Shown here: positions 1 to 64,000 of the stretch, in pieces | Layout of the letters: each line of letters begins with the position of its first letter | How positions within the stretch are numbered: position 1 is the stretch's first letter | Source: Terriglobus albidus | GTDB taxonomy: Bacteria > Acidobacteriota > Terriglobia > Terriglobales > Acidobacteriaceae | Reading direction: 5' to 3' | NCBI RefSeq assembly: GCF_025685425.1 | Contig: NZ_JAGTAS010000022.1 | Span: 1-64,000, forward strand | Length of the DNA stretch: 64,000 bases | Notes under the pieces: generated by a model | What the model saw: the letters and a program-made list of their open reading frames with translations, nothing else | What the model was told of the DNA's origin: nothing | Databases searched by the model: none | Position numbers and translations under genes: made by a program

Positions 1-141
1 CTCGATCCTCAGTCGTCAACGTCAACGACGGCAAACTGCGTCCTCGTCTCATGGCTTGCTCCATGCCATGTTAGATGGACCCAATCTAAAAATAGTTGAA
101 CGAATTAATGACTCAGGACACTAGGGTAAATCTGAAGTCGT

Positions 142-379
142 TAGGGCCTATCGAGATGTTCAGTTGATCTGAGACAGCATGACTGAGAATGGTGGGAGCA
201 GCGGGCTTGAGCCCGCTGATAAAGGCGTAAAAGCAGACGGGCTATTGAGCCGATACACCGTGGGCTGAAAGCACACGGCTCCCACCCATTCGAGCTTCGC
301 TCGAACATCCCACCCATCGCGTTGCGATGGATGGGGCACCCGGAGTATAGGCTATCCGGAATTTGTCGATACGCCGTAG
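142..379. repeat. Degenerate copy of TIR-flanked intergenic repeat (family 2)
   Basis: The stretch 1-408 carries no gene I can support. From about 142 to 379 it matches, segment by segment, the longer element at 32590-32917: the start (AGGGC..TATCGA), the AGCGGGCT/AGCCCGCT hairpin, GAGCCGATACACC, the TTCGAGCTTCGCTCGAA hairpin, the CCCACCCATCGC block and the end GAATTTGTCGATACGCC (359-375). The left terminal repeat is eroded. Two segments present in the 32590 copy are missing here. Bases 1-141 contain nothing I recognise. Confidence 0.7.
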
Positions 380-408
380 CAATTTTGTCATCCTGAACGA
401 ACCAGGCG

Positions 409-882
409 CTACATCTTGTAACGGCCCATCTCGTCATCGTTCAGGCCTTCCAACCATTGGCGCATCTGTTCCGCAGTCACATTCTGTGCATCGGAGGTCG
501 ACAGGCGGGCATTCTTCAACACCTCACGGTGAACATAGATCGGAGCATCCGCGCGTAACGCCAACGCCAGAGCATCCGATGGCCGGGCATCGATGGTCAC
601 AACCTCGCCCTCCTGATGCATCCAGATGACCGCGTAAAAGGTATCGTCCTTCAGCTCCTGCACCACGATCTTGTCCACCTGGGCGTTCAGACCGCGGATC
701 GTATCCCGCAGAAGATCATGAGTCATCGGCCGCGGAGTTGCTGTCTTCTCAATCTCCAGAGCAATGGCATTTGCTTCGAAGATACCAACCCATATCGGCA
801 GTACCATATCGCCCGCGACGTCCTTCAGCACGACGATCGGCATGTTGGTGACAGGGTCCATCATCAGGCCGCGGATCTTCAT
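409..882 (-). CDS. Bifunctional nuclease family protein (DUF151)
   Basis: The protein is 157 residues and belongs to the BFN/DUF151 family, small acidic proteins for which DNase/RNase activity was reported in some members; here the role is only inferred. The family signature is visible: MKIRGLMMDP at the start, an LPIWVG motif near residue 33, and the central block TIDARPSDALALALR. I chose ATG 882 because AGGAG lies six bases upstream; an in-frame ATG at 930 would overlap the miaB stop by 4 bp but has no such site. It lies downstream of miaB on the same strand and probably shares its transcript. Confidence 0.85.
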   Translation of the reverse strand: MKIRGLMMDPVTNMPIVVLKDVAGDMVLPIWVGIFEANAIALEIEKTATPRPMTHDLLRDTIRGLNAQVDKIVVQELKDDTFYAVIWMHQEGEVVTIDARPSDALALALRADAPIYVHREVLKNARLSTSDAQNVTAEQMRQWLEGLNDDEMGRYKM

Positions 883-926
883 TTCAATCTCCTGCGGCGT
901 GTCATCGTGTTGAAGTCCAGGAAAGT

Positions 927-2306
927 TCATTGCAGCACCACCAGACCGACAGGCTGGGCCTGCTTCAGCACCGCTGCCGGAACCTCTGCGTCGCCGGCCT
1001 GTTCGCCCACCAGGCTATTCGGCAACGACTTCGTCACTCTTACGGGAACATAACTGCCAATCTGCGGCAGTACCGGCTGTGCAGTGGTGAAGTTCAATGT
1101 CTTGTTCTGCGAGGTGCGTCCGATGATCTGGCCGCGTTGCTGATTAAAGCCCTCGACCATCACCTCAATCACTTTGCCCTCGTGCCGGCTGTAGAGGTCA
1201 CGTTGAATCTCTCGCTGACGATCAAGCAGAACCTGCAGCCGCTGACTCTTCACCTCTTCGGATACCGTCTCAGGCATAGAGACCGCAGGCGTATTGGGAC
1301 GCGGAGAATACTTGAAGGCAAAGACACCGTCGTAGCCCACCTCGCCGCAGAGAGTCACCGTTTCTTCGAAATCGGCATCAGTCTCTCCTGGAAAACCTAC
1401 GATGATGTCTGTGGTCATGGAGATGTCCCGTTTCGCGGACTTGATCCAGGAGATACGCTCCAGATACCACTCACGCGTGTATTCGCGTTGCATCGCCCTC
1501 AATACGGCCGACGATCCGCTCTGCACCGGGAGATGGATATGGTCGCACAACGCAGGCACGGCATCGATCGCGTCGACGATTTGTTTCGTGAAGTGCCGCG
1601 GATGCGACGTCGTAAACCGCACGCGGCGGATTCCTGAGATCTCACCAACCGCAGCCAGAATCTCGGCGAAATTCATTTTACCGAGGGGATCACAGTAGGA
1701 GTTCACATTCTGGCCGAGCAACTGAATATCGGTAAAGCCGGCATCTGCCATGCGGCGCGCTTCCGTCAGTACCGACTCCGAGGTACGGCTGCGCTCCTTG
1801 CCACGGGTATACGGCACAACGCAGTAAGAGCAAAACTTGTCGCAGCCCTCGGTGATAGTGATGTAGCCGCGGTGCGGATTAGACCGCGCGGTGAACTCGG
1901 TATCAAACGTCTCATCCGTCTGGCGATCATCGAGACCGGTAATGCGGTGCTCCCCTGCTTCCAGGCGGCGAAGCATCTCCGGCAGGTTACGGTAGGAGGC
2001 CGAACCGCTCACCAGCGAGACGAATGGAGCCTTCTCGAAGATCTTCTCGCCTTCCTGCTGCGCCACACAGCCCAGCACACCAAAGCGTTTCCCCTCGCCC
2101 TGCAGGCGCTTGTACTCGTTCAAGCGATGAAAGACCTTCTGCTCGGCCTTATCGCGGATCGAGCAGGTGTTGTACAGGACCAGATCGGCAGAGTCTTCGT
2201 CCGTCACCTGGGTATAGCCCTCGTGCTGCAGCGTGCCGATGACTTTTTCCGAGTCATGGGCATTCATCTGGCAGCCGAAGGTTTCGATATAAAAGGTCTT
2301 AGCCAC
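927..2306 (-). CDS. miaB: tRNA-2-methylthio-N6-dimethylallyladenosine synthase MiaB
   Basis: This is a radical-SAM methylthiotransferase that adds a methylthio group to i6A37 of tRNAs reading UNN codons. The protein is 459 residues with the three family regions. The N-terminal UPF0004 domain has cysteines at about 12, 48 and 80. The radical SAM CxxxCxxC is at about 155-162 (EGCDKFCSYC), and a C-terminal TRAM domain spans about 370-435. The start is taken as GTG at 2306, which gives the canonical AKTFYIETFGCQMN beginning; an upstream in-frame start would add eight unconserved residues. It precedes the BFN gene on the same strand. Confidence 0.93.
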   Translation of the reverse strand: MAKTFYIETFGCQMNAHDSEKVIGTLQHEGYTQVTDEDSADLVLYNTCSIRDKAEQKVFHRLNEYKRLQGEGKRFGVLGCVAQQEGEKIFEKAPFVSLVSGSASYRNLPEMLRRLEAGEHRITGLDDRQTDETFDTEFTARSNPHRGYITITEGCDKFCSYCVVPYTRGKERSRTSESVLTEARRMADAGFTDIQLLGQNVNSYCDPLGKMNFAEILAAVGEISGIRRVRFTTSHPRHFTKQIVDAIDAVPALCDHIHLPVQSGSSAVLRAMQREYTREWYLERISWIKSAKRDISMTTDIIVGFPGETDADFEETVTLCGEVGYDGVFAFKYSPRPNTPAVSMPETVSEEVKSQRLQVLLDRQREIQRDLYSRHEGKVIEVMVEGFNQQRGQIIGRTSQNKTLNFTTAQPVLPQIGSYVPVRVTKSLPNSLVGEQAGDAEVPAAVLKQAQPVGLVVLQ

Positions 2307-2371
2307 GCTTGAAAGTATACCGCCGGGCACACATCGGCCTGGCTCCTTGAAATTATTTGACTGTCGGGCTT

Positions 2372-2448
2372 TGGTAGCGCCAACGGGGATCGAACCCGTA
2401 CTCTTCGCCTTGAGAGGGCGACGTGTTAACCAATTACACCATGGCGCC
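2372..2448 (-). tRNA. tRNA-Glu (anticodon CTC)
   Basis: Read on the minus strand this folds as a complete cloverleaf of 77 nt with encoded CCA. The acceptor GGCGCCA pairs with TGGCGCT (first pair G-U). The anticodon stem TCGCC/GGCGA encloses loop CTCTCAA with anticodon CTC. The T arm contains GGTTCGATCC. It lies between miaB and the DUF507 genes on the same strand. Confidence 0.95.
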
Positions 2449-2519
2449 GCTAGGGGCAGGGCGGTGATGACTCACGCCCACTCGATTCAGTATAGCAGTG
2501 AAGAAGCTGTTTTGTTGGA

Positions 2520-2795
2520 TCAGATACCGAGTTTCTTCACTTCGTCGTTGTAGTACTTGCGGTATAGGATGTCCCACTCCTGGGTGCCTTCCAGGATGAT
2601 CTTCCGCTGCGAGGTGATCTTTTGCCGCGCTGCCTGGTCGATCTTGGTCTCTTCGAGCAGCAGCTTCTCCAGCGCCTTACGAGCCTCCTGGCGGATCGTG
2701 TTCCGGTCCTCCAGAAACTCTGCCTCGTCGGTCTCCGCCAGAGTATCGGCCACTACGTGAGCCAGTTTGTTGAGCTTGTCGCGCGAGATTCTCAC
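2520..2795 (-). CDS. DUF507 family protein, second of tandem pair
   Basis: The protein is 91 residues, helical, and belongs to DUF507, a family of unknown function seen in Acidobacteriota, Aquificota and deltaproteobacterial groups. Features are the start MRISRDKLNKLA, a charged helical middle (EARKALEKLLLEE) and the tail WDILYRKYYNDEVKKL. The start overlaps the stop of the preceding paralogue by 4 bp (ATGA-type), so the two are almost certainly translationally coupled. No membrane segment, signal peptide or catalytic motif is visible. Confidence 0.85.
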   Translation of the reverse strand: MRISRDKLNKLAHVVADTLAETDEAEFLEDRNTIRQEARKALEKLLLEETKIDQAARQKITSQRKIILEGTQEWDILYRKYYNDEVKKLGI

Positions 2796-3070
2796 AGCAC
2801 CGCCTTGTATTTGCGCACAAGCTCGTTCTTGACCTTCTTGAACATCTCCGGATAGCTTGCGCCTGTCTTGCGCATGTCGTCCTGAAAGGTTTCCAGAATG
2901 ACGCGGACCTCGTCGTTGATCCGGTCTTCGAGCGAGAGCTCGTCGAGCAGACCTTGATTCACACGCTCATTCAGAACACCCGGCTTATCGGTACGGACCA
3001 TCTTCGCCTCGATAAGGTGCTGCACCGTCTGCTTGGCCAGGTAAGTGACGTAGTCCTTGGAAAAAATCAT
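2792..3070 (-). CDS. DUF507 family protein, first of tandem pair
   Basis: The protein is 92 residues and is a paralogue of the gene immediately downstream, sharing its length and a similar C-terminal plan (MFKKVKNELVRKYKAVL). It starts MIFSKDYVTYLAKQTV. Function is unknown. The 4 bp overlap with its partner and the matching size suggest that the two products act together, perhaps as a heterodimer; that is inference. The start is ATG 3070, with AGAGAG just upstream as a plausible ribosome binding site. Confidence 0.85.
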   Translation of the reverse strand: MIFSKDYVTYLAKQTVQHLIEAKMVRTDKPGVLNERVNQGLLDELSLEDRINDEVRVILETFQDDMRKTGASYPEMFKKVKNELVRKYKAVL

Positions 3071-3151
3071 CTCTCTTCGAAGTCATTTATATCACGCGGT
3101 TAACGCCGATTTCTCGCCCCACAAAAGATATCCGTGACGGCGTCTCCCTGG

Positions 3152-3502
3152 TTATGGCCGATGCGGGCAGTTCGGGGTATTCAGGCAGCTCTCGGCCAGC
3201 CGCAAACGCTCCACCGGCCGTCCATGCACCAGGTGCTCGTTGACGATCTCCTGGATGTCCTCCAATTTCACAAAGCCGTACCAGACTGCCTCCGGATAGA
3301 CGACCATCACCGGGCCATGCTCGCACTGATCCAGACAGCCGGCCTCGTTGGCCCTGACCGTGTTCTTCAAGCCGGCTGCCTTTACGGTGTCTTTCAGGGC
3401 ATCTTTCAACTGGCGGCCCCCGTGGGGACGGCAGCTTGGACGGGCAGCGCCCTCCAGGCGCTCATTACCGCAAACGAAAACGTGACGCTCAAACTTTGCC
3501 AT
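3152..3502 (-). CDS. 2Fe-2S thioredoxin-like ferredoxin
   Basis: The protein is 116 residues and resembles thioredoxin-fold [2Fe-2S] ferredoxins (the Aquifex Fd4 / NuoE-like fold). Four candidate cluster ligands are visible: C11 (HVFVCGNE), C24 (SCRPHGG), and C56 and C60 (AGCLDQCEHGP). After them comes the family's PVMVVYPE..WYGFVK stretch. It is probably a soluble electron carrier with an unidentified partner. I take ATG 3502 (MAKFERHVFVC) as start; a longer reading frame to 3583 would overlap the divergent gene and adds unconserved residues. Confidence 0.88.
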   Translation of the reverse strand: MAKFERHVFVCGNERLEGAARPSCRPHGGRQLKDALKDTVKAAGLKNTVRANEAGCLDQCEHGPVMVVYPEAVWYGFVKLEDIQEIVNEHLVHGRPVERLRLAESCLNTPNCPHRP

Positions 3503-3582
3503 AAACGTGGGATGTGTCCTCAAACTCCTAGAGTATTCCTGTGCTTCCCTCCGCGCTTTTTGAGACAATACCGTTTGTTGCA

Positions 3583-4050
3583 ATGCAGACGGATAACCTG
3601 ATCTCCCTGAAAGACGACATGATTGCCTTCATCGCGGGCCACGGTATGCACCGTATGAATGCTTATGTCCATGAAGACATTCCTACCGTTGTCTTCGAAG
3701 AAGAGCACGCCGATTCCTGGAAAGACTTTGTCGAACATGCCAAAGCCGCCGGGGTCAGCTTCCTGACCATGAGCGAAGTCACGCTGGAAAAGCGTGATAT
3801 CGAGATCCTCATTGAGCAGCTTCACGTCCGCGAATTTCCGGACTCTGATGACACACCGGATATCGACGACGCGCAGTACCTGGTGAACTATGTCGGCAAG
3901 ACCGGCTACCTGCAGCTCGGCTTCGCCTACAACGGCATCATGTTCATCTATGAGACCTCGACCGAGTGGTATGACCGCTTTCAGCAGTTAATGGAGAGTG
4001 TCTCGGACTTCGACTCGATCATCGTGGACGATCCCGACGCAGACGAATAG
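3583..4050 (+). CDS. Conserved acidic hypothetical protein, 155 aa
   Basis: I do not recognise a named family. The product is acidic and soluble (MQTDNLISLKDDMIAF at the start; VDDPDADE at the end), with no signal peptide or membrane segment. ATG 3583 is preferred to the in-frame ATG at 3541, because 3541 would reach into the divergent promoter region. It is divergently oriented to the ferredoxin gene, with about 80 bp between starts. Its TAG stop (4048-4050) is also the first bases of a palindromic repeat. Confidence 0.75.
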   Translation: MQTDNLISLKDDMIAFIAGHGMHRMNAYVHEDIPTVVFEEEHADSWKDFVEHAKAAGVSFLTMSEVTLEKRDIEILIEQLHVREFPDSDDTPDIDDAQYLVNYVGKTGYLQLGFAYNGIMFIYETSTEWYDRFQQLMESVSDFDSIIVDDPDADE

Positions 4051-4200
4051 TGCAATTTTCCTAATGGTGTAAAGCGGAGTATCGGGTCCCCAGCGAACTT
4101 GTTCGCTGGGTGAAGTCTTGGCTATTTGCGCCGTTTTCCTATGAAGAAAACGGCATTCGCAGATTTATCCAACACCACAGTATTAGGAGAATTGCTCTAG
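4048..4200. repeat. Palindromic repeat family 1, copy 1 (divergent long form)
   Basis: The ends form an inverted repeat: left TAGTGCAATTTTCCTAAT (4048-4065) against right ATTAGGAGAATTGCTCTA (4182-4199). Inside are the family's central GCCGTTTTC..GAAAACGGC hairpin and an extra CCCAGCGAAC/GTTCGCTGGG hairpin not seen in other copies. The left end supplies the stop codon of the upstream gene. The right end contains the GGAGA ribosome binding site of recJ and abuts its GTG start. Confidence 0.75.
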
Positions 4201-5981
4201 TGCCCGCCGAACCGCTCTATCGCTGGACAAGCCCGGAGGTCTCCTTCGAAGAAGCCGAGGCCTTCGCCCGTGAACTGCGCCTTCCGCAGGTCATAGCCGA
4301 ACTTTTGCTCAGCCGCGGCTTCGACACCCCGGAAAAGGTTGACCTTTTCCTCAATCCCGAGATCGGCCACCTGCACCCCCCTTCCGCCATGCTGGGTATG
4401 GCAGCCGCAGTGGAACGCATTCGCCAGGCCATCGCGCGCCGTGAGCCCGTTCTGATCTACGGAGACTACGATGTCGACGGCACCGTGGCTACTGTGCTGC
4501 TTAAGACAGCCATTGACCGTATCGCCGGCGGCGAATCCATCGTCCGCTACCATATTCCGCACCGCATTCGCGAGGGCTATGGGATGCAAGCGGGAGTGCT
4601 GGCGAACGCAGCTGCGATGGGTGTCCGCCTGGTCATCTCAGTCGACACAGGGATTCGCGCCTTCGCTGCCGCCGAAGAAGCACAGGCTCTCGGGCTGGAT
4701 CTGATCGTCACGGATCATCATCTTCCAGACGAGATCGGCGGCCTGCCTCCTGCGCTTGCCGTCATCAACCCCAACCAGCCCAACTGCCCTTATCCGAACA
4801 AAGATCTCTGCGGCGCGGGTGTCGCTTTCAAACTAGCCCAGGCCCTCCTGGAGAGCTCCGATATTCCCGCCGAAACGGTAGGAACCAAGCTGCTGCCCAG
4901 CTTCCTGAAGTTGTTAGCGATTGCGACCGTTGCAGACGCGGTGGCCCTCACCGGCGAGAACCGCGTCATTGTCGCCATCGGCCTACGCGAGCTGTCCAAA
5001 CCTGTCCAACCGGGTCTCCGCTCCCTGATGGAGCTTGCTCAACTCAATGTCCGGCAGCCGCTGACAGCGACCTCGGTCGCCTTCCGTCTGGCGCCTCGCA
5101 TCAATGCCGCCGGAAGGATGGATATTGCCTCGGATGTCGTCGAGATGTTCCTGACGCGCTCTCCCGAGCGGGGCCGCGAAATAGCTGAGAAACTACACCG
5201 GCTGAACGAAGATCGCCGCGCGACCGAGCAGGCTGCTCTCGATGAAATCGAGGCAGTGCTCGCCGCCGATGCATCTCTTGCGGAAACGGGGGCAGTCGTC
5301 CTCGATGGACACGGCTGGCACCGCGGCGTGATCGGTATTCTGGCCTCTCGCGTGGTCGAGCGTACCCACCGTCCGGCCCTTGTGTTGGCCCACGAGGAAG
5401 GTGAGGCATACGGCTCCGGTCGTTCCATCCCTGGCTTTCACTTGCTGGATGCGTTGACCGCAGTTCATTCCATCGCCCCGATCTTCACCCGGTTTGGCGG
5501 ACATGCGCATGCCGTCGGGTTTTCTCTTCCCTCTGACAGGGTGCCTGAACTGCGAATGAGCCTCGGGCTCTATGCACGCTCCGCGATGTCTACGGAGACC
5601 CTGCTCCCAGAGCTGCACTGTGACGCTTCCCTGCCGCTGGAGCGCATTACGCCCGCCTTTGTGGAACAGCTCCATCGTTTTGAACCCTTTGGGCACTCCA
5701 ATCCAGAACCGGTCTTCTGTTCCGGCCCCCTCCGCATTCTGGAAATACGTGTTCTCAAGGACAAACACCTTCGTTTGCGGCTGGAGCAAGGCAACGCCGC
5801 CATCGCCTGTCTGGCATGGTCGCGGCGGGTCCACTGGCCCTCGCGCTTGCAGGAACTCGGCGTAACGCAGGGTGCGATGATCGACGCGGCCTTTCGCATT
5901 CGCGAAAATGCAAACCCGGACTTCGGAAATGCAATTGAACTGGAGTTGTGCGATCTACGCCCAGCTCATACGGCAGGATAA
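4200..5981 (+). CDS. recJ: Single-stranded-DNA-specific exonuclease RecJ
   Basis: This is a DHH-superfamily 5'-3' ssDNA exonuclease for recombinational and mismatch repair. The protein is 593 residues, in the usual 550-600 range. The phosphoesterase motifs are present: YGDYDVDGT (about 88-96), SVDTG (about 150) and VTDHHLP (about 170). The DHHA1 motif GGHAHAVGF follows near 440, then an OB-fold C-terminus. GTG 4200 is chosen because TAGGAGA lies about nine bases upstream and the product begins at the family's usual point; a start at 4110 would translate a repeat element. The ribosome binding site is provided by that repeat. Confidence 0.93.
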   Translation: MPAEPLYRWTSPEVSFEEAEAFARELRLPQVIAELLLSRGFDTPEKVDLFLNPEIGHLHPPSAMLGMAAAVERIRQAIARREPVLIYGDYDVDGTVATVLLKTAIDRIAGGESIVRYHIPHRIREGYGMQAGVLANAAAMGVRLVISVDTGIRAFAAAEEAQALGLDLIVTDHHLPDEIGGLPPALAVINPNQPNCPYPNKDLCGAGVAFKLAQALLESSDIPAETVGTKLLPSFLKLLAIATVADAVALTGENRVIVAIGLRELSKPVQPGLRSLMELAQLNVRQPLTATSVAFRLAPRINAAGRMDIASDVVEMFLTRSPERGREIAEKLHRLNEDRRATEQAALDEIEAVLAADASLAETGAVVLDGHGWHRGVIGILASRVVERTHRPALVLAHEEGEAYGSGRSIPGFHLLDALTAVHSIAPIFTRFGGHAHAVGFSLPSDRVPELRMSLGLYARSAMSTETLLPELHCDASLPLERITPAFVEQLHRFEPFGHSNPEPVFCSGPLRILEIRVLKDKHLRLRLEQGNAAIACLAWSRRVHWPSRLQELGVTQGAMIDAAFRIRENANPDFGNAIELELCDLRPAHTAG

Positions 5982-6038
5982 CTTTTTGTGCCGCAAACCC
6001 TTCCACCTGCGTCAGATATACTGACGCTTCGTCGCCCT

Positions 6039-7289
6039 ATGGCTCAGAAAGCTACTAGTCCTGCTCGCACTTTCGTTTTCGCTTTGCTCGGCCTGGCCGC
6101 TCTTGTTGCGGTCGGCTTTGGTTTGCGTTCCCTGTTTCGTAGCAATGTCGATGTCCACGCTGCCTCCGTTACTTATGAAAATCTGACCAGTACAACCCCA
6201 ACGAACGGCAAAGTTCAGCCCGTGGAGCCCTTTGACGCGCACGCTCCGATGGCGGGAACGGTCGATCGGATTTATGTCGGAGCCGGCGAAAAGGTAAAAG
6301 CCGGTCAGCTGCTCATTCATATGAATGATGCTGAGGCGCGGGGACGGCTGGCCACCGCACAGTCCGCATTGGCCGGAGCCGAGGCCGCCATCCACGATAT
6401 GGAGAGCGGCGGCTCGACTGATGAGCGTATCGGCATGACCTCCGACCTGGAGAAAGCTCGTCTGCAGGAGCAGCAGGCCCAACGTGACCTCGCAGCGCTA
6501 CAGCAACTCCAGCAGAAAGGAGCTGCTTCTGGAAGCGAGGTTCTCGCCGCCCAACAACGGCTTGAAAATGCGAAATCCTCCCGCATCGCGCTGGAGCAGC
6601 GCTCTTCCCCAGCCTCACGTTACAGCGCTCAGGACCGCGCCCGCGCTAAGGCGCAGGTAGCCGATGCCTCGGCTTATGTGGCTTCCGCACGCAAACTCTA
6701 CGATCAGCTGAACGTCCGGGCTCCGTTCGATGGAACGATCTATTCGCTTCCGATACAGGAGTCGGATTTTGTTCCCGCTGGAGAGACCCTTCTCTCGATG
6801 GCGAACCTTGACCGTATCCAGATTACGGCCTATTTTGACGAGCCTGACGTAGGTAAGCTGGCTGTCAATCAGGCTGTAAGCATCGTCTGGGAAGCCAAGC
6901 CGGGCAAGGTGTGGCACGGACATGTTGAGACGGTACCGACGACCATCATCAACTATGGCACCCGCAACGTGGGTGAGTGCATTATCAGTGTCGATGATGC
7001 GCATGGTGACCTACTGCCGAATACCAATGTCACGGTCACCGTCACCATCCTGCAACACCCACATGTTCTGGCGGTTCCCCGAGAGGCTCTGCACACCCAG
7101 GGATCGCAGAGCTATGTCTTCCGCATTGTGAACGGCAAGCTGGTACGAACACCGGTTCAAGTCGGCGCCGCCGTAACCCCGACACGTATCGAAATTGCCG
7201 GCGGTCTTTCCGTTAATGACAAGGTTGCCGTCAATTCCGTTGACAACAGCGAATTGACAGATGGCCTGCCGGTCGATGTCGTTCAATAA
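6039..7289 (+). CDS. Efflux periplasmic adaptor subunit (HlyD/MFP family)
   Basis: This is a membrane fusion protein of a tripartite efflux or ABC (MacA-like) exporter, 416 residues. One N-terminal membrane anchor (FVFALLGLAALVAVGFGL) is followed by a first lipoyl half (HAPMAGTVDRIYVGAGEKVKAG), a Gln/Ala-rich coiled-coil hairpin (about residues 95-200), the second lipoyl half (LNVRAPFDGTIYSLP), a beta-barrel and a membrane-proximal domain. ATG 6039 is preferred; an upstream GTG (5988) six bases after recJ would add 17 residues before the anchor. No inner-membrane pump or outer-membrane channel is adjacent, so the partner lies elsewhere. It is probably co-transcribed with the TPR gene 11 bp downstream. 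Confidence 0.85.
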   Translation: MAQKATSPARTFVFALLGLAALVAVGFGLRSLFRSNVDVHAASVTYENLTSTTPTNGKVQPVEPFDAHAPMAGTVDRIYVGAGEKVKAGQLLIHMNDAEARGRLATAQSALAGAEAAIHDMESGGSTDERIGMTSDLEKARLQEQQAQRDLAALQQLQQKGAASGSEVLAAQQRLENAKSSRIALEQRSSPASRYSAQDRARAKAQVADASAYVASARKLYDQLNVRAPFDGTIYSLPIQESDFVPAGETLLSMANLDRIQITAYFDEPDVGKLAVNQAVSIVWEAKPGKVWHGHVETVPTTIINYGTRNVGECIISVDDAHGDLLPNTNVTVTVTILQHPHVLAVPREALHTQGSQSYVFRIVNGKLVRTPVQVGAAVTPTRIEIAGGLSVNDKVAVNSVDNSELTDGLPVDVVQ

Positions 7290-7300
7290 GGCAGTTGATT

Positions 7301-8257
7301 ATGCAGCACCTGAAGCCGTTTTTGTTCGCCACCGTCCTGTTCACGTCGCTTTCCATGCGAGCCATGGATGTGCACGAAGCACGATCTGCTCTTATGGCAG
7401 GCCGCGTCGACGATGTGGCTGCCGCGCTCGAGCCGGCGGTTAAGTCCAACCCGAAAGATGCTCTGTCACACCATTTACTGTGCCGTGCGTACTATGCCCA
7501 GGAGCTTCCGGATCGCGCTGTTCCCCACTGCGAGGCGGCTGTGGCCAACGACTCCGGCAATGCGATCTACTATCTCTGGCTGGGGCGCGCGTATGGATTG
7601 AAAGCTGACAAGTCAGGCCCGTTTACTGGCTTCAGCATGGCAAAGCGCAGCGTCGCATCGTTCGAGCGTGCGTTTCAGCTCGCGCCTACCAGCCTGGATG
7701 CAATCAATGATCTGGGCGAGTTCTATGCGCGGGCGCCATCCATCGTTGGTGGAGGCACCGACAAAGCACGGCAACTCGCCGAGCGTATTCAGCCGCTCTC
7801 CGCAGCGAAATATCACCGCATCCTCTCTCTGGTCGCCGAAAAAGAGAAAGACTACGGTGCGGCCGAGCAAGAGCTGAAAAAAGAGATTGAGGTCAAACAT
7901 ACCGCGGAAAATCTGATGGATCTGGTGGCCTTTTACGACCGCCGGAAACGCGTTGATGATGCCATCTCCGTGATCCGCGACGTGATCAATACCGATCGTC
8001 CCCGTTCCGCCCCAAGCTTCGACGCCGCGTCATTCCTGACCGAACAGCACCGCGATCCTGCATTGGCAGAAAGGTTGCTTAAGGAGTACCTTGCTTCCCC
8101 GTCAAAGTCCGACCAGGCTCCGGTTTTTCGTGCACACGTATTGCTCGGAAAGATCCTTACGGACCGGGGAGATAAAGAAGGCGCAAAGGCCGAATACCAG
8201 GCTGCACTGGCATTAGCAAAGGACTACCCTGTTGCCCGCCACGCACTTGGAATGTGA
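7301..8257 (+). CDS. Secreted tetratricopeptide-repeat protein
   Basis: The protein is 318 residues with an N-terminal signal peptide (MQHLKPFLFATVLFTSLSMRA) and several TPR-like helical pairs: HEARSALMAGRVDDVAAAL, HLLCRAYYAQELPDRAVPHC, YLWLGRAYGLKA, and a last one ending GAKAEYQAALALAKDYPVARHAL. It is probably a periplasmic scaffold; the partner is unknown. The start is ATG 7301, with a non-initiating in-frame extension just upstream. It follows the adaptor gene closely, and its stop overlaps the possible GTG start of the heme A synthase gene, so the three may form one operon. Confidence 0.8.
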   Translation: MQHLKPFLFATVLFTSLSMRAMDVHEARSALMAGRVDDVAAALEPAVKSNPKDALSHHLLCRAYYAQELPDRAVPHCEAAVANDSGNAIYYLWLGRAYGLKADKSGPFTGFSMAKRSVASFERAFQLAPTSLDAINDLGEFYARAPSIVGGGTDKARQLAERIQPLSAAKYHRILSLVAEKEKDYGAAEQELKKEIEVKHTAENLMDLVAFYDRRKRVDDAISVIRDVINTDRPRSAPSFDAASFLTEQHRDPALAERLLKEYLASPSKSDQAPVFRAHVLLGKILTDRGDKEGAKAEYQAALALAKDYPVARHALGM

Positions 8258-9252
8258 CGAAACACCTGACGCAGCTCACAATCGACCCGAGTCGCCGCAG
8301 AGCTAGAATAAAAGTCGTGGCTTCTACCGCACTCCATCCCGCGTCAGCCCGGCTTACTACCACTCATGTAAAGCGTCTTGCGTGGTTCACGTTGGCGTGG
8401 AATATTCTTGTCGTGCTTTGGGGTGCGATCGTACGTGCCACCGGCTCCGGAGCGGGCTGTGGGAATCACTGGCCCCTTTGCAATGGAGAGGTCATCCCGC
8501 ATACGCCCCGTGTCGATACGATCATCGAGTTTACCCATCGCATGATGTCTGGAGGCGCGGGCGTGCTCACGCTCGCACTGCTGCTCGCCATCATCGCAAC
8601 ATTGCAGCGACCATATTCCGCCCTTAAGGCCATACTGGCGGCGACCGTCTTGCTGATCAATGAAGCTATTCTGGGTGCTCTGCTGGTGAAACTGGGTTAC
8701 GTCACCGGCAACCGTTCTATCGGTCGAGTCATCGTCCTTTCGATCCATTTGTCGAATACCCTTCTGCTACTGGGCGCATACACCTTGACGGTTTACTTCC
8801 TTGAGCGTCCCTGGCGTTTCACCATCTCTCGCCGCAATCTCTGGCTTAGCGCCATCGGCCTGGTCAGCACACTCGTTGTCGGCGTAAGCGGATCACTGGC
8901 AGCCCTCGGCGATACACTCTTTCCAGCGACGTCGCTGCGTGCAGCCTTTGTCCAGGACTTCGCCAGCAACTCTCCCATGTTGCTGCGGCTGCGCAGCGTG
9001 CACCCGCTCAGCGCCTTCCTGGCAACCGTATTTGTCATCTGGCTACTGAAACGCTCCTGGGGATCGCCGCTGGCAAACTTCGTGCTCGGCCTGCTCGCCT
9101 TCCAGATTGCACTCGGCTTTGCCGACCTGCTGCTGTTAGCCCCAACCTGGATGCAAGTGCTGCACCTGCTCGGGGCCGATCTTTACTGGGTGGCCCTCCT
9201 CTGGCTTTCCGCGCAACAAACATTCCCACTCACAAAGGAACTTCATGCGTAA
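8254..9252 (+). CDS. ctaA: Heme A synthase (COX15/CtaA family)
   Basis: This is an integral membrane enzyme that oxidises the C8 methyl of heme O to give heme A for aa3-type oxidases. The protein has about eight hydrophobic helices and the family signature VRATGSGAGCGNHWPLCNGE near residue 65, followed by EFTHRMMSG with a conserved histidine. A second histidine pair lies in LSIHLSN and SVHPLSAF. The GTG at 8254 overlaps the TPR stop. An in-frame GTG at 8317 would give a shorter 311-residue form that fits the family start better; I cannot decide between them. It overlaps the next gene by 8 bp. Confidence 0.85.
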   Translation: MTKHLTQLTIDPSRRRARIKVVASTALHPASARLTTTHVKRLAWFTLAWNILVVLWGAIVRATGSGAGCGNHWPLCNGEVIPHTPRVDTIIEFTHRMMSGGAGVLTLALLLAIIATLQRPYSALKAILAATVLLINEAILGALLVKLGYVTGNRSIGRVIVLSIHLSNTLLLLGAYTLTVYFLERPWRFTISRRNLWLSAIGLVSTLVVGVSGSLAALGDTLFPATSLRAAFVQDFASNSPMLLRLRSVHPLSAFLATVFVIWLLKRSWGSPLANFVLGLLAFQIALGFADLLLLAPTWMQVLHLLGADLYWVALLWLSAQQTFPLTKELHA

Positions 9253-10027
9253 GCTGCTGCTCTTCCTGCTGCTGTGTGTCACAGCCGCTGTGTCTGCACA
9301 ATCTGTCCCCATGGACGGCCTGGCTCATGTCGCCATACGCGTCAAAGATGTCCCAGCCTCCCGCGCCTTCTATGAGAAGATCGGTTTTCTTGAGGCCTTT
9401 ACGATCGATAACAAGGGAGTCCTGGATCGTTCCTTCATCAAGATCAACGACGACCAGTTCATCGAGCTCTATCCGCAGACGGAGAAACAGCCCCAGATCG
9501 GGTTCCTGCACCTCTGCTTCTATGGCAGCGATCTCGAATCGCTGCATAAGCAGTATGAGCGTGAGGACCTGAAGCCGCATGACCTCAAGAAAGCGGGCGC
9601 CGGCAATCTGTTGTTCACCATGGAAGGCCCGGAGAAGCAGAATATCGAGTACACCCAGTACATGCCTGGCTCTCTCCACTCAAACGACCATGGCAAACAC
9701 CTGGGGAATCCCGTCGGCCCGAAGCTGATCAGCGTCTCTCTTGCGATGAAGGATGTTCCGGCCGCTCGCGCTTACTACTCCGAGAAGCTGCACTTCCCGA
9801 TTACAAAGTCAGGCAGCTTCGCCATCCCCGGCACCTCGGGAGAGACCGTCGTGATTGAGGACGATCAGATCGGAGCCCGCATGCGGGTTGCCTTCCAGGT
9901 GAAGAGTCTCAAGGAAGCGGCGGCAGAGCTGACGAAGCGTGGTGTTCCCTTCACGCGTGCGAAAAACGCGCTCTCCACGACAGACCCGGACGGGAATATC
10001 GTGGAGTTCCGCGAACACGGCAGCTAG
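9245..10027 (+). CDS. Secreted two-domain VOC (glyoxalase-fold) protein
   Basis: The protein is 260 residues with a signal peptide (MRKLLLFLLLCVTAAVSAQ) followed by two vicinal-oxygen-chelate domains, each opening with the fold's pattern: GLAHVAIRVKDVPASRAFYEK and ISVSLAMKDVPAARAYYSEKL. Metal-ligand candidates are H in LAHVAIR, E in QFIELYP and E in GNIVEFREHG. The substrate is unknown. The export signal is unusual for a VOC enzyme. It overlaps ctaA by 8 bp and is therefore likely in its operon. Its TAG stop is also the first base triplet of palindromic repeat copy 2. Confidence 0.8.
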   Translation: MRKLLLFLLLCVTAAVSAQSVPMDGLAHVAIRVKDVPASRAFYEKIGFLEAFTIDNKGVLDRSFIKINDDQFIELYPQTEKQPQIGFLHLCFYGSDLESLHKQYEREDLKPHDLKKAGAGNLLFTMEGPEKQNIEYTQYMPGSLHSNDHGKHLGNPVGPKLISVSLAMKDVPAARAYYSEKLHFPITKSGSFAIPGTSGETVVIEDDQIGARMRVAFQVKSLKEAAAELTKRGVPFTRAKNALSTTDPDGNIVEFREHGS

Positions 10028-10144
10028 AGCATTTTCACTGTAGGTGTAATACAGGGCATCTGCATCTATGGGCGTTTTCCGCAATGAAAACGCCGCTGCA
10101 CGCCTTTTCCGGGATACCCAGCAACAGTGAAAATGCTACTAGAG
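10025..10144. repeat. Palindromic repeat family 1, copy 2 (reverse orientation)
   Basis: A perfect 14 bp inverted repeat, AGCATTTTCACTGT (10028-10041) and ACAGTGAAAATGCT (10124-10137), encloses the core hairpin GGCGTTTTC (10071-10079)/GAAAACGCC (10086-10094) and the block GGGATACCCAGCAAC. That block appears in reverse complement in copies 3 and 7, so this copy is inverted. The leading TAG (10025-10027) is the stop codon of the VOC gene. Confidence 0.88.
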
Positions 10145-10153
10145 CAATCTGGA

Positions 10154-10453
10154 CTATTTGGTATTCGGATCGCCGTCAACTTTGTTGACGGCTTTCTTTG
10201 TCCCAGATTTGGTCTTCTGGTAAGCCTTTTTGGTGCCCCTCTTGGTGGCGTCCGCTCCCTCTTCTGTCTTTTCACCGACCGTGTGGGCTGTCTTCTTGGT
10301 TCCTTTCTTAATGCCGCTGCCGGTGTCTTTGGCAGCCTGTTTGGTCTCATGACCTGCATCTTTCATATCCTGTTTCGCAGTCTGAGCCCCCAGGAAAGCG
10401 CCAGGTAATGTCGCAACGAGACATGCTGCCAGAAAACGGGTTGTACGATTCAT
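10154..10453 (-). CDS. Small secreted Lys-rich protein, LEA-like
   Basis: The protein is 99 residues. A signal peptide (MNRTTRFLAACLVATLPGAFLGAQ) is followed by a low-complexity hydrophilic chain of short repeats around KKGTKK/KRGTKKAYQKTKSGTKK, rich in Lys, Thr, Gly and Asp. It resembles late-embryogenesis-abundant or CsbD-like stress peptides in composition only; I assign no function. The gene is monocistronic and convergent with the VOC gene across repeat copy 2. AGGAGAG sits just upstream of the start. Confidence 0.75.
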   Translation of the reverse strand: MNRTTRFLAACLVATLPGAFLGAQTAKQDMKDAGHETKQAAKDTGSGIKKGTKKTAHTVGEKTEEGADATKRGTKKAYQKTKSGTKKAVNKVDGDPNTK

Positions 10454-10570
10454 AGGAAACTCTCCTGTTTAGAAAGAGATGAGAGTTTCTTATCTTTGGT
10501 TAGCTATGTGATACGGGAGACCTCAGATTTATCATGCCGTATCAAAGCTGCTGATAGGCTGATATTTTCT

Positions 10571-12730
10571 ATGCCACGTAGAACGAATCCGGCACCCGCA
10601 CCTCACCGTTTCTTCAACCGCGATGAAAGCTGGCTCCGCTTTAACTGGCGGGTGCTGGAAGAGGCGCAGGACGACCGCAATCCGTTGCTGGAGCGCGTCA
10701 AGTTCCTCGCCATTACAGCAAGCAATCTCGACGAGTTTGTCGAAATTCGAGTCGCCGGCGTACTGCAGCGTCTGGAAGATGGTTACGTCACCCCTCAGGC
10801 CGAAGCGGATGACGGGATGAGCGAACAACAGCGCCTTGAAGAGCTCAACCGCCTGATGCACGCCTTTGTCTGCGACCAGTACCGTTGTTGGAATGACCAG
10901 CTCCTGCCCGCCTTGTTGAACGCAGGCATCCGGGTTCTGGAGTGGAGCGAACTGGACGATGCAGCCCGGGAATATGCCGAACAGTACTACAACGATGAGG
11001 TCGATCCTCTTCTGACCCCGGTCACCATCGACCCAGCACATCCCTTCCCGCGAGTCCTGAACAAGGCACTCTGCATCGCGCTGCTGCTTCGGCGTAAGCG
11101 TAAGGGAGCTGCTGCCGCTGCACCAATTCTCGGCGTGATTACAGTTCCCCGGTCGTTGCCCCGCTTCGTCAAGCTGCCGTGCACCAGCGGATGCAACGAG
11201 TTCATCTTTCTTCATGACCTGATCGAAGCGCAGGCGGAACGTCTCTTCCGCGGCTACGAGGTTCTGGCAAAGACCGCATTTCGGGTTACTCGCAATTCGA
11301 ACCTTTATCTCCAGGAAGAAGAGACACGCTCCCTGCTGGAGAGTGTCCGCAGCGAACTGCACAACCGTCGCAAAGGCGATGCGGTCCGCCTGGAAGTGAG
11401 CGAAGGCGCTGACCCCGAGATCGTCGAACGCCTGCGCGCCAACTTCGAACTGGATGAATGGCAGGTCTTCAAAACCGAAGGGCCGGTAAACCTCTCCCGG
11501 CTGATGAATCTCTACTCGGGTGTCGATAAGGATGCGCTGAAGTATCCTCCCTTCCATGGCCGTGAGTACCGTCTCGACCGAAAGTCGACAGATTTGTGGG
11601 ATGAGCTGCGTACGCGGGACATCATGCTGCATCACCCTTTCGACAGCTATAGCGTCGTCGAGGAATTCATTGAAGCCGCGGCAGCGGATCCTGCGGTGGT
11701 GAGCATGAAGCAGACGCTTTATCGCACCAGTGCAGACTCACCGATGTTTGCCGCACTGGTCGATGCGGCGCAGCAGAAAGACGTTACCGTCGTCGTAGAG
11801 CTGATGGCCCGGTTTGACGAGGCCTCTAACATTCGCTGGGCTCGCACCCTGGAAGATGCAGGCGTACAAGTCTTCCACGGCATCTTCGGCCTGAAGACCC
11901 ACTGCAAGCTCGCACTGATGGTTCGCCGTGATCTAGACGGCGTTGTGCGCCGCTATGCCCATCTGGGTACGGGCAACTACAATCCGGTCACGGCGCTTTT
12001 CTATACCGACATCAGCCTGCTGACCGCGAATCCCGAGATCACGCATGCCGTCCATGCAGTTTTCAATTATCTGACCGCCGAAGCGGAAGGCGAGCTCTAT
12101 CGCCCACTGATGGTGGCTCCGCTGACACTTGTGGACGACCTTGAAAAGCTGATCGACCGCGAGATCGAGCACGCCAAAGCAGGCAGGCCGGCTCATCTCA
12201 TTGCCAAGATGAACGGCCTTATCGATCGCCGCCTGATTGAGGCTATGTATCGCGCCAGCCAGGCGGGAGTGGAGATCGACCTCATTATCCGTGGCATGTG
12301 CGCCCTACGCCCCGGTGTACCGGGTCTCAGTGACCATATCCGCGTACGCTCGATCGTGGGCCGCTTCCTCGAACATAGCCGTATCTTCTGGTTCCTGAAC
12401 GATGGCAAGGATGAAGCGTACTGCGGCAGCGCCGACTGGATGCCCCGTAATCTCTACGACCGCTGCGAAGCCGTCTTCCCCATCTACGACCAGCAGTTAT
12501 TGCTTCGCTTACGGGAAGACATTCTCGGCAGCTATCTGCGCGACGATGCAAAGGCGAGATTGCTCACCCCCGATGGACATTACGTACGTCCAGCGCAGGT
12601 AGCCAAGCCGTTCGATGTACAGGCATACCTCATGCAACAGTCCGAAGGTGTTGCGGTGCAAATACCGCAGGCTGAGGCAACCGCACCTCAGCCTGCCAAA
12701 ACGCCGAGTCGCCGGACAAAGAAGAATTAG
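10571..12730 (+). CDS. ppk1: Polyphosphate kinase 1
   Basis: It reversibly transfers the gamma-phosphate of ATP to polyphosphate. The protein is 719 residues with all four PPK1 domains. The N domain begins RFFNRDESWLRFNWRVLEEA, followed by the head domain and two PLD-like C domains. The autophosphorylated histidine is in GLKTHCKLALM (about residue 460). A second conserved histidine-containing stretch is HHPFDSYSVVEEF. ATG 10571 is preferred over the earlier in-frame start at 10496, which adds an unconserved stretch. Its stop overlaps the convergent S53 peptidase stop by a few bases, with no terminator between them. Confidence 0.94.
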   Translation: MPRRTNPAPAPHRFFNRDESWLRFNWRVLEEAQDDRNPLLERVKFLAITASNLDEFVEIRVAGVLQRLEDGYVTPQAEADDGMSEQQRLEELNRLMHAFVCDQYRCWNDQLLPALLNAGIRVLEWSELDDAAREYAEQYYNDEVDPLLTPVTIDPAHPFPRVLNKALCIALLLRRKRKGAAAAAPILGVITVPRSLPRFVKLPCTSGCNEFIFLHDLIEAQAERLFRGYEVLAKTAFRVTRNSNLYLQEEETRSLLESVRSELHNRRKGDAVRLEVSEGADPEIVERLRANFELDEWQVFKTEGPVNLSRLMNLYSGVDKDALKYPPFHGREYRLDRKSTDLWDELRTRDIMLHHPFDSYSVVEEFIEAAAADPAVVSMKQTLYRTSADSPMFAALVDAAQQKDVTVVVELMARFDEASNIRWARTLEDAGVQVFHGIFGLKTHCKLALMVRRDLDGVVRRYAHLGTGNYNPVTALFYTDISLLTANPEITHAVHAVFNYLTAEAEGELYRPLMVAPLTLVDDLEKLIDREIEHAKAGRPAHLIAKMNGLIDRRLIEAMYRASQAGVEIDLIIRGMCALRPGVPGLSDHIRVRSIVGRFLEHSRIFWFLNDGKDEAYCGSADWMPRNLYDRCEAVFPIYDQQLLLRLREDILGSYLRDDAKARLLTPDGHYVRPAQVAKPFDVQAYLMQQSEGVAVQIPQAEATAPQPAKTPSRRTKKN

Positions 12731-15700
12731 TTCACGGTCAAGGAAACTGAGGTCGTCTGCGTAGTTGATCCGCTGGTTCCCGTCACCGTCACGGTGTAAG
12801 TTCCAGCCGGTGTTCCGGGTGTGCTCGAAGAACCACTACCACTACCGCAGCCACTGACAACTCCGGCTATCCCAAGCAGCAATAACACTCCAAGCAGTGG
12901 AACAAAACGACGACGGCGTGGAACCATAACCAGCAGCAGCCCGGCAACTGTCACACCACCGATTGAGATTGGTCTCCACTCGGAAAAAACACCGCTTTGC
13001 GCGGAACCACGAGCAGTGGTGATTGTCAGCGTCGAAGTCGCTCCCGGCGCCACGGAAGACGGCGAAAGCGTGCAGCCGGCGCCGCTCGGTGAACCGGAGA
13101 TGCTGCAGGACAAGGCCACCGAAGAACTGAACCCATTTACTGCCGTTACGGAGATAGTTGATGTCCCAGAACTTCCACGCGATACAGTGAGGCTCGCGGG
13201 CGATGCACTCAGGCTAAAGCTGGAGGCTGTTGTAAGTGTTATGGTTGTGGCTGTTGAAGTCGAACTCTGGTAGTTGCCATCACCGCTATATTGCACGCTG
13301 ATCGAGTTTGCACCGCTGTTCAACTGGTTGGCATTCAGCGTGTACGTTGCCGTGGCATTGTTCAACCCCGCTGAGGATACAGCGCCTTTGACACTCACGG
13401 TTCCCAGAACGTTGCTGCCGTTCAGAATACTGACCGTTCCCGTCTGATAGTCGCCATAGCTCTGGGTAGGCACGCTGATGCTAAGCGTTGCCGCCTGACC
13501 GGAGCCGAGGGTGGTCGCAGATGATGAGAACGTCGTTGTCGTAGCAGCTTTTGTTACCGTGAAAGCACTGGAGCTGGAAGTCGTACTTTTGTTGAAACTG
13601 GCATCGCCACTGTAGCTTCCGCTAAAGCTGTAGCTTCCCGGCGCGAGTTCCGTTGTCTGGATCTCAGCATCACCATCGCTATTGAGGCTAACGTTTCCAT
13701 ACGCCGTTCCGTTGTTCTGCGCGGCCACAGTGCCAGTCGGTACGCCGTCACAAGGAGTGCTCGACGGACAAGTGGCTCCAGCTACAGTGAATTTGATCAG
13801 CGCCAGATACTGTCCGTAAAACATGCCTGTCTGCGATGTAATAGCCCTAGTACTTGGGTTGTAGAACTGTGTCTGCACTGTAGTCTTACTGTTCTCAGGG
13901 GTAACGGTCAGTGGGACGGCATTCGAGTCCGAGGCAGCATGCGTCGCATCGCCGCCGTAATGTGCCGTCACTGAATATGTCCCGCCCGGGAAGTTATTGA
14001 ACGTTCCGGAATAGCTTCCTCCGCTCAGCGTGCCGCGGCCCACTGATCCGTTCGTTGTAGAGGCGTTGATGGTGACGTCGCCAGTTGGCGTGCCAGTTCC
14101 CGAGGTAACGGTTACACTGGCCGTCACAGGTGTTCCATGGGTGATACTCGCCGAAGATAACGACAGCGTCGTGGTGGTCGAGTTATAAGTCACAGTCGAC
14201 CAGTTATTCGCAAGATTGGCGGCGTTTACCGATCCCAGGCCGGTCGTGAGGTCGTAGCCTGTGTTAGAGCTGAAACCGGAAAGTATGCCATAGCTATCCG
14301 CACTATTATTGACCGTACAGTTTGGCGATCCTTTCACACACGGCACACTGTTCGTGCCGGCGATGATGTCGTTGAAGGTGCAGGCCGCGTTGGGAGTTCC
14401 ACTCGCGCTGCAGGCCGTGCCCGCTGTGGTCTGTTTATTGAACAGAGCGTACAGATTGTAGTTGGCATTGCCGAGACGGCCACCGCCATTCTTCTGCGCA
14501 ACCAGGGCCATAATGCCGGCCATCGCAGGAGAGCCAACGGACGTTCCGCCCACGCCGATCAGATCGTTATAAGGCGAGGAGATATTGCATCCCTTACCAT
14601 CCGAGAGCTGATCGGCCTGGCAAACGATATAGAAGGCTCTCGAGAAGCCATTCGACGCGAACAGAGACACATCCGGGATATCGCGGACACCGTCTGCGGG
14701 CACACCAGTCCCCGTCTGCCAGGATGGCTTAGGGTATCCGCCCTGGCAGGTGGAGAGCGTCGACCCCGTAGCAGAGATACAGTTGCTTCGTCCGCCACCG
14801 CCACCGGTGGTAGTCAGCAGTCCTTTGGATTGCGCTGTCGAGTTATTGCAGACAGCTTCCGGAGACAACCCCCCATAGGTCGTTGAAAGTGAGAGCTGTT
14901 CGTTCGTGCAGGTGTTGTTCCAGGTCGTCTCGGGAATATAAGCCAAAACAGAAGCTTTGGTCGTCGAGTTGTTGCTGCTGCCGAATTTGCCGTTATCCCC
15001 GTAGAGGGTCTGGAAGTCTGTGCCGCCGATCGCGGTATTGTATGGAGTGGACGCTATCGCGTTAACGGTCAGGCCATAGCTTGCATAGCTCTTGTTCTGA
15101 TCGCAGGTTCCCGAGCCGGCGTCACCGGCGGCAACCAGAACCGTAATTCCCTGCGCCGCTGCCTGTTGCCAGAGCGAACGATAAAAGCTGTTTCCACTGG
15201 TACCGGCAGCGAACTCGCAAACGCCCCAGCTCTCGCTAATGATGGGGTCCAGATTGTTATCGATGATGTACTGGGCCGACAGATCGATACCTGCAGTGGT
15301 CTCTGTCCCCATGGATGAGACATAGTCGATTGTCGCGCCAGGCGCCGCAGCACCAGACCACTGCACATCAATGTTGCCTTCGATCTCATCATCCTGGTAT
15401 CCGGGATCCGGACCGTTGTTAATGATGTTCAGATACTGGGTCCCGGTGGGTCCCGAAGTATTCCCGACCGGAAGGCCAAACAAATTGCGGAAGTTTACAA
15501 AATCCTGCGGATTCAGTTTGGACTCGCCGACGATCGCAATCCTCTGCCCGGCGCCATTCACCGATGAATTCCAAAGAGGATTCAGATTGTAGAGCGTTGC
15601 AAAGTCATAAGGCGTTACGCCAAGGTAGGCGGAACCGTTCGATGAAATAACGTATTGGGGAGCGCCTCCCACCTGTTGCAGTTTTCCTGTCTGCGAATCG

Positions 15701-16326
15701 CGCCGATAGATACCGTACTTCTCGGCGAAGGTTTTGCGCGGAAAGTTGTTCAGCGAGCTGAACCCGGAGACCAGCGGAGCAAGAGCGGCAGGGATTAGCG
15801 GATCCGTAATATTTGCCGCCCGCGGCTTTCCAAGGTACGAGAACCGATGCATCGAGACGCCAAAAGCTTGCCGCATCGCTCCGGCGGAACCGGAGAACTC
15901 CACGGTCGTTCTGCCTTTATTCACCGAAACGTTGTTGAACCCGTGCGCTACCAGCCAGTTCGTCAATGTAGCGATGTCCGTATCGGAAGGGCCAAACCTT
16001 GCCCCGAACTCCTCCGGCGTAAGCCACTGATGATAGTTGGGTGAATTCTTATCCTGCTGTTGATCAATCAACTGCTTCAATGCAGTCTCTTGCTCGTCAC
16101 TGCGCCGTAATGTCATCAGAATGCGATTCAACGCCAGGTCATCAGCCAGTGCCCCTTGATCGTTAGCAACACGAACCAGCGGGTGGACCATGCCACGCAA
16201 TTCGACGCGGCGGTTGTCGTTCACCGGCTGGGTCACCAGCGGTTTGGCTTGATTTGTGAGTTGAGCAGAGACAGAAGCGGAAACAAGGGCCAGAATAGCT
16301 GCTGCAAAACGGCGGAGGTTCAACAT
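12727..16326 (-). CDS. S53 (kumamolisin-type) pro-peptidase with Ig-like repeats
   Basis: The protein is 1199 residues. In order: signal peptide (1-22), pro-kumamolisin activation domain (about 45-195; YHQWLTPEEFGARFG at 98-112) and the S53 catalytic domain (about 235-745). The sedolisin triad is present: E316 and D320 (EGNID), oxyanion D402 (AAGDAGS) and S596 (GGTSVGSP). Several Ig-like/big repeats (about 755-1085) and a C-terminal module follow. The module is a hydrophobic helix, PRRRR, a second helix ending GCGSG, then a short beta segment. It is a secreted, acid-type endopeptidase. ATG 16326 is chosen because the signal peptide begins there and AAAGG lies upstream. It is first in chromosomal order of three paralogues. 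Confidence 0.9.
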   Translation of the reverse strand: MLNLRRFAAAILALVSASVSAQLTNQAKPLVTQPVNDNRRVELRGMVHPLVRVANDQGALADDLALNRILMTLRRSDEQETALKQLIDQQQDKNSPNYHQWLTPEEFGARFGPSDTDIATLTNWLVAHGFNNVSVNKGRTTVEFSGSAGAMRQAFGVSMHRFSYLGKPRAANITDPLIPAALAPLVSGFSSLNNFPRKTFAEKYGIYRRDSQTGKLQQVGGAPQYVISSNGSAYLGVTPYDFATLYNLNPLWNSSVNGAGQRIAIVGESKLNPQDFVNFRNLFGLPVGNTSGPTGTQYLNIINNGPDPGYQDDEIEGNIDVQWSGAAAPGATIDYVSSMGTETTAGIDLSAQYIIDNNLDPIISESWGVCEFAAGTSGNSFYRSLWQQAAAQGITVLVAAGDAGSGTCDQNKSYASYGLTVNAIASTPYNTAIGGTDFQTLYGDNGKFGSSNNSTTKASVLAYIPETTWNNTCTNEQLSLSTTYGGLSPEAVCNNSTAQSKGLLTTTGGGGGRSNCISATGSTLSTCQGGYPKPSWQTGTGVPADGVRDIPDVSLFASNGFSRAFYIVCQADQLSDGKGCNISSPYNDLIGVGGTSVGSPAMAGIMALVAQKNGGGRLGNANYNLYALFNKQTTAGTACSASGTPNAACTFNDIIAGTNSVPCVKGSPNCTVNNSADSYGILSGFSSNTGYDLTTGLGSVNAANLANNWSTVTYNSTTTTLSLSSASITHGTPVTASVTVTSGTGTPTGDVTINASTTNGSVGRGTLSGGSYSGTFNNFPGGTYSVTAHYGGDATHAASDSNAVPLTVTPENSKTTVQTQFYNPSTRAITSQTGMFYGQYLALIKFTVAGATCPSSTPCDGVPTGTVAAQNNGTAYGNVSLNSDGDAEIQTTELAPGSYSFSGSYSGDASFNKSTTSSSSAFTVTKAATTTTFSSSATTLGSGQAATLSISVPTQSYGDYQTGTVSILNGSNVLGTVSVKGAVSSAGLNNATATYTLNANQLNSGANSISVQYSGDGNYQSSTSTATTITLTTASSFSLSASPASLTVSRGSSGTSTISVTAVNGFSSSVALSCSISGSPSGAGCTLSPSSVAPGATSTLTITTARGSAQSGVFSEWRPISIGGVTVAGLLLVMVPRRRRFVPLLGVLLLLGIAGVVSGCGSGSGSSSTPGTPAGTYTVTVTGTSGSTTQTTSVSLTVN

Positions 16327-16449
16327 AAGAGCCTTTGTGGCCGGGTACAGTACAGGCATGCACCAGGGGGATTCTGAAGATGCCATGATTCTCCGGCGGC
16401 CCGGTCGCGATGTCAAATTCCCCTCGCGATTACAAGTGAGTCATTTAAA

Positions 16450-16478
16450 AGACACAGGGGTGGCCGAAGCCACCCCCT
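16450..16478 (-). terminator. Rho-independent terminator of the second S53 gene
   Basis: On the minus strand, a 9-10 bp GC-rich stem (AGGGGGTGGC / GCCACCCCT) capped by a TTCG tetraloop is followed by TGTGTCTTTT. It lies about 20 bp past the stop codon of the 918-residue S53 gene and separates it from the first S53 gene. Confidence 0.8.
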
Positions 16479-16497
16479 CATGTGATATCCAACGTCA

Positions 16498-19254
16498 CTA
16501 ATTCACAACAAAGGTTACCGTCGACGTATGGGATGTAACCGTGGAACTGGTCGAGCTGCTGGTGGCCGTCACCGTAATGGTATAGGTACCGGTTGCTGTT
16601 TTAGTAACACTGCTGCTCGAGCCGGAGGAGCCGCTGCCGCAACCGGATAGCCCTGTCATCAATACGCCGCTAAAGCTGATGAGCAGCAGAGCAGATAGGC
16701 GCCGCCTGCGCGGCATAAGAATACAGAGCAGACCTGCAAGAACAAGTGCTCCGCCTGCAGCTCCTTTCTCCCCTCGACGCAACACCGCCTGTTGAGCCGC
16801 CAGTTGCGTCATGCCGTGGCCCACCTTGGCGCTCGACTGGTACGCATACAGAGTCAAAGCAGTCGTTGCCGTACCTCCGCTCGTCAGCGTAACCGGCGAG
16901 ACGGAGAAGCTATACTGCGCTGCCAGAGTTGAGGTACTGGCTGCGCTGAAGCTGATCGATCCCGTAAAACCATTCACCGAAGCGACGGTAAATGTAATTG
17001 GCGATGCTGTACCTCCAGAGCTTACCGTAGCTGTTGCAGTCGCGGGCGAGAGTGTGAAGTCAGCGGTGCTGGCCGCTACGACATCGACGGTCGCCGATCC
17101 CAGTGAGCTTCCGTAGGTCGTATCACCCGAATAGGACGCTGTAATCGTGTGATTGCCGGAGCTCAAAGACGCTGTGGAGACAGTTCCGGTTGCTGTACCG
17201 GAGCTCAACGACAACGTGGAGCCTGTCGCCGTTCCATCCACCAGCAACTGCACCGTGCCTGTCGGAGTTGTCGTTACGCCCGATGTGCCCGATGCCACAG
17301 TTACGGTGACAGAAACGGAGTTGCCGGCTGTCACACTGGTCGGCGAAGCCGTAACGGTCGTCGTAGAGACCGCCGAGCCGCCGGAGGAGAGAGGGGTCAC
17401 CGCTGACCAGTCGTTAACAAAGTTGGCGACATCTAGCGAACCCCATCCAGTTGCCAGATCGTATCCCGTAGTAGCGCTGTAGCCAATGCTGGTTGTACCT
17501 GAGGGGCAGTCGGTGGTTCCACTCGTGCAAGGCTGCTTGTTATCACCGACTGTCACATCATGGAACACAGTGCCGTAGTAGGTGCTGTTGGCCAATGCAT
17601 AGATCGTTGGATTGGCATTGCCGATGCGCGAGCCGGTTTTCTGCTCAACCAGGGCAAGGACTCCCGCGAAGATTGGTGTTGAGGCAGAGGTGCCGCCCAC
17701 AACTGCAAGAGTGTCGTCGGAGGCGCGATAGCCGTTCGTGCAGTACGTGGTCATGCAGATGAGATATCCGTCGTGACCGGAAGCCGCGTTGAAAGCAATA
17801 TCCGGAACATCGCGGACATAATCCGTAGGCACACCAGTGCCTGTCTGCCAGGCCGGCTTAGCGAAGTAGTCGCTCTTTCCACCTCCACTACCAGCTAATG
17901 CGCTCCCGGATGTGGTCTCGTTCCATACCGCCTCCGGAATATAACTAAGAGCCGATCCTTGATTGCTTCCATTGGAACCGCTCCAATATGTCGTAGCTCC
18001 GGTCGCGCTTCCTTCGTTGAACATCGTTCCACCCAGAGCGGTTACATAAGGCGAAGAAGCCGGAAAATCGACGGCTAGTCCGTACTGAGCCGATGTCACC
18101 GTGCTAGAGCCGCTGCTGTAGTCGCAATCGGTGGCGCCGGAATCGCCGGTCGGCCCCACGATGGTCTGGCCTTGCGCGTTTGCCTGGCGGAAGAGTGCGT
18201 TATAAGTGTTCAGATTGCTCTGACCCCATCCCGACTCGCACAGGCCATAACTGATCGAAATGATAGGAGCGAGGTTGTTATTAATCGCCTGGGTCAGCGA
18301 CGTGTCCACAACGTCCTTCGAATACACATACAGGATCGACGCCGACGGAGCAGCCGCGCCGGACCACTCCACATCCAGCATTGCTTCAGCTAGATCGTTA
18401 TTCACCGTTCCGGGCGTCGTGCCATAGAGCTTCACTGTGGGCGCATTCGCAGAAAGCCCTGAGACACTACGAAAGGTCGCTACTTGGGAAAGGCTGATCT
18501 CTGTCTGACCCATCACTGCAATCGTTACACCCGAGCCGTTCGTACCACCGGAAACCAGCGAACCCATGTCATAGATCGTGTAAAGGTCGCCCGGCGCAAG
18601 AAAGTGGCTTCCCGACTTATCTGAGGTGAAGCGAGGTCGCACATGCGGCTTTAGCTTGAAATTATTGAGGCCGGTGATTCCTGTGACAACCGGCTGCAAC
18701 GCCGCTGGAAGAACCGGCTCCGAGATATTCGCAAAGTTTGTTTCGCCCCCGGACTGGAGAGAATGAATCGAAGTCTGGAAGGCCTTCTCTACTGCCGAGA
18801 CCGGACCGCTGAAGGTAATAAAGTTTTTGCTTCGCGCTACCTCCGTCACCGTCAGACCTTTGCTGGTAAGCCATGCTGTTGCCTGGTCCAGATCCGCCTG
18901 CGCCATGCCGAACTGTGCCCCATACTCCTCCGGAGTGAGCCACTGGTGATAACGAGAAGAGTTCGGATTCTGCTGATCCTGCAACAGCTGCGTCAGCGCT
19001 GCCTCCTGTGCAGCGCTCATGCTGAAACGAAGTGTAAGTTGCTCCAGCTGCTGACTTCCCGGCAGTTCGCCAAGGTCAGACGCTCCACGAACGCGCGGCG
19101 ACACATTGCCTGACATCGGGGCGCGCTGGGCGTCGTCAATCGCATTAATACGGCGGGATGGTTGTACTGCAAACAAGGTCGATGCCTGCAACACGACCAG
19201 CATTGCGATGCAAAGAGCCAAAGCACGTACGGGGAGGATACGAAGTCGTCGCAT
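16498..19254 (-). CDS. S53 (kumamolisin-type) pro-peptidase, second paralogue
   Basis: The protein is 918 residues: signal peptide (1-30), pro-kumamolisin domain (about 60-200; YHQWLTPEEYGAQFG at 102-116) and S53 catalytic domain. The triad is complete: E290 and D294 (EAMLD), oxyanion D371 (GPTGDSGATDC) and S523 (GGTSASTP). About two Ig-like repeats follow, then the same C-terminal module as its neighbours: a helix, MPRRRR, a second helix ending GCGSG, a Ser-rich linker and GTYTITVTAT. The gene has its own terminator at 16450-16478. Upstream lie about 150 bp without a gene before repeat copy 3. Confidence 0.9.
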   Translation of the reverse strand: MRRLRILPVRALALCIAMLVVLQASTLFAVQPSRRINAIDDAQRAPMSGNVSPRVRGASDLGELPGSQQLEQLTLRFSMSAAQEAALTQLLQDQQNPNSSRYHQWLTPEEYGAQFGMAQADLDQATAWLTSKGLTVTEVARSKNFITFSGPVSAVEKAFQTSIHSLQSGGETNFANISEPVLPAALQPVVTGITGLNNFKLKPHVRPRFTSDKSGSHFLAPGDLYTIYDMGSLVSGGTNGSGVTIAVMGQTEISLSQVATFRSVSGLSANAPTVKLYGTTPGTVNNDLAEAMLDVEWSGAAAPSASILYVYSKDVVDTSLTQAINNNLAPIISISYGLCESGWGQSNLNTYNALFRQANAQGQTIVGPTGDSGATDCDYSSGSSTVTSAQYGLAVDFPASSPYVTALGGTMFNEGSATGATTYWSGSNGSNQGSALSYIPEAVWNETTSGSALAGSGGGKSDYFAKPAWQTGTGVPTDYVRDVPDIAFNAASGHDGYLICMTTYCTNGYRASDDTLAVVGGTSASTPIFAGVLALVEQKTGSRIGNANPTIYALANSTYYGTVFHDVTVGDNKQPCTSGTTDCPSGTTSIGYSATTGYDLATGWGSLDVANFVNDWSAVTPLSSGGSAVSTTTVTASPTSVTAGNSVSVTVTVASGTSGVTTTPTGTVQLLVDGTATGSTLSLSSGTATGTVSTASLSSGNHTITASYSGDTTYGSSLGSATVDVVAASTADFTLSPATATATVSSGGTASPITFTVASVNGFTGSISFSAASTSTLAAQYSFSVSPVTLTSGGTATTALTLYAYQSSAKVGHGMTQLAAQQAVLRRGEKGAAGGALVLAGLLCILMPRRRRLSALLLISFSGVLMTGLSGCGSGSSGSSSSVTKTATGTYTITVTATSSSTSSTVTSHTSTVTFVVN

Positions 19255-19401
19255 ACAAAGGTCCAGTCAACCCCCTTTTACGGCCACGACAGACGTAGCG
19301 AGAACGCACGGTACCTGCGACCGGAGAACAACGAGGGTCGCACGTACAGACGAGAACTTTCCGAAAAGGTTTCGGAGAGCCGACGAAATCCTCTTTACAT
19401 C

Positions 19402-19443
19402 TAGAGCATTTTCCCTGTTGCTGGGTATCCAGGAAATGCTCTA
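19402..19443. repeat. Palindromic repeat family 1, copy 3 (42 bp miniature)
   Basis: TAGAGCATTTTCCCTG (left) and CAGGAAATGCTCTA (right) enclose the conserved GTTGCTGGGTATC block. The central GGCGTTTTC/GAAAACGCC hairpin is absent, so this looks like an internally deleted copy. The rightmost CTA (19441-19443) is the TAG stop of the third S53 gene on the minus strand. Confidence 0.8.
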
Positions 19444-22218
19444 CTGCACGGTTACCTGATAGCTGTAGTTGTGACGAACCGGGTTTCCACCGTCGGTTCC
19501 TGCGACAGTGATGGTCAACAACTGGGTTCCGAATGGGGTACCGTTGTTGGCAGATCCGCCACTGCTACTGTTGGTACCGTTCTGCTCGATTCCAGACGCG
19601 CAGCCTCCTGCCGTTATCGTGATCAAAACCGCAAGTATCGCGACCAGCAGGCTGATACGGCGGCGTGTAGGCACGATGAACCACATGATCGCCGCAAGCA
19701 CCGTTCCGCCGGCAGGAAGATGCCATGGAATGTCATGCCTCTCTAAAGAGGCCGTATTCGCAGTCGTTGTAATTGTGAGCGTGCTGGCGCCACTGCTGCC
19801 AAGCGATGCCGGAGAAAAGGCGCAGGTCATCAGCGCCGCAGCTGGAGGCGTGCAGCCCAACGTAATCGTCCCGGCGAACCCGCCTGAGCTTGTCACCGTT
19901 GCAGCAACCTGCGCCGACTTGCCCTGCGTAATATTCAGGGATGTCGGATTCAGGCTGACGGTAAAATCGCTGATTGTAACTGCCAAGGTGTTGGACGTAG
20001 CACTCTTGTAGTTGGTATCACCGGCATAGATGGCATAAAGACTATGCGAGCCAGGCAGAAGACCAGTGCTCGATACGCTCGCTATCGACTGCGTCGTTCC
20101 ATTCGGAGCCAGCGTGGCCGTCCCCAGAGTCACGACGGTGGAACCCACCGTATCGTAGAACGTCACTGTCCCAGTTGGAGGAGACAGCGTAGTCGAACCG
20201 CCACTGGCGGTCGCCGTAAACACGATGTTCGTTCCACTCACGGCCGTCATCGTACTGGCGGACAACACCAGAGTGGGGGTCACCTTCGACGTGACGACGG
20301 CAATTGCGGTTGAGGTGCTTCCGTTCCAGTTCGTATCCCCGGAGTACACCGCGGTGATGGAGTGCGTTCCGGCGCCGGTCAATGTCACCGTCGCCGTAGC
20401 TGAACCAGCAACAAGCGGAGCAGTACCGACAGTCTTCGTCCCGTCCAGGAACGTCACGTTGCCCGTGTAGATATATGTTCCCGTTGCATTACCCGCATTC
20501 GAGACAGTAGCCGTCAGGGTAACAGAATCGCCCGTAGTCGCTGCGTTGTTGCTCGACGTAACCGTCGTGGTGGTATTTCCCTTCGTCGCCGTATACGACA
20601 ACGTCACAGGAGAGTTTGTACACACAAAGGTATTGGCCGATGGACAGGAGATCACGATCGAATACTTTCCGGGCGGAGGAATCGTAATCGTAATGTTTCC
20701 TGTTCCTGATGCCACAGTTCCGGTATAGGTCTGCCCATTTACAACAGCCTGAACCGTTCCATTGGCGGTTCCTGTAGTGACCGCGACGGTCGCCGTAATG
20801 GTGGCGGTATTCCCATACGCGCCCGGTGACGGAGAGACCGATGCCGACAGCGTGCCCGTCGAAGGCGAGATGGTAACGGTGATCGGGCTACTGCTGGACG
20901 CCGCGAACGTAGAGTCTCCGCTGTAGATGGCGGTAATCGTATGTGGACCGATCACTAACGTAGAAATCGAGATATTGACCGTTCCGTCCGAGCCGATTGT
21001 CCCCGAACCGATCACGCCATCTTGAGGAGAGGTCAGCGTCACAGTTCCAGTCGGTACAGTAGTGGAATTCGTCGATGACTTAACCGCCGACGTGAAGGTG
21101 ATGTTCGTACCACCGTTAACGGAATAGCTGGACGCAAGGAGTGAGGTTGTTGTGACCGTCGTCCCAAGAGGCCAGCGCTTAATGATCTCAGCCGGGTTAA
21201 TAGCCCCAAGCCCTGCCTGTGGAGTCCAGGCTCCTGTAACGACACCCTCAGGCTGCGTATAGACACCAGGAATCACAGCCATTTGATAGAGCGTGGCATT
21301 GATGTTGCCAAGCCTTCCATCGCTGCGAGCGATCAACTCATTGACCGTTGCGCTGAAATCTTCCGTCGAAATGAAATCCGGAACAGCGCGAAGTCCATCG
21401 GTAGGCAGACCGTCTGCGACCTGCCACGCTGGTCGCGCTCCCGTTCCGGTCATGGCACTGTTCAGCGCCTTGGGAGCAATGACCGTCATTGATTCGTAAC
21501 CGCCCGATGCGTTCCCTAATACTGTTATGCCCTGGGCATTCGCCTGCTTCAGCAGAAGATCCCAATCCGTCTCACCAGCGGGAATGTCGCCCAGCACCAG
21601 TACGCCTGAGGCGTTTGCATCCACCGCCGCCTCCGCGGACGCCAAAGGGGAGCTATCAAGATCATCCAGTCCCGTTACCGCGCGAATGATCTGTGGAGCA
21701 TCTCCCGGCAGGGAAAGCTCGCCACGCTGGACAACATGCAAAGTTCCGGCAAGCTCAACCTGACCCAGACTGGCGTGGAAGACGCCCTCCGCAGTCGCTA
21801 CCGTCGAGGCTGCCTGCAACAACGTATGGGCGGCGTTGGTTGCTGTGACATGCAGGCCCTGGGCCTCAAGCCATGTCGTCGCCGTACCTATCTCCGCGTC
21901 GGTGGCGCCGAAACGAGCGGCAAACTCCTGCGGAGTCAGCCAATGATGGTAGTTCGAGGAACCTTTGGTCGTAAGGTCCGTCAAATATTGTGCCAACGCA
22001 CTCTGCCGGCTATCGTCTACCTTCAGTGCAATGGAGATGTGTTGCAACGGCCAGGAAGCTGGAGCCGCGTCCAGAACAACTGCCCCTGCCGGCAGCGATG
22101 TAGTGACGGATGGCAATGCCCGGCGGTTTTGCTGTGCCATGGCAGCCGACAAAAAAGTACATACCAGCGCGCAGACGACCGCATACCGGCGCAAAAAAGC
22201 CTGAATTTTCACCACCAT
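19441..22218 (-). CDS. Degenerate S53-like protein with Ig-like repeats
   Basis: The protein is 925 residues. It keeps a signal peptide (1-29), a pro-kumamolisin domain (about 50-190; NYHHWLTPQEFAARFG at 89-104) and a peptidase-like remnant of only about 160 residues (190-352). The EGNID/EAMLD glutamate-aspartate helix and the GGTS serine motif are absent, and the oxyanion Asp region reads GNASG (N236). Recognisable fragments remain: QANAQGITVL, the PAWQ..GLPTDGLRAVPDF block and GRLGNINATLY. Four or so Ig-like repeats and the shared C-terminal module (PTRRR, helix, GGCASG) follow. It is probably proteolytically inactive. The reading frame is open, so it is a pseudo-enzyme rather than a pseudogene. 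Confidence 0.85.
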   Translation of the reverse strand: MVVKIQAFLRRYAVVCALVCTFLSAAMAQQNRRALPSVTTSLPAGAVVLDAAPASWPLQHISIALKVDDSRQSALAQYLTDLTTKGSSNYHHWLTPQEFAARFGATDAEIGTATTWLEAQGLHVTATNAAHTLLQAASTVATAEGVFHASLGQVELAGTLHVVQRGELSLPGDAPQIIRAVTGLDDLDSSPLASAEAAVDANASGVLVLGDIPAGETDWDLLLKQANAQGITVLGNASGGYESMTVIAPKALNSAMTGTGARPAWQVADGLPTDGLRAVPDFISTEDFSATVNELIARSDGRLGNINATLYQMAVIPGVYTQPEGVVTGAWTPQAGLGAINPAEIIKRWPLGTTVTTTSLLASSYSVNGGTNITFTSAVKSSTNSTTVPTGTVTLTSPQDGVIGSGTIGSDGTVNISISTLVIGPHTITAIYSGDSTFAASSSSPITVTISPSTGTLSASVSPSPGAYGNTATITATVAVTTGTANGTVQAVVNGQTYTGTVASGTGNITITIPPPGKYSIVISCPSANTFVCTNSPVTLSYTATKGNTTTTVTSSNNAATTGDSVTLTATVSNAGNATGTYIYTGNVTFLDGTKTVGTAPLVAGSATATVTLTGAGTHSITAVYSGDTNWNGSTSTAIAVVTSKVTPTLVLSASTMTAVSGTNIVFTATASGGSTTLSPPTGTVTFYDTVGSTVVTLGTATLAPNGTTQSIASVSSTGLLPGSHSLYAIYAGDTNYKSATSNTLAVTISDFTVSLNPTSLNITQGKSAQVAATVTSSGGFAGTITLGCTPPAAALMTCAFSPASLGSSGASTLTITTTANTASLERHDIPWHLPAGGTVLAAIMWFIVPTRRRISLLVAILAVLITITAGGCASGIEQNGTNSSSGGSANNGTPFGTQLLTITVAGTDGGNPVRHNYSYQVTVQ

Positions 22219-22328
22219 AGGGATTGCATTGATTCTCGCCGCTGCCGACGGGAAAGGCAATAACACTTCCAGGCCAACGAAAGTTACCTGCCGATAACTA
22301 AAGTTGCAGGGCGTGGTACGCTGTCGGC

Positions 22329-23168
22329 GTGTCGCGTTATTTGGAAGAATCGCTCGCCCAACTGAAGAGATTTGAAAACGCTATCCCTTGGATGTACCTG
22401 GACACCGTAGGCAAAGTCACGGTTGGCGCAGGTCTGATGCTGCCAACAGCACAAAGTGCAACCGCACTTCCCTTTCAATATGATGGCCGCCCTGCCGATA
22501 CCCAGGAGATCATCGTCGATTTCCGCCGCGTCTCCTCCATGGTGAAAGGAAAAGCTGCCGGTTTTTACCGTAGTCCCATGTCCGTGCTGCTCACCTCGGC
22601 AGAGATTGATGTCCAGCTCCGTGCATCTGTCACCCATCTCGATCAGGATCTGAGAAAAGGGATTCCCACCTGGGACGCACTTCCTGCCCCCGCCAAACTG
22701 GCCCTGCTCGATATGGCGTATAACCTCGGAATGACCGGCCTGCTACAGGGTTATCCAAAGCTGCTGCATGCCATCGTAGCCGGCGACTGGAAGACAGCCG
22801 CAGCCGAGTGCCTGCGCAACGGCCCTTCCCCCGCGCGCAATGAATGGACGCGGCAACAATTTCTTGCTTGTACGACCGCTCCTTCCATTACTGCCGAAGC
22901 CGAATTGAGAAGGGATGCCAGGCCGGCCGCGATCGTTCCGATTGAACCTCTTGCCCCCTCCGTCAAAACTCGGCCTAAGACTACCGTGGTTTCTGACAAA
23001 AGCGGCCCAACCAGGAACAAGAAACCGGCTGTCTCGGGTGCGAAACTCGCCACCGGAAAACCCGCTGCAAGAAAACCTGCAAAGAAGGCCGCGAAATCCT
23101 CCGCCATGAAGAAGGCGCTCGTCACAGCCAAAAAGACAGCGCGAAAATCCCCTTCTCGCAGCGACTAA
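22329..23168 (+). CDS. T4-type lysozyme (GH24-like) with histone-H1-like tail
   Basis: The protein is 279 residues. Residues 1-175 match the phage T4 lysozyme family: E16, D25 and T31 reproduce the spacing of T4 E11, D20 and T26 (KRFENAIPW...YLDTVGKVTVGAG), followed by LALLDMAYNLGM. Residues 190-279 are a Lys/Ala/Pro-rich tail (KKPAVSGAKLATG, ARKPAKKAAKSSAMKKAL) resembling bacterial H1-like proteins. No signal peptide is visible. The start is GTG 22329. No holin, spanin or other phage gene is nearby, so it is not part of a prophage here. It is expected to cleave peptidoglycan; the tail might bind nucleic acid or anionic envelope polymers (inference). Confidence 0.82.
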   Translation: MSRYLEESLAQLKRFENAIPWMYLDTVGKVTVGAGLMLPTAQSATALPFQYDGRPADTQEIIVDFRRVSSMVKGKAAGFYRSPMSVLLTSAEIDVQLRASVTHLDQDLRKGIPTWDALPAPAKLALLDMAYNLGMTGLLQGYPKLLHAIVAGDWKTAAAECLRNGPSPARNEWTRQQFLACTTAPSITAEAELRRDARPAAIVPIEPLAPSVKTRPKTTVVSDKSGPTRNKKPAVSGAKLATGKPAARKPAKKAAKSSAMKKALVTAKKTARKSPSRSD

Positions 23169-23208
23169 CTTTCTGATCCGCTGTCCGTCCCACGCCCATA
23201 TCCATTCG

Positions 23209-23320
23209 AGCGTTTTCCCCATCAGGGAATATCCCGGTTGAGTGTACAAAGGCGTTTTCATTGCGGAAAGCGCCTACAGGATGCGGAGCCCTACACTACA
23301 CCCATGGGGAAATGCTCTAG
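23209..23320. repeat. Palindromic repeat family 1, copy 4 (tandem with copy 5)
   Basis: The left arm GAGCGTTTTCCCCAT (23209-23223) pairs with ATGGGGAAATGCTC (23305-23318). The core hairpin is GGCGTTTTC..GGAAAGCGCC, followed by GGATGCGGAGCCCTACACTACAC. The interval 23169-23466 contains only this copy and the next one. Confidence 0.88.
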
Positions 23321-23433
23321 AGCGTTTTCCTCGTTGTTGGGTATCCCGAAGGAGCGTACAACAGCGTTTTCATTACGGAAAACGCCTATAGGATGCGGAA
23401 ACCCTACACTACATCCACGAGGAAAATGCTCTA
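23319..23433. repeat. Palindromic repeat family 1, copy 5 (tandem with copy 4)
   Basis: The left arm AGAGCGTTTTCCTCGT pairs with ACGAGGAAAATGCTCT on the right. Inside are GTTGGGTATCCCG, the core hairpin GCGTTTTC/GAAAACGC and GGATGCGGAAACCCTACACTACA. It shares the CTCTAGAGC junction with copy 4 and ends about 30 bp before the M16 peptidase start. Confidence 0.88.
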
Positions 23434-23466
23434 TCGTTGCAATACCAAGAGTTTGTTGGAGGTTCC

Positions 23467-24993
23467 ATGTTTCATCGCATGAAGGCCGCGCTTGTGGCCG
23501 CTGTTCTTCTGGCTGGCTTTGCCCAGGCGCAGGACCTGGCCAGTTTTGAGAAGCGCACTACGGTCAAAGTGCTTCCCAATGGGCTGACCCTGATCGTCTG
23601 TGAGCGTCCTGAGGCGCCCGTTTTCAGCTTCTACACGTTAGTGGACGCTGGTTCGGCCAACGATCCTGACGGCGCCTCCGGCCTGGCTCATATGTTCGAG
23701 CACATGGCCTTCAAAGGCACCAACGAGATCGGCACGACCAATTACACCGCAGAAAAAGCGGCTCTCGAAAAGGTCGAGCAGGCGTATGCCGCCTACAACC
23801 TGGAACAGCGCAAGCTGGTCGGACAGGATCCCGCGAAACTCTCCCAGCTTAAGGCGGCCTTCGACGCAGCGGTCAAGGACGCTCAGCAGTACGTCATTCC
23901 GAACCAGTTCTCTGAGATCGCGGAAAAGAGCGGCGCCGTCGGTTTGAACGCTTCTACCTCGGAGGACAAGACTGACTACTTCTGGTCGATGCCCTCCAAC
24001 CGGCTGGAGCTTTGGGCCTACCTCGAGAGCAGCCGGATCGCTGAACCTGTCCTGCGCGAGTTCTACAAGGAACGCGATGTCGTCCAGGAAGAGCGCCGCA
24101 TGCGCATTGATTCCGCCCCGATCGGACGCATGGTGGAGCAGTTCCTTGCCGCCGCGTATACTGCCCACCCCTACGGCCGTAGCGGCGTTGGCTGGGAGAG
24201 CGAGATCAGCCAAGTGACGGCTACCGAGGCAGAGGACTTCCACAAGAAGTACTACGTCCCGGCAAACATCGTTGTAGCCGTCGTCGGCGATGTGAAAGCC
24301 TCTGACACCATGCCTGTACTTGAAAAGTACTTCGGCCGTATTCCCGCCGGTCCTAAACCGCCGGAGATGACCACGATCGAACCGAAGCAGTTTGCGGAAC
24401 GCACCGTAACCATTCGTGAGGCCACCCAGCCGTTCTATCTTGAGGGCTATCACCGCCCCGACTACCGAGACAAAGACGATGCCGTGTATGACGCCGTCAC
24501 GGACCTGTTCTCCAACGGCCGTACCGCCCGTCTGTATCGTTCACTGGTGCGCGACCAGAAGATCGCTGCCGCGGCCGCAGGGTTCAGCGGCTTCCCCGGC
24601 GAAAAATATCCCGGGCTCTTCGCTGTCTATGCCGTTCCGATACCAGGAAAGACTCCAGCCCAGCTCCGCGATGCGATTCATAAGGAACTCGATCGCCTGA
24701 AGAACGAAGATGTCTCGGACGCTGAACTCGCCATGTTCAAGACACGCGCCCGTGCCGACCTGCTGCGCGGCCTGGCAAGCAACCAGGGGCTGGCACAGCA
24801 GCTCGCCGATTATCAGACACGTTACGGCGACTGGCGCCAACTATTCCGCCAGCTTGAGGCTTATGACAAAGTGACCAAAGCTGATATCCGCCGTGTTGCT
24901 AACCAGCTTTTCGTCGAGTCAAACCGTACCAGCGCGACCATCGAGTTTGCCCGCCCTACACCTGCAGCGGCTTCCAAGGGAGGTGCCCAGTGA
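23467..24993 (+). CDS. M16 family zinc metallopeptidase (catalytic partner)
   Basis: The protein is 508 residues. A signal peptide (MFHRMKAALVAAVLLAGFAQAQ) precedes a pitrilysin/processing-peptidase-type M16 fold. The inverted zinc motif HxxEH is intact (HMFEHMAFKGT, about residue 77), with a downstream glutamate candidate. The second inactive half-domain is present (YLEGYHRPDYRDKDD onward). A helical insertion of about 60 residues follows the zinc motif. ATG 23467 has TTGGAGG six bases upstream. Its stop overlaps the GTG start of the next M16 gene by 4 bp, the usual arrangement for a two-subunit enzyme with an active and an inactive subunit. Confidence 0.9.
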   Translation: MFHRMKAALVAAVLLAGFAQAQDLASFEKRTTVKVLPNGLTLIVCERPEAPVFSFYTLVDAGSANDPDGASGLAHMFEHMAFKGTNEIGTTNYTAEKAALEKVEQAYAAYNLEQRKLVGQDPAKLSQLKAAFDAAVKDAQQYVIPNQFSEIAEKSGAVGLNASTSEDKTDYFWSMPSNRLELWAYLESSRIAEPVLREFYKERDVVQEERRMRIDSAPIGRMVEQFLAAAYTAHPYGRSGVGWESEISQVTATEAEDFHKKYYVPANIVVAVVGDVKASDTMPVLEKYFGRIPAGPKPPEMTTIEPKQFAERTVTIREATQPFYLEGYHRPDYRDKDDAVYDAVTDLFSNGRTARLYRSLVRDQKIAAAAAGFSGFPGEKYPGLFAVYAVPIPGKTPAQLRDAIHKELDRLKNEDVSDAELAMFKTRARADLLRGLASNQGLAQQLADYQTRYGDWRQLFRQLEAYDKVTKADIRRVANQLFVESNRTSATIEFARPTPAAASKGGAQ

Positions 24994-26432
24994 AAAAGAA
25001 CCTTGTCTGCCTCGCCCTTGCCTCCGCTCTTGTTGTTCCGGCATTACATGCACAAATGACGGAACCGTGGACGAAGATCCCGACGCCGCCGCTGCATGAC
25101 TTCAAACCGGTCCAGCCCAAGCGGATCGACCTGAAGAACGGTGTTGTGATCTTCCTTCAGGAAGACCATGAGCTGCCGTTCATTGACGGCACTATCAACA
25201 TCCGCGGCGGCTCACGCGAAGAGCCGGCAAACAAAGCCGGCATGCTCGATATGTACGGTGATGTGTGGCGTACCAGCGGCACCGCCGCCATGGATGGCGA
25301 CGCCATGGATGATGCGCTGGAAGCTAAGGCTGCCAAGATCGAGACCAGCGCCGACATCGATTCCACGGCGCTTACATGGAACAGCCTGAAGACGGACTTC
25401 GATACGGTCTTTACCCAGGCAGTCGATCTCCTTCTGCATCCGTCCTTCAAGCCGGAGAAGCTCGAGCTCGCACAGCAGCAGATGGCTACGGGTATCGCTC
25501 GCCGTAACGACGACGCCGGGGGTATTCTTGCCCGCGAAGTCGGCAAGGTTGTCTATGGTGCTGCCAGCCCCTACGCCCGTCAGCCTGAGTTCTCCACCGT
25601 CCTTGGCGTTACCGTCGACGACATCAAACAGTGGCACGATAAGACGGTGGTCGGCAGCAATCTGCTCGTCTCCGTCGTCGGCGACTTCGATTCTGCCGCA
25701 ATGGAGAAGAAGCTGCGTGACACCTTCGAGAAGCTTCCAAAGGGAGAACCGTTCAAGTCACTTAAGGCAGACTTCCCTGGCCCGAAACCAGGCGTTTACT
25801 TCGTCAACAAAGACGACATCAACCAGTCCAACATCTCCATTGCCGGTCTGGGGACCACCCGAAATAATCCCGATCTCTATGCCCTGAGTGTCATGAATGA
25901 GATCTTCTCCGGAGGGTTCGGATCGCGTCTGACTCAGTCTGTCCGTACGAAACTGGGCCTGGCCTACGCGGTCGGCGGAGGTTATGGAGCGAGCTATGAC
26001 CATCCGGGTATCTTCCGCGTGCAGGCGGGCACCAAGAGCGCCAGCACGGTTGCTGCAACCAAGGCGATGCTGGAGGAGATCAACCGGCTCAAATCCGTTC
26101 CACCGACGGAAACGGAACTGCGCAACGCTAAGGAGCAACTCCTGAACTCGTTCATCTTCCGCTACGACTCGCGCGCAAAGGTACTCAACGAGCAGGTGAT
26201 GCTGGCTTTCTATGGGTACCCGGCAGATTTTCTGGAGAAGTACAAGGCCGGCATTGAAAAAGTGACCGCAGCCGATGTCTCACGGGTCGCTGCAAAGTAC
26301 ATCGATACGTCGAAGCTGGCGATCGTTGTGGTAGGCAACGGCGGTGACCTTGGCGCCTCGCTCAAGGATCTGGGGCCGGTGACGGATGTAGACATCACCA
26401 TCCCGCCTCCTCCAGCCGGAATGAGCAACTAG
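24990..26432 (+). CDS. M16 family peptidase-like protein (non-catalytic partner)
   Basis: The protein is 480 residues with a signal peptide (MKKNLVCLALASALVVPALHAQ) and a two-domain M16 fold, but the region where HxxEH should lie reads NKAGMLDMYGDVWRTSG. The zinc ligands are therefore missing. This matches the regulatory subunit of heterodimeric M16 peptidases, in which the R/Y motif side is kept (GFGSRLTQSVRTKLGLAYAVGG). The GTG start at 24990 overlaps the upstream stop. A hairpin at 26445-26482 follows the gene. Confidence 0.88.
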   Translation: MKKNLVCLALASALVVPALHAQMTEPWTKIPTPPLHDFKPVQPKRIDLKNGVVIFLQEDHELPFIDGTINIRGGSREEPANKAGMLDMYGDVWRTSGTAAMDGDAMDDALEAKAAKIETSADIDSTALTWNSLKTDFDTVFTQAVDLLLHPSFKPEKLELAQQQMATGIARRNDDAGGILAREVGKVVYGAASPYARQPEFSTVLGVTVDDIKQWHDKTVVGSNLLVSVVGDFDSAAMEKKLRDTFEKLPKGEPFKSLKADFPGPKPGVYFVNKDDINQSNISIAGLGTTRNNPDLYALSVMNEIFSGGFGSRLTQSVRTKLGLAYAVGGGYGASYDHPGIFRVQAGTKSASTVAATKAMLEEINRLKSVPPTETELRNAKEQLLNSFIFRYDSRAKVLNEQVMLAFYGYPADFLEKYKAGIEKVTAADVSRVAAKYIDTSKLAIVVVGNGGDLGASLKDLGPVTDVDITIPPPPAGMSN

Positions 26433-26444
26433 AACACCAAACCC

Positions 26445-26482
26445 CTCGAAACCCCGCTGGCTGATGCAGGCGGGGTTTCGAG
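26445..26482. terminator. Hairpin after M16 pair
   Basis: A 13 bp perfect stem (CTCGAAACCCCGC / GCGGGGTTTCGAG) has a 12-base loop. There is no strong T-run on the plus strand, so it may terminate weakly or stabilise the mRNA end. It lies 12 bp after the M16 stop and 28 bp before glmU. Confidence 0.6.
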
Positions 26483-26510
26483 CATTTACCAGACCCGGTA
26501 GTATTCCCCC

Positions 26511-27929
26511 ATGAGCTCTCCGACATTCGCGGTCGCCATTATGGCCGCCGGTAAAGGCACGCGCCTCAAGTCCAAACGTCCCAAGGTTCTGCATGAGATT
26601 GGCGGCAAGGCCCTGCTGCTGCATGTCATCGCCGCCGCGAAGCAGGTTGTCGAGGCTGATGACATCTATGTCATCGTCGGTCACGAAGCAGATCGCGTGA
26701 AGGCAGCCGTTGCCGCGGAAGCGACCCACTTTGTATTACAGGCCGAGCAGCGCGGCACCGGCCATGCGCTGCAGCAGGTAAAGGCGTTCTTTGCTGCCTC
26801 CGGCATCACTCCGCCCGACCATCTTCTCGTGCTTTCCGGTGACGTTCCCCTCATCCGTCCGGAGACCATCGCCGCCATCCGCGACTTCCATCTGAGCGAA
26901 GGCGCCTCGATGACCATCCTCACGGCGATCCCCTCCGATCCAACAGGCTATGGCCGCATCTTCCGCAAATCGCCGGAGTCCTCAGAGGTGATCGCGATCA
27001 TCGAACAGAAAGATCTCAAACCGGAGCAACGCTCCATACGCGAGATCAACTCAGGTATCTATGCCTTCCGTACAGCCTCTCTCTTTGAGCAGCTTGAGTC
27101 CCTCACTGCGAATAACGCTCAGGGCGAGCTCTACCTTACGGACGTTGCCAAACTTCTGGTGAAGGCTGGTGAGAAAGTCGTTGCGATTGAAGCGAGCGGC
27201 GGGGTCGATGAAGTTCTTGGAGCCAATACCATCGCCGAGATCATGCATCTGGATGCCGCCATGCGCCTGGACACAGTGCGCAGATTGATGGCCCAGGGAG
27301 TCACGATCTTTCGTCCGGAGACCTGTATTATCGACGCCGAGGTTATGGTGGCGGCGGACACGGTGATCGAACCCTTCGTGCAATTGCTTGGCAAGACGGC
27401 TGTCGGTGGTGACTGCCGCATACGCTCCTACTCTGTCATTCAGGACTCGACCATCGGCGAAGGCGTGACCATTCGCAACGGCTGCATCCTCGACCACGCC
27501 CACGTTGCGGACGGAGCTATCCTTGGTCCTTACGCGCATCTGCGCCCTGAGAGCTATATCGGCGAGTGTGCGCACGTGGGCAACTTTGTCGAAACGAAGA
27601 AGGTGCGTCTCGGCAAAGGCTCCAAAGCCAACCATCTCACGTACCTTGGCGATGCTGTTATCGGAACCGGAACCAACATCGGCGCAGGAGTCATCACCTG
27701 CAACTACGATGGTGTCAATAAACATCAGACCACGATTGGAGATAACGTCTTTGTCGGCTCAGACTCCGCGCTGGTCGCCCCGATTGTTCTTGGCAACGGT
27801 TCTCTGGTTGCAGCAGGGTCTGTGGTTACGCAAGACGTTCCGGAAGACGCTTTGGCCATCGCACGCGGGCGTCAGGAGACCAAGCCAGGGTGGGCGTCTT
27901 CACGGAGAGAACGGCTCCAGAAAAGCTAA
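26511..27929 (+). CDS. glmU: Bifunctional GlcNAc-1-P uridyltransferase / GlcN-1-P acetyltransferase GlmU
   Basis: It makes UDP-GlcNAc for peptidoglycan and lipopolysaccharide: acetylation of glucosamine-1-P in the C-terminal domain, then UTP-dependent uridylylation in the N-terminal domain. The protein is 472 residues. The nucleotidyltransferase loop MAAGKGTRLKSKRPKVLHEIGGK is at 8-30. The left-handed beta-helix hexapeptide repeats start near 265. The acetyltransferase motif region ETKKVRLGKGSKANHLTYLGDA is near 365-386. Length and motifs are typical. No clear ribosome binding site precedes ATG 26511. Confidence 0.95.
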   Translation: MSSPTFAVAIMAAGKGTRLKSKRPKVLHEIGGKALLLHVIAAAKQVVEADDIYVIVGHEADRVKAAVAAEATHFVLQAEQRGTGHALQQVKAFFAASGITPPDHLLVLSGDVPLIRPETIAAIRDFHLSEGASMTILTAIPSDPTGYGRIFRKSPESSEVIAIIEQKDLKPEQRSIREINSGIYAFRTASLFEQLESLTANNAQGELYLTDVAKLLVKAGEKVVAIEASGGVDEVLGANTIAEIMHLDAAMRLDTVRRLMAQGVTIFRPETCIIDAEVMVAADTVIEPFVQLLGKTAVGGDCRIRSYSVIQDSTIGEGVTIRNGCILDHAHVADGAILGPYAHLRPESYIGECAHVGNFVETKKVRLGKGSKANHLTYLGDAVIGTGTNIGAGVITCNYDGVNKHQTTIGDNVFVGSDSALVAPIVLGNGSLVAAGSVVTQDVPEDALAIARGRQETKPGWASSRRERLQKS

Positions 27930-27930
27930 A

Positions 27931-28171
27931 GCGTGTCGACAAATTCGGTTGCGCCACTGCGCTCGTTGCCCCATTCTTCGCGGATATGCGAAGGGTGGGG
28001 TATCGTGCTTCGCGCGACGGTATTTGTCTTTTAAAGAAACCCACCCACACAATGGCAGACCAAGCTCAATTCTGTTCGAGCCCTATTCCCATCTGAAGAC
28101 GGTCTCGCTTCGCTCGATACCCCACCCTTTCGCCGGGGGCGAAAGAATGGGGCAGCGAGTGCAGTGGCTCG
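27931..28171. repeat. Intergenic inverted-repeat element
   Basis: It begins with GCGTGTCGACAAATTC right after the glmU stop, similar to the termini of family 2. A long imperfect inverted repeat surrounds the centre: GCCACTGCGCTCGTTGCCCCATTC.. on the left and its near reverse complement (GAATGGGGCAGCGAGTGCAGTGGC) at 28146-28169. The interval 27930-28185 holds nothing else. It is probably a decayed non-autonomous repeat. Confidence 0.65.
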
Positions 28172-28185
28172 ACCAAATGGGCGCC

Positions 28186-30522
28186 TCATTTCAAGGCGCT
28201 TACAGTATTTGTTCGCTGGCCTTTGCCGTAAATCGCCCGATACATCTCGCGATTCCGCAGAATGGCCTGCACGTATTCGCGGGTCTCGGTATACGGGATC
28301 GATTCCACAAACTCCGCCATATCGCGATAGTCGTTAGTCGACATCCATTGACGCACCGGAGTATCGCCGGCGTTATACGCCGCCAGCGCGTACTCCACCT
28401 GTCCGCCGAAGCGATCGATCGTCTGCCGTAGATAGGTCGTGCCAAGCCGCAGACTAATTGCCGGCTGCAACAGGTCATTCGTAGAGAACCTGCCGATACC
28501 GTCTTTCTTGGCCAGCGATTTACCTACGGAGGGCAGCATCTGCATCAGGCCGTATGCGTTCGCGCGGGATACCGCACCGGGGTTGAACTCCGACTCCTGA
28601 CGAATCAGCGATGCAACCAGATAAGGATCAAGGCTGTTACGCGAAGCATTCGCCGTCAGCTCGTTCCAGTACGGAGTCGGGAACAGCAGCTTCCAATACA
28701 TTTCCGGAACATCGTCGACACTGTACGCGAAATAAGAGGCGCCGCTCCGCTTCATCGCCTGCAGCGCGCGCACATATTCACCGTAGGAGGTATAGATCTC
28801 CGCCTGCGCCAAGGTTCCCCACGTTGAGCTGGTCGGGCTTGCCTGAATCTCGGGCGCGATGTACTCGTTCAATCCGGCATTGGCCAGCAGACGAGCCTTG
28901 ATGAGATGGGTATCGTTCTCCGGCAGTGTATCGATCAGTTCCGGAACATCTGGCGCACGCACCGAGGCCAAAGGTGCAGCGGGCGCTACGGCCGGCTGCT
29001 TCCCCAGGACGTCCAGCCGCTGGCGCGCCAGCAGGGCGTAGTAGTAGTTGGGGAAGCTGTCAGAAAGCGTCCGGTAGTAGTTCGCCGCCTGAGCAAGGTT
29101 GTGCTCCTGCTCTTCATAGATGCGGCCTCGCCAGTAGAGAGCCGACGGCGTTTCGATTCCTGTCGAATAGCGCTGAATCTGCTCGTCCATTAAGCGAGCA
29201 GCCTCGGAGTAGTTCCGCGTGCGATAGCTCAACCAACCGGCGCGCCAGTGAGACGAGGGACCGTAAGTACTACGGGGAAACATACTGACAAGCTGGCTAT
29301 AGTAGCCTGCCGCTGTACCGTACTCATGTTTGAGCAGGTACATGTTCCCTGCCGAATAAAGCGCCTCTTCCGTCCATCGGCTGCGCGGATAACGCTGAGT
29401 CAACTGCGTCACCAGATTGCCATGCTGTCCCCGATCATCGGAGCTACGCGCCAGCTCGGCAAGAAGATACAGTTTCAATGCAGCCGAATCATCGTCCGTC
29501 TGCGGCAGGCTCTCTGCCTCACGCTTTGAAAGCCGTTTCAGCTTCAGGTCACACACGGCCGCATAGATATCGAGAGCGTCACGGTCGCCCGGGCTGAGCG
29601 TCGCATCATGCTGAATGCTGTGATACTCGTCCGCTGCTTCGGCATACCGCTTGGCGTTGTACAACTGGTCAGCGTGTACCTTGTGCTCGGTCGCCGTCAG
29701 CGGGGTTCCCATCGCCTGCAACTGGACTCGAGCCTGTGTAGCCTCATAGCTGAGAGGAAGCAGCGTATAGATGCTGCGATACATCGCCGCGGCCTGATTG
29801 GTATTCCCGGCGAGCTGCCACGCTCTCGCCTGGGCGAAACGGAAGTCCGCATGTGATGCCTGCGGTGTACCTGCCAGTGTACTCAGCACGCGCAGAGCTC
29901 CCTGCGGGTCGTTCTGCTGCAGATATCCATTGGCCAGCGCGACCGGAGCATTCGCCACAAAGATTGATCCCGGGTGACGCTGGGCAAAGTTCTCCAACAA
30001 AGCGTAGGCATCGGTTCCCCGCCCCCCCTGGAGGGCTGCCTGAGCACCAAGGTAGTCAGCGTAGTCATCCAGGGCCTCTCCGCGCTGTGCTGCCTGGCGG
30101 AAGGCGTTGTAGGCGTCAGCAAAACGCTTATCCAGCATGTAGGCGTGGCCCATCGCCAGCCATGCCGCAGCAGAAGCCTCTCCACTGTGGCTGTTCGCAT
30201 ATGCCAATACACCGGCATATGCCGCCGGCGACCGGGTTGCTGTCAATTGCTGTGCCATCGGGCGGAGCTGCGACGACGCCACGAATGCGCTGGTCAGTTT
30301 GCGTGATCGCGCCGTTGGAGGAGAGCTGATGACCTTCTTCCTTCGTCCCCTGGCCGTCTTTCCGGAGCCAGCCCGCTTTGTGCCCTTACCAGCGCCGGCT
30401 TTGACAGGCGCCTTTGCGGCAGGCTTCTTCGGTGCTGCTTTCGTCGTCTGGGCGTAGACCGTCCCAGAGAGCAGCAGCAGGAAACAAAACGGCAGAAAAT
30501 CAGCTATACGGCGGAACTTCAT
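28186..30522 (-). CDS. Soluble lytic murein transglycosylase with TPR-like superhelix
   Basis: The protein is 778 residues. A signal peptide (MKFRRIADFLPFCFLLLLSGTVYA) is followed by a basic Lys/Ala/Gly linker (about 25-65), a long alpha-superhelical region of TPR-like repeats (about 75-600) and a C-terminal SLT domain. The catalytic glutamate is in LIRQESEFNPGA, followed by AYGLMQMLPS and YALAAYNAGDTPVRQWM. It cleaves glycan strands to 1,6-anhydro products in the periplasm. The architecture is that of Slt70, somewhat longer. It is divergently transcribed from the sigma-factor gene across about 190 bp. Confidence 0.92.
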   Translation of the reverse strand: MKFRRIADFLPFCFLLLLSGTVYAQTTKAAPKKPAAKAPVKAGAGKGTKRAGSGKTARGRRKKVISSPPTARSRKLTSAFVASSQLRPMAQQLTATRSPAAYAGVLAYANSHSGEASAAAWLAMGHAYMLDKRFADAYNAFRQAAQRGEALDDYADYLGAQAALQGGRGTDAYALLENFAQRHPGSIFVANAPVALANGYLQQNDPQGALRVLSTLAGTPQASHADFRFAQARAWQLAGNTNQAAAMYRSIYTLLPLSYEATQARVQLQAMGTPLTATEHKVHADQLYNAKRYAEAADEYHSIQHDATLSPGDRDALDIYAAVCDLKLKRLSKREAESLPQTDDDSAALKLYLLAELARSSDDRGQHGNLVTQLTQRYPRSRWTEEALYSAGNMYLLKHEYGTAAGYYSQLVSMFPRSTYGPSSHWRAGWLSYRTRNYSEAARLMDEQIQRYSTGIETPSALYWRGRIYEEQEHNLAQAANYYRTLSDSFPNYYYALLARQRLDVLGKQPAVAPAAPLASVRAPDVPELIDTLPENDTHLIKARLLANAGLNEYIAPEIQASPTSSTWGTLAQAEIYTSYGEYVRALQAMKRSGASYFAYSVDDVPEMYWKLLFPTPYWNELTANASRNSLDPYLVASLIRQESEFNPGAVSRANAYGLMQMLPSVGKSLAKKDGIGRFSTNDLLQPAISLRLGTTYLRQTIDRFGGQVEYALAAYNAGDTPVRQWMSTNDYRDMAEFVESIPYTETREYVQAILRNREMYRAIYGKGQRTNTVSALK

Positions 30523-30552
30523 CGTCTCTTTGCAGAGTATGATGCGTCACGG

Positions 30553-30567
30553 TGAGGAATTTCCTCA
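30553..30567. promoter_or_regulatory. 15 bp perfect dyad in divergent intergenic region
   Basis: TGAGGAA-T-TTCCTCA is a perfect inverted repeat located 30 bp upstream of the transglycosylase start and about 145 bp upstream of the sigma-factor start. The position suits an operator serving either gene. No known regulator motif is assigned. Confidence 0.35.
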
Positions 30568-30711
30568 TCGGGTAATTTTCCGCATCTTCGGCGATACCTC
30601 TTTCTGTAGGACAGGTCCACGAGCCCGTTGGTTTAGTATGGGTCTATCAGATATTTGCCCGGACTGAAGAACGCCCGGCAACTCACTGTTTTTGAGAAAG
30701 CTTGCACCGGA

Positions 30712-31341
30712 ATGCCGACCCCGACCATCCAATCCCCAGCAGTGGAAGAAGAACATCCGGACGTTGCGCTGGTTGCGCGCGCCCGGGAAGGAGATACGGC
30801 AGCTTTTGAGCAGTTGGTCCGGCAGTATGACCGGCAGATCTTCCGGGTAGCGCAGCACATTACCCAAAACCGCGAGGATGCGGAAGACATTGTGCAGGAC
30901 GTCTTCCTCAAGGCCTACGAAAAGCTCGACCAGTTTCAGGGAAATTCGAAGTTTTCCACCTGGCTGGTGCGTATCGCGGTGAATGAGAGCCTGATGCGGC
31001 TCCGCAAGCGGAAGACCAGCAGAACAGTCTCCATGGACGAAGATGTCCAGACGGAAGAGGGCGCAATTCCCCGCGACTTTGCCGACTGGAGCCCAAATCC
31101 CGAGCAGATTTACGGGCAGTCCGAATTAGGAGATATCCTGCGCAAGACAATTCAGGGCCTGCCGCCCGGATTCAGAACAGTGTTTACATTGCGCGATATC
31201 GAAAATCTTTCGACGGAAGAGACGGCTGAAGCTCTGGGACTCAGTGTTCCGGCAGTCAAAAGCCGGCTTCTGCGCGCACGGCTGCAGCTACGTGAGCGTC
31301 TAAGCCGGTATCTGAAACAGCCGGAAGGAGTTAAGCCGTGA
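30712..31341 (+). CDS. ECF-type RNA polymerase sigma factor
   Basis: The protein is 209 residues with sigma-70 region 2 (AFEQLVRQYDRQIFRVAQ...DAEDIVQDVFLKAYEKL...FSTWLVRIAVNE) and region 4 (LPPGFRTVFTLRDIENLSTEETAEAL...VKSRLLRARLQLRE). It resembles the RpoE-like ECF group. ATG 30712 is preferred; an upstream in-frame TTG adds 19 unconserved residues. The stop overlaps the GTG start of the anti-sigma gene by 4 bp, which supports a co-regulated sigma/anti-sigma pair. The stimulus is not evident. Confidence 0.93.
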   Translation: MPTPTIQSPAVEEEHPDVALVARAREGDTAAFEQLVRQYDRQIFRVAQHITQNREDAEDIVQDVFLKAYEKLDQFQGNSKFSTWLVRIAVNESLMRLRKRKTSRTVSMDEDVQTEEGAIPRDFADWSPNPEQIYGQSELGDILRKTIQGLPPGFRTVFTLRDIENLSTEETAEALGLSVPAVKSRLLRARLQLRERLSRYLKQPEGVKP

Positions 31342-31580
31342 CCTGCACAGAGTTTCTGGCCAAAATGACCGACTACTTTGATGGCACCATCGCCAAAGAG
31401 CTGGAAGCTGAAGTTCGACAGCACATGTGCGAGTGCAGCCACTGCGAGGTCGTCGTCAATACAACCCGCCAGACGATCAAGATCTATCGCGATACTGACG
31501 TATACGAGCTTTCTACTGACACGCGGGAACGTTTGATTGCGAACATTATGAGCAAGTGCCGCGGCAAGGGCTGCGCGTAA
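31338..31580 (+). CDS. Zinc-finger (ZAS) anti-sigma factor
   Basis: The protein is 80 residues, soluble, with the ZAS ligand pattern HxxxCxxC (HMCECSHC, about residues 29-36) and another cysteine near the start (MTCTEF). There is no membrane segment. The size and 4 bp coupling to the ECF sigma gene support a cytoplasmic zinc-binding anti-sigma factor. Two further cysteines at the tail (KCRGKGC) could make it redox-responsive, but that is inference. Confidence 0.8.
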   Translation: MTCTEFLAKMTDYFDGTIAKELEAEVRQHMCECSHCEVVVNTTRQTIKIYRDTDVYELSTDTRERLIANIMSKCRGKGCA

Positions 31581-31692
31581 GTACCGAACAAGACACACCT
31601 TCCCACCTTTTGGTCATTTACTTCCGGCCTCCCACGGCCTATCCTCGACGGGTACTTCTCTCATCACTTTCCCTCCAGGGGATTTATCTGCC

Positions 31693-32589
31693 ATGAGTTC
31701 ACCCAATCGCAGGGTCAATGACCCTACTTTGACGCGCCAGCGCGGCATTCTCAGCCATCCTGGAACCCTTCTGGTTGCCGGCATGGCAATCCTGTTTACG
31801 GCTTATATCTTCAATGTCGGCGGCCTGCAAAACTGGGCCAACTCCGCATTCGACAATTTCAACCAGGGTGCACAGTCTCATAACGACTCCGTCGTGAGTA
31901 TGACCGTGACCTTCGCTCCGATTGCTGCAGGTCTAGTCCTCCTTCTCATCGCCTACTGGATTCTTCGCAGCCTGGGCCGAGGTGTCCGCAAGATGGCGAA
32001 GGAGAACCGGCTTTCTTCCCGTGGCTCGCAGACGATCAACGACTTCTGCGAACTGGCGGCCAAAGCCTCCATCAGCCGGAAAGTGGCTTCCCACACTTAT
32101 CGTTTTTTGGCTCCCTATTATCACGACGACGTCCGTTCCCGGCTCGAAGACCGGCTGCGCGATGATCTGCACATGACCGAAACCAAGGTTCGGGATGCTG
32201 TCGCCAACCTGCTTCATCGCTGCGATCGCAAGAAGAACCTCGACGCTCCCGTTGATACGGTAGTTACGGTTCTCGATCTGATGCGCTATGTCGAGAAGGC
32301 GCCGGCACACTTCCTCACTCATTCGGCGGTCAAGCGTCTCCGCGGAGAACAGAAGGGGCCTGATGTGGTTCGCACTGCGGCCGTAGGTGAGACCAGAATA
32401 GTCAAGCCGCTGCACAAGCGCTCCGGAATGCTGGCTGCCGTCAAAAGCATCTCCGGCATGCGTAAAGCCGCCGCGGTACAGAAGCCGGTCGAACCTCGTG
32501 ATCCCGTCGCTCGTCCTGTGAATCCGCCGGCCGAGATCGCCGCCGGGCGTCAGGTAAAGCGCGACATTAGGGTTCCGCGCGACAACTAG
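31693..32589 (+). CDS. Two-helix membrane protein with basic C-terminal tail
   Basis: The protein is 298 residues and is not recognised as a named family. Two membrane helices flank a short outer loop: GTLLVAGMAILFTAYIFNVGG and FAPIAAGLVLLLIAYWILRSL. A cytoplasmic helical region rich in Arg/Lys/Asp follows, then a Pro/Arg-rich tail. CCAGGGG lies shortly before ATG 31693. It sits about 110 bp after the anti-sigma gene on the same strand and may be a regulon member. Its TAG stop directly abuts the family 2 repeat. Confidence 0.75.
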   Translation: MSSPNRRVNDPTLTRQRGILSHPGTLLVAGMAILFTAYIFNVGGLQNWANSAFDNFNQGAQSHNDSVVSMTVTFAPIAAGLVLLLIAYWILRSLGRGVRKMAKENRLSSRGSQTINDFCELAAKASISRKVASHTYRFLAPYYHDDVRSRLEDRLRDDLHMTETKVRDAVANLLHRCDRKKNLDAPVDTVVTVLDLMRYVEKAPAHFLTHSAVKRLRGEQKGPDVVRTAAVGETRIVKPLHKRSGMLAAVKSISGMRKAAAVQKPVEPRDPVARPVNPPAEIAAGRQVKRDIRVPRDN

Positions 32590-32917
32590 GGTGTATCGAC
32601 AAATTCAGTCATCTGACACAGGATGACTAAAATGGTGGGAGCAGCGGGCTTCAGCCCGCTGATAAAGGCGTAAAAATAGACGGGCTTCAGCCCTGGGCCT
32701 CCTCTGTACGCGAGGAAAAAGTCCAGGGCTAATAAAGCCCCTTTCATCTTGAGCCGATACACCGCGGGCTGAAAGCCCACGCCTTTACCCCAGCAGCAAC
32801 GCTGGCCGGGGACCCCGATGCTCCCACCGATTCGAGCTTCGCTCGAACATCCCACCCATCGCGCTGCGATAGATGGGACACCCAGAGTTTGGGCTATCTG
32901 GAATTTGTCGATACACC
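32590..32917. repeat. TIR-flanked intergenic element (family 2, intact copy)
   Basis: A perfect 17 bp terminal inverted repeat, GGTGTATCGACAAATTC (32590-32606) and GAATTTGTCGATACACC (32901-32917), encloses about 290 bp with no reading frame of note. Internal hairpins match the copy at 142-379, but two extra segments (about 32688-32748 and 32781-32819) are present here. It starts directly after the TAG stop of the upstream gene; both flanks carry TAG. It is MITE-like in form. Confidence 0.8.
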
Positions 32918-32935
32918 TTAGAGCAACATCCAATA

Positions 32936-32966
32936 AAAAGAGGGCAGCCTGAGGCTGCCCTCTTTT
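32936..32966. terminator. Bidirectional rho-independent terminator
   Basis: A 14 bp perfect stem, AAAAGAGGGCAGCC / GGCTGCCCTCTTTT, with a TGA loop and T-runs on both strands. It can end transcription of the plus-strand membrane-protein gene and of the convergent minus-strand gene at 33094. Confidence 0.92.
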
Positions 32967-32984
32967 CTATGTCATCTTCCGGCT

Positions 32985-33096
32985 TAGAGCCTTTTCCTGT
33001 TGCTCGGTATCCGGAAGGGGTGTGCTGCGGCGTTTTCACTACGGAAAACGCCCATAGATGGATGCGCCGGACTACACCCTGCAGGGAAATGCTTTA
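32985..33096. repeat. Palindromic repeat family 1, copy 6
   Basis: The left arm TAGAGCCTTTTCCTG pairs imperfectly, with G-U-type pairs, with CAGGGAAATGCTTTA on the right. Inside are GGTATCCGGAAGG, the core hairpin GGCGTTTTC/GAAAACGCC and GGACTACACC. The last TTA (33094-33096) is the TAA stop of the minus-strand gene. Together with the element at 32590 and the terminator it fills the 500 bp gap. Confidence 0.88.
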
Positions 33097-34029
33097 TCGT
33101 ACGACCTGCTGAAACAGGGACGAAGACAATAGACTTGCGAACTGGCTGTCCGAAGACGCGTAAGCGACCGTGATGGTTCCGCTGTTGGAGCTGATCGTTG
33201 TGTGATCGAGCGCCTGCTTCTCGTCGGTTGAGCCCGAGGTCTGCTTGTACATGGAGACCGCCTTCATCAGGGAAGCAATCGTCGCGGCCGTTACCGTGTC
33301 GGAGGTCACCACCGACATATCGAACTTCACACCGTTGGAGAAGTCCATGGTGTAACGCGAGCTCTTCATGCGGTTGCGTACCGTGTCGTAGTCAGCCAAT
33401 TGCGAGGCATCGCCCATGACGCTCTTCATCATCGTCTGGGTCCCCTTCTGGTCCAGAAGACTCCAAACCGCCTTGTCATCGACGTTGGGCATCTCGGAGG
33501 CAAGATCGCCATTCAGGAAGTTAGGAATATTGCCATCGCGCGCTTCCAGCGATGTGCGCACAGCATTCTTATCGCCGAAGACCATTGTCGTCTGGTTTAG
33601 CCAGACGACGCTCATGCCCTGAGCGCCCATGGGATAGATCGCGTTATTGCGCAGCATGGTTGGCTTGATCTTGTTTTTAGCGAAATAGGCCAGAATATCC
33701 CGGGTGCGGAACTGGCCCTGAGCGATGCCGATAATGTTGGTCGTACTTCCTTCGCCGGTCCTGTAGGCCACAAAAGCGAGATTGTCGGCATCCTGATCGA
33801 CCTTCAGGCCGGAGCTCTTCAGCGCCGATTCCAGCCGCTTTAACTCCGGAGGGAGAACCCTGTCCTTGAGCGCCATGGCGGCCGAGGAGTTCTGCATCGC
33901 GCGGTAGTCCACGGTAATAATCTGCTGCACGTCACGCGGGATTGCGGACTTGGCATCCGACGACAACTGCGCGGCCGGAGCAGTTGCGGCTGCAGCAGCC
34001 AGCAGCATTGCCATGAGGGTCTGTTTCAT
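33094..34029 (-). CDS. Secreted hypothetical protein, 311 aa
   Basis: A signal peptide (MKQTLMAMLLAAAAATAPAAQ) precedes a soluble mixed alpha/beta chain with no motif I recognise. Segments such as PRDVQQIITVDYRAMQNSSAAMAL and GMSVVWLNQTTMVFGDKNAVRTSLEARDG recall the repeated domain of secreted acidobacterial proteins of unknown function. No membrane helix, lipobox or catalytic signature is visible. It is monocistronic. Its stop codon lies inside repeat copy 6 and the terminator at 32936 follows. Confidence 0.78.
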   Translation of the reverse strand: MKQTLMAMLLAAAAATAPAAQLSSDAKSAIPRDVQQIITVDYRAMQNSSAAMALKDRVLPPELKRLESALKSSGLKVDQDADNLAFVAYRTGEGSTTNIIGIAQGQFRTRDILAYFAKNKIKPTMLRNNAIYPMGAQGMSVVWLNQTTMVFGDKNAVRTSLEARDGNIPNFLNGDLASEMPNVDDKAVWSLLDQKGTQTMMKSVMGDASQLADYDTVRNRMKSSRYTMDFSNGVKFDMSVVTSDTVTAATIASLMKAVSMYKQTSGSTDEKQALDHTTISSNSGTITVAYASSDSQFASLLSSSLFQQVVR

Positions 34030-34132
34030 TGTTCTGTGGTTCCTTCTATCTTGGGGGTTGTCTGCCGCCAGAGCACTGGCTACAGTGATTCTCTCTCATC
34101 TTCAGACGGATGCAACCCGGCCTCGGTTACCT

Positions 34133-35053
34133 TTACGGCCATTTGAGGGGATGCTTTAGCCGGCGTTCCAGTACTTTCATCTCCGGATCAAACCCCGGAA
34201 CCTGACTCACCCAGGCCGCAGACGGATCATACGCCTGCTCTGGAATCAGACCAATCAGTTCCCCATCAGCGATGCTCGATCCGTGACGGGCCGCAAGCTG
34301 GCGGGCGCGCTCATGCACCTCCGCAACCGGCGTGCGCTGAAAATCTGTGATATTGATACTCACCTGCGCCCTGCCCTGCGCCAGCACGCCCATCGCCTTG
34401 ATACCGTACATGCCGCCGCCGGAGGCGCGAATCTCTTTGGCGATGGCACGGGCAATCGCGACATCCGGATCATGCAGGTAGATGTTGTATGCAATCAGGA
34501 ATCTACGCGCGCCCACCGCGGAGGCGCCGGCGGTGGCGTGCAGATCCGGCCCACCGATGTCCGGCCGGCGAGCCGCATCCTTGCGGACCGCATCGCGCAA
34601 TCCTTCGAACTGGCCGCGCCGTACGTCTTCGAGGTTTACACGATCCGGACGAGCCGCAGCAGCCTCGTAGAAGTACACAGGAATCCCATACCGCAGCCAG
34701 ATCTGCTGACCGGCCTGGCGGGCTAGCATGGCGCACTGAGGGAGCGCGTAGTTCGCCACCGGAACGAACGGGATTACGTCAGCGGCGCCGATGCGTGGAT
34801 GGACGCCCTCCTGACGGGTAAGGTCAATCAGTTCCGCTGCCTTCCCCGCTGCACGGATGGCCGCCTCCGCCACCGCCTCGGGGGCGCCGGCAATGGTCAC
34901 CACGGAGCGGTTATGGTCGTTGTCCAGCGAATAGTCCAGCAGACTCACGCCTTCTACCTTCATGGCGGAGACAATCGCGCGTACTTTCTCCGGGCTCACA
35001 CCCTCTGAGAAGTTCGGAACGCATTCAATGATGGGACTTCCTACTTCCACCAT
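34133..35053 (-). CDS. ftcD: Glutamate formimidoyltransferase
   Basis: It transfers the formimino group of N-formimino-L-glutamate (from histidine degradation) to tetrahydrofolate. The protein is 306 residues and consists of the formiminotransferase N and C subdomains only; the cyclodeaminase domain of the bifunctional enzyme is absent, as in many bacteria. Characteristic stretches are IIECVPNFSEG near the start, LDYSLDNDHNRSVVT, HPRIGAADVIPFVPV and ARAIAKEIRASGGGM. The ATG at 35053 overlaps the end of the upstream pagL-like gene by 13 bp. No other hut gene is in the window. Confidence 0.9.
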   Translation of the reverse strand: MVEVGSPIIECVPNFSEGVSPEKVRAIVSAMKVEGVSLLDYSLDNDHNRSVVTIAGAPEAVAEAAIRAAGKAAELIDLTRQEGVHPRIGAADVIPFVPVANYALPQCAMLARQAGQQIWLRYGIPVYFYEAAAARPDRVNLEDVRRGQFEGLRDAVRKDAARRPDIGGPDLHATAGASAVGARRFLIAYNIYLHDPDVAIARAIAKEIRASGGGMYGIKAMGVLAQGRAQVSINITDFQRTPVAEVHERARQLAARHGSSIADGELIGLIPEQAYDPSAAWVSQVPGFDPEMKVLERRLKHPLKWP

Positions 35054-35751
35054 GTGTATCCCACGTTGAATTGCAACGACACATTCACTCCAGGATTCCG
35101 ATCGCCCATTGAGGCGTTGGAGATATGGATCGCGTTGGCGCCAAAATCGATAGAACGTCTCGGCTTCACAAAATAGTGCATACCCACACCAGCCTGGGGC
35201 GTGAAATTCCAAACCGAAGTCTCAGAGTTTGGTCCCGTATTCGCCAGGTTGATAACCGTTGCCGAACCATACGGGGGATACTTATGGTTCGTCCAGATCA
35301 AACCGCCTGCGCCCTGAACCCATGGCATCACCCTCCGATGGTTCGTCAGATTCCAGCGCAGAATAACCGGCGTCAACGACATACCGTGATATGTCCCACC
35401 CACGGTATATGGCGACGAACACACCGTCAGCGACGAGTTGCACTTCACGCGTTGAAACGTCGGCACATTCGACTGCCAGTACGGAAACAGCTCTGCTGCA
35501 AACTCGAATTGTCCTTTGAAAAAACCGGAGCCGAGTTCCGGCGTCAGCACCTTACCTACATGAACGCCGGCCATGATGAACTTGTAGCCGCTGCGATTGT
35601 CTGTAACACCTACGCCTCCCTGAACCAGAGGACCATACTCCCAGCCGGGATGACTAGCAACTTCACGTACGGGAGACTGTATGGTGGTCTGCGCCAACGC
35701 CGGCATCGCCAGAGCAGCACTCATCAATGAACTCACGATCCACTTCTTCAC
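35041..35751 (-). CDS. PagL-like lipid A 3-O-deacylase
   Basis: This is an outer-membrane beta-barrel esterase of the PagL/acyloxyacyl hydrolase family, 236 residues. A signal peptide (MKKWIVSSLMSAALAMPALAQ) is followed by alternating amphipathic strands. The family signature near the C-terminus is HISNASMGDRNPGVN, with the catalytic His-x-Ser pair, and the chain ends with an aromatic residue pair as outer-membrane barrels often do (YTWWK). It removes an acyl chain from lipid A. It overlaps ftcD, an unrelated cytosolic enzyme, which looks like incidental compaction. Confidence 0.82.
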   Translation of the reverse strand: MKKWIVSSLMSAALAMPALAQTTIQSPVREVASHPGWEYGPLVQGGVGVTDNRSGYKFIMAGVHVGKVLTPELGSGFFKGQFEFAAELFPYWQSNVPTFQRVKCNSSLTVCSSPYTVGGTYHGMSLTPVILRWNLTNHRRVMPWVQGAGGLIWTNHKYPPYGSATVINLANTGPNSETSVWNFTPQAGVGMHYFVKPRRSIDFGANAIHISNASMGDRNPGVNVSLQFNVGYTWWK

Positions 35752-35827
35752 TTACGCTTCCCTCTCCATACAGAAGAAAGCCGCCGAATCTGCCGGCGGC
35801 TCTCCACTCATATTCCTTCAGTGTGAA

Positions 35828-36568
35828 TCAGCCGGCCACCTCGGCCATTTCCATATCGAAGTTGGAGTACACATTCTGCGTATCGTCCAGGTCTTCGAGC
35901 GTCTCCAGCAGACGATTCATCGCCGCCGCTTGCGGGCCTTCGAGTTTCTGATAGGTCGAAGGAATCATTGTCACCTCAGCAACTTCGGGAGTAATGCCCG
36001 CGCCTTTCACTGCCGCAAGAACAGCGTCGAAATCTTTGGGAGCGGTCAGCACTTCCCAGCTATCGCTGTCTCCGGACAGGTCATCCGCCCCGGCATCAAG
36101 AACGATCTCGGTCAGCTTATCCTCGCTCACCGCGTCCTTCGCCACCACGATCAGGCCTTTCTTTGAGAACATGTAACCCACTGAGCCAGACTCGCCAAGG
36201 TTGCCGTTGTTCTTCGAAAAGGCATGGCGGATTTCACTCACCGCGCGGTTACGGTTATCGGTCAGCACTTCGACGATGACCGCGACACCACCGGGGCCGT
36301 AACCCTCGAAGGTGATCTCTTCGTAGGTCGCGCCTTCAAGCTCACCAGTGCCGCGCTGAATGGCGCGCTTGATGTTATCCGCCGGCATATTCTCAGCCTT
36401 AGCCGCGGCAACCGCTGTACGCAGCCGGGGATTGCCGTCTACATCACCGCCGCCCTGTTTCGCAGCGATCTGGATTTCCTTGATCAGGCGCGTAAAGATC
36501 TTCCCGCGCTTGGCATCCAGAGCGCCCTTCTTATGCTTAATTGTTGCCCATTTTGAGTGGCCGGACAT
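35828..36568 (-). CDS. YebC/PmpR family protein
   Basis: The protein is 246 residues and belongs to the widely conserved YebC family (TACO1 in mitochondria), described as DNA-binding regulators and as factors that help ribosomes through difficult sequences. The signature [28 protein letters not shown] is at the N-terminus, with [14 protein letters not shown]-like text ([19 protein letters not shown]) near 90. Length and motifs are typical. It is transcribed away from the pagL-like gene's start, with a separate promoter likely. Confidence 0.93.
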
Positions 36569-36660
36569 TGCGGTTCCCTACCAGTTCCGTGTGAAATCTT
36601 TGCCTTCAGGCACCCATCGATTCTACCACTTGGAGCGCCATTCCTCCGCAATCCGCCAGC

Positions 36661-37155
36661 CTATACCTCCGGTTCACTGAGAAGGCTTTCCAGATTCAAT
36701 GGGCGTGTATACATCTGTAACTCGCCGGACTCAGTCCTCGGCCACAGCTCCCGTGGACGATCCCAGTAAAGCTCCACTCCATTCTGATCCGGATCGCGCA
36801 GATAAAGCGCCTCGGAGACACCGTGATCGGCAACACCCTCCAGTGAAATCTTCGCTGCGATCAGCCTTCGTAAAGCATCTGCAAGATGCGCGCGCGTCGG
36901 ATACAGGATCGCGGTGTGATACAGCCCCGTCGTTCCAGCAGCGGGCGGTTTTCCTCCACGGCTCTCCCACGTATTCAGGCCGATGTGATGGTGGTACCCA
37001 CCGGCCGAGAGAAAGGCCGCCTGGTCCCCCAGCCGGGCAGTAATGTCAAAACCGAGCACTCCGTGATAAAAGGCGAGTGCCCGGTCCAGATCGGATACCT
37101 TCAGATGCACGTGCCCGATTCGGGCTCCTGCAGTGATCGCTGAAGTCTGTGGCAT
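36661..37155 (-). CDS. VOC family protein (catechol 2,3-dioxygenase-like fold)
   Basis: The protein is 164 residues with one visible vicinal-oxygen-chelate unit and part of a second. It opens IGHVHLKVSDLDRALAFYHGVLGFD and contains YHHHIGLNTWESRGG and LRDPDQNGVELYWDRP. The metal ligands H (HVHLK), H (HHIGLN) and E (VELYWD) are present, so a metal-dependent enzyme is plausible. The substrate is unknown. It lies 23 bp downstream of glgA on the same strand. Confidence 0.85.
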   Translation of the reverse strand: MPQTSAITAGARIGHVHLKVSDLDRALAFYHGVLGFDITARLGDQAAFLSAGGYHHHIGLNTWESRGGKPPAAGTTGLYHTAILYPTRAHLADALRRLIAAKISLEGVADHGVSEALYLRDPDQNGVELYWDRPRELWPRTESGELQMYTRPLNLESLLSEPEV

Positions 37156-37178
37156 ACGGGTCTTTGATGACGTTGAAC

Positions 37179-38627
37179 CTAACTACGGTTCATAATCGTC
37201 CGCTCGTAGACCTTCACATACTCCTTCGCCGGACCATCCCAACTGAAGTCCTGCTGCATTCCCCGCTGCATCATCGCGGTCCAGGTAGGCTTATCCTGGA
37301 AAGCCTTGAGAGCACGCTTGATGGTGTCGAGCATTGCCCAGGCAGAGTAACCCCAGAATTTAAAGCCATTCCCGCTGCCATCCGCCTGCTCATCAATGGT
37401 GTCCTGCAAGCCTCCGGTCGCACGCACGACCGGAATGGTACCGTACTTCAAGGAATAGATCTGGTTCAGGCCGCAGGGCTCGTAACGGGAAGGCATCAGG
37501 AAAATATCGGCTCCCGCCTCAATCTTGTGCGCCAGTACATTGTTGTAAGCAACACGTACCCGCATCTTTTGTGGAAAGCGCTCTGCAAGGCCGGTGAGCA
37601 GATGCTCGTAGTAAGCCTCTCCCGTGCCCAGAGCTACGAGAGCGACGTTTTCTTTCATCAGATCTTCCGCAGCCTGGGCGATCAAATCGAATCCTTTCTG
37701 CGTTGCAAAGCGCGACACAATTCCGATGACAGCGGTATCGTCATGTACGCCATCGAAACCGAAGGCGTGCAGCAGATCGCGCCGGCACTCCTTTTTGCCT
37801 GCCAGATCCTCGGGCGTGTAGTGATCGGCGATCAAAGGATCAGTCGCAGGATCCCACTGCTCATAATCGACACCATTCAGGATTCCCACCAGATCACCAG
37901 AGCGGCGTCGTAACGTGTCTTCCAGACCGCTTCCGAATTCGGCAGTCTGAATCTCCTGAGCATACGTGGGACTCACGGTGGTAATCGCGTCAGCGTAGAC
38001 AATGCCACCTTTCAGGAAGTTCACGTTGTCGTATTGCTCCAGCTTGTCCATCGTGAACATGTCCCAGGGAAGCAACAGGTGCTGCATCGTCTGCGGCGGA
38101 AACCAGCCCTGATAGCCGGCATTGTGGATGGTGAGAACCGTCGGCACCTTGCGGAAGACCGGATCAAAGAAATAGGTCGAGCGCAGGTAGACAGTCATCA
38201 TCGCGGCCTGCCAGTCATGGACATGGAAGACATCAGGCACGCCTAACACCTTTGCAGCTTCAATCACCGCACGGCTGAAGAGTCCGAAGCGCTCGGCATT
38301 GTCTGGATAATCGCCGGTCGGTGTTGCATAGAGGCTTTCGCGGTCAAACAACTCCGGGCAGTCAATAAAGTAATACTGCACGCCTTCCGTCTTGCCGCCG
38401 TCGAGCACTCGTACAAAGCGGTTGTAGTACTCAAACGGGATTGTGATGCTTGGCACTACCACGCCAGCATGTGGCGCCAGTTTGGCAACCTGTCGATAGT
38501 ACGGCAGAAAAACTTCAACCTTATGCTCAAAGCGGGCCAGAGCCTGCGGCAGAGCACCTACAACATCAGCCAAACCGCCTGTTTTCGCCCATGGTGTGCA
38601 CTCTGAAGCCGCAAAGACAATATGCAT
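37179..38627 (-). CDS. glgA: Glycogen synthase (ADP-glucose type)
   Basis: This is a GT5 glycosyltransferase extending alpha-1,4-glucan from ADP-glucose. The protein is 482 residues. The nucleotide-sugar lysine motif is KTGGLADVVGALP (about 15-27), DVFHVHDWQAA lies near 127, and the C-terminal loop MPSRYEPCGLNQIYSLKYGTIPVVRATGGLQDT near 378-410 contains the conserved glutamate and the STGGL-like TGGL. No other glycogen genes are adjacent. The intergenic region to rsmA contains no repeat. Confidence 0.94.
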   Translation of the reverse strand: MHIVFAASECTPWAKTGGLADVVGALPQALARFEHKVEVFLPYYRQVAKLAPHAGVVVPSITIPFEYYNRFVRVLDGGKTEGVQYYFIDCPELFDRESLYATPTGDYPDNAERFGLFSRAVIEAAKVLGVPDVFHVHDWQAAMMTVYLRSTYFFDPVFRKVPTVLTIHNAGYQGWFPPQTMQHLLLPWDMFTMDKLEQYDNVNFLKGGIVYADAITTVSPTYAQEIQTAEFGSGLEDTLRRRSGDLVGILNGVDYEQWDPATDPLIADHYTPEDLAGKKECRRDLLHAFGFDGVHDDTAVIGIVSRFATQKGFDLIAQAAEDLMKENVALVALGTGEAYYEHLLTGLAERFPQKMRVRVAYNNVLAHKIEAGADIFLMPSRYEPCGLNQIYSLKYGTIPVVRATGGLQDTIDEQADGSGNGFKFWGYSAWAMLDTIKRALKAFQDKPTWTAMMQRGMQQDFSWDGPAKEYVKVYERTIMNRS

Positions 38628-38726
38628 CGTTCGTTCTTCTCTCCCGAAGCAGCTAGTCTATATCTCACGGCCGCTTCTCCCTAACTGAGATGCACGTACA
38701 ACATCGCCGGACGCTTCGAACTCACC

Positions 38727-39524
38727 ATGCCGAAACACAAACCGAAACTTGGGCAGAACTTTCTTGTGGATGACAGCGCCCGCCATCGCATCGCAGATGC
38801 CCTTGGCGACATCCGCCAACGCACCGTACTTGAGATCGGTCCGGGCAAAGGTGCGATTACCGATATCCTTGCCGGACGCGCAGGCAGACTGATCGCAATC
38901 GAGCTCGACAATGAGCTCGCTCCAGTGCTCGCCGCCCGCTACGCAGACAGAGAGCACGTCCAGGTCATCCATCAGGATATTCTGGAGACCGATCTCACCT
39001 CGCTCATCCCGGCCGGAGAAAAGGCAGATGTGATCGGCAACCTTCCCTACTACATCACATCGGATATCCTGCTTCATCTCTTCGCCACATCAGCCCATTT
39101 GGATCGGGCTGTGGTGATGATGCAACGAGAGGTCGCCGAACGTATTGCAGCCACTCCCGGCAATCGCGACTATGGTCTGCTTTCGGCGACCTCCCAGCTC
39201 TACTGTCGCGTCGAAAATCTCTTCACCTTGCCTCCTGGTGCTTTCTCTCCTCCGCCCGAAGTCCATTCGACCGTGCTTCGCTTTACCTTTGCGCCACGGT
39301 TCGATGCACTTGGCATTAACGATGCTTCTGGCTTCGACCGGTTCTTGAAGCAGTCGTTTGCTCAGAAGCGCAAGACACTCAGCAACAACCTGCGAAGCGC
39401 GGGCTACGAGGCGCAGCAACTCCGGGAAGCGTGGCCTGCATCGATTCCGCCGCAGGCACGGGCAGAGGCTCTCTCCCTGGAACAGATGGCCGAGTTCTAT
39501 CGCGCACTGCTCGAATCTATTTAG
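38727..39524 (+). CDS. rsmA: 16S rRNA dimethyladenosine transferase RsmA
   Basis: It methylates the two adjacent adenosines of the 16S 3' hairpin using SAM. The protein is 265 residues with KLGQNFLVDD (7-16), SAM motif LEIGPGKGAITDIL (about 35-48) and catalytic IGNLPYYITSDIL (NLPY motif, about 108). Length is typical. It converges with the FecR/DUF6600 gene, and the two stop codons overlap by 8 bp. Confidence 0.95.
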   Translation: MPKHKPKLGQNFLVDDSARHRIADALGDIRQRTVLEIGPGKGAITDILAGRAGRLIAIELDNELAPVLAARYADREHVQVIHQDILETDLTSLIPAGEKADVIGNLPYYITSDILLHLFATSAHLDRAVVMMQREVAERIAATPGNRDYGLLSATSQLYCRVENLFTLPPGAFSPPPEVHSTVLRFTFAPRFDALGINDASGFDRFLKQSFAQKRKTLSNNLRSAGYEAQQLREAWPASIPPQARAEALSLEQMAEFYRALLESI

Positions 39525-41253
39525 GAGAATGCGAGGGCTGCGACGCCGGAGGCGACGAAGGAGCAGGCCGGGACGGAGCCGGTGAAGGCGCTGGAGGCGG
39601 CGCGCTCTGCCGAGGCTGCGGAGCAGGCTGAGGCTGTCGCCAGCTCGCCGGTGGCTCAGGACGCTGCACCGGTTGCGGACGCGGTTGCTGCTGCACCGGA
39701 GGCTGGTTGATGTGTCCCGGCGCGGGACGGCTCTCCACCGGGCGCTCCGGATTTCCGACATTGGTTCCCGGAGCGGGACGTGTCACCGGTTGCGCGGGTT
39801 GCTGCGGTGTCTGACCTCGTGATCCCTGATTGACTGTCGGGCTTACAGTTCTCCATCCACCCGGCATGACCGGTGGCACCGGCTGCGCCTGAATCGGAGT
39901 CGGCGATGCTTGGTTGTCCTGGAGACCCGACGGACGTGTTGGCCGTCCGCTGTCGTCTCTCGGAGCGCGCACGACCCCCATCACTGGCTGCCGGTTGCGC
40001 ATTGGGAAGTCCTTCTGCAGCGACGAACCTACCGCAGAGCCGCCACGCGGTGTATACGGACCACCCACTGGACGCAGCGGTTCAATCTGTTTTCCTGCAA
40101 ACATCACCGGCCGCGGATCGCGCCGTCCGATCGGATGCACCTGAATCGGTCCACGCCGCACCGGAACAATTGGGTGTACACCGCCCGGTCCAATCGGACC
40201 AGGAATCGGCCGACGGATCGGCTTCCACACGCGCGGCGGATTGATGACATTGACCGTCCACACTACACCCGGACCATAGCCCCAGCCCCAACGGCGGCAA
40301 CCGCCTGCCGGAAGCCAGCCCCAGCCAAATCCGTCCCAGTACGACCACGAACCGCAATAGAATGGGGTCCATCCCCAACCGTAGCCTGACACCCAAACGT
40401 ATCCGTATCCCGGATACCACACCCAGTTTCCGTACCCATAGGGATCCCAACTCATATCGACAGCCATGGGAGGCTGCCAGACACGGCCGTATCCGGGCAA
40501 GTCGTACCAGTTGCCGTTCGTATCGAGATCGCTCCAGCCATAGCCGCTATCCTGGGCGTAATCGTTTCGGGCTTCGGTACGTTGCGCCGCTTCGGCTGCA
40601 GCTGCCTGGTCGCGCTCCTCATTCCAGTTGTCCCAACTGTCCTGGCGCACGGACTTCGACAGGAAATACCGTCCACTGTCGGCGGCATCCGGCTCAAACT
40701 GCTCCCCCGCACGGACATTCGCGCTGTAGCCGCCCTCGCGCTCCACATGCAGGCTGCCCTGCATCACCACTACTTCCAGGGGAGCCTGATCCAGACTGAC
40801 ACGGAAAGAGCTGTTTTCTACAGGAGTCAGTGAAGCGGCGCCAGCCTTGAGGAAGTACCCATTCTGATCGGCAATCCGCAGCTCGAAATACGCCATCCCC
40901 TGGTCTAGCGACAGCTGCGTCAGAAATCTACCCTGGTCGGTATTCATCCGGACCAGAGTCAGAGCGCTCTGGGGTGTCAGGCGAACGATGCTGCCATCTT
41001 CAAACTCAATCTCAGCCTGCCCATCGTCGGCCGTGACAATGCGCTGACCTTCAATCAACGGCAGGTTCGCCTGGGCCTCGCCAATCTGGGTGTTGTCGCC
41101 GTACAGCACCTGCACTTTGCCTTGCACAAAGCTCAGACGGGCGGCGCGCATTCCGGGAGCGGGAGCCGATTGCTGACCGGCAAGCCCGATGACTCCACAA
41201 ACGACCACGAATAGCGCCACCAGAATTCCGCGTACTACTCCGAACCGGCTCAT
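39517..41253 (-). CDS. FecR-domain protein with Trp/Gly-rich DUF6600-like region and Pro-rich tail
   Basis: The protein is 578 residues. A signal-anchor (ILVALFVVVCGVIGLAG) precedes a FecR-type beta domain (about 35-185: ARLSFVQGKVQVLYG..IEFEDGSIVRLTPQSALTL). A tyrosine/tryptophan/glycine-rich block (about 235-330, GYGYVWVSGYGWGWTPF-type repeats) is typical of acidobacterial DUF6600 proteins. A long disordered Pro/Gln/Arg tail follows. It is probably an envelope protein facing the periplasm; the role is unknown. ATG 41253 starts the signal-anchor; upstream in-frame codons lack conservation. Confidence 0.82.
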   Translation of the reverse strand: MSRFGVVRGILVALFVVVCGVIGLAGQQSAPAPGMRAARLSFVQGKVQVLYGDNTQIGEAQANLPLIEGQRIVTADDGQAEIEFEDGSIVRLTPQSALTLVRMNTDQGRFLTQLSLDQGMAYFELRIADQNGYFLKAGAASLTPVENSSFRVSLDQAPLEVVVMQGSLHVEREGGYSANVRAGEQFEPDAADSGRYFLSKSVRQDSWDNWNEERDQAAAAEAAQRTEARNDYAQDSGYGWSDLDTNGNWYDLPGYGRVWQPPMAVDMSWDPYGYGNWVWYPGYGYVWVSGYGWGWTPFYCGSWSYWDGFGWGWLPAGGCRRWGWGYGPGVVWTVNVINPPRVWKPIRRPIPGPIGPGGVHPIVPVRRGPIQVHPIGRRDPRPVMFAGKQIEPLRPVGGPYTPRGGSAVGSSLQKDFPMRNRQPVMGVVRAPRDDSGRPTRPSGLQDNQASPTPIQAQPVPPVMPGGWRTVSPTVNQGSRGQTPQQPAQPVTRPAPGTNVGNPERPVESRPAPGHINQPPVQQQPRPQPVQRPEPPASWRQPQPAPQPRQSAPPPAPSPAPSRPAPSSPPASQPSHSPK

Positions 41254-41368
41254 AGGGGACCCCAATTCTCTCACTTGTATTAACGCATGTGTAGAAGAAA
41301 GGTTCTTCCCTAGTTCCAGCCCTGCGGCCCCCAAAAGGCATCTAGCGAAATAGCGTTCGCGGAGGGAG

Positions 41369-42007
41369 CTACTTGCCGTTATTCAGCAGCGCCTCAGCCT
41401 TCGCGCGCACCCGTTCCATCAACGACACATCCTCGACAATCTTCCGCAATGTCGGCTCAATATTCTGGATCTCGAGCGCCCATCCGGTCTTTACCGAATT
41501 GCCAAGCGAGGTGATCTCGGCATCCAGGCCGAGACGATCGAAGCGGTGCAGATATGCGAGGCGCTGGCCGAGCTCCATCGTGAGGGCGATCCCCTGAAAG
41601 ATGGAAGTCACCTTCTGAATCTCTTTGTCATCGGAGTAGTTATAGCTGCAGCTCCCGCTGTCAGAAGATCCTGTCCAGGTAAGGACTTTCTTGCCCGTCT
41701 GCGCCATATTCTTGAGGTGTGTCTCGCATTGCACCTTGCGGAAACCGTCGGTCGCCTTCGCCTCCGCCCAGATGTGCTCAAGATTCTGCGGGCTTACAGC
41801 GATTGGCGCTTCCGTGTCGATTCCCTGCTGATTACGCGCGCGATAGACCCCTTTTCCATCTTCTCCGAGGATGATCTCGTAGTGGGTGGTTTGTACCTGC
41901 GGCCGGTCAAACGTAAAGGTGACGGTCGGTGGCGTCGGGGTTGCCAGTGCTGCCGGCGTAACCTGGAAAACGAAAGAAAGTAGGAAGAGCGTAGTAACGT
42001 GCGTCAT
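41369..42007 (-). CDS. Secreted hypothetical protein, 212 aa
   Basis: A signal peptide (MTHVTTLFLLSFVFQVTPAALA) precedes a soluble chain with a cysteine at VQCETHL and one at SGSCSYNYSDD that could form a disulfide, and a charged helical C-terminus. I recognise no family. The ATG overlaps the ruvC stop by 4 bp, so it is translationally coupled to ruvC although the products act in different compartments. Confidence 0.75.
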   Translation of the reverse strand: MTHVTTLFLLSFVFQVTPAALATPTPPTVTFTFDRPQVQTTHYEIILGEDGKGVYRARNQQGIDTEAPIAVSPQNLEHIWAEAKATDGFRKVQCETHLKNMAQTGKKVLTWTGSSDSGSCSYNYSDDKEIQKVTSIFQGIALTMELGQRLAYLHRFDRLGLDAEITSLGNSVKTGWALEIQNIEPTLRKIVEDVSLMERVRAKAEALLNNGK

Positions 42008-42519
42008 CGTACTCCTGCCAGCGAGATCGCCGACTCTGTCTGCAAAGTATGAATATGAGTGATAGCAATCGCCAGTGCATCTGCGGCGTCGGCCGTTTCG
42101 AACTGGTTCTCAATCTCCAGAAGCCGGGCCACCATGAACTGTACCTGTTCCTTCTTGGCGAGGCCATATCCAACCACTGAGCTTTTAATCTTCAGGGGCG
42201 CATATTCGGCAACCTGCAGATTACAGGCAGCAGCGGCCAGCAGCGCCACACCCCGCACCTGTCCAAGCTTCAGGGCCGACTTCGCGTTCGCGGAGAAAAA
42301 CACGTCTTCGATCGCCACAACATCCGGAGCATAGGCCGTCAACAATCCGGCCAGCTCTGTATAAACCTGATGAAGCCTGATTGGGGTGCGATCCTTTTTG
42401 TTCAGTTTGATCGAACCCGCTGCCACCGGAACCAGTCGGGGAGTACGCGCCCTCTCATCGGCCTCAACGACTCCCCAGCCGGTGAACTCGGTGCCGCAAT
42501 CGATTCCGAAGACACGCAT
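42004..42519 (-). CDS. ruvC: Holliday junction resolvase RuvC
   Basis: This is a dimeric nuclease that cuts Holliday junctions with RuvAB. The protein is 171 residues. Acidic active-site residues are placed as expected: D7 (FGIDCGTEFTGWG), E near 70 (VAIEDVFF) and the C-terminal DAADALAIAITH pair. The conserved SALKLGQVRG..L block is also present. No ruvA or ruvB is next to it. Copy 7 of the palindromic repeat lies about 100 bp upstream. Confidence 0.94.
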   Translation of the reverse strand: MRVFGIDCGTEFTGWGVVEADERARTPRLVPVAAGSIKLNKKDRTPIRLHQVYTELAGLLTAYAPDVVAIEDVFFSANAKSALKLGQVRGVALLAAAACNLQVAEYAPLKIKSSVVGYGLAKKEQVQFMVARLLEIENQFETADAADALAIAITHIHTLQTESAISLAGVR

Positions 42520-42622
42520 GGTGGCAGTCTACCTTCGGAAGGTGCGCCGGGATAGTACCAAACCGCAGTCCCAGGGTGTGTTCACAACGACTTCCGCAAA
42601 CACCTTTACCAGCGCTTCCATC

Positions 42623-42739
42623 TAAAGCATTTTCACTGTTGCTGGGTATCCCGGAAGAGGAGTGCAGCGGCGTTTCGTTACGGAAAACGCCCATAGATGC
42701 CGAAGCCCTGCACTACACACCTACAGCGAAAATGCTCTA
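42623..42739. repeat. Palindromic repeat family 1, copy 7
   Basis: The left arm TAAAGCATTTTCACTGT (42623-42639) pairs with ACAGCGAAAATGCTCTA (42723-42739), with one mismatch in the arm. Inside are GTTGCTGGGTATCC, the core hairpin GGCGTTTCG/GGAAAACGCC and GCACTACAC. The final CTA (42737-42739) is the TAG stop of thiG. Confidence 0.88.
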
Positions 42740-43507
42740 GCGGGAGATACCTTCCAGAGGTGAGCTGGCGGTAGCGTAAAGCTTGCGTGGCATACGCCCC
42801 GCCAGATAAGCCTGACGGCCGGCAAGCACAGCGTGCTGCATGGCCTCCGCCATCAGAATTGGGTCACTTGCCTGGGCGATCGCTGTATTCATCAGCACGG
42901 CATCAAAGCCCATCTCCATGGCGATTGCCGCATCTGAGGCGGTACCGACGCCGGCATCCACGATCAGGGGAACTTCAGTGATCATCTCGCGCAGGATGCG
43001 CAGGTTAGCGACGTTCTGAAGCCCCAGACCGGAACCGATCGGTGCCCCCAGGGGCATCACCGCAGCCGCACCAGCATCGATGAGGCGCTTGGCAAATACA
43101 ATGTCGTCAGAGGTATACGGGAGAACTGTAAAGCCTTCCTTGACGAGAACCTGAGTTGCTAACAGCGTTCCTTGTACGTCCGGGTAGAGGGTTCTCTGGT
43201 CGCCGATGACCTCAATCTTCACCCAGTCGGAGAGCCCCACCTCACGTCCCAGGCGAGCCGCTCGGATCGCCTCTTCGCCGGTATAGCAGCCGGCGGTATT
43301 GGGGAGCAGAAAATAGCGCTGCGGATCGATAAAGTCGAGCAGGCTCTCCTTGGACCGGTCGAGGTTCACGCGGCGTACCGCCACCGTCACCATCTCAGCT
43401 CCCGAAGCTTCAATGGCACGCTGGGTCTCAGGGCCGTCTTTGTACTTCCCCGTACCAACAATGAGTCGCGACTGAAAGGCCTTTCCGGCGATAACAAGGG
43501 GTTCCAT
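42737..43507 (-). CDS. thiG: Thiazole synthase ThiG
   Basis: It forms the thiazole phosphate moiety of thiamin from DXP, dehydroglycine or glyoxyl imine and the ThiS thiocarboxylate. The protein is 256 residues: a TIM barrel with the Schiff-base lysine region ([15 protein letters not shown]), [21 protein letters not shown] and the ADAG-like [23 protein letters not shown]. The start ATG 43507 is preceded by AAAGG. No other thi gene lies nearby. A structured leader of about 250 bp precedes it on the same strand. Confidence 0.94.
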
Positions 43508-43539
43508 AGGGCTATTTTAGGACCTTTCAGAATAAAGCA

Positions 43540-43790
43540 CGGTCGATAGCGTTTCGTATGTGGGCTTAAACGCGCATGGCCTGCGGCGTGCCGACAGGCC
43601 ATGTATAGCGCGGCGAACTGTTGAGATTGACCTGAGGCGTACCCACCCATCGGGCGCCTCGGCAGGAGCTACGAGTCTTGCCAGGTCTAAGGCGGGTCGC
43701 CTTAAGCCTCAGTCACCTCACGTGCATTGATACAACTGTGTGAGTCACATTTCATAGGCTGGATCATCCTCCTTTCCCGTGTACCTCTAA
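43540..43790 (-). other. Structured leader upstream of thiG
   Basis: This is the 370 bp gap between thiG and the next gene. Read on the minus strand it carries, in order: a strong Shine-Dalgarno, a 17-codon reading frame, a TAAGGCG/CGCCTTA hairpin containing that frame's stop, a long-range pairing TGACTGAGGC with GCCTCA(G)GTCA, and a 9 bp hairpin CATGGCCTG/CAGGCCATG (43575-43603) close to thiG. TPP-riboswitch consensus elements (CTGAGA, ACCTGATCTGG) are not present. It may be a cis-acting leader or an independent small RNA. Confidence 0.45.
43702..43755 (-). CDS. Candidate 17-aa leader peptide upstream of thiG
   Basis: The frame ATG..TAA encodes MKCDSHSCINAREVTEA, with two cysteines and two serines in the first half. 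AAAGGAGG lies 12 bases upstream. That site extends into GAAAGGAGGaTGATCCAGCC, complementary to about 19 bases of the 16S 3' end with one inserted A. The final codons form the 5' side of a stem with sequence downstream of the stop, an arrangement seen in translational attenuators. Expression and function are unproven. Confidence 0.4.
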   Translation of the reverse strand: MKCDSHSCINAREVTEA

Positions 43791-43877
43791 CCTATTCCGC
43801 CACCCGCATAGAGTCAAATCCGTACATCCTGTGAAATCAAAACCTGCATCGGAAACTTTTGAACCTGTGAAGGAGAG

Positions 43878-44105
43878 ATGATGAAGGCAGCGACGGTGGT
43901 CGGTATCCTCTTGATTCTTATCGGAGTTGCAGGCTTTGCCATGGGCGGTTTCAGCTTCAGGGAACACAAAAAAGATGTCGATCTGGGGCCGGTCCAGGTC
44001 AGCCACGAAGAGAAACACGGCTTCGCCATCCCGCCCGTCCTGAGCGGCATCGCGTTGATAGGAGGCATCGGTCTGGTCGTCGTAGGGGCGAAGAGTAAGG
44101 CCTAG
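43878..44105 (+). CDS. Small two-helix membrane protein
   Basis: The protein is 75 residues with hydrophobic helices VVGILLILIGVAGFAMGGF and GIALIGGIGLVVVGA, separated by a charged, His-containing loop (FREHKKDVDLGPVQVSHEEKHGF). It resembles small DUF3185-type membrane proteins; the function is unknown. AAGGAGAG precedes two adjacent ATG codons (43878 and 43881), either of which could start. It converges with the CsoR/RcnR-type gene. Confidence 0.7.
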   Translation: MMKAATVVGILLILIGVAGFAMGGFSFREHKKDVDLGPVQVSHEEKHGFAIPPVLSGIALIGGIGLVVVGAKSKA

Positions 44106-44116
44106 GAGGCGCCTGA

Positions 44117-44395
44117 CTACTTCAGATACGAGCGCAGCAGGTCAATCAGGTCTTCGGCCAGTTCAGGCGAGATCGGCTGCTGCCCCTCTCCCCCTTCGGC
44201 GAGGTGGTGGCGAATGTGTTCTTCCATCACCTCAGCCATCAGACCATTCACACCACCGCGTACCGCCGCCAGCAACATCAAGACGTCGGCACAGTCCTCT
44301 TTGTGACTCAGGGCACGCTCCACCGCATCGAGTTGGCCACGCAGGCGGCGAACGCGATTGAGCAACTTCAGAGCTTCTCGATCCGTGGTCGACAT
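44117..44395 (-). CDS. CsoR/RcnR-family metal-responsive repressor
   Basis: This is an all-helical DUF156 repressor of 92 residues. The hallmark RVRRLRGQLDAVERAL is followed by the metal ligand set C (KEDCADV), H at +25 and H at +29 (MEEHIRHH). That is C-H-H, as in the nickel/cobalt sensor RcnR, rather than the C-H-C of copper-sensing CsoR; the N-terminal His of RcnR is not seen. It presumably binds the dyad at 44410-44426 and represses itself and the divergent genes. Confidence 0.85.
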   Translation of the reverse strand: MSTTDREALKLLNRVRRLRGQLDAVERALSHKEDCADVLMLLAAVRGGVNGLMAEVMEEHIRHHLAEGGEGQQPISPELAEDLIDLLRSYLK

Positions 44396-44409
44396 TTAAT
44401 GTGTTCTTT

Positions 44410-44426
44410 ATACCCTACTGGGGTAT
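44410..44426. promoter_or_regulatory. Candidate CsoR/RcnR-type operator
   Basis: ATACCC-TACTG-GGGTAT is a 6+5+6 dyad with G/C tracts flanked by A/T, the style of site bound by CsoR/RcnR proteins. It lies 15 bp upstream of the repressor start and about 55 bp upstream of the divergent 74-aa ORF. Confidence 0.6.
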
Positions 44427-44479
44427 CCTATCTCAAGCATGACGCCTAGGAAACATCAGAAGAAAGGAGGATACGCCTC

Positions 44480-44704
44480 ATGACGCAAAAGACTCGCATG
44501 TTGTTGCAGCAGAAGACCGCGCAGCTTCGAAAACCGATTGTACAGCGCTGGATTGAGACCGCCGATGAACGGTGCCCGCTTGCAGGAATGTGGACAGCGC
44601 TGGCCGTCGATCAGCAGGAAACCCCGATCGAAGACGACTTACCCTGGCGCATCCCCCTGATGATTCTTCGGAGATGCGCCACATCCCTACCCTGTATCGC
44701 TTAG
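44480..44704 (+). CDS. Small hypothetical protein, 74 aa
   Basis: It starts MTQKTRMLLQQKTAQLRKPI, with no recognisable domain, signal or membrane segment; cysteines occur at DERCPL, RRCATS and LPCIA. The start is well supported by AGAAAGGAGG nine bases upstream, a nearly perfect Shine-Dalgarno. It lies directly downstream of the candidate operator and 33 bp before the porin gene, so a metal-regulated operon with the porin is likely. It could alternatively be a leader ORF. Confidence 0.55.
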   Translation: MTQKTRMLLQQKTAQLRKPIVQRWIETADERCPLAGMWTALAVDQQETPIEDDLPWRIPLMILRRCATSLPCIA

Positions 44705-44737
44705 CAGGGCCACAACGATCTCTCAGGAACGAAAATC

Positions 44738-46123
44738 ATGTGCAAGACCACTCTTCACTTTTTGCTTGCGTGCGCCTCTGTGTGCACCCCGCTCCGTGCC
44801 CAGAGCACGCCGGACGATATGTCCAGGACTCTGTTTCCCCACAGCAATGCTTCGCCTCTGTATGCCGCCGGACAGGCCAACATCATCTTTCAGGCGCATC
44901 CGCCCTTTCATTCCCCCTACGACGGCCCCAACAGCATGCAGGCCCGTGGAGAGTACAAGACATCGCTGGTGGGGACGCTGTTTCTCGGCGCCCAGCCTCA
45001 TCACAAGACTCGCTACAACACCGATCTGATTCTCGATATCGAGTCAGCGGGCGGACGCGGTATCTCCCAGGCGCTGGGTCTGGCAGGATTCACCAACCTC
45101 GACGTCGTTCGCAATCCGAACCTTGGCAGCAAGCCATACATTGCTCGTGTCCAGGTACATCAGACGATCGGCTTTACCAGTGAGATGGTTGAGGCAGAAC
45201 GGACGCCCTTTTCCATGGCAACCCAGGTTCCAGCACGCCGCCTGGAGTTTCGACTAGGGAAAATGAGTCTTCCCGACCTCTTCGATCAGAATGCTGTCGG
45301 CAGCGACTCTCACTTTCAGTTCACCAACTGGACCGTCGACAACAACGGCGCCTGGGACTATGCCGCGGACACCCGTGGATATACCTACGCCTTCGTCGCC
45401 GAATACCAGTCCCCGGCCTGGGGAGCCCGTTATGCGACAGCCCTGATGCCGACCGTGGCGAATGGCATCAACCTGGACTGGGCGCTGCGCCGCGCAAATG
45501 GACAGAATGCTGAGGTAGAGTGGCATCGCGGTCTGGCGTCGCTGTGGCTTCCCAAGGAGCGCAAAGGTATGGTGCGTATGCTCAGCTTTGTGAACCATGC
45601 CGACATGGGGCGTTATCGTGAGGCGGTACAGGCCTACCTGACAGGACAAGATGCCACCCCTAACATCGATGCGCATCGCCGCCAAAGCTCAGTGAAATAC
45701 GGCTTCGGCATCAACACCGAACAGGAGATCACCGCAGATCTTCGCGCATTTGCGCGGTGGGGATGGAACGAAGGCCAGCATGAAAGCTGGGCCTACACGG
45801 AGGTGGATTCCACCATCGCCGCAGGTGCCGATCTGCAGGGCGCACATTGGTCGCGTCCACGGGACAAAGTGGGAGTTGCCTTTGTCACCAACGGCATCAA
45901 GCGAGACCACCAGAACTACCTGAAATACGGCGGTCTTGGATTCCTGCTGGGAGATGGAAATCTCACCTACGGGCGAGAGAACATTCTGGAGGCATACTAC
46001 CAGGCAAACGTGGCTCGCGGTCTTTCGATGACGTTAGGCATGCAGTACATAGGGCATCCCGGCTATAACCGCGACCGCGGACCGGTTCTGGTGCCCAGCG
46101 TCAGGACGCACGTCGAGTTCTAG
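44738..46123 (+). CDS. Carbohydrate-selective porin, OprB family
   Basis: This is an outer-membrane beta-barrel of 461 residues with a signal peptide (MCKTTLHFLLACASVCTPLRAQ). OprB-type segments are visible: FQAHPPFHSPYDGPNSM, RRLEFRLGKMSLPDLFDQN, SHFQFTNWTVDNNGAWDYA, ARWGWNEG and the terminal GMQYIGHPGYNRDRGPV. It is expected to allow sugar diffusion across the outer membrane. Its position behind a metal-type repressor, rather than a sugar regulator, is unusual. It overlaps the convergent DUF3592 gene by 23 bp. Confidence 0.88.
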   Translation: MCKTTLHFLLACASVCTPLRAQSTPDDMSRTLFPHSNASPLYAAGQANIIFQAHPPFHSPYDGPNSMQARGEYKTSLVGTLFLGAQPHHKTRYNTDLILDIESAGGRGISQALGLAGFTNLDVVRNPNLGSKPYIARVQVHQTIGFTSEMVEAERTPFSMATQVPARRLEFRLGKMSLPDLFDQNAVGSDSHFQFTNWTVDNNGAWDYAADTRGYTYAFVAEYQSPAWGARYATALMPTVANGINLDWALRRANGQNAEVEWHRGLASLWLPKERKGMVRMLSFVNHADMGRYREAVQAYLTGQDATPNIDAHRRQSSVKYGFGINTEQEITADLRAFARWGWNEGQHESWAYTEVDSTIAAGADLQGAHWSRPRDKVGVAFVTNGIKRDHQNYLKYGGLGFLLGDGNLTYGRENILEAYYQANVARGLSMTLGMQYIGHPGYNRDRGPVLVPSVRTHVEF

Positions 46124-46508
46124 CCTTCTGGCTTTCGGGTTCACGACGAGTCAGGTACAACCCAACGTAGGTCATCAACACCCCGATGCCGGAAAAGACT
46201 AAGGCGAGAAACCACCGAGGCGTTCCGGCTTCAATGTATGCATGGGTGGGATCGTCAGGACGATACGCAATCGTCACGGTCTGGCCCCGGTGAAAACCGG
46301 GCAGTGCTCTCGCGGAGGTGATCTCGTACTGGCGGCTCTGTTTGGTGCTGAAGAGAAAACGGGGATGGTCGTTTTCGACCGTCAGGATGACGGCCTTCGT
46401 ATGCTCCGCGTGCAGCAGAAACCAGCCTTCCGCGAGCCCTAACCCTACTCCGATCAGCGTAAGAATCGATCCCAGGGTCAAGGCGGTCACACGGAACATA
46501 CGTTGCAT
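46101..46508 (-). CDS. DUF3592-type membrane protein
   Basis: The protein is 135 residues with two membrane helices (ALTLGSILTLIGVGLGLAEGWFLL; FLALVFSGIGVLMTYVGLYL) flanking a small extracytoplasmic beta domain that ends YRPDDPTHAYIE, the usual pattern of DUF3592. Function is unknown. It overlaps the convergent porin gene and is divergent from the prepilin peptidase gene. Confidence 0.75.
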   Translation of the reverse strand: MQRMFRVTALTLGSILTLIGVGLGLAEGWFLLHAEHTKAVILTVENDHPRFLFSTKQSRQYEITSARALPGFHRGQTVTIAYRPDDPTHAYIEAGTPRWFLALVFSGIGVLMTYVGLYLTRREPESQKARTRRAS

Positions 46509-46583
46509 GTCTGTAGTGTATGGCTCGCGCGCAGTGTATGAGCTTTCGCACGGGCCTCTAGGCAGTCGACCTATACTGCGGGG

Positions 46584-47519
46584 GTGGAACTCTCGTCGCT
46601 GGTGCTGATCGGTTCGTTTGTACTAGGGCTGCTGCTGGGTAGCTTTCTGAATGTATGTATCTCCCGGCTGCCGTTGGGTGAATCGGTCATTGGTGGACGA
46701 TCCATGTGCCGCAGCTGCGGCAAGACAGTCCGCTGGTACGACAACATTCCGCTGTTGAGTTGGGTGATTCTGCGGGCGCGATGCCGCGATTGCAAGGCGG
46801 CCATCTCCTGGCGGTATCCGGCGGTCGAGTTCGCCACGGCGCTCTGGTTCCTCCGCTCCGGCTCGATCCTGTGGCGCGACTGGAACTTTACCTGCGACTT
46901 CTGCAACCAGTACCAGATCCAGACGAACCGCGTCATTCTGGACCTCGCCGTACTCGCGGCCGGATATCTTTTGATCGGCCTGATGGTCATGGACTGGCAG
47001 ACACATACGCTGCCGGACAGCTTCACCCTCACCGGAATGATCTTCGGCTTCGCCCTGACCTGCGTGCATGCCATGTATCTGGCTCCGGGTGAGGGAGAGA
47101 TTCATCTACACCGCCAAGTGAAGCTGAATTCGGCGGGCGCCGGACGGAGCACGGGAGACCTGTTCATTACCGGCCCGGAGGCAGTGGTGCTTGGGCGGGT
47201 AGCGGCTATCGCCGGAGCGATGCTGTTGCTGCTGATCTTTCACTGGAGCTACAAAGCGCTGCGAAAACGCGAAGGCATGGGCATGGGCGATGTGAAATTG
47301 CTGGGAATGATTGCCGCCTTTTTCGGTTGGTGGCCTGCGGTCCTGGCGCTGTTTGTCGGAACAATCGCAGCGACCGCTTTTGCTGTCATTCAAATGGCTC
47401 GCGGGCGAGCCGACCGTCTGACCGAACTGCCCTATGGCAGCTTCCTGGCGATCGGCGGCCTGATCGCAGCCATGGCAGGGCCGATACTGATCGAGTGGTA
47501 CGCGGGCTTGCTGCGCTAA
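46584..47519 (+). CDS. pilD: Prepilin peptidase / N-methyltransferase (A24 family)
   Basis: This is a membrane aspartyl protease that cleaves and methylates type IV prepilins and type II pseudopilins. The protein is 311 residues. The N-terminal zinc motif is CRSCGKTVRWYDNIPLLSW..CRDC (two CxxC pairs, about 42-78). Catalytic aspartates lie in MDWQTHTLPD and GMGMGDVKLLGM. About eight helices are predicted. The start is GTG 46584. An insertion of about 40 residues lies between the helices after residue 160. No pilus genes are adjacent. Confidence 0.92.
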   Translation: MELSSLVLIGSFVLGLLLGSFLNVCISRLPLGESVIGGRSMCRSCGKTVRWYDNIPLLSWVILRARCRDCKAAISWRYPAVEFATALWFLRSGSILWRDWNFTCDFCNQYQIQTNRVILDLAVLAAGYLLIGLMVMDWQTHTLPDSFTLTGMIFGFALTCVHAMYLAPGEGEIHLHRQVKLNSAGAGRSTGDLFITGPEAVVLGRVAAIAGAMLLLLIFHWSYKALRKREGMGMGDVKLLGMIAAFFGWWPAVLALFVGTIAATAFAVIQMARGRADRLTELPYGSFLAIGGLIAAMAGPILIEWYAGLLR

Positions 47520-47601
47520 AGCGCATCGCAATTACGAATTCGGACGCGTGCGGTCTTAATTCAATTATGTTGCATCTGCGTTACGGTATCGGTCCGTTTC
47601 C

Positions 47602-47630
47602 TTGACACTGGCTTCCAGCGGAACTTAACC
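47602..47630 (+). promoter_or_regulatory. nuoAp: Possible promoter of the nuo operon
   Basis: TTGACA at 47602-47607 followed after 17 bp by TTAACC gives a sigma-70-like pair with a perfect -35 and a weak -10, about 30 bp before nuoA. A GAGGGG ribosome binding site follows. The call is by position and consensus only. Confidence 0.35.
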
Positions 47631-47656
47631 TTGAGGGGACAGCCGACAGACGAACG

Positions 47657-48061
47657 ATGCAAATTCCTTATATTTGGAACTATCTTCCGCTGGCCCTTCA
47701 AATCCTTGCAGCCCTTGCACTTGCGGGCGGCATGGTGACAGCCAGCTACATCCTTGGGAAGCATCGCCGTACCAAGGTCAAGCTCTCAACCTATGAATGC
47801 GGTATGGAACCCGTCGGCGATGCGCGTGGCCGGTTTACCGTTCGCTTCTACATGGTGGCCATGTTGTTCATCCTCTTCGACGTGGAAGCGGTCTTCATGC
47901 TGCCTTGGGCCGTGATCTACAAACAGCTCCCAGGCATTACGCACTCCCGTTTCTTCGGCTTCAACGAGATGCTTGTCTATATCGGCTTCGTTGCCGTGGG
48001 TCTGTTCTACGTCTGGAAGAAGGGCATCCTCAACTGGGCTGCCGATAAGGGAGACCTCTAG
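47657..48061 (+). CDS. nuoA: NADH-quinone oxidoreductase subunit A
   Basis: This is a membrane subunit of complex I, 134 residues, with three helices. It has the conserved loop LSTYECGMEPVGDARGRFTVRFYMVAMLF, whose cysteine sits at the quinone-site entrance, and the acidic LFILFDVEAVFMLPWA. It is the first gene of the operon. The last base of its stop is the first base of the nuoC GTG, so the expected nuoB is not between them. Confidence 0.94.
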   Translation: MQIPYIWNYLPLALQILAALALAGGMVTASYILGKHRRTKVKLSTYECGMEPVGDARGRFTVRFYMVAMLFILFDVEAVFMLPWAVIYKQLPGITHSRFFGFNEMLVYIGFVAVGLFYVWKKGILNWAADKGDL

Positions 48062-48543
48062 TGCCTGCAACAACCCTGGAAAAGGCAGAAGTGCTGGAGC
48101 AGATGGCGGCCAACCCGGCCGTCGCCGCGCTCTCTTCCCTGCTGATCGATGCCCGCTTCGCGTTGAACGAGCTGACGATCACGGTTCCGAAGGATCAGAT
48201 CGTTGCTGCCGTCAAAGCGGTTCAGGCAGCCGGCTACAACTTTATGGAAGACGTGACCTGCGTGGACTGGTACCCCAGCGAGCCCCGCTTCCACGTTACG
48301 TATCACATCCTTTCGCACTCGCTGAAAGAGCGTGTCCGCCTGATCGCCCCGGTGGGATCGGAAGATCTGTCGATCGATTCCATCACCAGCGTGTGGCCTG
48401 CGGCGAACTTTTACGAGCGCGAGGTCTTTGATCTCTTCGGCGTACATTTTGGCGGACATCCGAACCTGCGCCGCATCATGATGCCGGATGACTGGGCGGG
48501 GCACCCGCTGCGTAAGGACTATCCGGTGGAGGGCTACCGCTAA
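48061..48543 (+). CDS. nuoC: NADH-quinone oxidoreductase subunit C
   Basis: This is a peripheral-arm subunit (30 kDa type), 160 residues. The family signature EREVFDLFGVHFGGHPNLRRIMMPDDW is near the C-terminus, ending HPLRKDYPVEG, and the N-terminal part is the usual alpha/beta domain. The start is GTG, coupled to nuoA by a one-base overlap and to nuoD by another. Confidence 0.94.
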   Translation: MPATTLEKAEVLEQMAANPAVAALSSLLIDARFALNELTITVPKDQIVAAVKAVQAAGYNFMEDVTCVDWYPSEPRFHVTYHILSHSLKERVRLIAPVGSEDLSIDSITSVWPAANFYEREVFDLFGVHFGGHPNLRRIMMPDDWAGHPLRKDYPVEGYR

Positions 48544-49796
48544 TGCCGACCTCAGTTGAAGACCTCATCAATCCGGGCGTAGATGACGTAATCGCAGACT
48601 CCAAGCTGCACGGCAATATCGATCCAGCGCAGGACCAGACGATGGTTCTGAATATGGGTCCGCAGCACCCTTCCACTCACGGCGTGCTGCGCGTGGTGCT
48701 GGAAGTCGATGGTGAGAGTGTTGTCGCACTGGCGCCAGATATCGGCTATCTGCATACCGGCATCGAGAAGACCTGCGAGGCGAAGTTCTATCAGCAGGTT
48801 GTCCCGCTGACCGACCGCATAGACTATCTCTGCCCGATGACCAACAATCTGACCTACTGTCTGGCGGTTGAGAAGCTGCTGCAGTTAGAGATTCCGGAGC
48901 GGGCACAGTATCTGCGTGTATTGCTGAACGAGCTGACGCGTCTGAACAGCCACCTGGTCTGGCTGGGAACCCACGCCATGGATATCGGCGCGCTGACAGT
49001 CTTCCTGTACTGCTTCCGCGAGCGCGAAGAGATTCTGCGTATCTTCGAGATGGTGGCCGGTCAGCGCATGATGACCAGCTACTTCCGTATTGGCGGTCTC
49101 AGCATGGAACCGCCAATCGACTTCTACGATCGCGTGCGGAACTTCCTGAAGATCATGCCGGAGAAGATTGCCGAGTACGAGAACCTTCTCACCGGCAATC
49201 CGATCTGGATGGGGCGACTGAAGGATGTAGGCCATCTCTCGGCGGCCGATGCTATCGCTCTCGGGGTTACGGGACCGCCGCTGCGCGCCTCAGGTGTGGA
49301 TTGGGATCTGCGCCGCGATATGCCCTACTCGGGCTACGAGAAGTTCAAGTTCGACGTTCCTGTCTCGCAGGTCGGCGACGTGTGGGCCCGCTATGAGGTC
49401 CGCATGAAGGAGATGTACGAGTCGGTGAAGATTGCCACTCAGGCACTTGAGGGCTTGCCGGATGGCCGCATCACCGCCGACGCGCCGAAGATCATCCTTC
49501 CGGATCGCGAGCAGATGAAGACCCAGATGGAGAGTCTGATCCATCACTTCAAGATCGTGACCGAAGGCTTTGCGGTACCTGCAGGTCAGGTTTATCAGGG
49601 CGTTGAGTCACCGCGTGGCGAGATGGGCTACTTCGTGGTGTCGGACGGAACGGCAAAGCCCTTCCGTGTGCACATGCGCAATCCTTCGTTCGCCACGCTG
49701 CAGGCGCTGGAGACGATGTGTAAGGGAAGACTGCTGGCCGATGTTGTCGCCGTGATTGGATCGATCGACATCGTGCTTGGAGAGATTGACAGGTAG
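48543..49796 (+). CDS. nuoD: NADH-quinone oxidoreductase subunit D
   Basis: This is the 49 kDa subunit, which forms the quinone-binding cavity with NuoB. The protein is 417 residues with NMGPQHPSTHGVLRVVLEVDGE (36-57), DIGYLHTGIEKTCE, and the C-terminal SPRGEMGYFVVSDG..RVHMRNPSF. The tyrosine and histidine of the quinone site occur in the first block (HPSTHGV) and nearby. It starts one base inside the nuoC stop. Confidence 0.95.
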   Translation: MPTSVEDLINPGVDDVIADSKLHGNIDPAQDQTMVLNMGPQHPSTHGVLRVVLEVDGESVVALAPDIGYLHTGIEKTCEAKFYQQVVPLTDRIDYLCPMTNNLTYCLAVEKLLQLEIPERAQYLRVLLNELTRLNSHLVWLGTHAMDIGALTVFLYCFREREEILRIFEMVAGQRMMTSYFRIGGLSMEPPIDFYDRVRNFLKIMPEKIAEYENLLTGNPIWMGRLKDVGHLSAADAIALGVTGPPLRASGVDWDLRRDMPYSGYEKFKFDVPVSQVGDVWARYEVRMKEMYESVKIATQALEGLPDGRITADAPKIILPDREQMKTQMESLIHHFKIVTEGFAVPAGQVYQGVESPRGEMGYFVVSDGTAKPFRVHMRNPSFATLQALETMCKGRLLADVVAVIGSIDIVLGEIDR

Positions 49797-49806
49797 GCGG
49801 TACGCG

Positions 49807-50106
49807 ATGGATGCGCGGCTCCATACCGAACTTTGGACCTCATGGGCGTCGTTGTTGCGCACGTATTGCGCCGCTCATGGACTGAACAGCAGGCATCACG
49901 CCGTGGTTGAAGTTGGCCCGGAGGTGATTCTGGTACGCGTCAATGACCGCTGGCTTCGCTTCACTGCCAATGACATGGAACGCGACGATTGCGGCAAGCT
50001 TCACTTTGCTTTGCAGGAAGACGGCACGGTGCAGTACGCCGATGTAACGGAAGAGATGGACCACGCAGCGGAACGGCTGGCGCGGGAGATGTTCGCGGTA
50101 TCCTAG
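49807..50106 (+). CDS. Small hypothetical protein inside the nuo operon, 99 aa
   Basis: It is not a recognised complex I subunit. It starts MDARLHTELWTSWASLLRTY, with a mixed alpha/beta composition (VVEVGPEVILVRVNDRWLRF) and an acidic helical tail (VTEEMDHAAERLAREMF). There is one cysteine near residue 21 and one at DDCGK. There is no signal or membrane segment. ATG 49807 lies 10 bp after nuoD; an in-frame start inside nuoD is less likely. The genes on both sides belong to complex I. It could be an assembly or stability factor, but that is inference. Confidence 0.7.
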   Translation: MDARLHTELWTSWASLLRTYCAAHGLNSRHHAVVEVGPEVILVRVNDRWLRFTANDMERDDCGKLHFALQEDGTVQYADVTEEMDHAAERLAREMFAVS

Positions 50107-50248
50107 GGTTTGCCCTGAAGTGGTAGAACTCAAGCGGTTTTTCGCCGCAGACGTTGACGGCATGGCCGAAGCCCTGCCCTGACGATAAGACGTGACCGGC
50201 AGATTGCCGTGATCACAAAGACTGAATTTCTGCTGGTTCCTGGAGTTT

Positions 50249-50758
50249 ATGAGCGCTGTCACCAACACGATCTTTTCGCCTGAGCTGGCCGCCCGCTTTG
50301 ACAAGCTGGTGACGCTGTATCCGGTCAAGCGCTCGGCGCTGATTCCCATGCTGTTGTACGCACAAGACGAGGTCGGTTATGTCTCCGATGCCGTCGTGCA
50401 TGAGATCGCCCAGCGCCTGGATCTGTTCGAGCTGGATGTGCGCAATGTTCTCAGCTACTACTCCATGCTGCGCACCAAGCCGGCCGGCAAGTACAACGTA
50501 CAGGTCTGTACCAACATCAGCTGCATGCTGCGTGGCGGTTACGAGATTCTGGATCACTGCAAGGCCAAACTGGGCATCGGCCACAAGGAAGTCACTGCCG
50601 ACAAGCTCTTCTCCCTGGAAGAGGTTGAGTGCATCGGAGCCTGCTGCTGGGCTCCCGCCATGCAGGTGAACTATGACTTCCACGAAGATCTGACTCCCGC
50701 AAAGGTCGACCAGATTCTGGATGATTACGCTGCCGGTCGTGGAAAGGACGTGAAGTAA
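50249..50758 (+). CDS. nuoE: NADH-quinone oxidoreductase subunit E
   Basis: This is the 24 kDa subunit carrying the N1a [2Fe-2S] cluster, 169 residues. The four ligands are visible as CTNISC (two) and CIGACC (two), in a thioredoxin-like fold preceded by a helical domain (LIPMLLYAQDEVGYVSDA). It starts with TGGAG six bases upstream of ATG 50249. It overlaps nuoF by one base. The 142 bp before it hold no gene. Confidence 0.95.
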   Translation: MSAVTNTIFSPELAARFDKLVTLYPVKRSALIPMLLYAQDEVGYVSDAVVHEIAQRLDLFELDVRNVLSYYSMLRTKPAGKYNVQVCTNISCMLRGGYEILDHCKAKLGIGHKEVTADKLFSLEEVECIGACCWAPAMQVNYDFHEDLTPAKVDQILDDYAAGRGKDVK

Positions 50759-52080
50759 TGCCTACCCTTGTCTCCCACCCGGATGAAGTCAAGATCATCT
50801 CCCGCCGTTTCGGCGCAGGCGCCGCGGACATCGAGAAGTATCTGGAGCTGGACGGCTACAAAGCAGTTCAGATGGCGATTGAAAAAGGCGCCGAATGGGT
50901 CATCAACGAGATGAAGATCAGCGGCCTTCGCGGCCGCGGCGGCGCGGGCTTCCCCACCGGCCTGAAGTGGAGCTTCGTGCCGAAGCAGAGCGAGAAGCCG
51001 AAGTACGTTCTGGTAAACGGCGACGAGTCTGAGCCAGGAACCTGCAAGGACCACGTCATCTTCCTGCACGATCCACACTCCGTCATTGAAGGCACCATGA
51101 TCGCGGGTCTCGCCATCGGCGCGAAGATGGGCTTCATCTATCTGCGCGGCGAGTATCGCTACCTGCTGAAGGTCGTGGAGAAGGCTGTCGCCGATGCTTA
51201 CGCCAAAGGCTTCCTCGGTAAGAACATCTTCGGTAAAGAGGGCGTGGACTTTGACATCGTTACGCAGACAGGCGCCGGCGCCTATGAGGTCGGTGAAGAG
51301 TCCGCCCTGATGGAGTCGCTCGAAGGCAAGCGTGGCGTGCCGCGCATCAAGCCTCCATTCCCTGCCGTGGTGGGTCTGTACGGCGGACCGACTGTGATCA
51401 ACAACGCCGAGACCATCGCAAGCGCGCCGCATATTCTCCTTATGGGTGGCGAGGCTTACGCCAAGGTCGGTTCTGAGCGTAATGGCGGAACGCGTTTGTT
51501 CGGTATCAGCGGCCACGTCGAGCGCCCCGGTGTCTACGAACTTCCAATGGGCTACAACCTGAAGAAGGCCATCTACGAGGTCGCGGGTGGAGTCAAAGGT
51601 GGACGCAAGCTGAAGGCTGTAGTTCCTGGTGGCTCGAGCTGCCCGGTGCTGAAGGCGGATGAACTCGATGTGGGTCTTGACTTCGACCAGATGGGTAAGG
51701 CCGGCACCATGCTTGGTTCGGGCGGCATTGTCGTTCTGGACGAGACGGTTTCGATCGTTGAGTTTGCTCTGCGGACCATCAAGTTCTACCAGCATGAAAG
51801 CTGCGGCTGGTGCATTCCCTGCCGTGAGGGGACGGACTGGCTGAAGAAGACGCTGACGCGCTTCTACAACGGCTACGGTAACAAGAAGGACATCGCAAAC
51901 ATTCAGTATCTGGCGGAGAACATGATGGGCCGCACCTTCTGCCCGCTGGGCGATGCGGCCGCCATGCCGACGCTCGGATTCATCAAGAAATTCCGCGAAG
52001 AGTTTGAAGAATATCTCGAGGGTCATCGCACCGAGAAGGCCCTTATCACCACCGAAGAAATGATCGGCGCAGCGCACTAG
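50758..52080 (+). CDS. nuoF: NADH-quinone oxidoreductase subunit F
   Basis: This is the 51 kDa subunit that binds NADH and FMN and holds the N3 [4Fe-4S] cluster. The protein is 440 residues: RGRGGAGFPTGLKW (about 60-73), the FMN/NADH stretch NGDESEPGTCKDH, GAGAYEVGEESAL, and the cluster motif ESCGWCIPCREGT plus the later cysteine in TFCPLGDAA. Length is typical. Confidence 0.96.
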   Translation: MPTLVSHPDEVKIISRRFGAGAADIEKYLELDGYKAVQMAIEKGAEWVINEMKISGLRGRGGAGFPTGLKWSFVPKQSEKPKYVLVNGDESEPGTCKDHVIFLHDPHSVIEGTMIAGLAIGAKMGFIYLRGEYRYLLKVVEKAVADAYAKGFLGKNIFGKEGVDFDIVTQTGAGAYEVGEESALMESLEGKRGVPRIKPPFPAVVGLYGGPTVINNAETIASAPHILLMGGEAYAKVGSERNGGTRLFGISGHVERPGVYELPMGYNLKKAIYEVAGGVKGGRKLKAVVPGGSSCPVLKADELDVGLDFDQMGKAGTMLGSGGIVVLDETVSIVEFALRTIKFYQHESCGWCIPCREGTDWLKKTLTRFYNGYGNKKDIANIQYLAENMMGRTFCPLGDAAAMPTLGFIKKFREEFEEYLEGHRTEKALITTEEMIGAAH

Positions 52081-52092
52081 AGGACTGAAGGA

Positions 52093-54492
52093 ATGCCAGA
52101 CGTAAATTTCATTGTCGACGGCAAACAGTTGACCGCTCCGGCGGGAACGCTGCTGATCGACGCCTGCAAGGCCGCGGGTATCGAGATTCCTGCCTTCTGC
52201 TACTACCCGGGTCTCTCGCTGCAGGCTGCCTGCCGCATGTGCGTGGTCCGCATCGAAAAGATGCCGAAGCTGCAGACGGCGTGCACTACTCCGGTAGCCG
52301 AAGGCATGGTGGTGCAGACCGAAACTCCTGAGATCGCTCAGGCCCGTAAGGCGACTATCCAGCTTCTGCTTGGCAATCACCCGCTCGACTGCCCGGTATG
52401 CGACGCCGGCGGCGAGTGCGAGTTGCAGGACATGACCTTCAAGTACGGTGCAGCGGAGAGCTTCTACACCGAGCCGAAGAACCACCGCGAAGAGCAGAAG
52501 TGGTCGCCGGCCGTGTACTTCGATCGCCCGCGGTGCATTCTCTGCTACCGCTGCGTACGTATGTGCGGCGAGGGCATGGATGTCTTCGCTTTGGGTATCC
52601 AGAACCGCGGCTCCTCTGCGGTGATCGCTCCTAACATTCCAGCAAGCGAATCCCCAACGGGGATGCAGCAGCTCGACTGCGAAGAATGCGGCATGTGTAT
52701 CGATGCGTGCCCGGTCGGCGCGCTGACCTCGGATTCCTATCGCTACAAGACTCGCCCGTGGGAGATGAACCACGTCGGGACCGTCTGCACGCACTGCGGC
52801 GACGGCTGCAAGACGACACTCGGTGTTCGCCGCTCGGCGGATGGTATGGAGATCGTTCGCGGCGATAACCGTGACCGCTCGGGTATCAACAACGACTTCC
52901 TCTGCGCGAAGGGCCGCTTCGCCTTCGACTTTGCCAACCATGAAGAGCGCCTGACACAGCCGCTGGTTCGCCAGGCTGATGGCAAGTTGAAGCCTGTCTC
53001 CTGGGAAGAGGCGCTGACGGTCGTCGGCAAGAAGTTCAAGGAAGTCCGTGACAGCAGGGGCGGCCATGGACTAGGTGTGATCGGCTCAAACCGTATCACC
53101 AACGAAGAGGCGTACCTGCTGCAGAAGTTTGCTCGCAGCGTGCTTGGCACCGCCAACATCGATCATCACCGCACCGCCGACTACACCACCTTTGCCCGTG
53201 CGCTGAATGGCACCAGCGGCAAGACGGCATCGCAGCGTGACACCGCCACAGCCAAGGCAGTGCTGCTGATCGGCGGCGATCCCACGAATCAGAATCCGCT
53301 GACAGCTTGGAATCTGCGTACTGATGTTCGCCTGAATAAGGCCCGGATCTACGTTGCGAACCACGCTCCGATCAAGCTTCGCCGTCAGGCCAAGGCCTTC
53401 CTTCAGGTAACTGATCTCGGCTACGGTTCTCTTGCTGCGTACCTCGGCGGCGACGATGCGGCGGCACAGGCAGCGGCGGTCGACGTCAATGCACTCGCTG
53501 CCTTCCGCGATGCGGTGAAGGGCGAAGAGAACCTCCTGGTCCTGATCGGCAACGAGCTGCGCGGGACGGATCTCGAGAAACTGGTTCAGTTTGCTCTCTC
53601 GCTGCCGAACGCGAAGGTCGCTCTGCTCTCGGACTATGTCAACTCGCGCGGCGCCGCTGACATGGGTCTTCTGCCTGATCTTCTGCCGGGCTACACCCCC
53701 TGGATGCAGCCGAAGGAGTTCGCCACTGAATATGGCGATCACTTCCCTGCAGCCAAAGGCCTGGACCTGCTGCAGCAGTTCGATGCAGCAGCGTCCGGTG
53801 AACTCGGAGCGCTTTACGTCGTTGGAGCAAACCCTGTCGCCCGCTACTCGATCGATCCGGCAACGCTGAAGAATACGTTCCTGGTAGTACAAGACATGTA
53901 CCTCACCGAGACGGCCGTTCTTGCCGACGTGGTTCTGCCGGCAGCAAACCTGTATGAGAAGTCTGGCTCAGTGACCAATAGCTACGGTGACCTGCAGCTC
54001 GTTCGCAAGGCCGCTGACAAAGCCGGTGTTCGTTCTGACTTCGAGATCATCGTGCGCATCGCTGACAAGATGGACCACAAGGTCCAGTCGCTGGTGCCGT
54101 TCGGCAACGGCCTGCGCGCCGACTTCGGACAGACCCGCGGAGCGCAGTCGGGCGAGGCGGATCGTCATGCGGTCTGGCTAGCAGCCAACAACATGGAGCC
54201 GAAGCTTTCGCCGTTCGATCCATTCGCCATCCTGGATGAGATTCATCGTCTGGTGCCGGGTTATGGCAGCCTGCTTCGCCTGCAGCTGCTCAGCGGCAAT
54301 GACCAGCACGTCGAACCGGTCGTCAACAAGAATGAGCTGGTGCAGATTGATGGCGACACCAATCGTCGTGACCTGGTGCTTCCGGCCAACGACACCCTGT
54401 TTACCTCCGGCACGCTCGGCCGTTATTCGGAGAAACTCACCCAGCTTCACGGCAAGTACAGCCAGGAAGCTACACCCACGGCTGCGGACTAA
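52093..54492 (+). CDS. nuoG: NADH-quinone oxidoreductase subunit G
   Basis: This is the largest peripheral subunit, 799 residues. The N-terminal [2Fe-2S] site is CYYPGLSLQAACRMC. The His-containing cluster is in HPLDCPVCDAGGECELQ, the two [4Fe-4S] motifs are CILCYRCVRMC and CEECGMCIDACPVGAL, and the additional N7-like motif is CTHCGDGCKTTLG. A molybdopterin-oxidoreductase-like domain from about 270 onward is degenerate and does not need to bind cofactor. It is 12 bp downstream of nuoF. Confidence 0.95.
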   Translation: MPDVNFIVDGKQLTAPAGTLLIDACKAAGIEIPAFCYYPGLSLQAACRMCVVRIEKMPKLQTACTTPVAEGMVVQTETPEIAQARKATIQLLLGNHPLDCPVCDAGGECELQDMTFKYGAAESFYTEPKNHREEQKWSPAVYFDRPRCILCYRCVRMCGEGMDVFALGIQNRGSSAVIAPNIPASESPTGMQQLDCEECGMCIDACPVGALTSDSYRYKTRPWEMNHVGTVCTHCGDGCKTTLGVRRSADGMEIVRGDNRDRSGINNDFLCAKGRFAFDFANHEERLTQPLVRQADGKLKPVSWEEALTVVGKKFKEVRDSRGGHGLGVIGSNRITNEEAYLLQKFARSVLGTANIDHHRTADYTTFARALNGTSGKTASQRDTATAKAVLLIGGDPTNQNPLTAWNLRTDVRLNKARIYVANHAPIKLRRQAKAFLQVTDLGYGSLAAYLGGDDAAAQAAAVDVNALAAFRDAVKGEENLLVLIGNELRGTDLEKLVQFALSLPNAKVALLSDYVNSRGAADMGLLPDLLPGYTPWMQPKEFATEYGDHFPAAKGLDLLQQFDAAASGELGALYVVGANPVARYSIDPATLKNTFLVVQDMYLTETAVLADVVLPAANLYEKSGSVTNSYGDLQLVRKAADKAGVRSDFEIIVRIADKMDHKVQSLVPFGNGLRADFGQTRGAQSGEADRHAVWLAANNMEPKLSPFDPFAILDEIHRLVPGYGSLLRLQLLSGNDQHVEPVVNKNELVQIDGDTNRRDLVLPANDTLFTSGTLGRYSEKLTQLHGKYSQEATPTAAD

Positions 54493-54507
54493 GAGAGACG
54501 AAACCAA

Positions 54508-55563
54508 GTGCACTTGTCAGACTTTCAACTCTTCGTACTGATCACGATCATCAAGATCGCCGTGGTGCTGGTGATCACGCTGACGGCGGTGGCCTATACC
54601 GTGCTGCTGGAGCGCAAGGTGATCGGCCGCATTCAGAATCGCTGGGGACCATCCCGCGTAGGCCCGTTCGGCCTGCTGCAGCCGCTGGCTGACGGCATCA
54701 AGCTCTTCCTGAAGGAAGACCTGATGCCGATGTCGGTGGAGCGCCCGCTCTTCGTTGCCGCTCCTGTCATCGCGCTGGCCTGCGCTCTGGTCTCGGTTGC
54801 GGTAGTTCCCTTCGGCCAAACCTTCAAGATCCGCGGCGTCGATATCTTCGAGGTTTCGAATGTCAACATCGGACTGCTCGTGATTCTGGGGATCACCTCG
54901 ATCGGTGTATACGGTATCGCTCTGTCGGGCTGGTCGTCGAACAATAAGTACTCGCTGATGGGTTCGCTGCGCGCATCGTCCCAGGTCATCAGCTATGAGT
55001 TGGCCCTGGGCCTGTCTCTGGTGGGTGTGGTGCTGCGTGCAGGCTCGCTGAACCTGCGCGATATCGTGAACTCACAGATCGGGCACGGTTTCCTGTCCTG
55101 GAACTTTTTCGGCGGTCTGCAGTTCGTCGGCTTCTTCATCTACATCATGGCGGCATACGCTGAGACCAACCGCGCTCCGTTCGATCTTCCTGAAGCCGAA
55201 TCAGAGCTGGTCGCCGGCTATCACACGGAGTATTCGTCGATGAAGTTCGCGATGTTCTTCATGGCCGAGTACGCCAACATGCTGACCGTCTCCTGCGTCG
55301 CGACACTGCTGTTCTTCGGTGGCGCCTCGAGCCCCTTCGAAGGCTGGATACCGGCCTTCGGTCCGACCTGGCTGCAGGCGATCCTGCCGATCTTCTGGTT
55401 TGTCGCCAAGGTTTTCAGCTTCCTGTTCCTGTACATCTGGGTGCGTGCGACGCTGCCGCGCTTCCGCTATGACCAGTTGATGAGCTTCGGCTGGAAGTTT
55501 CTGCTTCCCCTGGCGATGGCCAACATTCTGGCCACCAGCCTGGTGATGGCTCTGAGGAGCTAG
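54508..55563 (+). CDS. nuoH: NADH-quinone oxidoreductase subunit H
   Basis: This is the membrane subunit that joins the quinone chamber to the proton-translocating arm. The protein is 351 residues with eight or more helices, RKVIGRIQNRWGPSRVGPFGLLQPLADGIKLFLKED near 35-70 and the acidic loop YAETNRAPFDLPEAESELVAG near 215. GTG 54508 is the start. nuoI, which usually follows, is absent: 70 bp later comes nuoJ. Confidence 0.95.
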   Translation: MHLSDFQLFVLITIIKIAVVLVITLTAVAYTVLLERKVIGRIQNRWGPSRVGPFGLLQPLADGIKLFLKEDLMPMSVERPLFVAAPVIALACALVSVAVVPFGQTFKIRGVDIFEVSNVNIGLLVILGITSIGVYGIALSGWSSNNKYSLMGSLRASSQVISYELALGLSLVGVVLRAGSLNLRDIVNSQIGHGFLSWNFFGGLQFVGFFIYIMAAYAETNRAPFDLPEAESELVAGYHTEYSSMKFAMFFMAEYANMLTVSCVATLLFFGGASSPFEGWIPAFGPTWLQAILPIFWFVAKVFSFLFLYIWVRATLPRFRYDQLMSFGWKFLLPLAMANILATSLVMALRS

Positions 55564-55633
55564 ATTCGTTATCCGCGGTTGGTATGAGCCGGTAACCCGC
55601 GCGGCTCGTGAGAATGAGTTAGTCGATACGATC

Positions 55634-56140
55634 ATGCATCTTGCACTCTTCTTTATCTTCGGCGGACTGGCGGTACTGGCCGCGCTGAACCTTCTGCTGC
55701 AGCGTCACCCGATCAATTCGGCGCTGTCGCTGGTGGTGGTGATGATGTCGCTGGCGGTGCTGTACTGGTCGCTGGGAGCGGAGTTCCTGGCCGCGGCGCA
55801 GATCATCGTTTACTCCGGCGCAGTCATGGTGCTGTTTGTCTTCGTCATTATGCTTCTCAATGCCGGAGAAGAAGAACGAACGCGAGGCTCGAAGATCGCC
55901 TCCATCGCCGGCTTTCCCGGAGCCGCCGCGATCTTCTGCCTGCTGAGCTTTGTCTTCCTGAGCGAGGGTCATAAGCTTGGCCTCTCGCACCTCGGTGGTT
56001 CCCTGGATGAAGCATCCTCCAACATCTCTCAGATCAGTTCGCTGCTCTTCACCGACCTGCTGCTTCCCTTCGAGGTGACCTCGGTGCTGATCCTGGTTGC
56101 GATTCTGGGAGCTGTCGTGCTCGCAAAGAAGGAGCGGTAA
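55634..56140 (+). CDS. nuoJ: NADH-quinone oxidoreductase subunit J
   Basis: This is a membrane subunit of 168 residues with five helices and the conserved VVMMSLAVLYWSLGAEFLAAAQIIVYSGAVMVLFVFVIMLL block containing the pi-bulge helix. Its stop overlaps nuoK's ATG. The 70 bp between nuoH and this gene hold no reading frame for NuoI. Confidence 0.93.
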   Translation: MHLALFFIFGGLAVLAALNLLLQRHPINSALSLVVVMMSLAVLYWSLGAEFLAAAQIIVYSGAVMVLFVFVIMLLNAGEEERTRGSKIASIAGFPGAAAIFCLLSFVFLSEGHKLGLSHLGGSLDEASSNISQISSLLFTDLLLPFEVTSVLILVAILGAVVLAKKER

Positions 56141-56442
56141 TGGTACCGATCAGTTACTATCTCGTGCTTGCGGCCATCCTGTTCTCGCTGGGCATCGCCG
56201 CCTATCTGGTCAAGCGCAATGTCATCACGATCTTTATCTCGATCGAACTGATGCTCAATGCGGTCAACCTGACCTTTATCGCATTTGCCCATCAGTGGAA
56301 CAAACTGAACGGTCAGATCTTCGTCTTCTTCGTGATGGTAGTCGCCGCGGCTGAAGCCGCGGTTGGACTCGCCATTATCATCGCCCTCTTCCGGTCGCGG
56401 CAGACGCTGAACGTCGACCAGGTCAACCTACTGAAAGGCTAA
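56140..56442 (+). CDS. nuoK: NADH-quinone oxidoreductase subunit K
   Basis: The protein is 100 residues with three helices. The two conserved membrane glutamates are in ISIELMLNAVNLTFIAF and FFVMVVAAAEAAVGLAI. It matches the family in length and is coupled to nuoJ by one shared base. Confidence 0.94.
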   Translation: MVPISYYLVLAAILFSLGIAAYLVKRNVITIFISIELMLNAVNLTFIAFAHQWNKLNGQIFVFFVMVVAAAEAAVGLAIIIALFRSRQTLNVDQVNLLKG

Positions 56443-56453
56443 CGGACCAGAAC

Positions 56454-58418
56454 ATGGAATTTAGCTATCTCTGGTGGATCCCGCTACTGCCCTTCGCCGG
56501 CTTCCTGATCAATGGCCTGGTGGGCCGGAAGTTTCCGCGCACTGTCGTAGCGGCGATTGCCCTGCTGTTTACTGCTGTACCTTTTGGCCTGGTGCTGAAG
56601 CTGGCATCTACGATGTTTGCCAGCGGTGGACCGGAGCAGATCTCTCTGGCCGGTGCGCCCTGGATCTCCGTCTCGGGCTTCACGGTCAACTTCGCCTTCA
56701 ACGTCGACCACCTCACGCTGCTGATGCTGCTGATCGTCACAGGCGTCGGCTTCCTGATCCATCTCTACGCCACTGGGTACATGGCACATGAAGAAGGCTA
56801 CTGGCGGTTCTTTGCCTACCTGAATCTCTTCATGTTCTTCATGCTGGTTCTGGTGCTGGCAGCCAACTTCCTGCTGCTCTTCGTCGGATGGGAAGGCGTA
56901 GGTCTGGCTTCGTATCTGCTGATCGGCTTCTACTTCAAGAAGGACTCGGCAGCGAATGCAGGCAAGAAAGCATTCATCGTCAACCGCATCGGCGACTTCG
57001 GCTTCCTGCTGGCGATGTTCCTGATCATCGCGCAGTTCCATACGCTGAACTTCACTGAGGTCTTCGCGCAGATCGCAGCGCATCCAGAGTGGCAGGGCGG
57101 CATGATGACGGCCATCGCTCTGCTGCTGGTGCTCGGTGCGACCGGTAAGTCGGCGCAGATTCCGCTGTATGTCTGGCTGCCGGACGCCATGGAAGGCCCG
57201 ACACCGGTCTCCGCTCTCATCCACGCGGCGACGATGGTGACCGCCGGCATCTACATGGTGGCCCGGTCGCACGTACTCTTTGCCCACTCGCCCACTGCGC
57301 TCTCTGTCGTCGCAGTCATCGGCGCTCTGACGGCAATCTTCGCCGCCTCAATCGGCTTGGTGCAGAACGATATCAAGCGCGTTCTGGCTTACTCGACCGT
57401 TTCGCAGCTCGGCTACATGTTCCTGGCCTGCGGCGTTGCTGCGTACACCGGCGCGATCTTTCATCTGATGACGCACGCCTTCTTCAAGGCGCTGCTCTTC
57501 CTCGCGGCCGGATCAGTGATCCACGCCATCGGCGGCGAGCAGGACATGCGCGCCATGGGCGGCCTCCGGAAGAAGATCCCCGTTACCTTCTGGACGATGA
57601 CGGTGGGTGTGATCGCCATCGCAGGCGCTCCTCCGCTGGCCGGTTTCTTCTCCAAAGACGAGATCCTGTACCAGACTTTTGCCTCCGGCCACGTAGTTCT
57701 GTGGGCCATTGGTCTGGTGACAGCGGGTATGACCTCGTTCTACATGTTCCGCCTGTGGTTCAAAACCTTCTTCGGTGAGTTCCAGGAGCCGGCACACGAT
57801 ACCCACCACGGTGACGATCATAGTCACGCACATGGAGTGCATGAATCTCCTGCGATCATGACGATTCCGCTGGCGATCCTCGCGGTGCTCTCCATCGTCG
57901 GTGGATGGGTCGGTATTCCGAAGGCCTTTGGTGGAAGCATGGAGATCGAGCACTTCCTCTCTCCGGTCTTCGGTGAGCCGGCCGCGGTTGCGGCGACCGC
58001 AAGCCATCCCTCCGAATTCGGACTGGCGGCCGTCTCTGTTCTGGTTGCGGCGATCGGATTCATCTTCGCCTACGTCTTCTACTACAAGAAGCCGGGAACG
58101 CTAGGCGCCCTCGCTGAGAAGAACCGCGGCCTCTACAACGTTCTTGCCAACAAGTTCTACATCGACGAGATCTACAACGGCCTGATCGTTGTTCCGACGC
58201 TCATGTTTACCCGGCTGTTCCTTGCAGGATTCATCGATAAGGGCGTCGTGGACGGCACGGGAGCGACTCTAGGTCTTACCGCCAAGGGTGGTGGTTACCT
58301 GGCACGTAAGATCCAATCGGGCAACATTCGTTCCTATGCAGGCTGGCTGGCCTTAGGCGCCGCCGTTCTGTTGATTGCCATGACCTTCGGTCTCAAAGCC
58401 TTTGGAGCAACGCACTAA
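56454..58418 (+). CDS. nuoL: NADH-quinone oxidoreductase subunit L
   Basis: This is the distal antiporter-like proton pump, 654 residues. FVGWEGVGLASYLLIGFYF, GATGKSAQIPLYVWLPDAMEGPTPVSALIHAATMVTAG (proton-channel lysine and broken helix), LAYSTVSQLGYMF and the C-terminal amphipathic lateral helix region are present. A His-rich cytoplasmic loop occurs near 450 (HDTHHGDDHSHAHG). Confidence 0.95.
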   Translation: MEFSYLWWIPLLPFAGFLINGLVGRKFPRTVVAAIALLFTAVPFGLVLKLASTMFASGGPEQISLAGAPWISVSGFTVNFAFNVDHLTLLMLLIVTGVGFLIHLYATGYMAHEEGYWRFFAYLNLFMFFMLVLVLAANFLLLFVGWEGVGLASYLLIGFYFKKDSAANAGKKAFIVNRIGDFGFLLAMFLIIAQFHTLNFTEVFAQIAAHPEWQGGMMTAIALLLVLGATGKSAQIPLYVWLPDAMEGPTPVSALIHAATMVTAGIYMVARSHVLFAHSPTALSVVAVIGALTAIFAASIGLVQNDIKRVLAYSTVSQLGYMFLACGVAAYTGAIFHLMTHAFFKALLFLAAGSVIHAIGGEQDMRAMGGLRKKIPVTFWTMTVGVIAIAGAPPLAGFFSKDEILYQTFASGHVVLWAIGLVTAGMTSFYMFRLWFKTFFGEFQEPAHDTHHGDDHSHAHGVHESPAIMTIPLAILAVLSIVGGWVGIPKAFGGSMEIEHFLSPVFGEPAAVAATASHPSEFGLAAVSVLVAAIGFIFAYVFYYKKPGTLGALAEKNRGLYNVLANKFYIDEIYNGLIVVPTLMFTRLFLAGFIDKGVVDGTGATLGLTAKGGGYLARKIQSGNIRSYAGWLALGAAVLLIAMTFGLKAFGATH

Positions 58419-59998
58419 TGACTATCGACAGCTCCATCCTTTCGCTGATCGTCTTCTTCCCTACCGTTGGGGCGATTCTGCTTGCGCTGCTCCCGGCCAA
58501 TCCCACACTGCAGAAGTGGGGAGCGCTGGTGGTCACGCTGCTGACTTTCCTGTTCACGCTGCATCTGCCGGCGCACTATCAGTACGGCCTCACCGGCTAT
58601 CAGTTTGAAGTGAATGTCCCGTGGATTGCCTCGCCGGCGATCCGCTATCACCTGGGCGTCGACGGCCTGTCCATGTGGCTGGTTGTGCTTTCCGGCTTCC
58701 TGGCTCCTCTGGGTGTCCTGATCAGCTGGCGCGCCATCGACCGGCGCGAGAAGCTGTTCTACACGCTCTTCCTGCTGCAGCAGACGGCTATGATCGGTGT
58801 CTTCGTCGCACTCGATCTCTTCCTCTACTACGGCTTCTGGGAGTGGTCGCTGGTGCCGATGGCGATTCTCATCGCTACCTTCGGACGCACCGATAAGCGC
58901 GCCAAAGCTGCCCTCAAGTACTTTCTCTATGCCTTCATTCCTTCGGCGATTTTGCTGGTGGGCATGCTGTGGGTCTATGCGCAGACCGGAACCTTCGATT
59001 TGCCGATGCTGCAGCAGATGGGGGCATCGCACAGCATCTCCTCGAACCATGCAGCCCTGTGGCTGGCCTCGCTGGCCTTCCTGGTCGCCTTTGCCGTCAA
59101 GGTCCCGGTCTTCCCGCTGCACGGATGGCTTTCGGACGCGATCTTTGAAGCTCCAACCGCAGCCGTGATGGTGCTGGCCGGAAAGCTCGGTCTCTACTCG
59201 ATTCTACGCTTCAGCTTCGGTATCTTCCCGGAGCAGTCACGTCAGATCGCTCCACTGATGATCGCGCTGGGCGCAATCGGTATTGCCTACGGCGCGCTGG
59301 TCGCCCTGGTTCAGACCGACCTGAAGCGGCTGGCGGCTTACTCGACGCTCGGCCACCTGAGCTTCATCACTCTGGGCATCTTCAGCTTCACGGTTGCCGG
59401 TATCGATGGTGGCGTCTACCAGATCATCAACCACGGTATCTCCGGCGGCGCGCTCTTCATGCTGTTGGGTGCGCTGTATGAGCGCTATGGCACCTACGAT
59501 ATGCGCGAGCTCGGTGGTGTGGCACAGAAGCTGCCATGGATGGTCACGCTCTTCGTTATCACTGCTCTCTCGAATATTGGCCTGCCGGGCCTGAATGGTT
59601 TCGTCGGTGAGTTCCTGACGTTGTCAGGCTCGCTGCAGACCATCTATGTCGCCCATCCAATGCTCTGGACCACGATTGCAACCACCGGCGTCATCTTCGG
59701 TGCGGGCTATATGCTCTGGGCGATTCAGCGGGTCTTCTACGGTGGTATGGGCCGTCGTCCCGACGAGGTCTCCGGATGGGATCTGGATGCGCGTGAACAG
59801 GTCGCTCTCTGGCCGATGGCAGTCCTCTTCGTCGTGATGGGTGTTGCCTCTCCGTACTGGATGCGGGCAATCGATAGCTTCGGCGCGGGAGCCGCAGGCA
59901 GGACTGCCGTTACGGATGTCCACGTCTATCCGAATCCGACCAAAAACCTTGCATTGCCGGAAACACCGGTAAGCAGCACCGAGGGAGGTGCGCACTAA
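58418..59998 (+). CDS. nuoM: NADH-quinone oxidoreductase subunit M
   Basis: This is an antiporter-like proton pump of 526 residues with the conserved glutamate helix ([23 protein letters not shown]), the lysine helix ([34 protein letters not shown]) and [16 protein letters not shown]. Length and order fit the family. It is coupled to nuoL and nuoN by one-base stop/start overlaps. Confidence 0.95.
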
Positions 59999-61464
59999 TG
60001 TCTTCTGCCCTGCTTTCGATCCTCCCTGAAGTGGTTCTCACTGTAACCGGCGTGCTGATCATGCTGGCCGATCCCTTCTTCGCGCCCAAGGCGTCCAAGA
60101 AAGCTCTCGGCTGGCTGGCGGTACTGGGAACCCTGGGCGCTGCCGGTGCGACGCTGCTGCAGCTGCGGACTCACCAGATTCTGCTGACCTTCTCCGGCTC
60201 GATCCAGATGGACACCTTCTCCGTTTTCTTCCATCTGCTGATTGCGTCGATCGTTCTGCTGACGCTTCTGGTCTCGCTCGATTACTTCAAGCCCGGCGCC
60301 ACCTCGCACTCGGGCGAGTACTTTGCCCTTGTGCTCTTCGGCGCGGTCGGCATGATGCTGATGACCTGCTCGGTGGAGTTGCTGATGGTCTTCATTGGAC
60401 TCGAGATCTCGTCGATCTCGACCTACATCCTTGCCGGCTACCGAAAAGGACAGGCCACGGCCTCCGAGTCCTCACTCAAGTACTTCCTTCTGGGCTCCTT
60501 CGCGACGGCCTTCTTCCTGTACGGCATTGCTTTGGCCTTCGGCGCGACCGGTACGACTTCGCTGAACGGTATTGCCTCTGGCCTTAGTGTTACCGCGTTC
60601 CCGACGATGGCATTCCTGGCTCTGGCCATGATGCTGGTCGGCCTGGGCTTCAAGGTCTCGGCAGCGCCCTTCCATGTATGGACTCCGGATGTCTACCAGG
60701 GTGCTCCTGCTCCGGTTGTCGGCCTGATGTCGACCGCACCGAAGGCAGCCGTGTTCGCGGTCCTGCTGCGCATCACCGCTACCACCTATAGCTCGGAGCT
60801 GTTGCATGCTCGCTGGGTATGGCTCATCGGCATCATCGCAGTACTTTCGATGACCATCGGCAATCTCGGCGCGCTACTGCAGAAGGACGCCAAGCGCATG
60901 CTTGCCTACTCGTCGATCGCTCATGCCGGTTATCTGATGGTGGCGTACACAGCGCTTCCGGCGGACAGCATTGCAGCAGCGGCCTTCTACACCGCAGGCT
61001 ATGCGGCGATGAACGTCGGAGCCTTTGCTGTGATCAGCCAGCTTGGCGGCTATGACGAGCCTCTGCGCACCATCGACGACTATCGTGGCCTGGCGCAAAA
61101 GCATCCAGTACTGGCCGCGGCGCTTGCGTTCTTCCTGCTCTCGCTGATCGGCATTCCCTTCACCGGTGGCTTCTTCGGCAAGTTCTACGTCTTCAACGCC
61201 GCCATCGGCGCCGGACATGTATGGCTGGCTGTACTTGGCCTGCTGAACTCGGGTGTCGCCTGCTTCTACTACCTCCGCCTGCTGACGGCGCTGTACAGCC
61301 GCAAGCTCGGCGAGGAGGGCGGCGAGTTCGAGGGCAGCTCTCCGGCGGCCGCAATTGCTATCGCCGGCGCGGTGCTCGCGACTCTACTCCTGGGCGTCCT
61401 GCCCGGCAAGGTCCTGGGACTGGCGCAACGCGGAGCAACGGTGCAGGTATCGCGTAACCGCTAA
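59998..61464 (+). CDS. nuoN: NADH-quinone oxidoreductase subunit N
   Basis: This is an antiporter-like proton pump of 488 residues with [59 protein letters not shown] and [17 protein letters not shown]. It is the last gene of the operon and is followed by a strong terminator 9 bp after the stop. Confidence 0.95.
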
Positions 61465-61472
61465 TACCCCTT

Positions 61473-61517
61473 ACAAAACAAATGCCGGCGACCATTGATC
61501 GCCGGCATTTGTTTTGT
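61473..61517. terminator. Strong bidirectional terminator after nuoN
   Basis: A perfect 19 bp stem (ACAAAACAAATGCCGGCGA and its complement) has a 7-base loop. The GC-rich top and A/T-rich base give T-runs on both strands. It ends the nuo operon. Confidence 0.93.
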
Positions 61518-61520
61518 GGG

Positions 61521-61665
61521 ACGCACCCTGGGTGCCCCCATATCTCGGCTCTGCCGAGATGTGGGATCATCGCGCTCTACGCGATCCGTCTTCGACCTTT
61601 CTCAGCGATATATGGGTATTCCTTTGCCCACCCTAGCCTTGCGAGGGAGGGGCACCCGGACGAGG
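61521..61665. repeat. Decayed intergenic palindromic repeat
   Basis: GGGTGCCCC near 61531 is matched by GGGGCACCC near 61647, with internal hairpins ATCTCGGC/GCCGAGAT and CGCGCTCTACGCG. The wording (ACCCTGGGTGCCCC, GGGGCACCCGG) resembles the GGGGCACCCGGAG block of the family 2 repeat at 330-345. No gene is present from 61465 to 61793. Confidence 0.5.
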
Positions 61666-61744
61666 TAATGGAATAAACAGATTCCTCCTCTACGCTCCGA
61701 AATGCCCCAACAAAAGCGGTTCTAGCCCCTATATCTACAGAAGA

Positions 61745-61768
61745 AAACCCTCGCCGAAGCGAGGGCTT
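61745..61768 (-). terminator. Rho-independent terminator of atpE
   Basis: On the minus strand, GCCCTCGC / GCGAGGG with a TTCG-type loop is followed by TTTTCTTC. It lies about 25 bp past the atpE stop. Confidence 0.85.
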
Positions 61769-61793
61769 TCTACGTTCATGTACTGCGAATCGC

Positions 61794-62096
61794 TTACTGA
61801 ACCTTCAGGAAGATGATAACGAAGGTGAACAGAGCCAGGGACTCGATGAAGGCCAGGCCGAGGATCAGGAAGGTGAAGATGCCGGGGCGAGCGCCAGGGT
61901 TGCGGGCCAGCGCTTCGGCGGCAGAGGCAGTGGCCTTGCCCTGAGCCAGACCGCAGAGGCCAGCGGCGAGGGCCATGCCCAGACCGGCAGCGATGTAGTA
62001 AAGACCGGACCTGCCGGCGTCGGCGGTTTGAGCGAACGCGGCAGGCGCCAACAGAAGAGCGGCGGCCGTCATGAACAGATACTGAAGCTTACGCAT
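61794..62096 (-). CDS. atpE: ATP synthase F0 subunit c
   Basis: This is the rotor ring subunit, 100 residues. An N-terminal signal-like segment (MRKLQYLFMTAAALLLAPAAFAQ) precedes the hairpin. Helix 1 contains Q52 (GLAQGKATASAAEALA), the polar loop is RNPGARPG, and helix 2 has the ion-binding E85 with S86 (LAFIESLALF). ATG 62096 is used because a GGAGT site is close upstream; an earlier in-frame start would add unrelated residues. The mature two-helix part is about 70 residues, the usual size. Confidence 0.92.
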   Translation of the reverse strand: MRKLQYLFMTAAALLLAPAAFAQTADAGRSGLYYIAAGLGMALAAGLCGLAQGKATASAAEALARNPGARPGIFTFLILGLAFIESLALFTFVIIFLKVQ

Positions 62097-62240
62097 TGGA
62101 GTTACTCCGGGCTTCCGGAATTCCGTCATCAGTGGGTGGTTGAGGTTCACCGTGCTGACCCCCTCACGCTCATGGCGGTGTTGCTCCGCATGCGGTGGAA
62201 GCCGGTACCGCATGCGTCAAACTTGTCGTTCAGCCGGAGC

Positions 62241-62972
62241 CTAGTGCTCGTGCGAAACCGCGAGGCTGACATAAATCGTAGCCAGCAGCATGAAGACGTA
62301 TGCCTGAATCACAGCAACGCCAAGGTGCAGGCCGAGGAAGACCAGCGGGATACCGATGGGCACCAGCGAGAAGAAGGCCAGTGTCAGCAGATCACCGGCG
62401 AACATGTTCGCGTACAAACGGACGGTGAGCGAGAGCACGCGAGCGAGGTGTGAGATCACCTCGATGAGGAACATCAGAGGCGCCAGCCACCAGACGGGGC
62501 CCAGGAACTGCTTGATGTATCCGAAACCGTTGGCCTTGATGCCGTACCAGTGGTAGTAGAAGAAGGTCAGAATCGCCAGACCCAGGGGTACAACCTTGTC
62601 AGCGGTCGGCGACTCGAGCCCAGGGATCAGCCCCATCAGGTTCGAGAGCAAGATGTACAGGAAGATGGCAGTCAGGTAGCCGGTGAACTTCTCATAGCCG
62701 TGACCGATGATGCTCTCACCCTGGCCCGAGACGAACTCGTGGGTCATCTCCGCCAGGTGCTGCGCGCCGCCGGGATTCTCGACGCTGAGCGTCAGGCGAA
62801 TCACAACGAAGTAAGCCAACAGGAACAACGCCACCAGAATCTCCATCGCAAACGAATTGGAGATCGGCGCAGCGGGATATTTCGGCGTGTAACCCACAGA
62901 ATGCAGGATTCCGTTCGTCAGACCGCCAAAATGGTTATTCAGAAACTCGGTAAACAGCAACTGGTGAGGCAT
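62241..62972 (-). CDS. atpB: ATP synthase F0 subunit a
   Basis: This is the stator channel subunit, 243 residues, with about five helices. The essential arginine lies in ARVLSLTVRLYANMFAGDLL near 190, and the final helix carries VIQAYVFMLLATIYVSLAV. It is separated from atpE by about 145 bp. Confidence 0.94.
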   Translation of the reverse strand: MPHQLLFTEFLNNHFGGLTNGILHSVGYTPKYPAAPISNSFAMEILVALFLLAYFVVIRLTLSVENPGGAQHLAEMTHEFVSGQGESIIGHGYEKFTGYLTAIFLYILLSNLMGLIPGLESPTADKVVPLGLAILTFFYYHWYGIKANGFGYIKQFLGPVWWLAPLMFLIEVISHLARVLSLTVRLYANMFAGDLLTLAFFSLVPIGIPLVFLGLHLGVAVIQAYVFMLLATIYVSLAVSHEH

Positions 62973-63004
62973 ATCTTGGGGCTAATAACCTGTCTGAGGA
63001 CTTC

Positions 63005-63436
63005 CTAGACGGTCCAGACGCGGGCCAACTTCGCCCCCTCGAACGCCAAGGCAAAAACGCCCAGACCGAGGCCGGCCGCCAGCGCGTAAACCGAACCATC
63101 CAGAAACTTAAGGCTAACATACAGGGCCACTAAAGTGAGTCCCAGGCGCAGGAAAAAGCCCGCCAGAACCAAACCAAGGGACCGCCCTTTTTTCACCGTA
63201 GCGTCAGCGTTGGCGTCCATGCGAACCATAATGGCCGTCATGAGCCGGAGCCATTCCCAAAGGCCGCTGGTGCTGATCAAGGCGCCAACCAGCAGAAGAA
63301 CGGCGGACCGCCATCCCCACTTGAGCCAGACGCCCGCGGCGCCCACCAACGCCAGAATGGTGGCAAGTTTCATGGCGCGCAGGATCAAGCGGCGGAAGTC
63401 GTCGTCGGTGTAACTGGCAGAGTCCGGCAGGTTCAA
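63005..63436 (-). CDS. atpI: ATP synthase subunit I (AtpI-like)
   Basis: The protein is 143 residues with four hydrophobic helices: LATILALVGAAGVWLKWG, SAVLLLVGALISTSGLWEW, a third (LGLVLAGFFLRLGLTLVALYVSL), and a last one. It is the usual small protein before atpB, thought to help ring assembly or ion supply. The start is taken as TTG 63436, sharing TTGA with the atpZ stop, with GAGGG upstream. An in-frame ATG at MKLATIL is an alternative. Confidence 0.8.
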   Translation of the reverse strand: MNLPDSASYTDDDFRRLILRAMKLATILALVGAAGVWLKWGWRSAVLLLVGALISTSGLWEWLRLMTAIMVRMDANADATVKKGRSLGLVLAGFFLRLGLTLVALYVSLKFLDGSVYALAAGLGLGVFALAFEGAKLARVWTV

Positions 63437-63681
63437 TCGTCCCTCTTCATGTAGCGCGAGGCGACGGTGTAGATCTGGATGAATCCGCCGGCCGCACCCA
63501 CCAGGATGCCCACGACCCCAATCCAGTGCGTCCCCAGCTTGGTGTCGATCCAATGCCCAAGCAGCCAGCCCACCAGGCACCCGATCGGCAGCGCAAACGC
63601 CAGCTGAATAAACGACTCTGCCTTAACCAGGTCGCCAAGGACGCCTTTCGGCTTGCCGGGAGTGCGATTTTCCTCGCTCAT
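63433..63681 (-). CDS. atpZ: AtpZ/AtpI family F0 accessory protein
   Basis: The protein is 82 residues with two helices (FIQLAFALPIGCLVGWLLGHWID; HWIGVVGILVGAAGGFIQIY) and the conserved short loop, ending YMKRDD. It is the first gene of the F0 cluster. ATG 63681 (MSEENRTPG) is chosen; a reading frame extending to 63906 has no conserved residues. Confidence 0.85.
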   Translation of the reverse strand: MSEENRTPGKPKGVLGDLVKAESFIQLAFALPIGCLVGWLLGHWIDTKLGTHWIGVVGILVGAAGGFIQIYTVASRYMKRDD

Positions 63682-63932
63682 TGCGTGTCCTATTACACCA
63701 CCGCGGAAATAATTTCGCACGGAAGCGCAACTTTCCCTTTGGTTGTCGGTCTGTGGGGACATTGGCAGCACGGATCTGGCACGTTCTGCCAATGTTTCTA
63801 ACCAGCAGTCCTCCCCCAGGGGGACCGCATCCTCGCATGCGGTTCCCTTTGCTGTGTAACGGCCACATTTTCCTCGAAAAATTGGCGGATATACTTGAGT
63901 TTTCAAGTCCTTTTGAGAAGCGAGTATTCCTT

Positions 63933-64000
63933 TTGTTCGAATCAGAGTTTGAAGAAAAGCTGTATGGCGAGCGCATCGAGACGCTGAAGAAGATCAGCGA
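63933..64000 (+). CDS. Partial gene at right edge, possibly lysyl-tRNA synthetase
   Basis: From TTG 63933 the frame reads MFESEFEEKLYGERIETLKKIS and runs off the window. The highly charged helix with YGERIETLKKI resembles the N-terminal tail of class II lysyl-tRNA synthetases, but only 22 residues are visible, so the name is a guess. A TATACT at 63891 could be its -10 element. The upstream 250 bp, divergent from atpZ, contain no other gene. Confidence 0.35.
   Translation, partial: MFESEFEEKLYGERIETLKKIS

Follow-up and report, generated by a model that had tools for sequence, protein, structure and literature searches.

Among the closest described systems, the TA-type MITEs ERIC, RUP and Correia/NEMIS are presented, in the relevant passages of PMC2229807, as elements of about 100–160 bp with terminal inverted repeats, TA ends, high copy number and stable folds. 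According to the corresponding sections of PMC3733652, GTAG REP termini 'often provide' the TAG of a stop codon, and Acidobacteria are among the hosts of TIRYT genes; arm changes that preserve the palindrome are reported in the treatment of REPs in PMC2817692. For pneumococcal BOX, the part of PMC3049150 devoted to it counts 36 cases in which a gene takes its stop codon from a repeat. The supply of stop codons by repeat ends has thus already been reported for REP and BOX.

The repeats analysed here were found in a 64,000-nucleotide stretch of the Terriglobus albidus genome, referred to in its entirety as the window. They represent short mobile DNA elements of acidobacteria, devoid of genes and inserted at TA sites, and they fall into two sister families, A and B. 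They resemble ERIC, RUP and Correia/NEMIS, as characterized in those same passages, in size range, terminal inverted repeats, TA at both ends, high copy number and stable folds, but differ in sequence and in host phylum, and no cognate IS630 was found here. They also have an asymmetric target motif and a measured excess at stop codons, neither of which is reported in the passages of PMC2229807 describing the other elements. The likeness to GTAG REPs and their RAYTs, as far as the sections cited above describe them, lies in palindromic structure, dispersal, frequent location at gene 3′ ends and TAG-supplying termini. REPs, however, are 20–40 bp long with a GTAG tag, whereas the unit here is 116–117 bp with TA ends (TAGAGC) and were not found around a tyrosine transposase here. 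BOX, in the part of PMC3049150 concerned, likewise supplies stop codons and has part of the element in tandem repeat, but its structure is of three modules, and neither a target motif nor a per-TA test is reported there. Other repeats of the same genome, of the form GGGCT-AGCCC, are palindromic like family A but unrelated in sequence; they too occur in the window, and they bracket a RAYT gene in locus L035.

Structure and copy number of the repeats

Family A is a palindrome of about 116 bp, TA-GAGCATTTTCCCTGT...ACAGGGAAAATGCTC-TA, in which TAGAGC forms the unit ends and the ends match over 17 bp in the consensus. Units of 116–117 bp have coding room for at most 38 residues, and the predicted folds are strong on both strands (–51.0 and –54.6 kcal/mol). 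A profile search returned at least 150 family A matches in the source genome, at least 60 in each of three relatives and 0–3 in each of the other 57 genomes searched; the repeats are not limited to the window.

The initial annotation had described seven copies of one family with a common layout around a core hairpin. Repeat sequence is indeed present at all seven places, but six copies belong to family A and the remaining one to family B; one family A copy lacks the core hairpin, and the copies at 4048 and 10025 are oriented opposite to the others. The profile E values below refer to a search space of the window plus 52 loci, and the 30-row family A profile included the copies at 10025, 23208, 23318, 32985 and 42623, that at 19402 being left out.

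The family B element (4048–4199, minus strand), identified by reading of the sequence and by the family B profile, is a form of 152 bp that has an additional CCCAGCGAAC/GTTCGCTGGG hairpin. It scored 97.5 bits against the family B profile, of which it was itself a seed, and only E 0.68 over 37 bp against that of family A. Its TAG (4048–4050) is the stop codon of a plus-strand ORF without a Pfam match (3541–4050), and in the colinear relative G002 a family A element occupies the same TA. The family A element at 10025–10140 (minus strand, E 5.7e-36) similarly provides the TAG (10025–10027) that ends the plus-strand ORF 9245–10027, encoding a glyoxalase-domain protein. The remaining copies are on the plus strand. 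The 42-bp sequence at 19402–19443 (E 1.1e-6) is a coreless internal-deletion derivative, and its bases 19441–19443 are the stop codon of the minus-strand ORF 19441–22266, with Pro-kumamolisin and Big_3_5 domains; G002 is empty at this site. Two units form a head-to-tail pair with one TA in common, the first (23208–23319; E 2.4e-24) having a mutated left TA and the second (23318–23433) giving E 7.6e-31; the site is empty in G002 and holds one copy in genome G012. The elements at 32985–33096 (E 2.5e-26) and 42623–42739 (E 1.8e-33), both at sites empty in G002, supply the stop codons of the minus-strand ORFs 33094–34029 (stop at 33094–33096; no Pfam match) and 42737–43507 (stop at 42737–42739; ThiG). 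At five of the seven places in the window, then, a neighbouring gene ends in a stop codon that the repeat supplies.

Empty and filled sites

In the colinear relative, a single TA stands at empty sites where elements sit in the source genome; families A and B are therefore mobile elements. Of 58 decided sites from genome G000, 39 were empty in G002, 15 held an element-sized insert, 1 was intermediate and 3 were larger. Of 94 candidate empty sites, 31 were dropped because no TA lay 4 bp or less from both ends, and 4 did not align; in the 59 empty alleles that aligned, TA was present at the site in 50 and absent in 9. One family A element is nested, at a TA, within a family B element.

A TA-bounded unit with matched ends of about 17 bp thus appears at the single TA of an orthologous empty site, and A and B would be non-autonomous, MITE-like palindromic elements moved in trans by some enzyme. 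They work like a TA-type MITE; membership of an IS630 family is not claimed, because the ends of the one long DDE_3 gene differ and the transposase survey covered DDE_3 and Y1_Tnp. As to chemistry, TA-specific DDE cut-and-paste is given about an even chance, single-strand transfer (HUH, IS200/RAYT-like) a smaller one and any other mechanism the smallest. The account that we favour, and regard as probable, is that of MITE-like elements moved in trans, whose ends are matched for the enzyme and whose excess at stop codons is mainly an insertion preference.

Insertion at stop codons

The target motif, read in the direction of the element, is Y-TA-G-C-G/C. Its asymmetry is strong at three mirrored positions (p 1.6e-11, 3.3e-18 and 3.2e-10; 0.24 at the fourth), yet the motif is present on both flanks, where HUH-type recognition would concern one flank only. 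Integration distinguishes left from right.

Stop-codon TAs were hit about five times as often as motif-matched intergenic TAs: 78 such insertions were observed against 27.7 expected after motif matching (odds ratio 5.1), with a motif model fitted to no more than 68 intergenic insertions and unable to represent selection. Insertions per TA at stop and intergenic positions were 31/958 and 28/6516 in G002, 21/494 and 21/3088 in G000, and 27/268 and 21/2568 in 69 MAG loci, data sets that partly overlap, with ancestry and some sites in common. Among empty alleles, the TA ended an open frame of at least 100 codons in 30 of 49 (25 of 44 distinct sites after deduplication by hand), against 12.6% of noncoding TAs in the background. 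TAG opens the element when it is read inward from either side, so the stop is restored in both orientations; a hit gene survives because the element's own TAG replaces its stop codon. Orientation at stops was biased (58:20), but the motif accounts for most of this (63% predicted, 74% observed, p 0.045), and the bias was set aside as a separate sign of function.

The excess would be largely insertion preference, with selection playing a lesser part. It is also possible, though doubtful, that insertions occur at all suitable TAs and that those in spacers are lost through harm to promoters, ribosome sites or operon expression, while those at stop codons are rendered harmless by their own TAG. The element ends do provide TAG; few insertions lay within called coding sequence (0.4, 0.6 and 1.6 per 1000 TA for the three sets, genes being defined by a greedy ORF rule in place of a gene finder, and 44 of 190 sites lying within them); and gene 3′ ends are a common site of palindromic repeats in other bacteria, in the account given in the relevant part of PMC3733652. 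TAs just past the stop should, however, be equally harmless, yet the rates at offsets 1–20 downstream were much lower (11.0, 3.1 and 5.5 per 1000 TA, against 33.0, 42.1 and 100.0 at the stop; pooled, 10/1230 against 80/1738). Such loss should also raise the stop share with copy age; the share ran 0.50, 0.44, 0.42 and 0.33 from young to old, with no significant trend (p 0.31), and median divergence was 6 for both stop and non-stop copies (p 0.54). The lack of significance is itself in keeping with loss of spacer copies; copy age therefore cannot choose between targeting and survival, and an excess of young copies at stops was dropped as support for targeting.

Search for a cognate transposase

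The initial annotation had advised looking for a RAYT in the genome, which contains 10 Y1_Tnp matches. None of the 10 is bracketed by family A on both sides within about 1.5 kb; at eight no copy was found within that distance, and at the remaining two, which have a copy nearby, the RAYT gene is bracketed by REPs of other kinds. RAYT was accordingly rejected as the mover. A REP/BIME-type repeat spread on single-stranded DNA by a RAYT or TIRYT nevertheless retains some arguments, although it appears rather unlikely. Under that reading the TA is not a true duplication, because YTA in the left flank and TCTA at the right end are the cleavage sites. The presence of Y1_Tnp genes and the asymmetric target are consistent with this, as are the head-to-tail arrangement of 21 of 24 groups of adjacent copies (the 3 inverted ones adjoin a family B element) and an orientation of 71:42 over a 1.8-Mb segment of one GC-skew sign (p 0.008). 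Orientation tests by site class and set, however, gave p <0.05 in only one of nine, and the carrier G012 has one Y1_Tnp match at the E 1e-5 threshold against five each in the copy-free genomes G008 and G011. Nor are RAYT-moved elements known for near-perfect terminal inverted repeats or for a target motif on the right-hand side.

IS630 fared no better as the mover of the MITE-like elements. G000 contains one long DDE_3 gene, whose ends differ from those of the element, and one fragment; at E 1e-5, nothing in the carrier G012, whose genome is a fragmented MAG of 94% completeness, matched PF13358. Among the Y1_Tnp and DDE_3 genes examined, none was found to have ends matching the element. A search of the available stretches for longer elements, with the same ends 300–4000 bp apart outside the profile hits, returned only one pair (886 bp), in a G002 segment. 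It brackets an ordinary ORF, and the region is also present in G000, G012 and G015; it was therefore read as two separate remnants.

In arrays of adjacent copies, the first data set showed NYC-GC left ends on 27 of the 37 later units, 5 more having no recognizable start, and on one 'first' unit, whose array is cut by the contig end. Solo units with this left end numbered 3 among seven places examined, and array formation by insertion of such units was rejected. Unequal crossing-over, rather than local duplication, may lie behind much of the sharing of right halves within arrays.

Paired changes in the arms

The arm pairs listed initially (CCCCAT/ATGGGG, CCTCGT/ACGAGG, CACTGT/ACAGTG and CCTAAT/ATTAGG) were all found, and the statement that the arms mostly still pair was fair: those at 42623 (CACTGT/ACAGCG) have a single broken pair. 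The CCTAAT/ATTAGG arm at 4048, however, records a difference between families A and B, not a change within one family. Paired changes exceed both shuffles and a tree-based null, with both-side changes in 5 of 22 pairs against 0.8 in shuffles, and 50 same-branch compensated changes against a null mean of 7.0 (maximum 13 in 300 simulations). They are concentrated at three outer pairs and in differences between subfamilies; in a slightly looser count of 51 branches, 36 were at pairs 11–13, 13 at pairs 3–10 and 2 at pairs 14–17. The 12/105 paired change travels, by eye, with other subfamily-specific sites and was rejected as a record of many independent events.

Orthologous copy pairs record change after insertion. 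In 19 such pairs the outer arms contained no compensated change, against 23 one-sided and 2 further two-sided ones, and the core had 7 one-sided changes with none compensated; the tree-based count likewise gave 0 compensated among 82 changes in the core. The hairpin is therefore not visibly maintained after insertion, contrary to what the paired changes had been taken to argue. Matched arms would instead reflect that, in source copies, one enzyme has to recognize both ends, rather than upkeep of the hairpin in residents.

Quasi-palindrome correction is a DNA template-switching mechanism in which one arm serves as the template for the other. It could give paired changes, but is unlikely as their explanation here. 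The copy at 23318 differs from the consensus by two adjacent changes per arm with pairing still full, and 13 compensated tip changes were counted at pairs 3–10 against about 2.8 expected, although the tree, from a short and probably recombining region, is noisy, which inflates same-branch counts. Between orthologues, 25 outer pairs had changed and not one of them was compensated. A maintained RNA element (terminator, attenuator or mRNA stabilizer) with its helix under selection is very unlikely, for although the strong folds, the covariation beyond shuffles, the orientation at stops and the slower change of the core than of the loop between orthologues (7/336 against 90/1202 positions, p 1e-4) would suit it, compensated change is absent from orthologues and core, presence/absence turnover is heavy, and an Rfam search of the window at gathering score returned one tRNA only.

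Implications

Paired arm changes in a mobile inverted repeat can mimic RNA covariation, which calls for caution in covariation-based RNA discovery. Earlier reports on palindromic repeats that supply stop codons are descriptive in the parts that treat the subject (PMC3733652, PMC3049150); empty and filled sites in close relatives, together with the motif, an age comparison and a per-site rate, make stop-codon targeting versus survival directly testable. It is conceivable, though improbable, that stop codons are recognized by the integration machinery in their own right and not only by way of the DNA motif; a link to translation termination or to the mRNA would be one example. If so, the element would move at almost no cost to host genes.

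Two related repeat families

The seven repeat places of the initial annotation, and the arms quoted for them, were all present in the window, but they do not form one family. A profile built from 30 copies matched six of them (10025, 19402, 23208, 23318, 32985 and 42623; family A). The seventh (4048–4199) belongs to a sister family, family B, which has the end TAGAGCA and the layout in common with family A and differs in its inner arms, with a core of GCCGTTTTC/GAAAACGGC; 19 matches to it, partial ones included, were found in the DNA examined. The complete family A unit measures approximately 116 bp, counting the TA at each end. The window also holds a shortened derivative (19402–19443) and a tandem pair (units 23208 and 23318). 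A second type of repeat, GGGAGCAGCGGGCTTGAGCCCGCTG..., is situated at 188–380 and 32631–32921 (places 90–95% alike). Nested inverted repeats at 27943–28178, with arms of 36 and 34 bp that are 79–86% complementary, are unlike the palindromic family.

Distribution among genomes

The copies are not limited to the window. The covariance-model search proposed in the initial annotation was run, and placed the family well beyond it, with at least 150 matches in the 6.10 Mb genome containing the window (G000); a DNA query gave at least 54 (40 of 377 candidates scored). When 61 genomes were searched with stricter filters, at least 60 family A matches each were found in G000, G002, G012 and G015, all of the same genus, weaker matches (one to three per genome) in four further genomes (G010 and G017, also congeners of G000, as well as G026 and G056), and none in the other 53. 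At four weak-match loci (L045–L048) the ends and layout are kept and the paired arms or core differ. With partial copies counted, nhmmer gave 116 family A matches for the 1.8 Mb of G002 that was examined; for contig C39 (698 kb) the number was 63. A pattern scan listed at least 71 loci, all titled acidobacterial metagenome-assembled genomes (MAGs) and nearly all from two MAGs, which are taken to be G012 (identical 6684-bp contig) and, by inference, G015.

Mobility and target sites

G000 and G002 are colinear across the compared regions (identity approximately 81–95%), and many sites have the element in one genome and a single TA in the other. Of 58 G000 sites decided in G002, 39 were empty, 15 held an element-sized insert, 1 an intermediate and 3 a larger one; for the 47 G002 sites decided in G000 the corresponding numbers were 28, 15, 2 and 2. 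At 3012–3242 of locus L122, a family A copy is nested, at a TA, inside a family B copy, and at one TA, which is also a stop codon, G000 has a family B copy (window 4048) where G002 has a family A copy (C1 3925347). In view of these alternative alleles, the nesting and the two occupants of one TA, families A and B are mobile elements; the shared TA points to hot sites or replacement.

TA ends were usable at 76 of 113 family A sites in G002 and 53 of 75 in G000. Read in element orientation, 202 distinct target sites followed T(0.40) Y(0.86) TA G(0.46) C(0.56) G/C(0.84), and 49 empty alleles had the same preferences. Mirrored positions differed strongly (190 sites), so that left and right are distinguished despite alike terminal 17 bp.

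The suggested link to a REP-associated tyrosine transposase (RAYT) was not borne out: Y1_Tnp genes exist in G000 (10 matches), but none was seen bracketed by family A on both sides within about 1.5 kb. Eight of these loci have no family A copy nearby; in L035 (480–2140) and L039 (1320–2170), RAYT-like genes are bracketed by other REPs, GGGCTGAAGCCC and GGCACGGCTTCAGCCGTGCC, with one family A copy each to one side. Repeats of the GGGAGCAGCGGGCTTGAGCCCGCTG type bracket the RAYT gene in L035. The survey for a mover covered the Y1_Tnp and DDE_3 types of transposase. The single long DDE_3 gene (IS630-type transposase) was rejected as mover, its ends differing from those of family A. A single-strand mechanism is compatible with the asymmetric target and with the head-to-tail order of grouped copies; a DDE mechanism is compatible with the inverted ends and the TA.

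Head-to-tail arrays

Later units in G000 arrays mostly begin TA-NYC-GCATTTT, not TA-GA-GCATTTT; across all data 27 of 37 later units have this start and five have no recognisable start. Outside G000 one such array was found, in MAG locus L144, and the 1.8 Mb of G002 examined showed none. In arrays including C38:28162–28507 (L262) and C39:268761–269102 (L239), this junction is nearly confined to between units (27 exact matches in the genome; of seven of these places examined, 3 are solo copies). Right halves are often common within one array, and left halves of first units are private. The C38 array has three units in G000 and a single unit in G002, L123 and L143 (one locus per MAG); right-hand variants of the single copies (positions 91 and 100) are present in all three G000 units, and on the left side the later units stay close to consensus. 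Much of this pattern may be compatible with unequal crossing-over among units. Family A arrays stand at the ends of contigs C42 (L265) and C55 (L264), or no more than 50 bases from them; the assembly is thus interrupted at these arrays, whose lengths as read may not be the true ones.

Paired changes in the arms

Paired arm changes, of the sort originally reported, exceed both null expectations. Two-sided change occurred at 5 of 22 pairs in a 30-row alignment, compared with 0.8 in shuffles. On a tree of 280 copies, built from their unpaired positions with 27 later array units left out, same-branch compensated changes numbered 50, where 7.0 were expected and no more than 13 arose in any of 300 simulations; the tree, being short and noisy, inflates this count. 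None of the 50 lay in the core hairpin. Among 307 distinct copies, complementary two-sided changes were counted at pairs 11/106 (22), 12/105 (68), 13/104 (13), 3/114 and 7/110 (7 each), with 0–3 at other pairs.

Orthologous copies provide a cleaner test. After removal of duplicates, gappy rows and pairs below 88% identity, 19 of 39 listed pairs were kept, some with a common member. Of their 278 outer pairs, 23 had changed on one side, 2 had other two-sided changes and none a compensated change; of their 168 core pairs, seven had changed on one side; core positions changed less often than loop positions (loop 90/1202; p 1e-4), though without compensated changes. The view that the hairpin itself is maintained is therefore unsupported as regards upkeep in place, and arm matching is assigned to source elements and subfamilies; it would be a property of these, as expected if one enzyme reads both ends.

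Insertion at stop codons

Five of the seven window copies (4048, 10025, 19402, 32985 and 42623) supply a neighbour's stop codon. Pfam domains were found in three of the five genes so ended, the ThiG match covering residues 6–250 of 256. GTAG REPs (PMC3733652) and BOX elements (PMC3049150) are reported as stop-codon suppliers; a search of open-access literature, with PMC2229807, PMC5896051 and PMC2817692 also consulted, yielded no report of family A or of a per-site stop-codon test.

Insertion rates per TA were computed after in-silico removal of the elements. Stop-codon TAs received 52 of 132 insertions (TAG 28/760, TAA 24/707), or 35.4 per 1000 TA, compared with 3.3–6.7 across the four classes of spacer; called coding sequence had 0.5. 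The excess recurred in three sets, with odds ratios of 7.7 in G002, 6.5 in G000 and 13.6 in MAG loci (69 of the 71 pattern-scan loci, L106 and L118 being from other organisms), a set chosen for holding the element, in which only the ratio is informative. Under a motif model trained on 68 intergenic insertions, 27.7 stop insertions were expected and 78 observed; the motif-matched odds ratio was 5.1 overall (5.0, 3.7 and 8.3 by set). Orientation at stops was gene-opposite by 58:20, where the motif predicts 63% (p 0.045), and the motif would thus account for most of this bias.

The excess could also arise if insertions fell on all suitable TAs and those outside stop codons were lost by selection. 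The stop share by copy age, from youngest to oldest, was 0.50, 0.44, 0.42 and 0.33, a trend that is not significant (p 0.31), and weight was accordingly moved slightly from insertion preference towards selective loss. The rate peaks at offset 0 from the stop (36.1 per 1000), is nil at offsets 1–3 (0/46), and is 12.8 at offsets 4–10, 8.7 at 11–20 and 2.7–6.7 beyond; selection alone does not predict the fall right after the stop. Selective loss is regarded as a tentative explanation. It seems rather likely that families A and B are mobile, non-autonomous, MITE-like elements moved in trans by an enzyme, and that their excess at stop codons is largely a preference of insertion.
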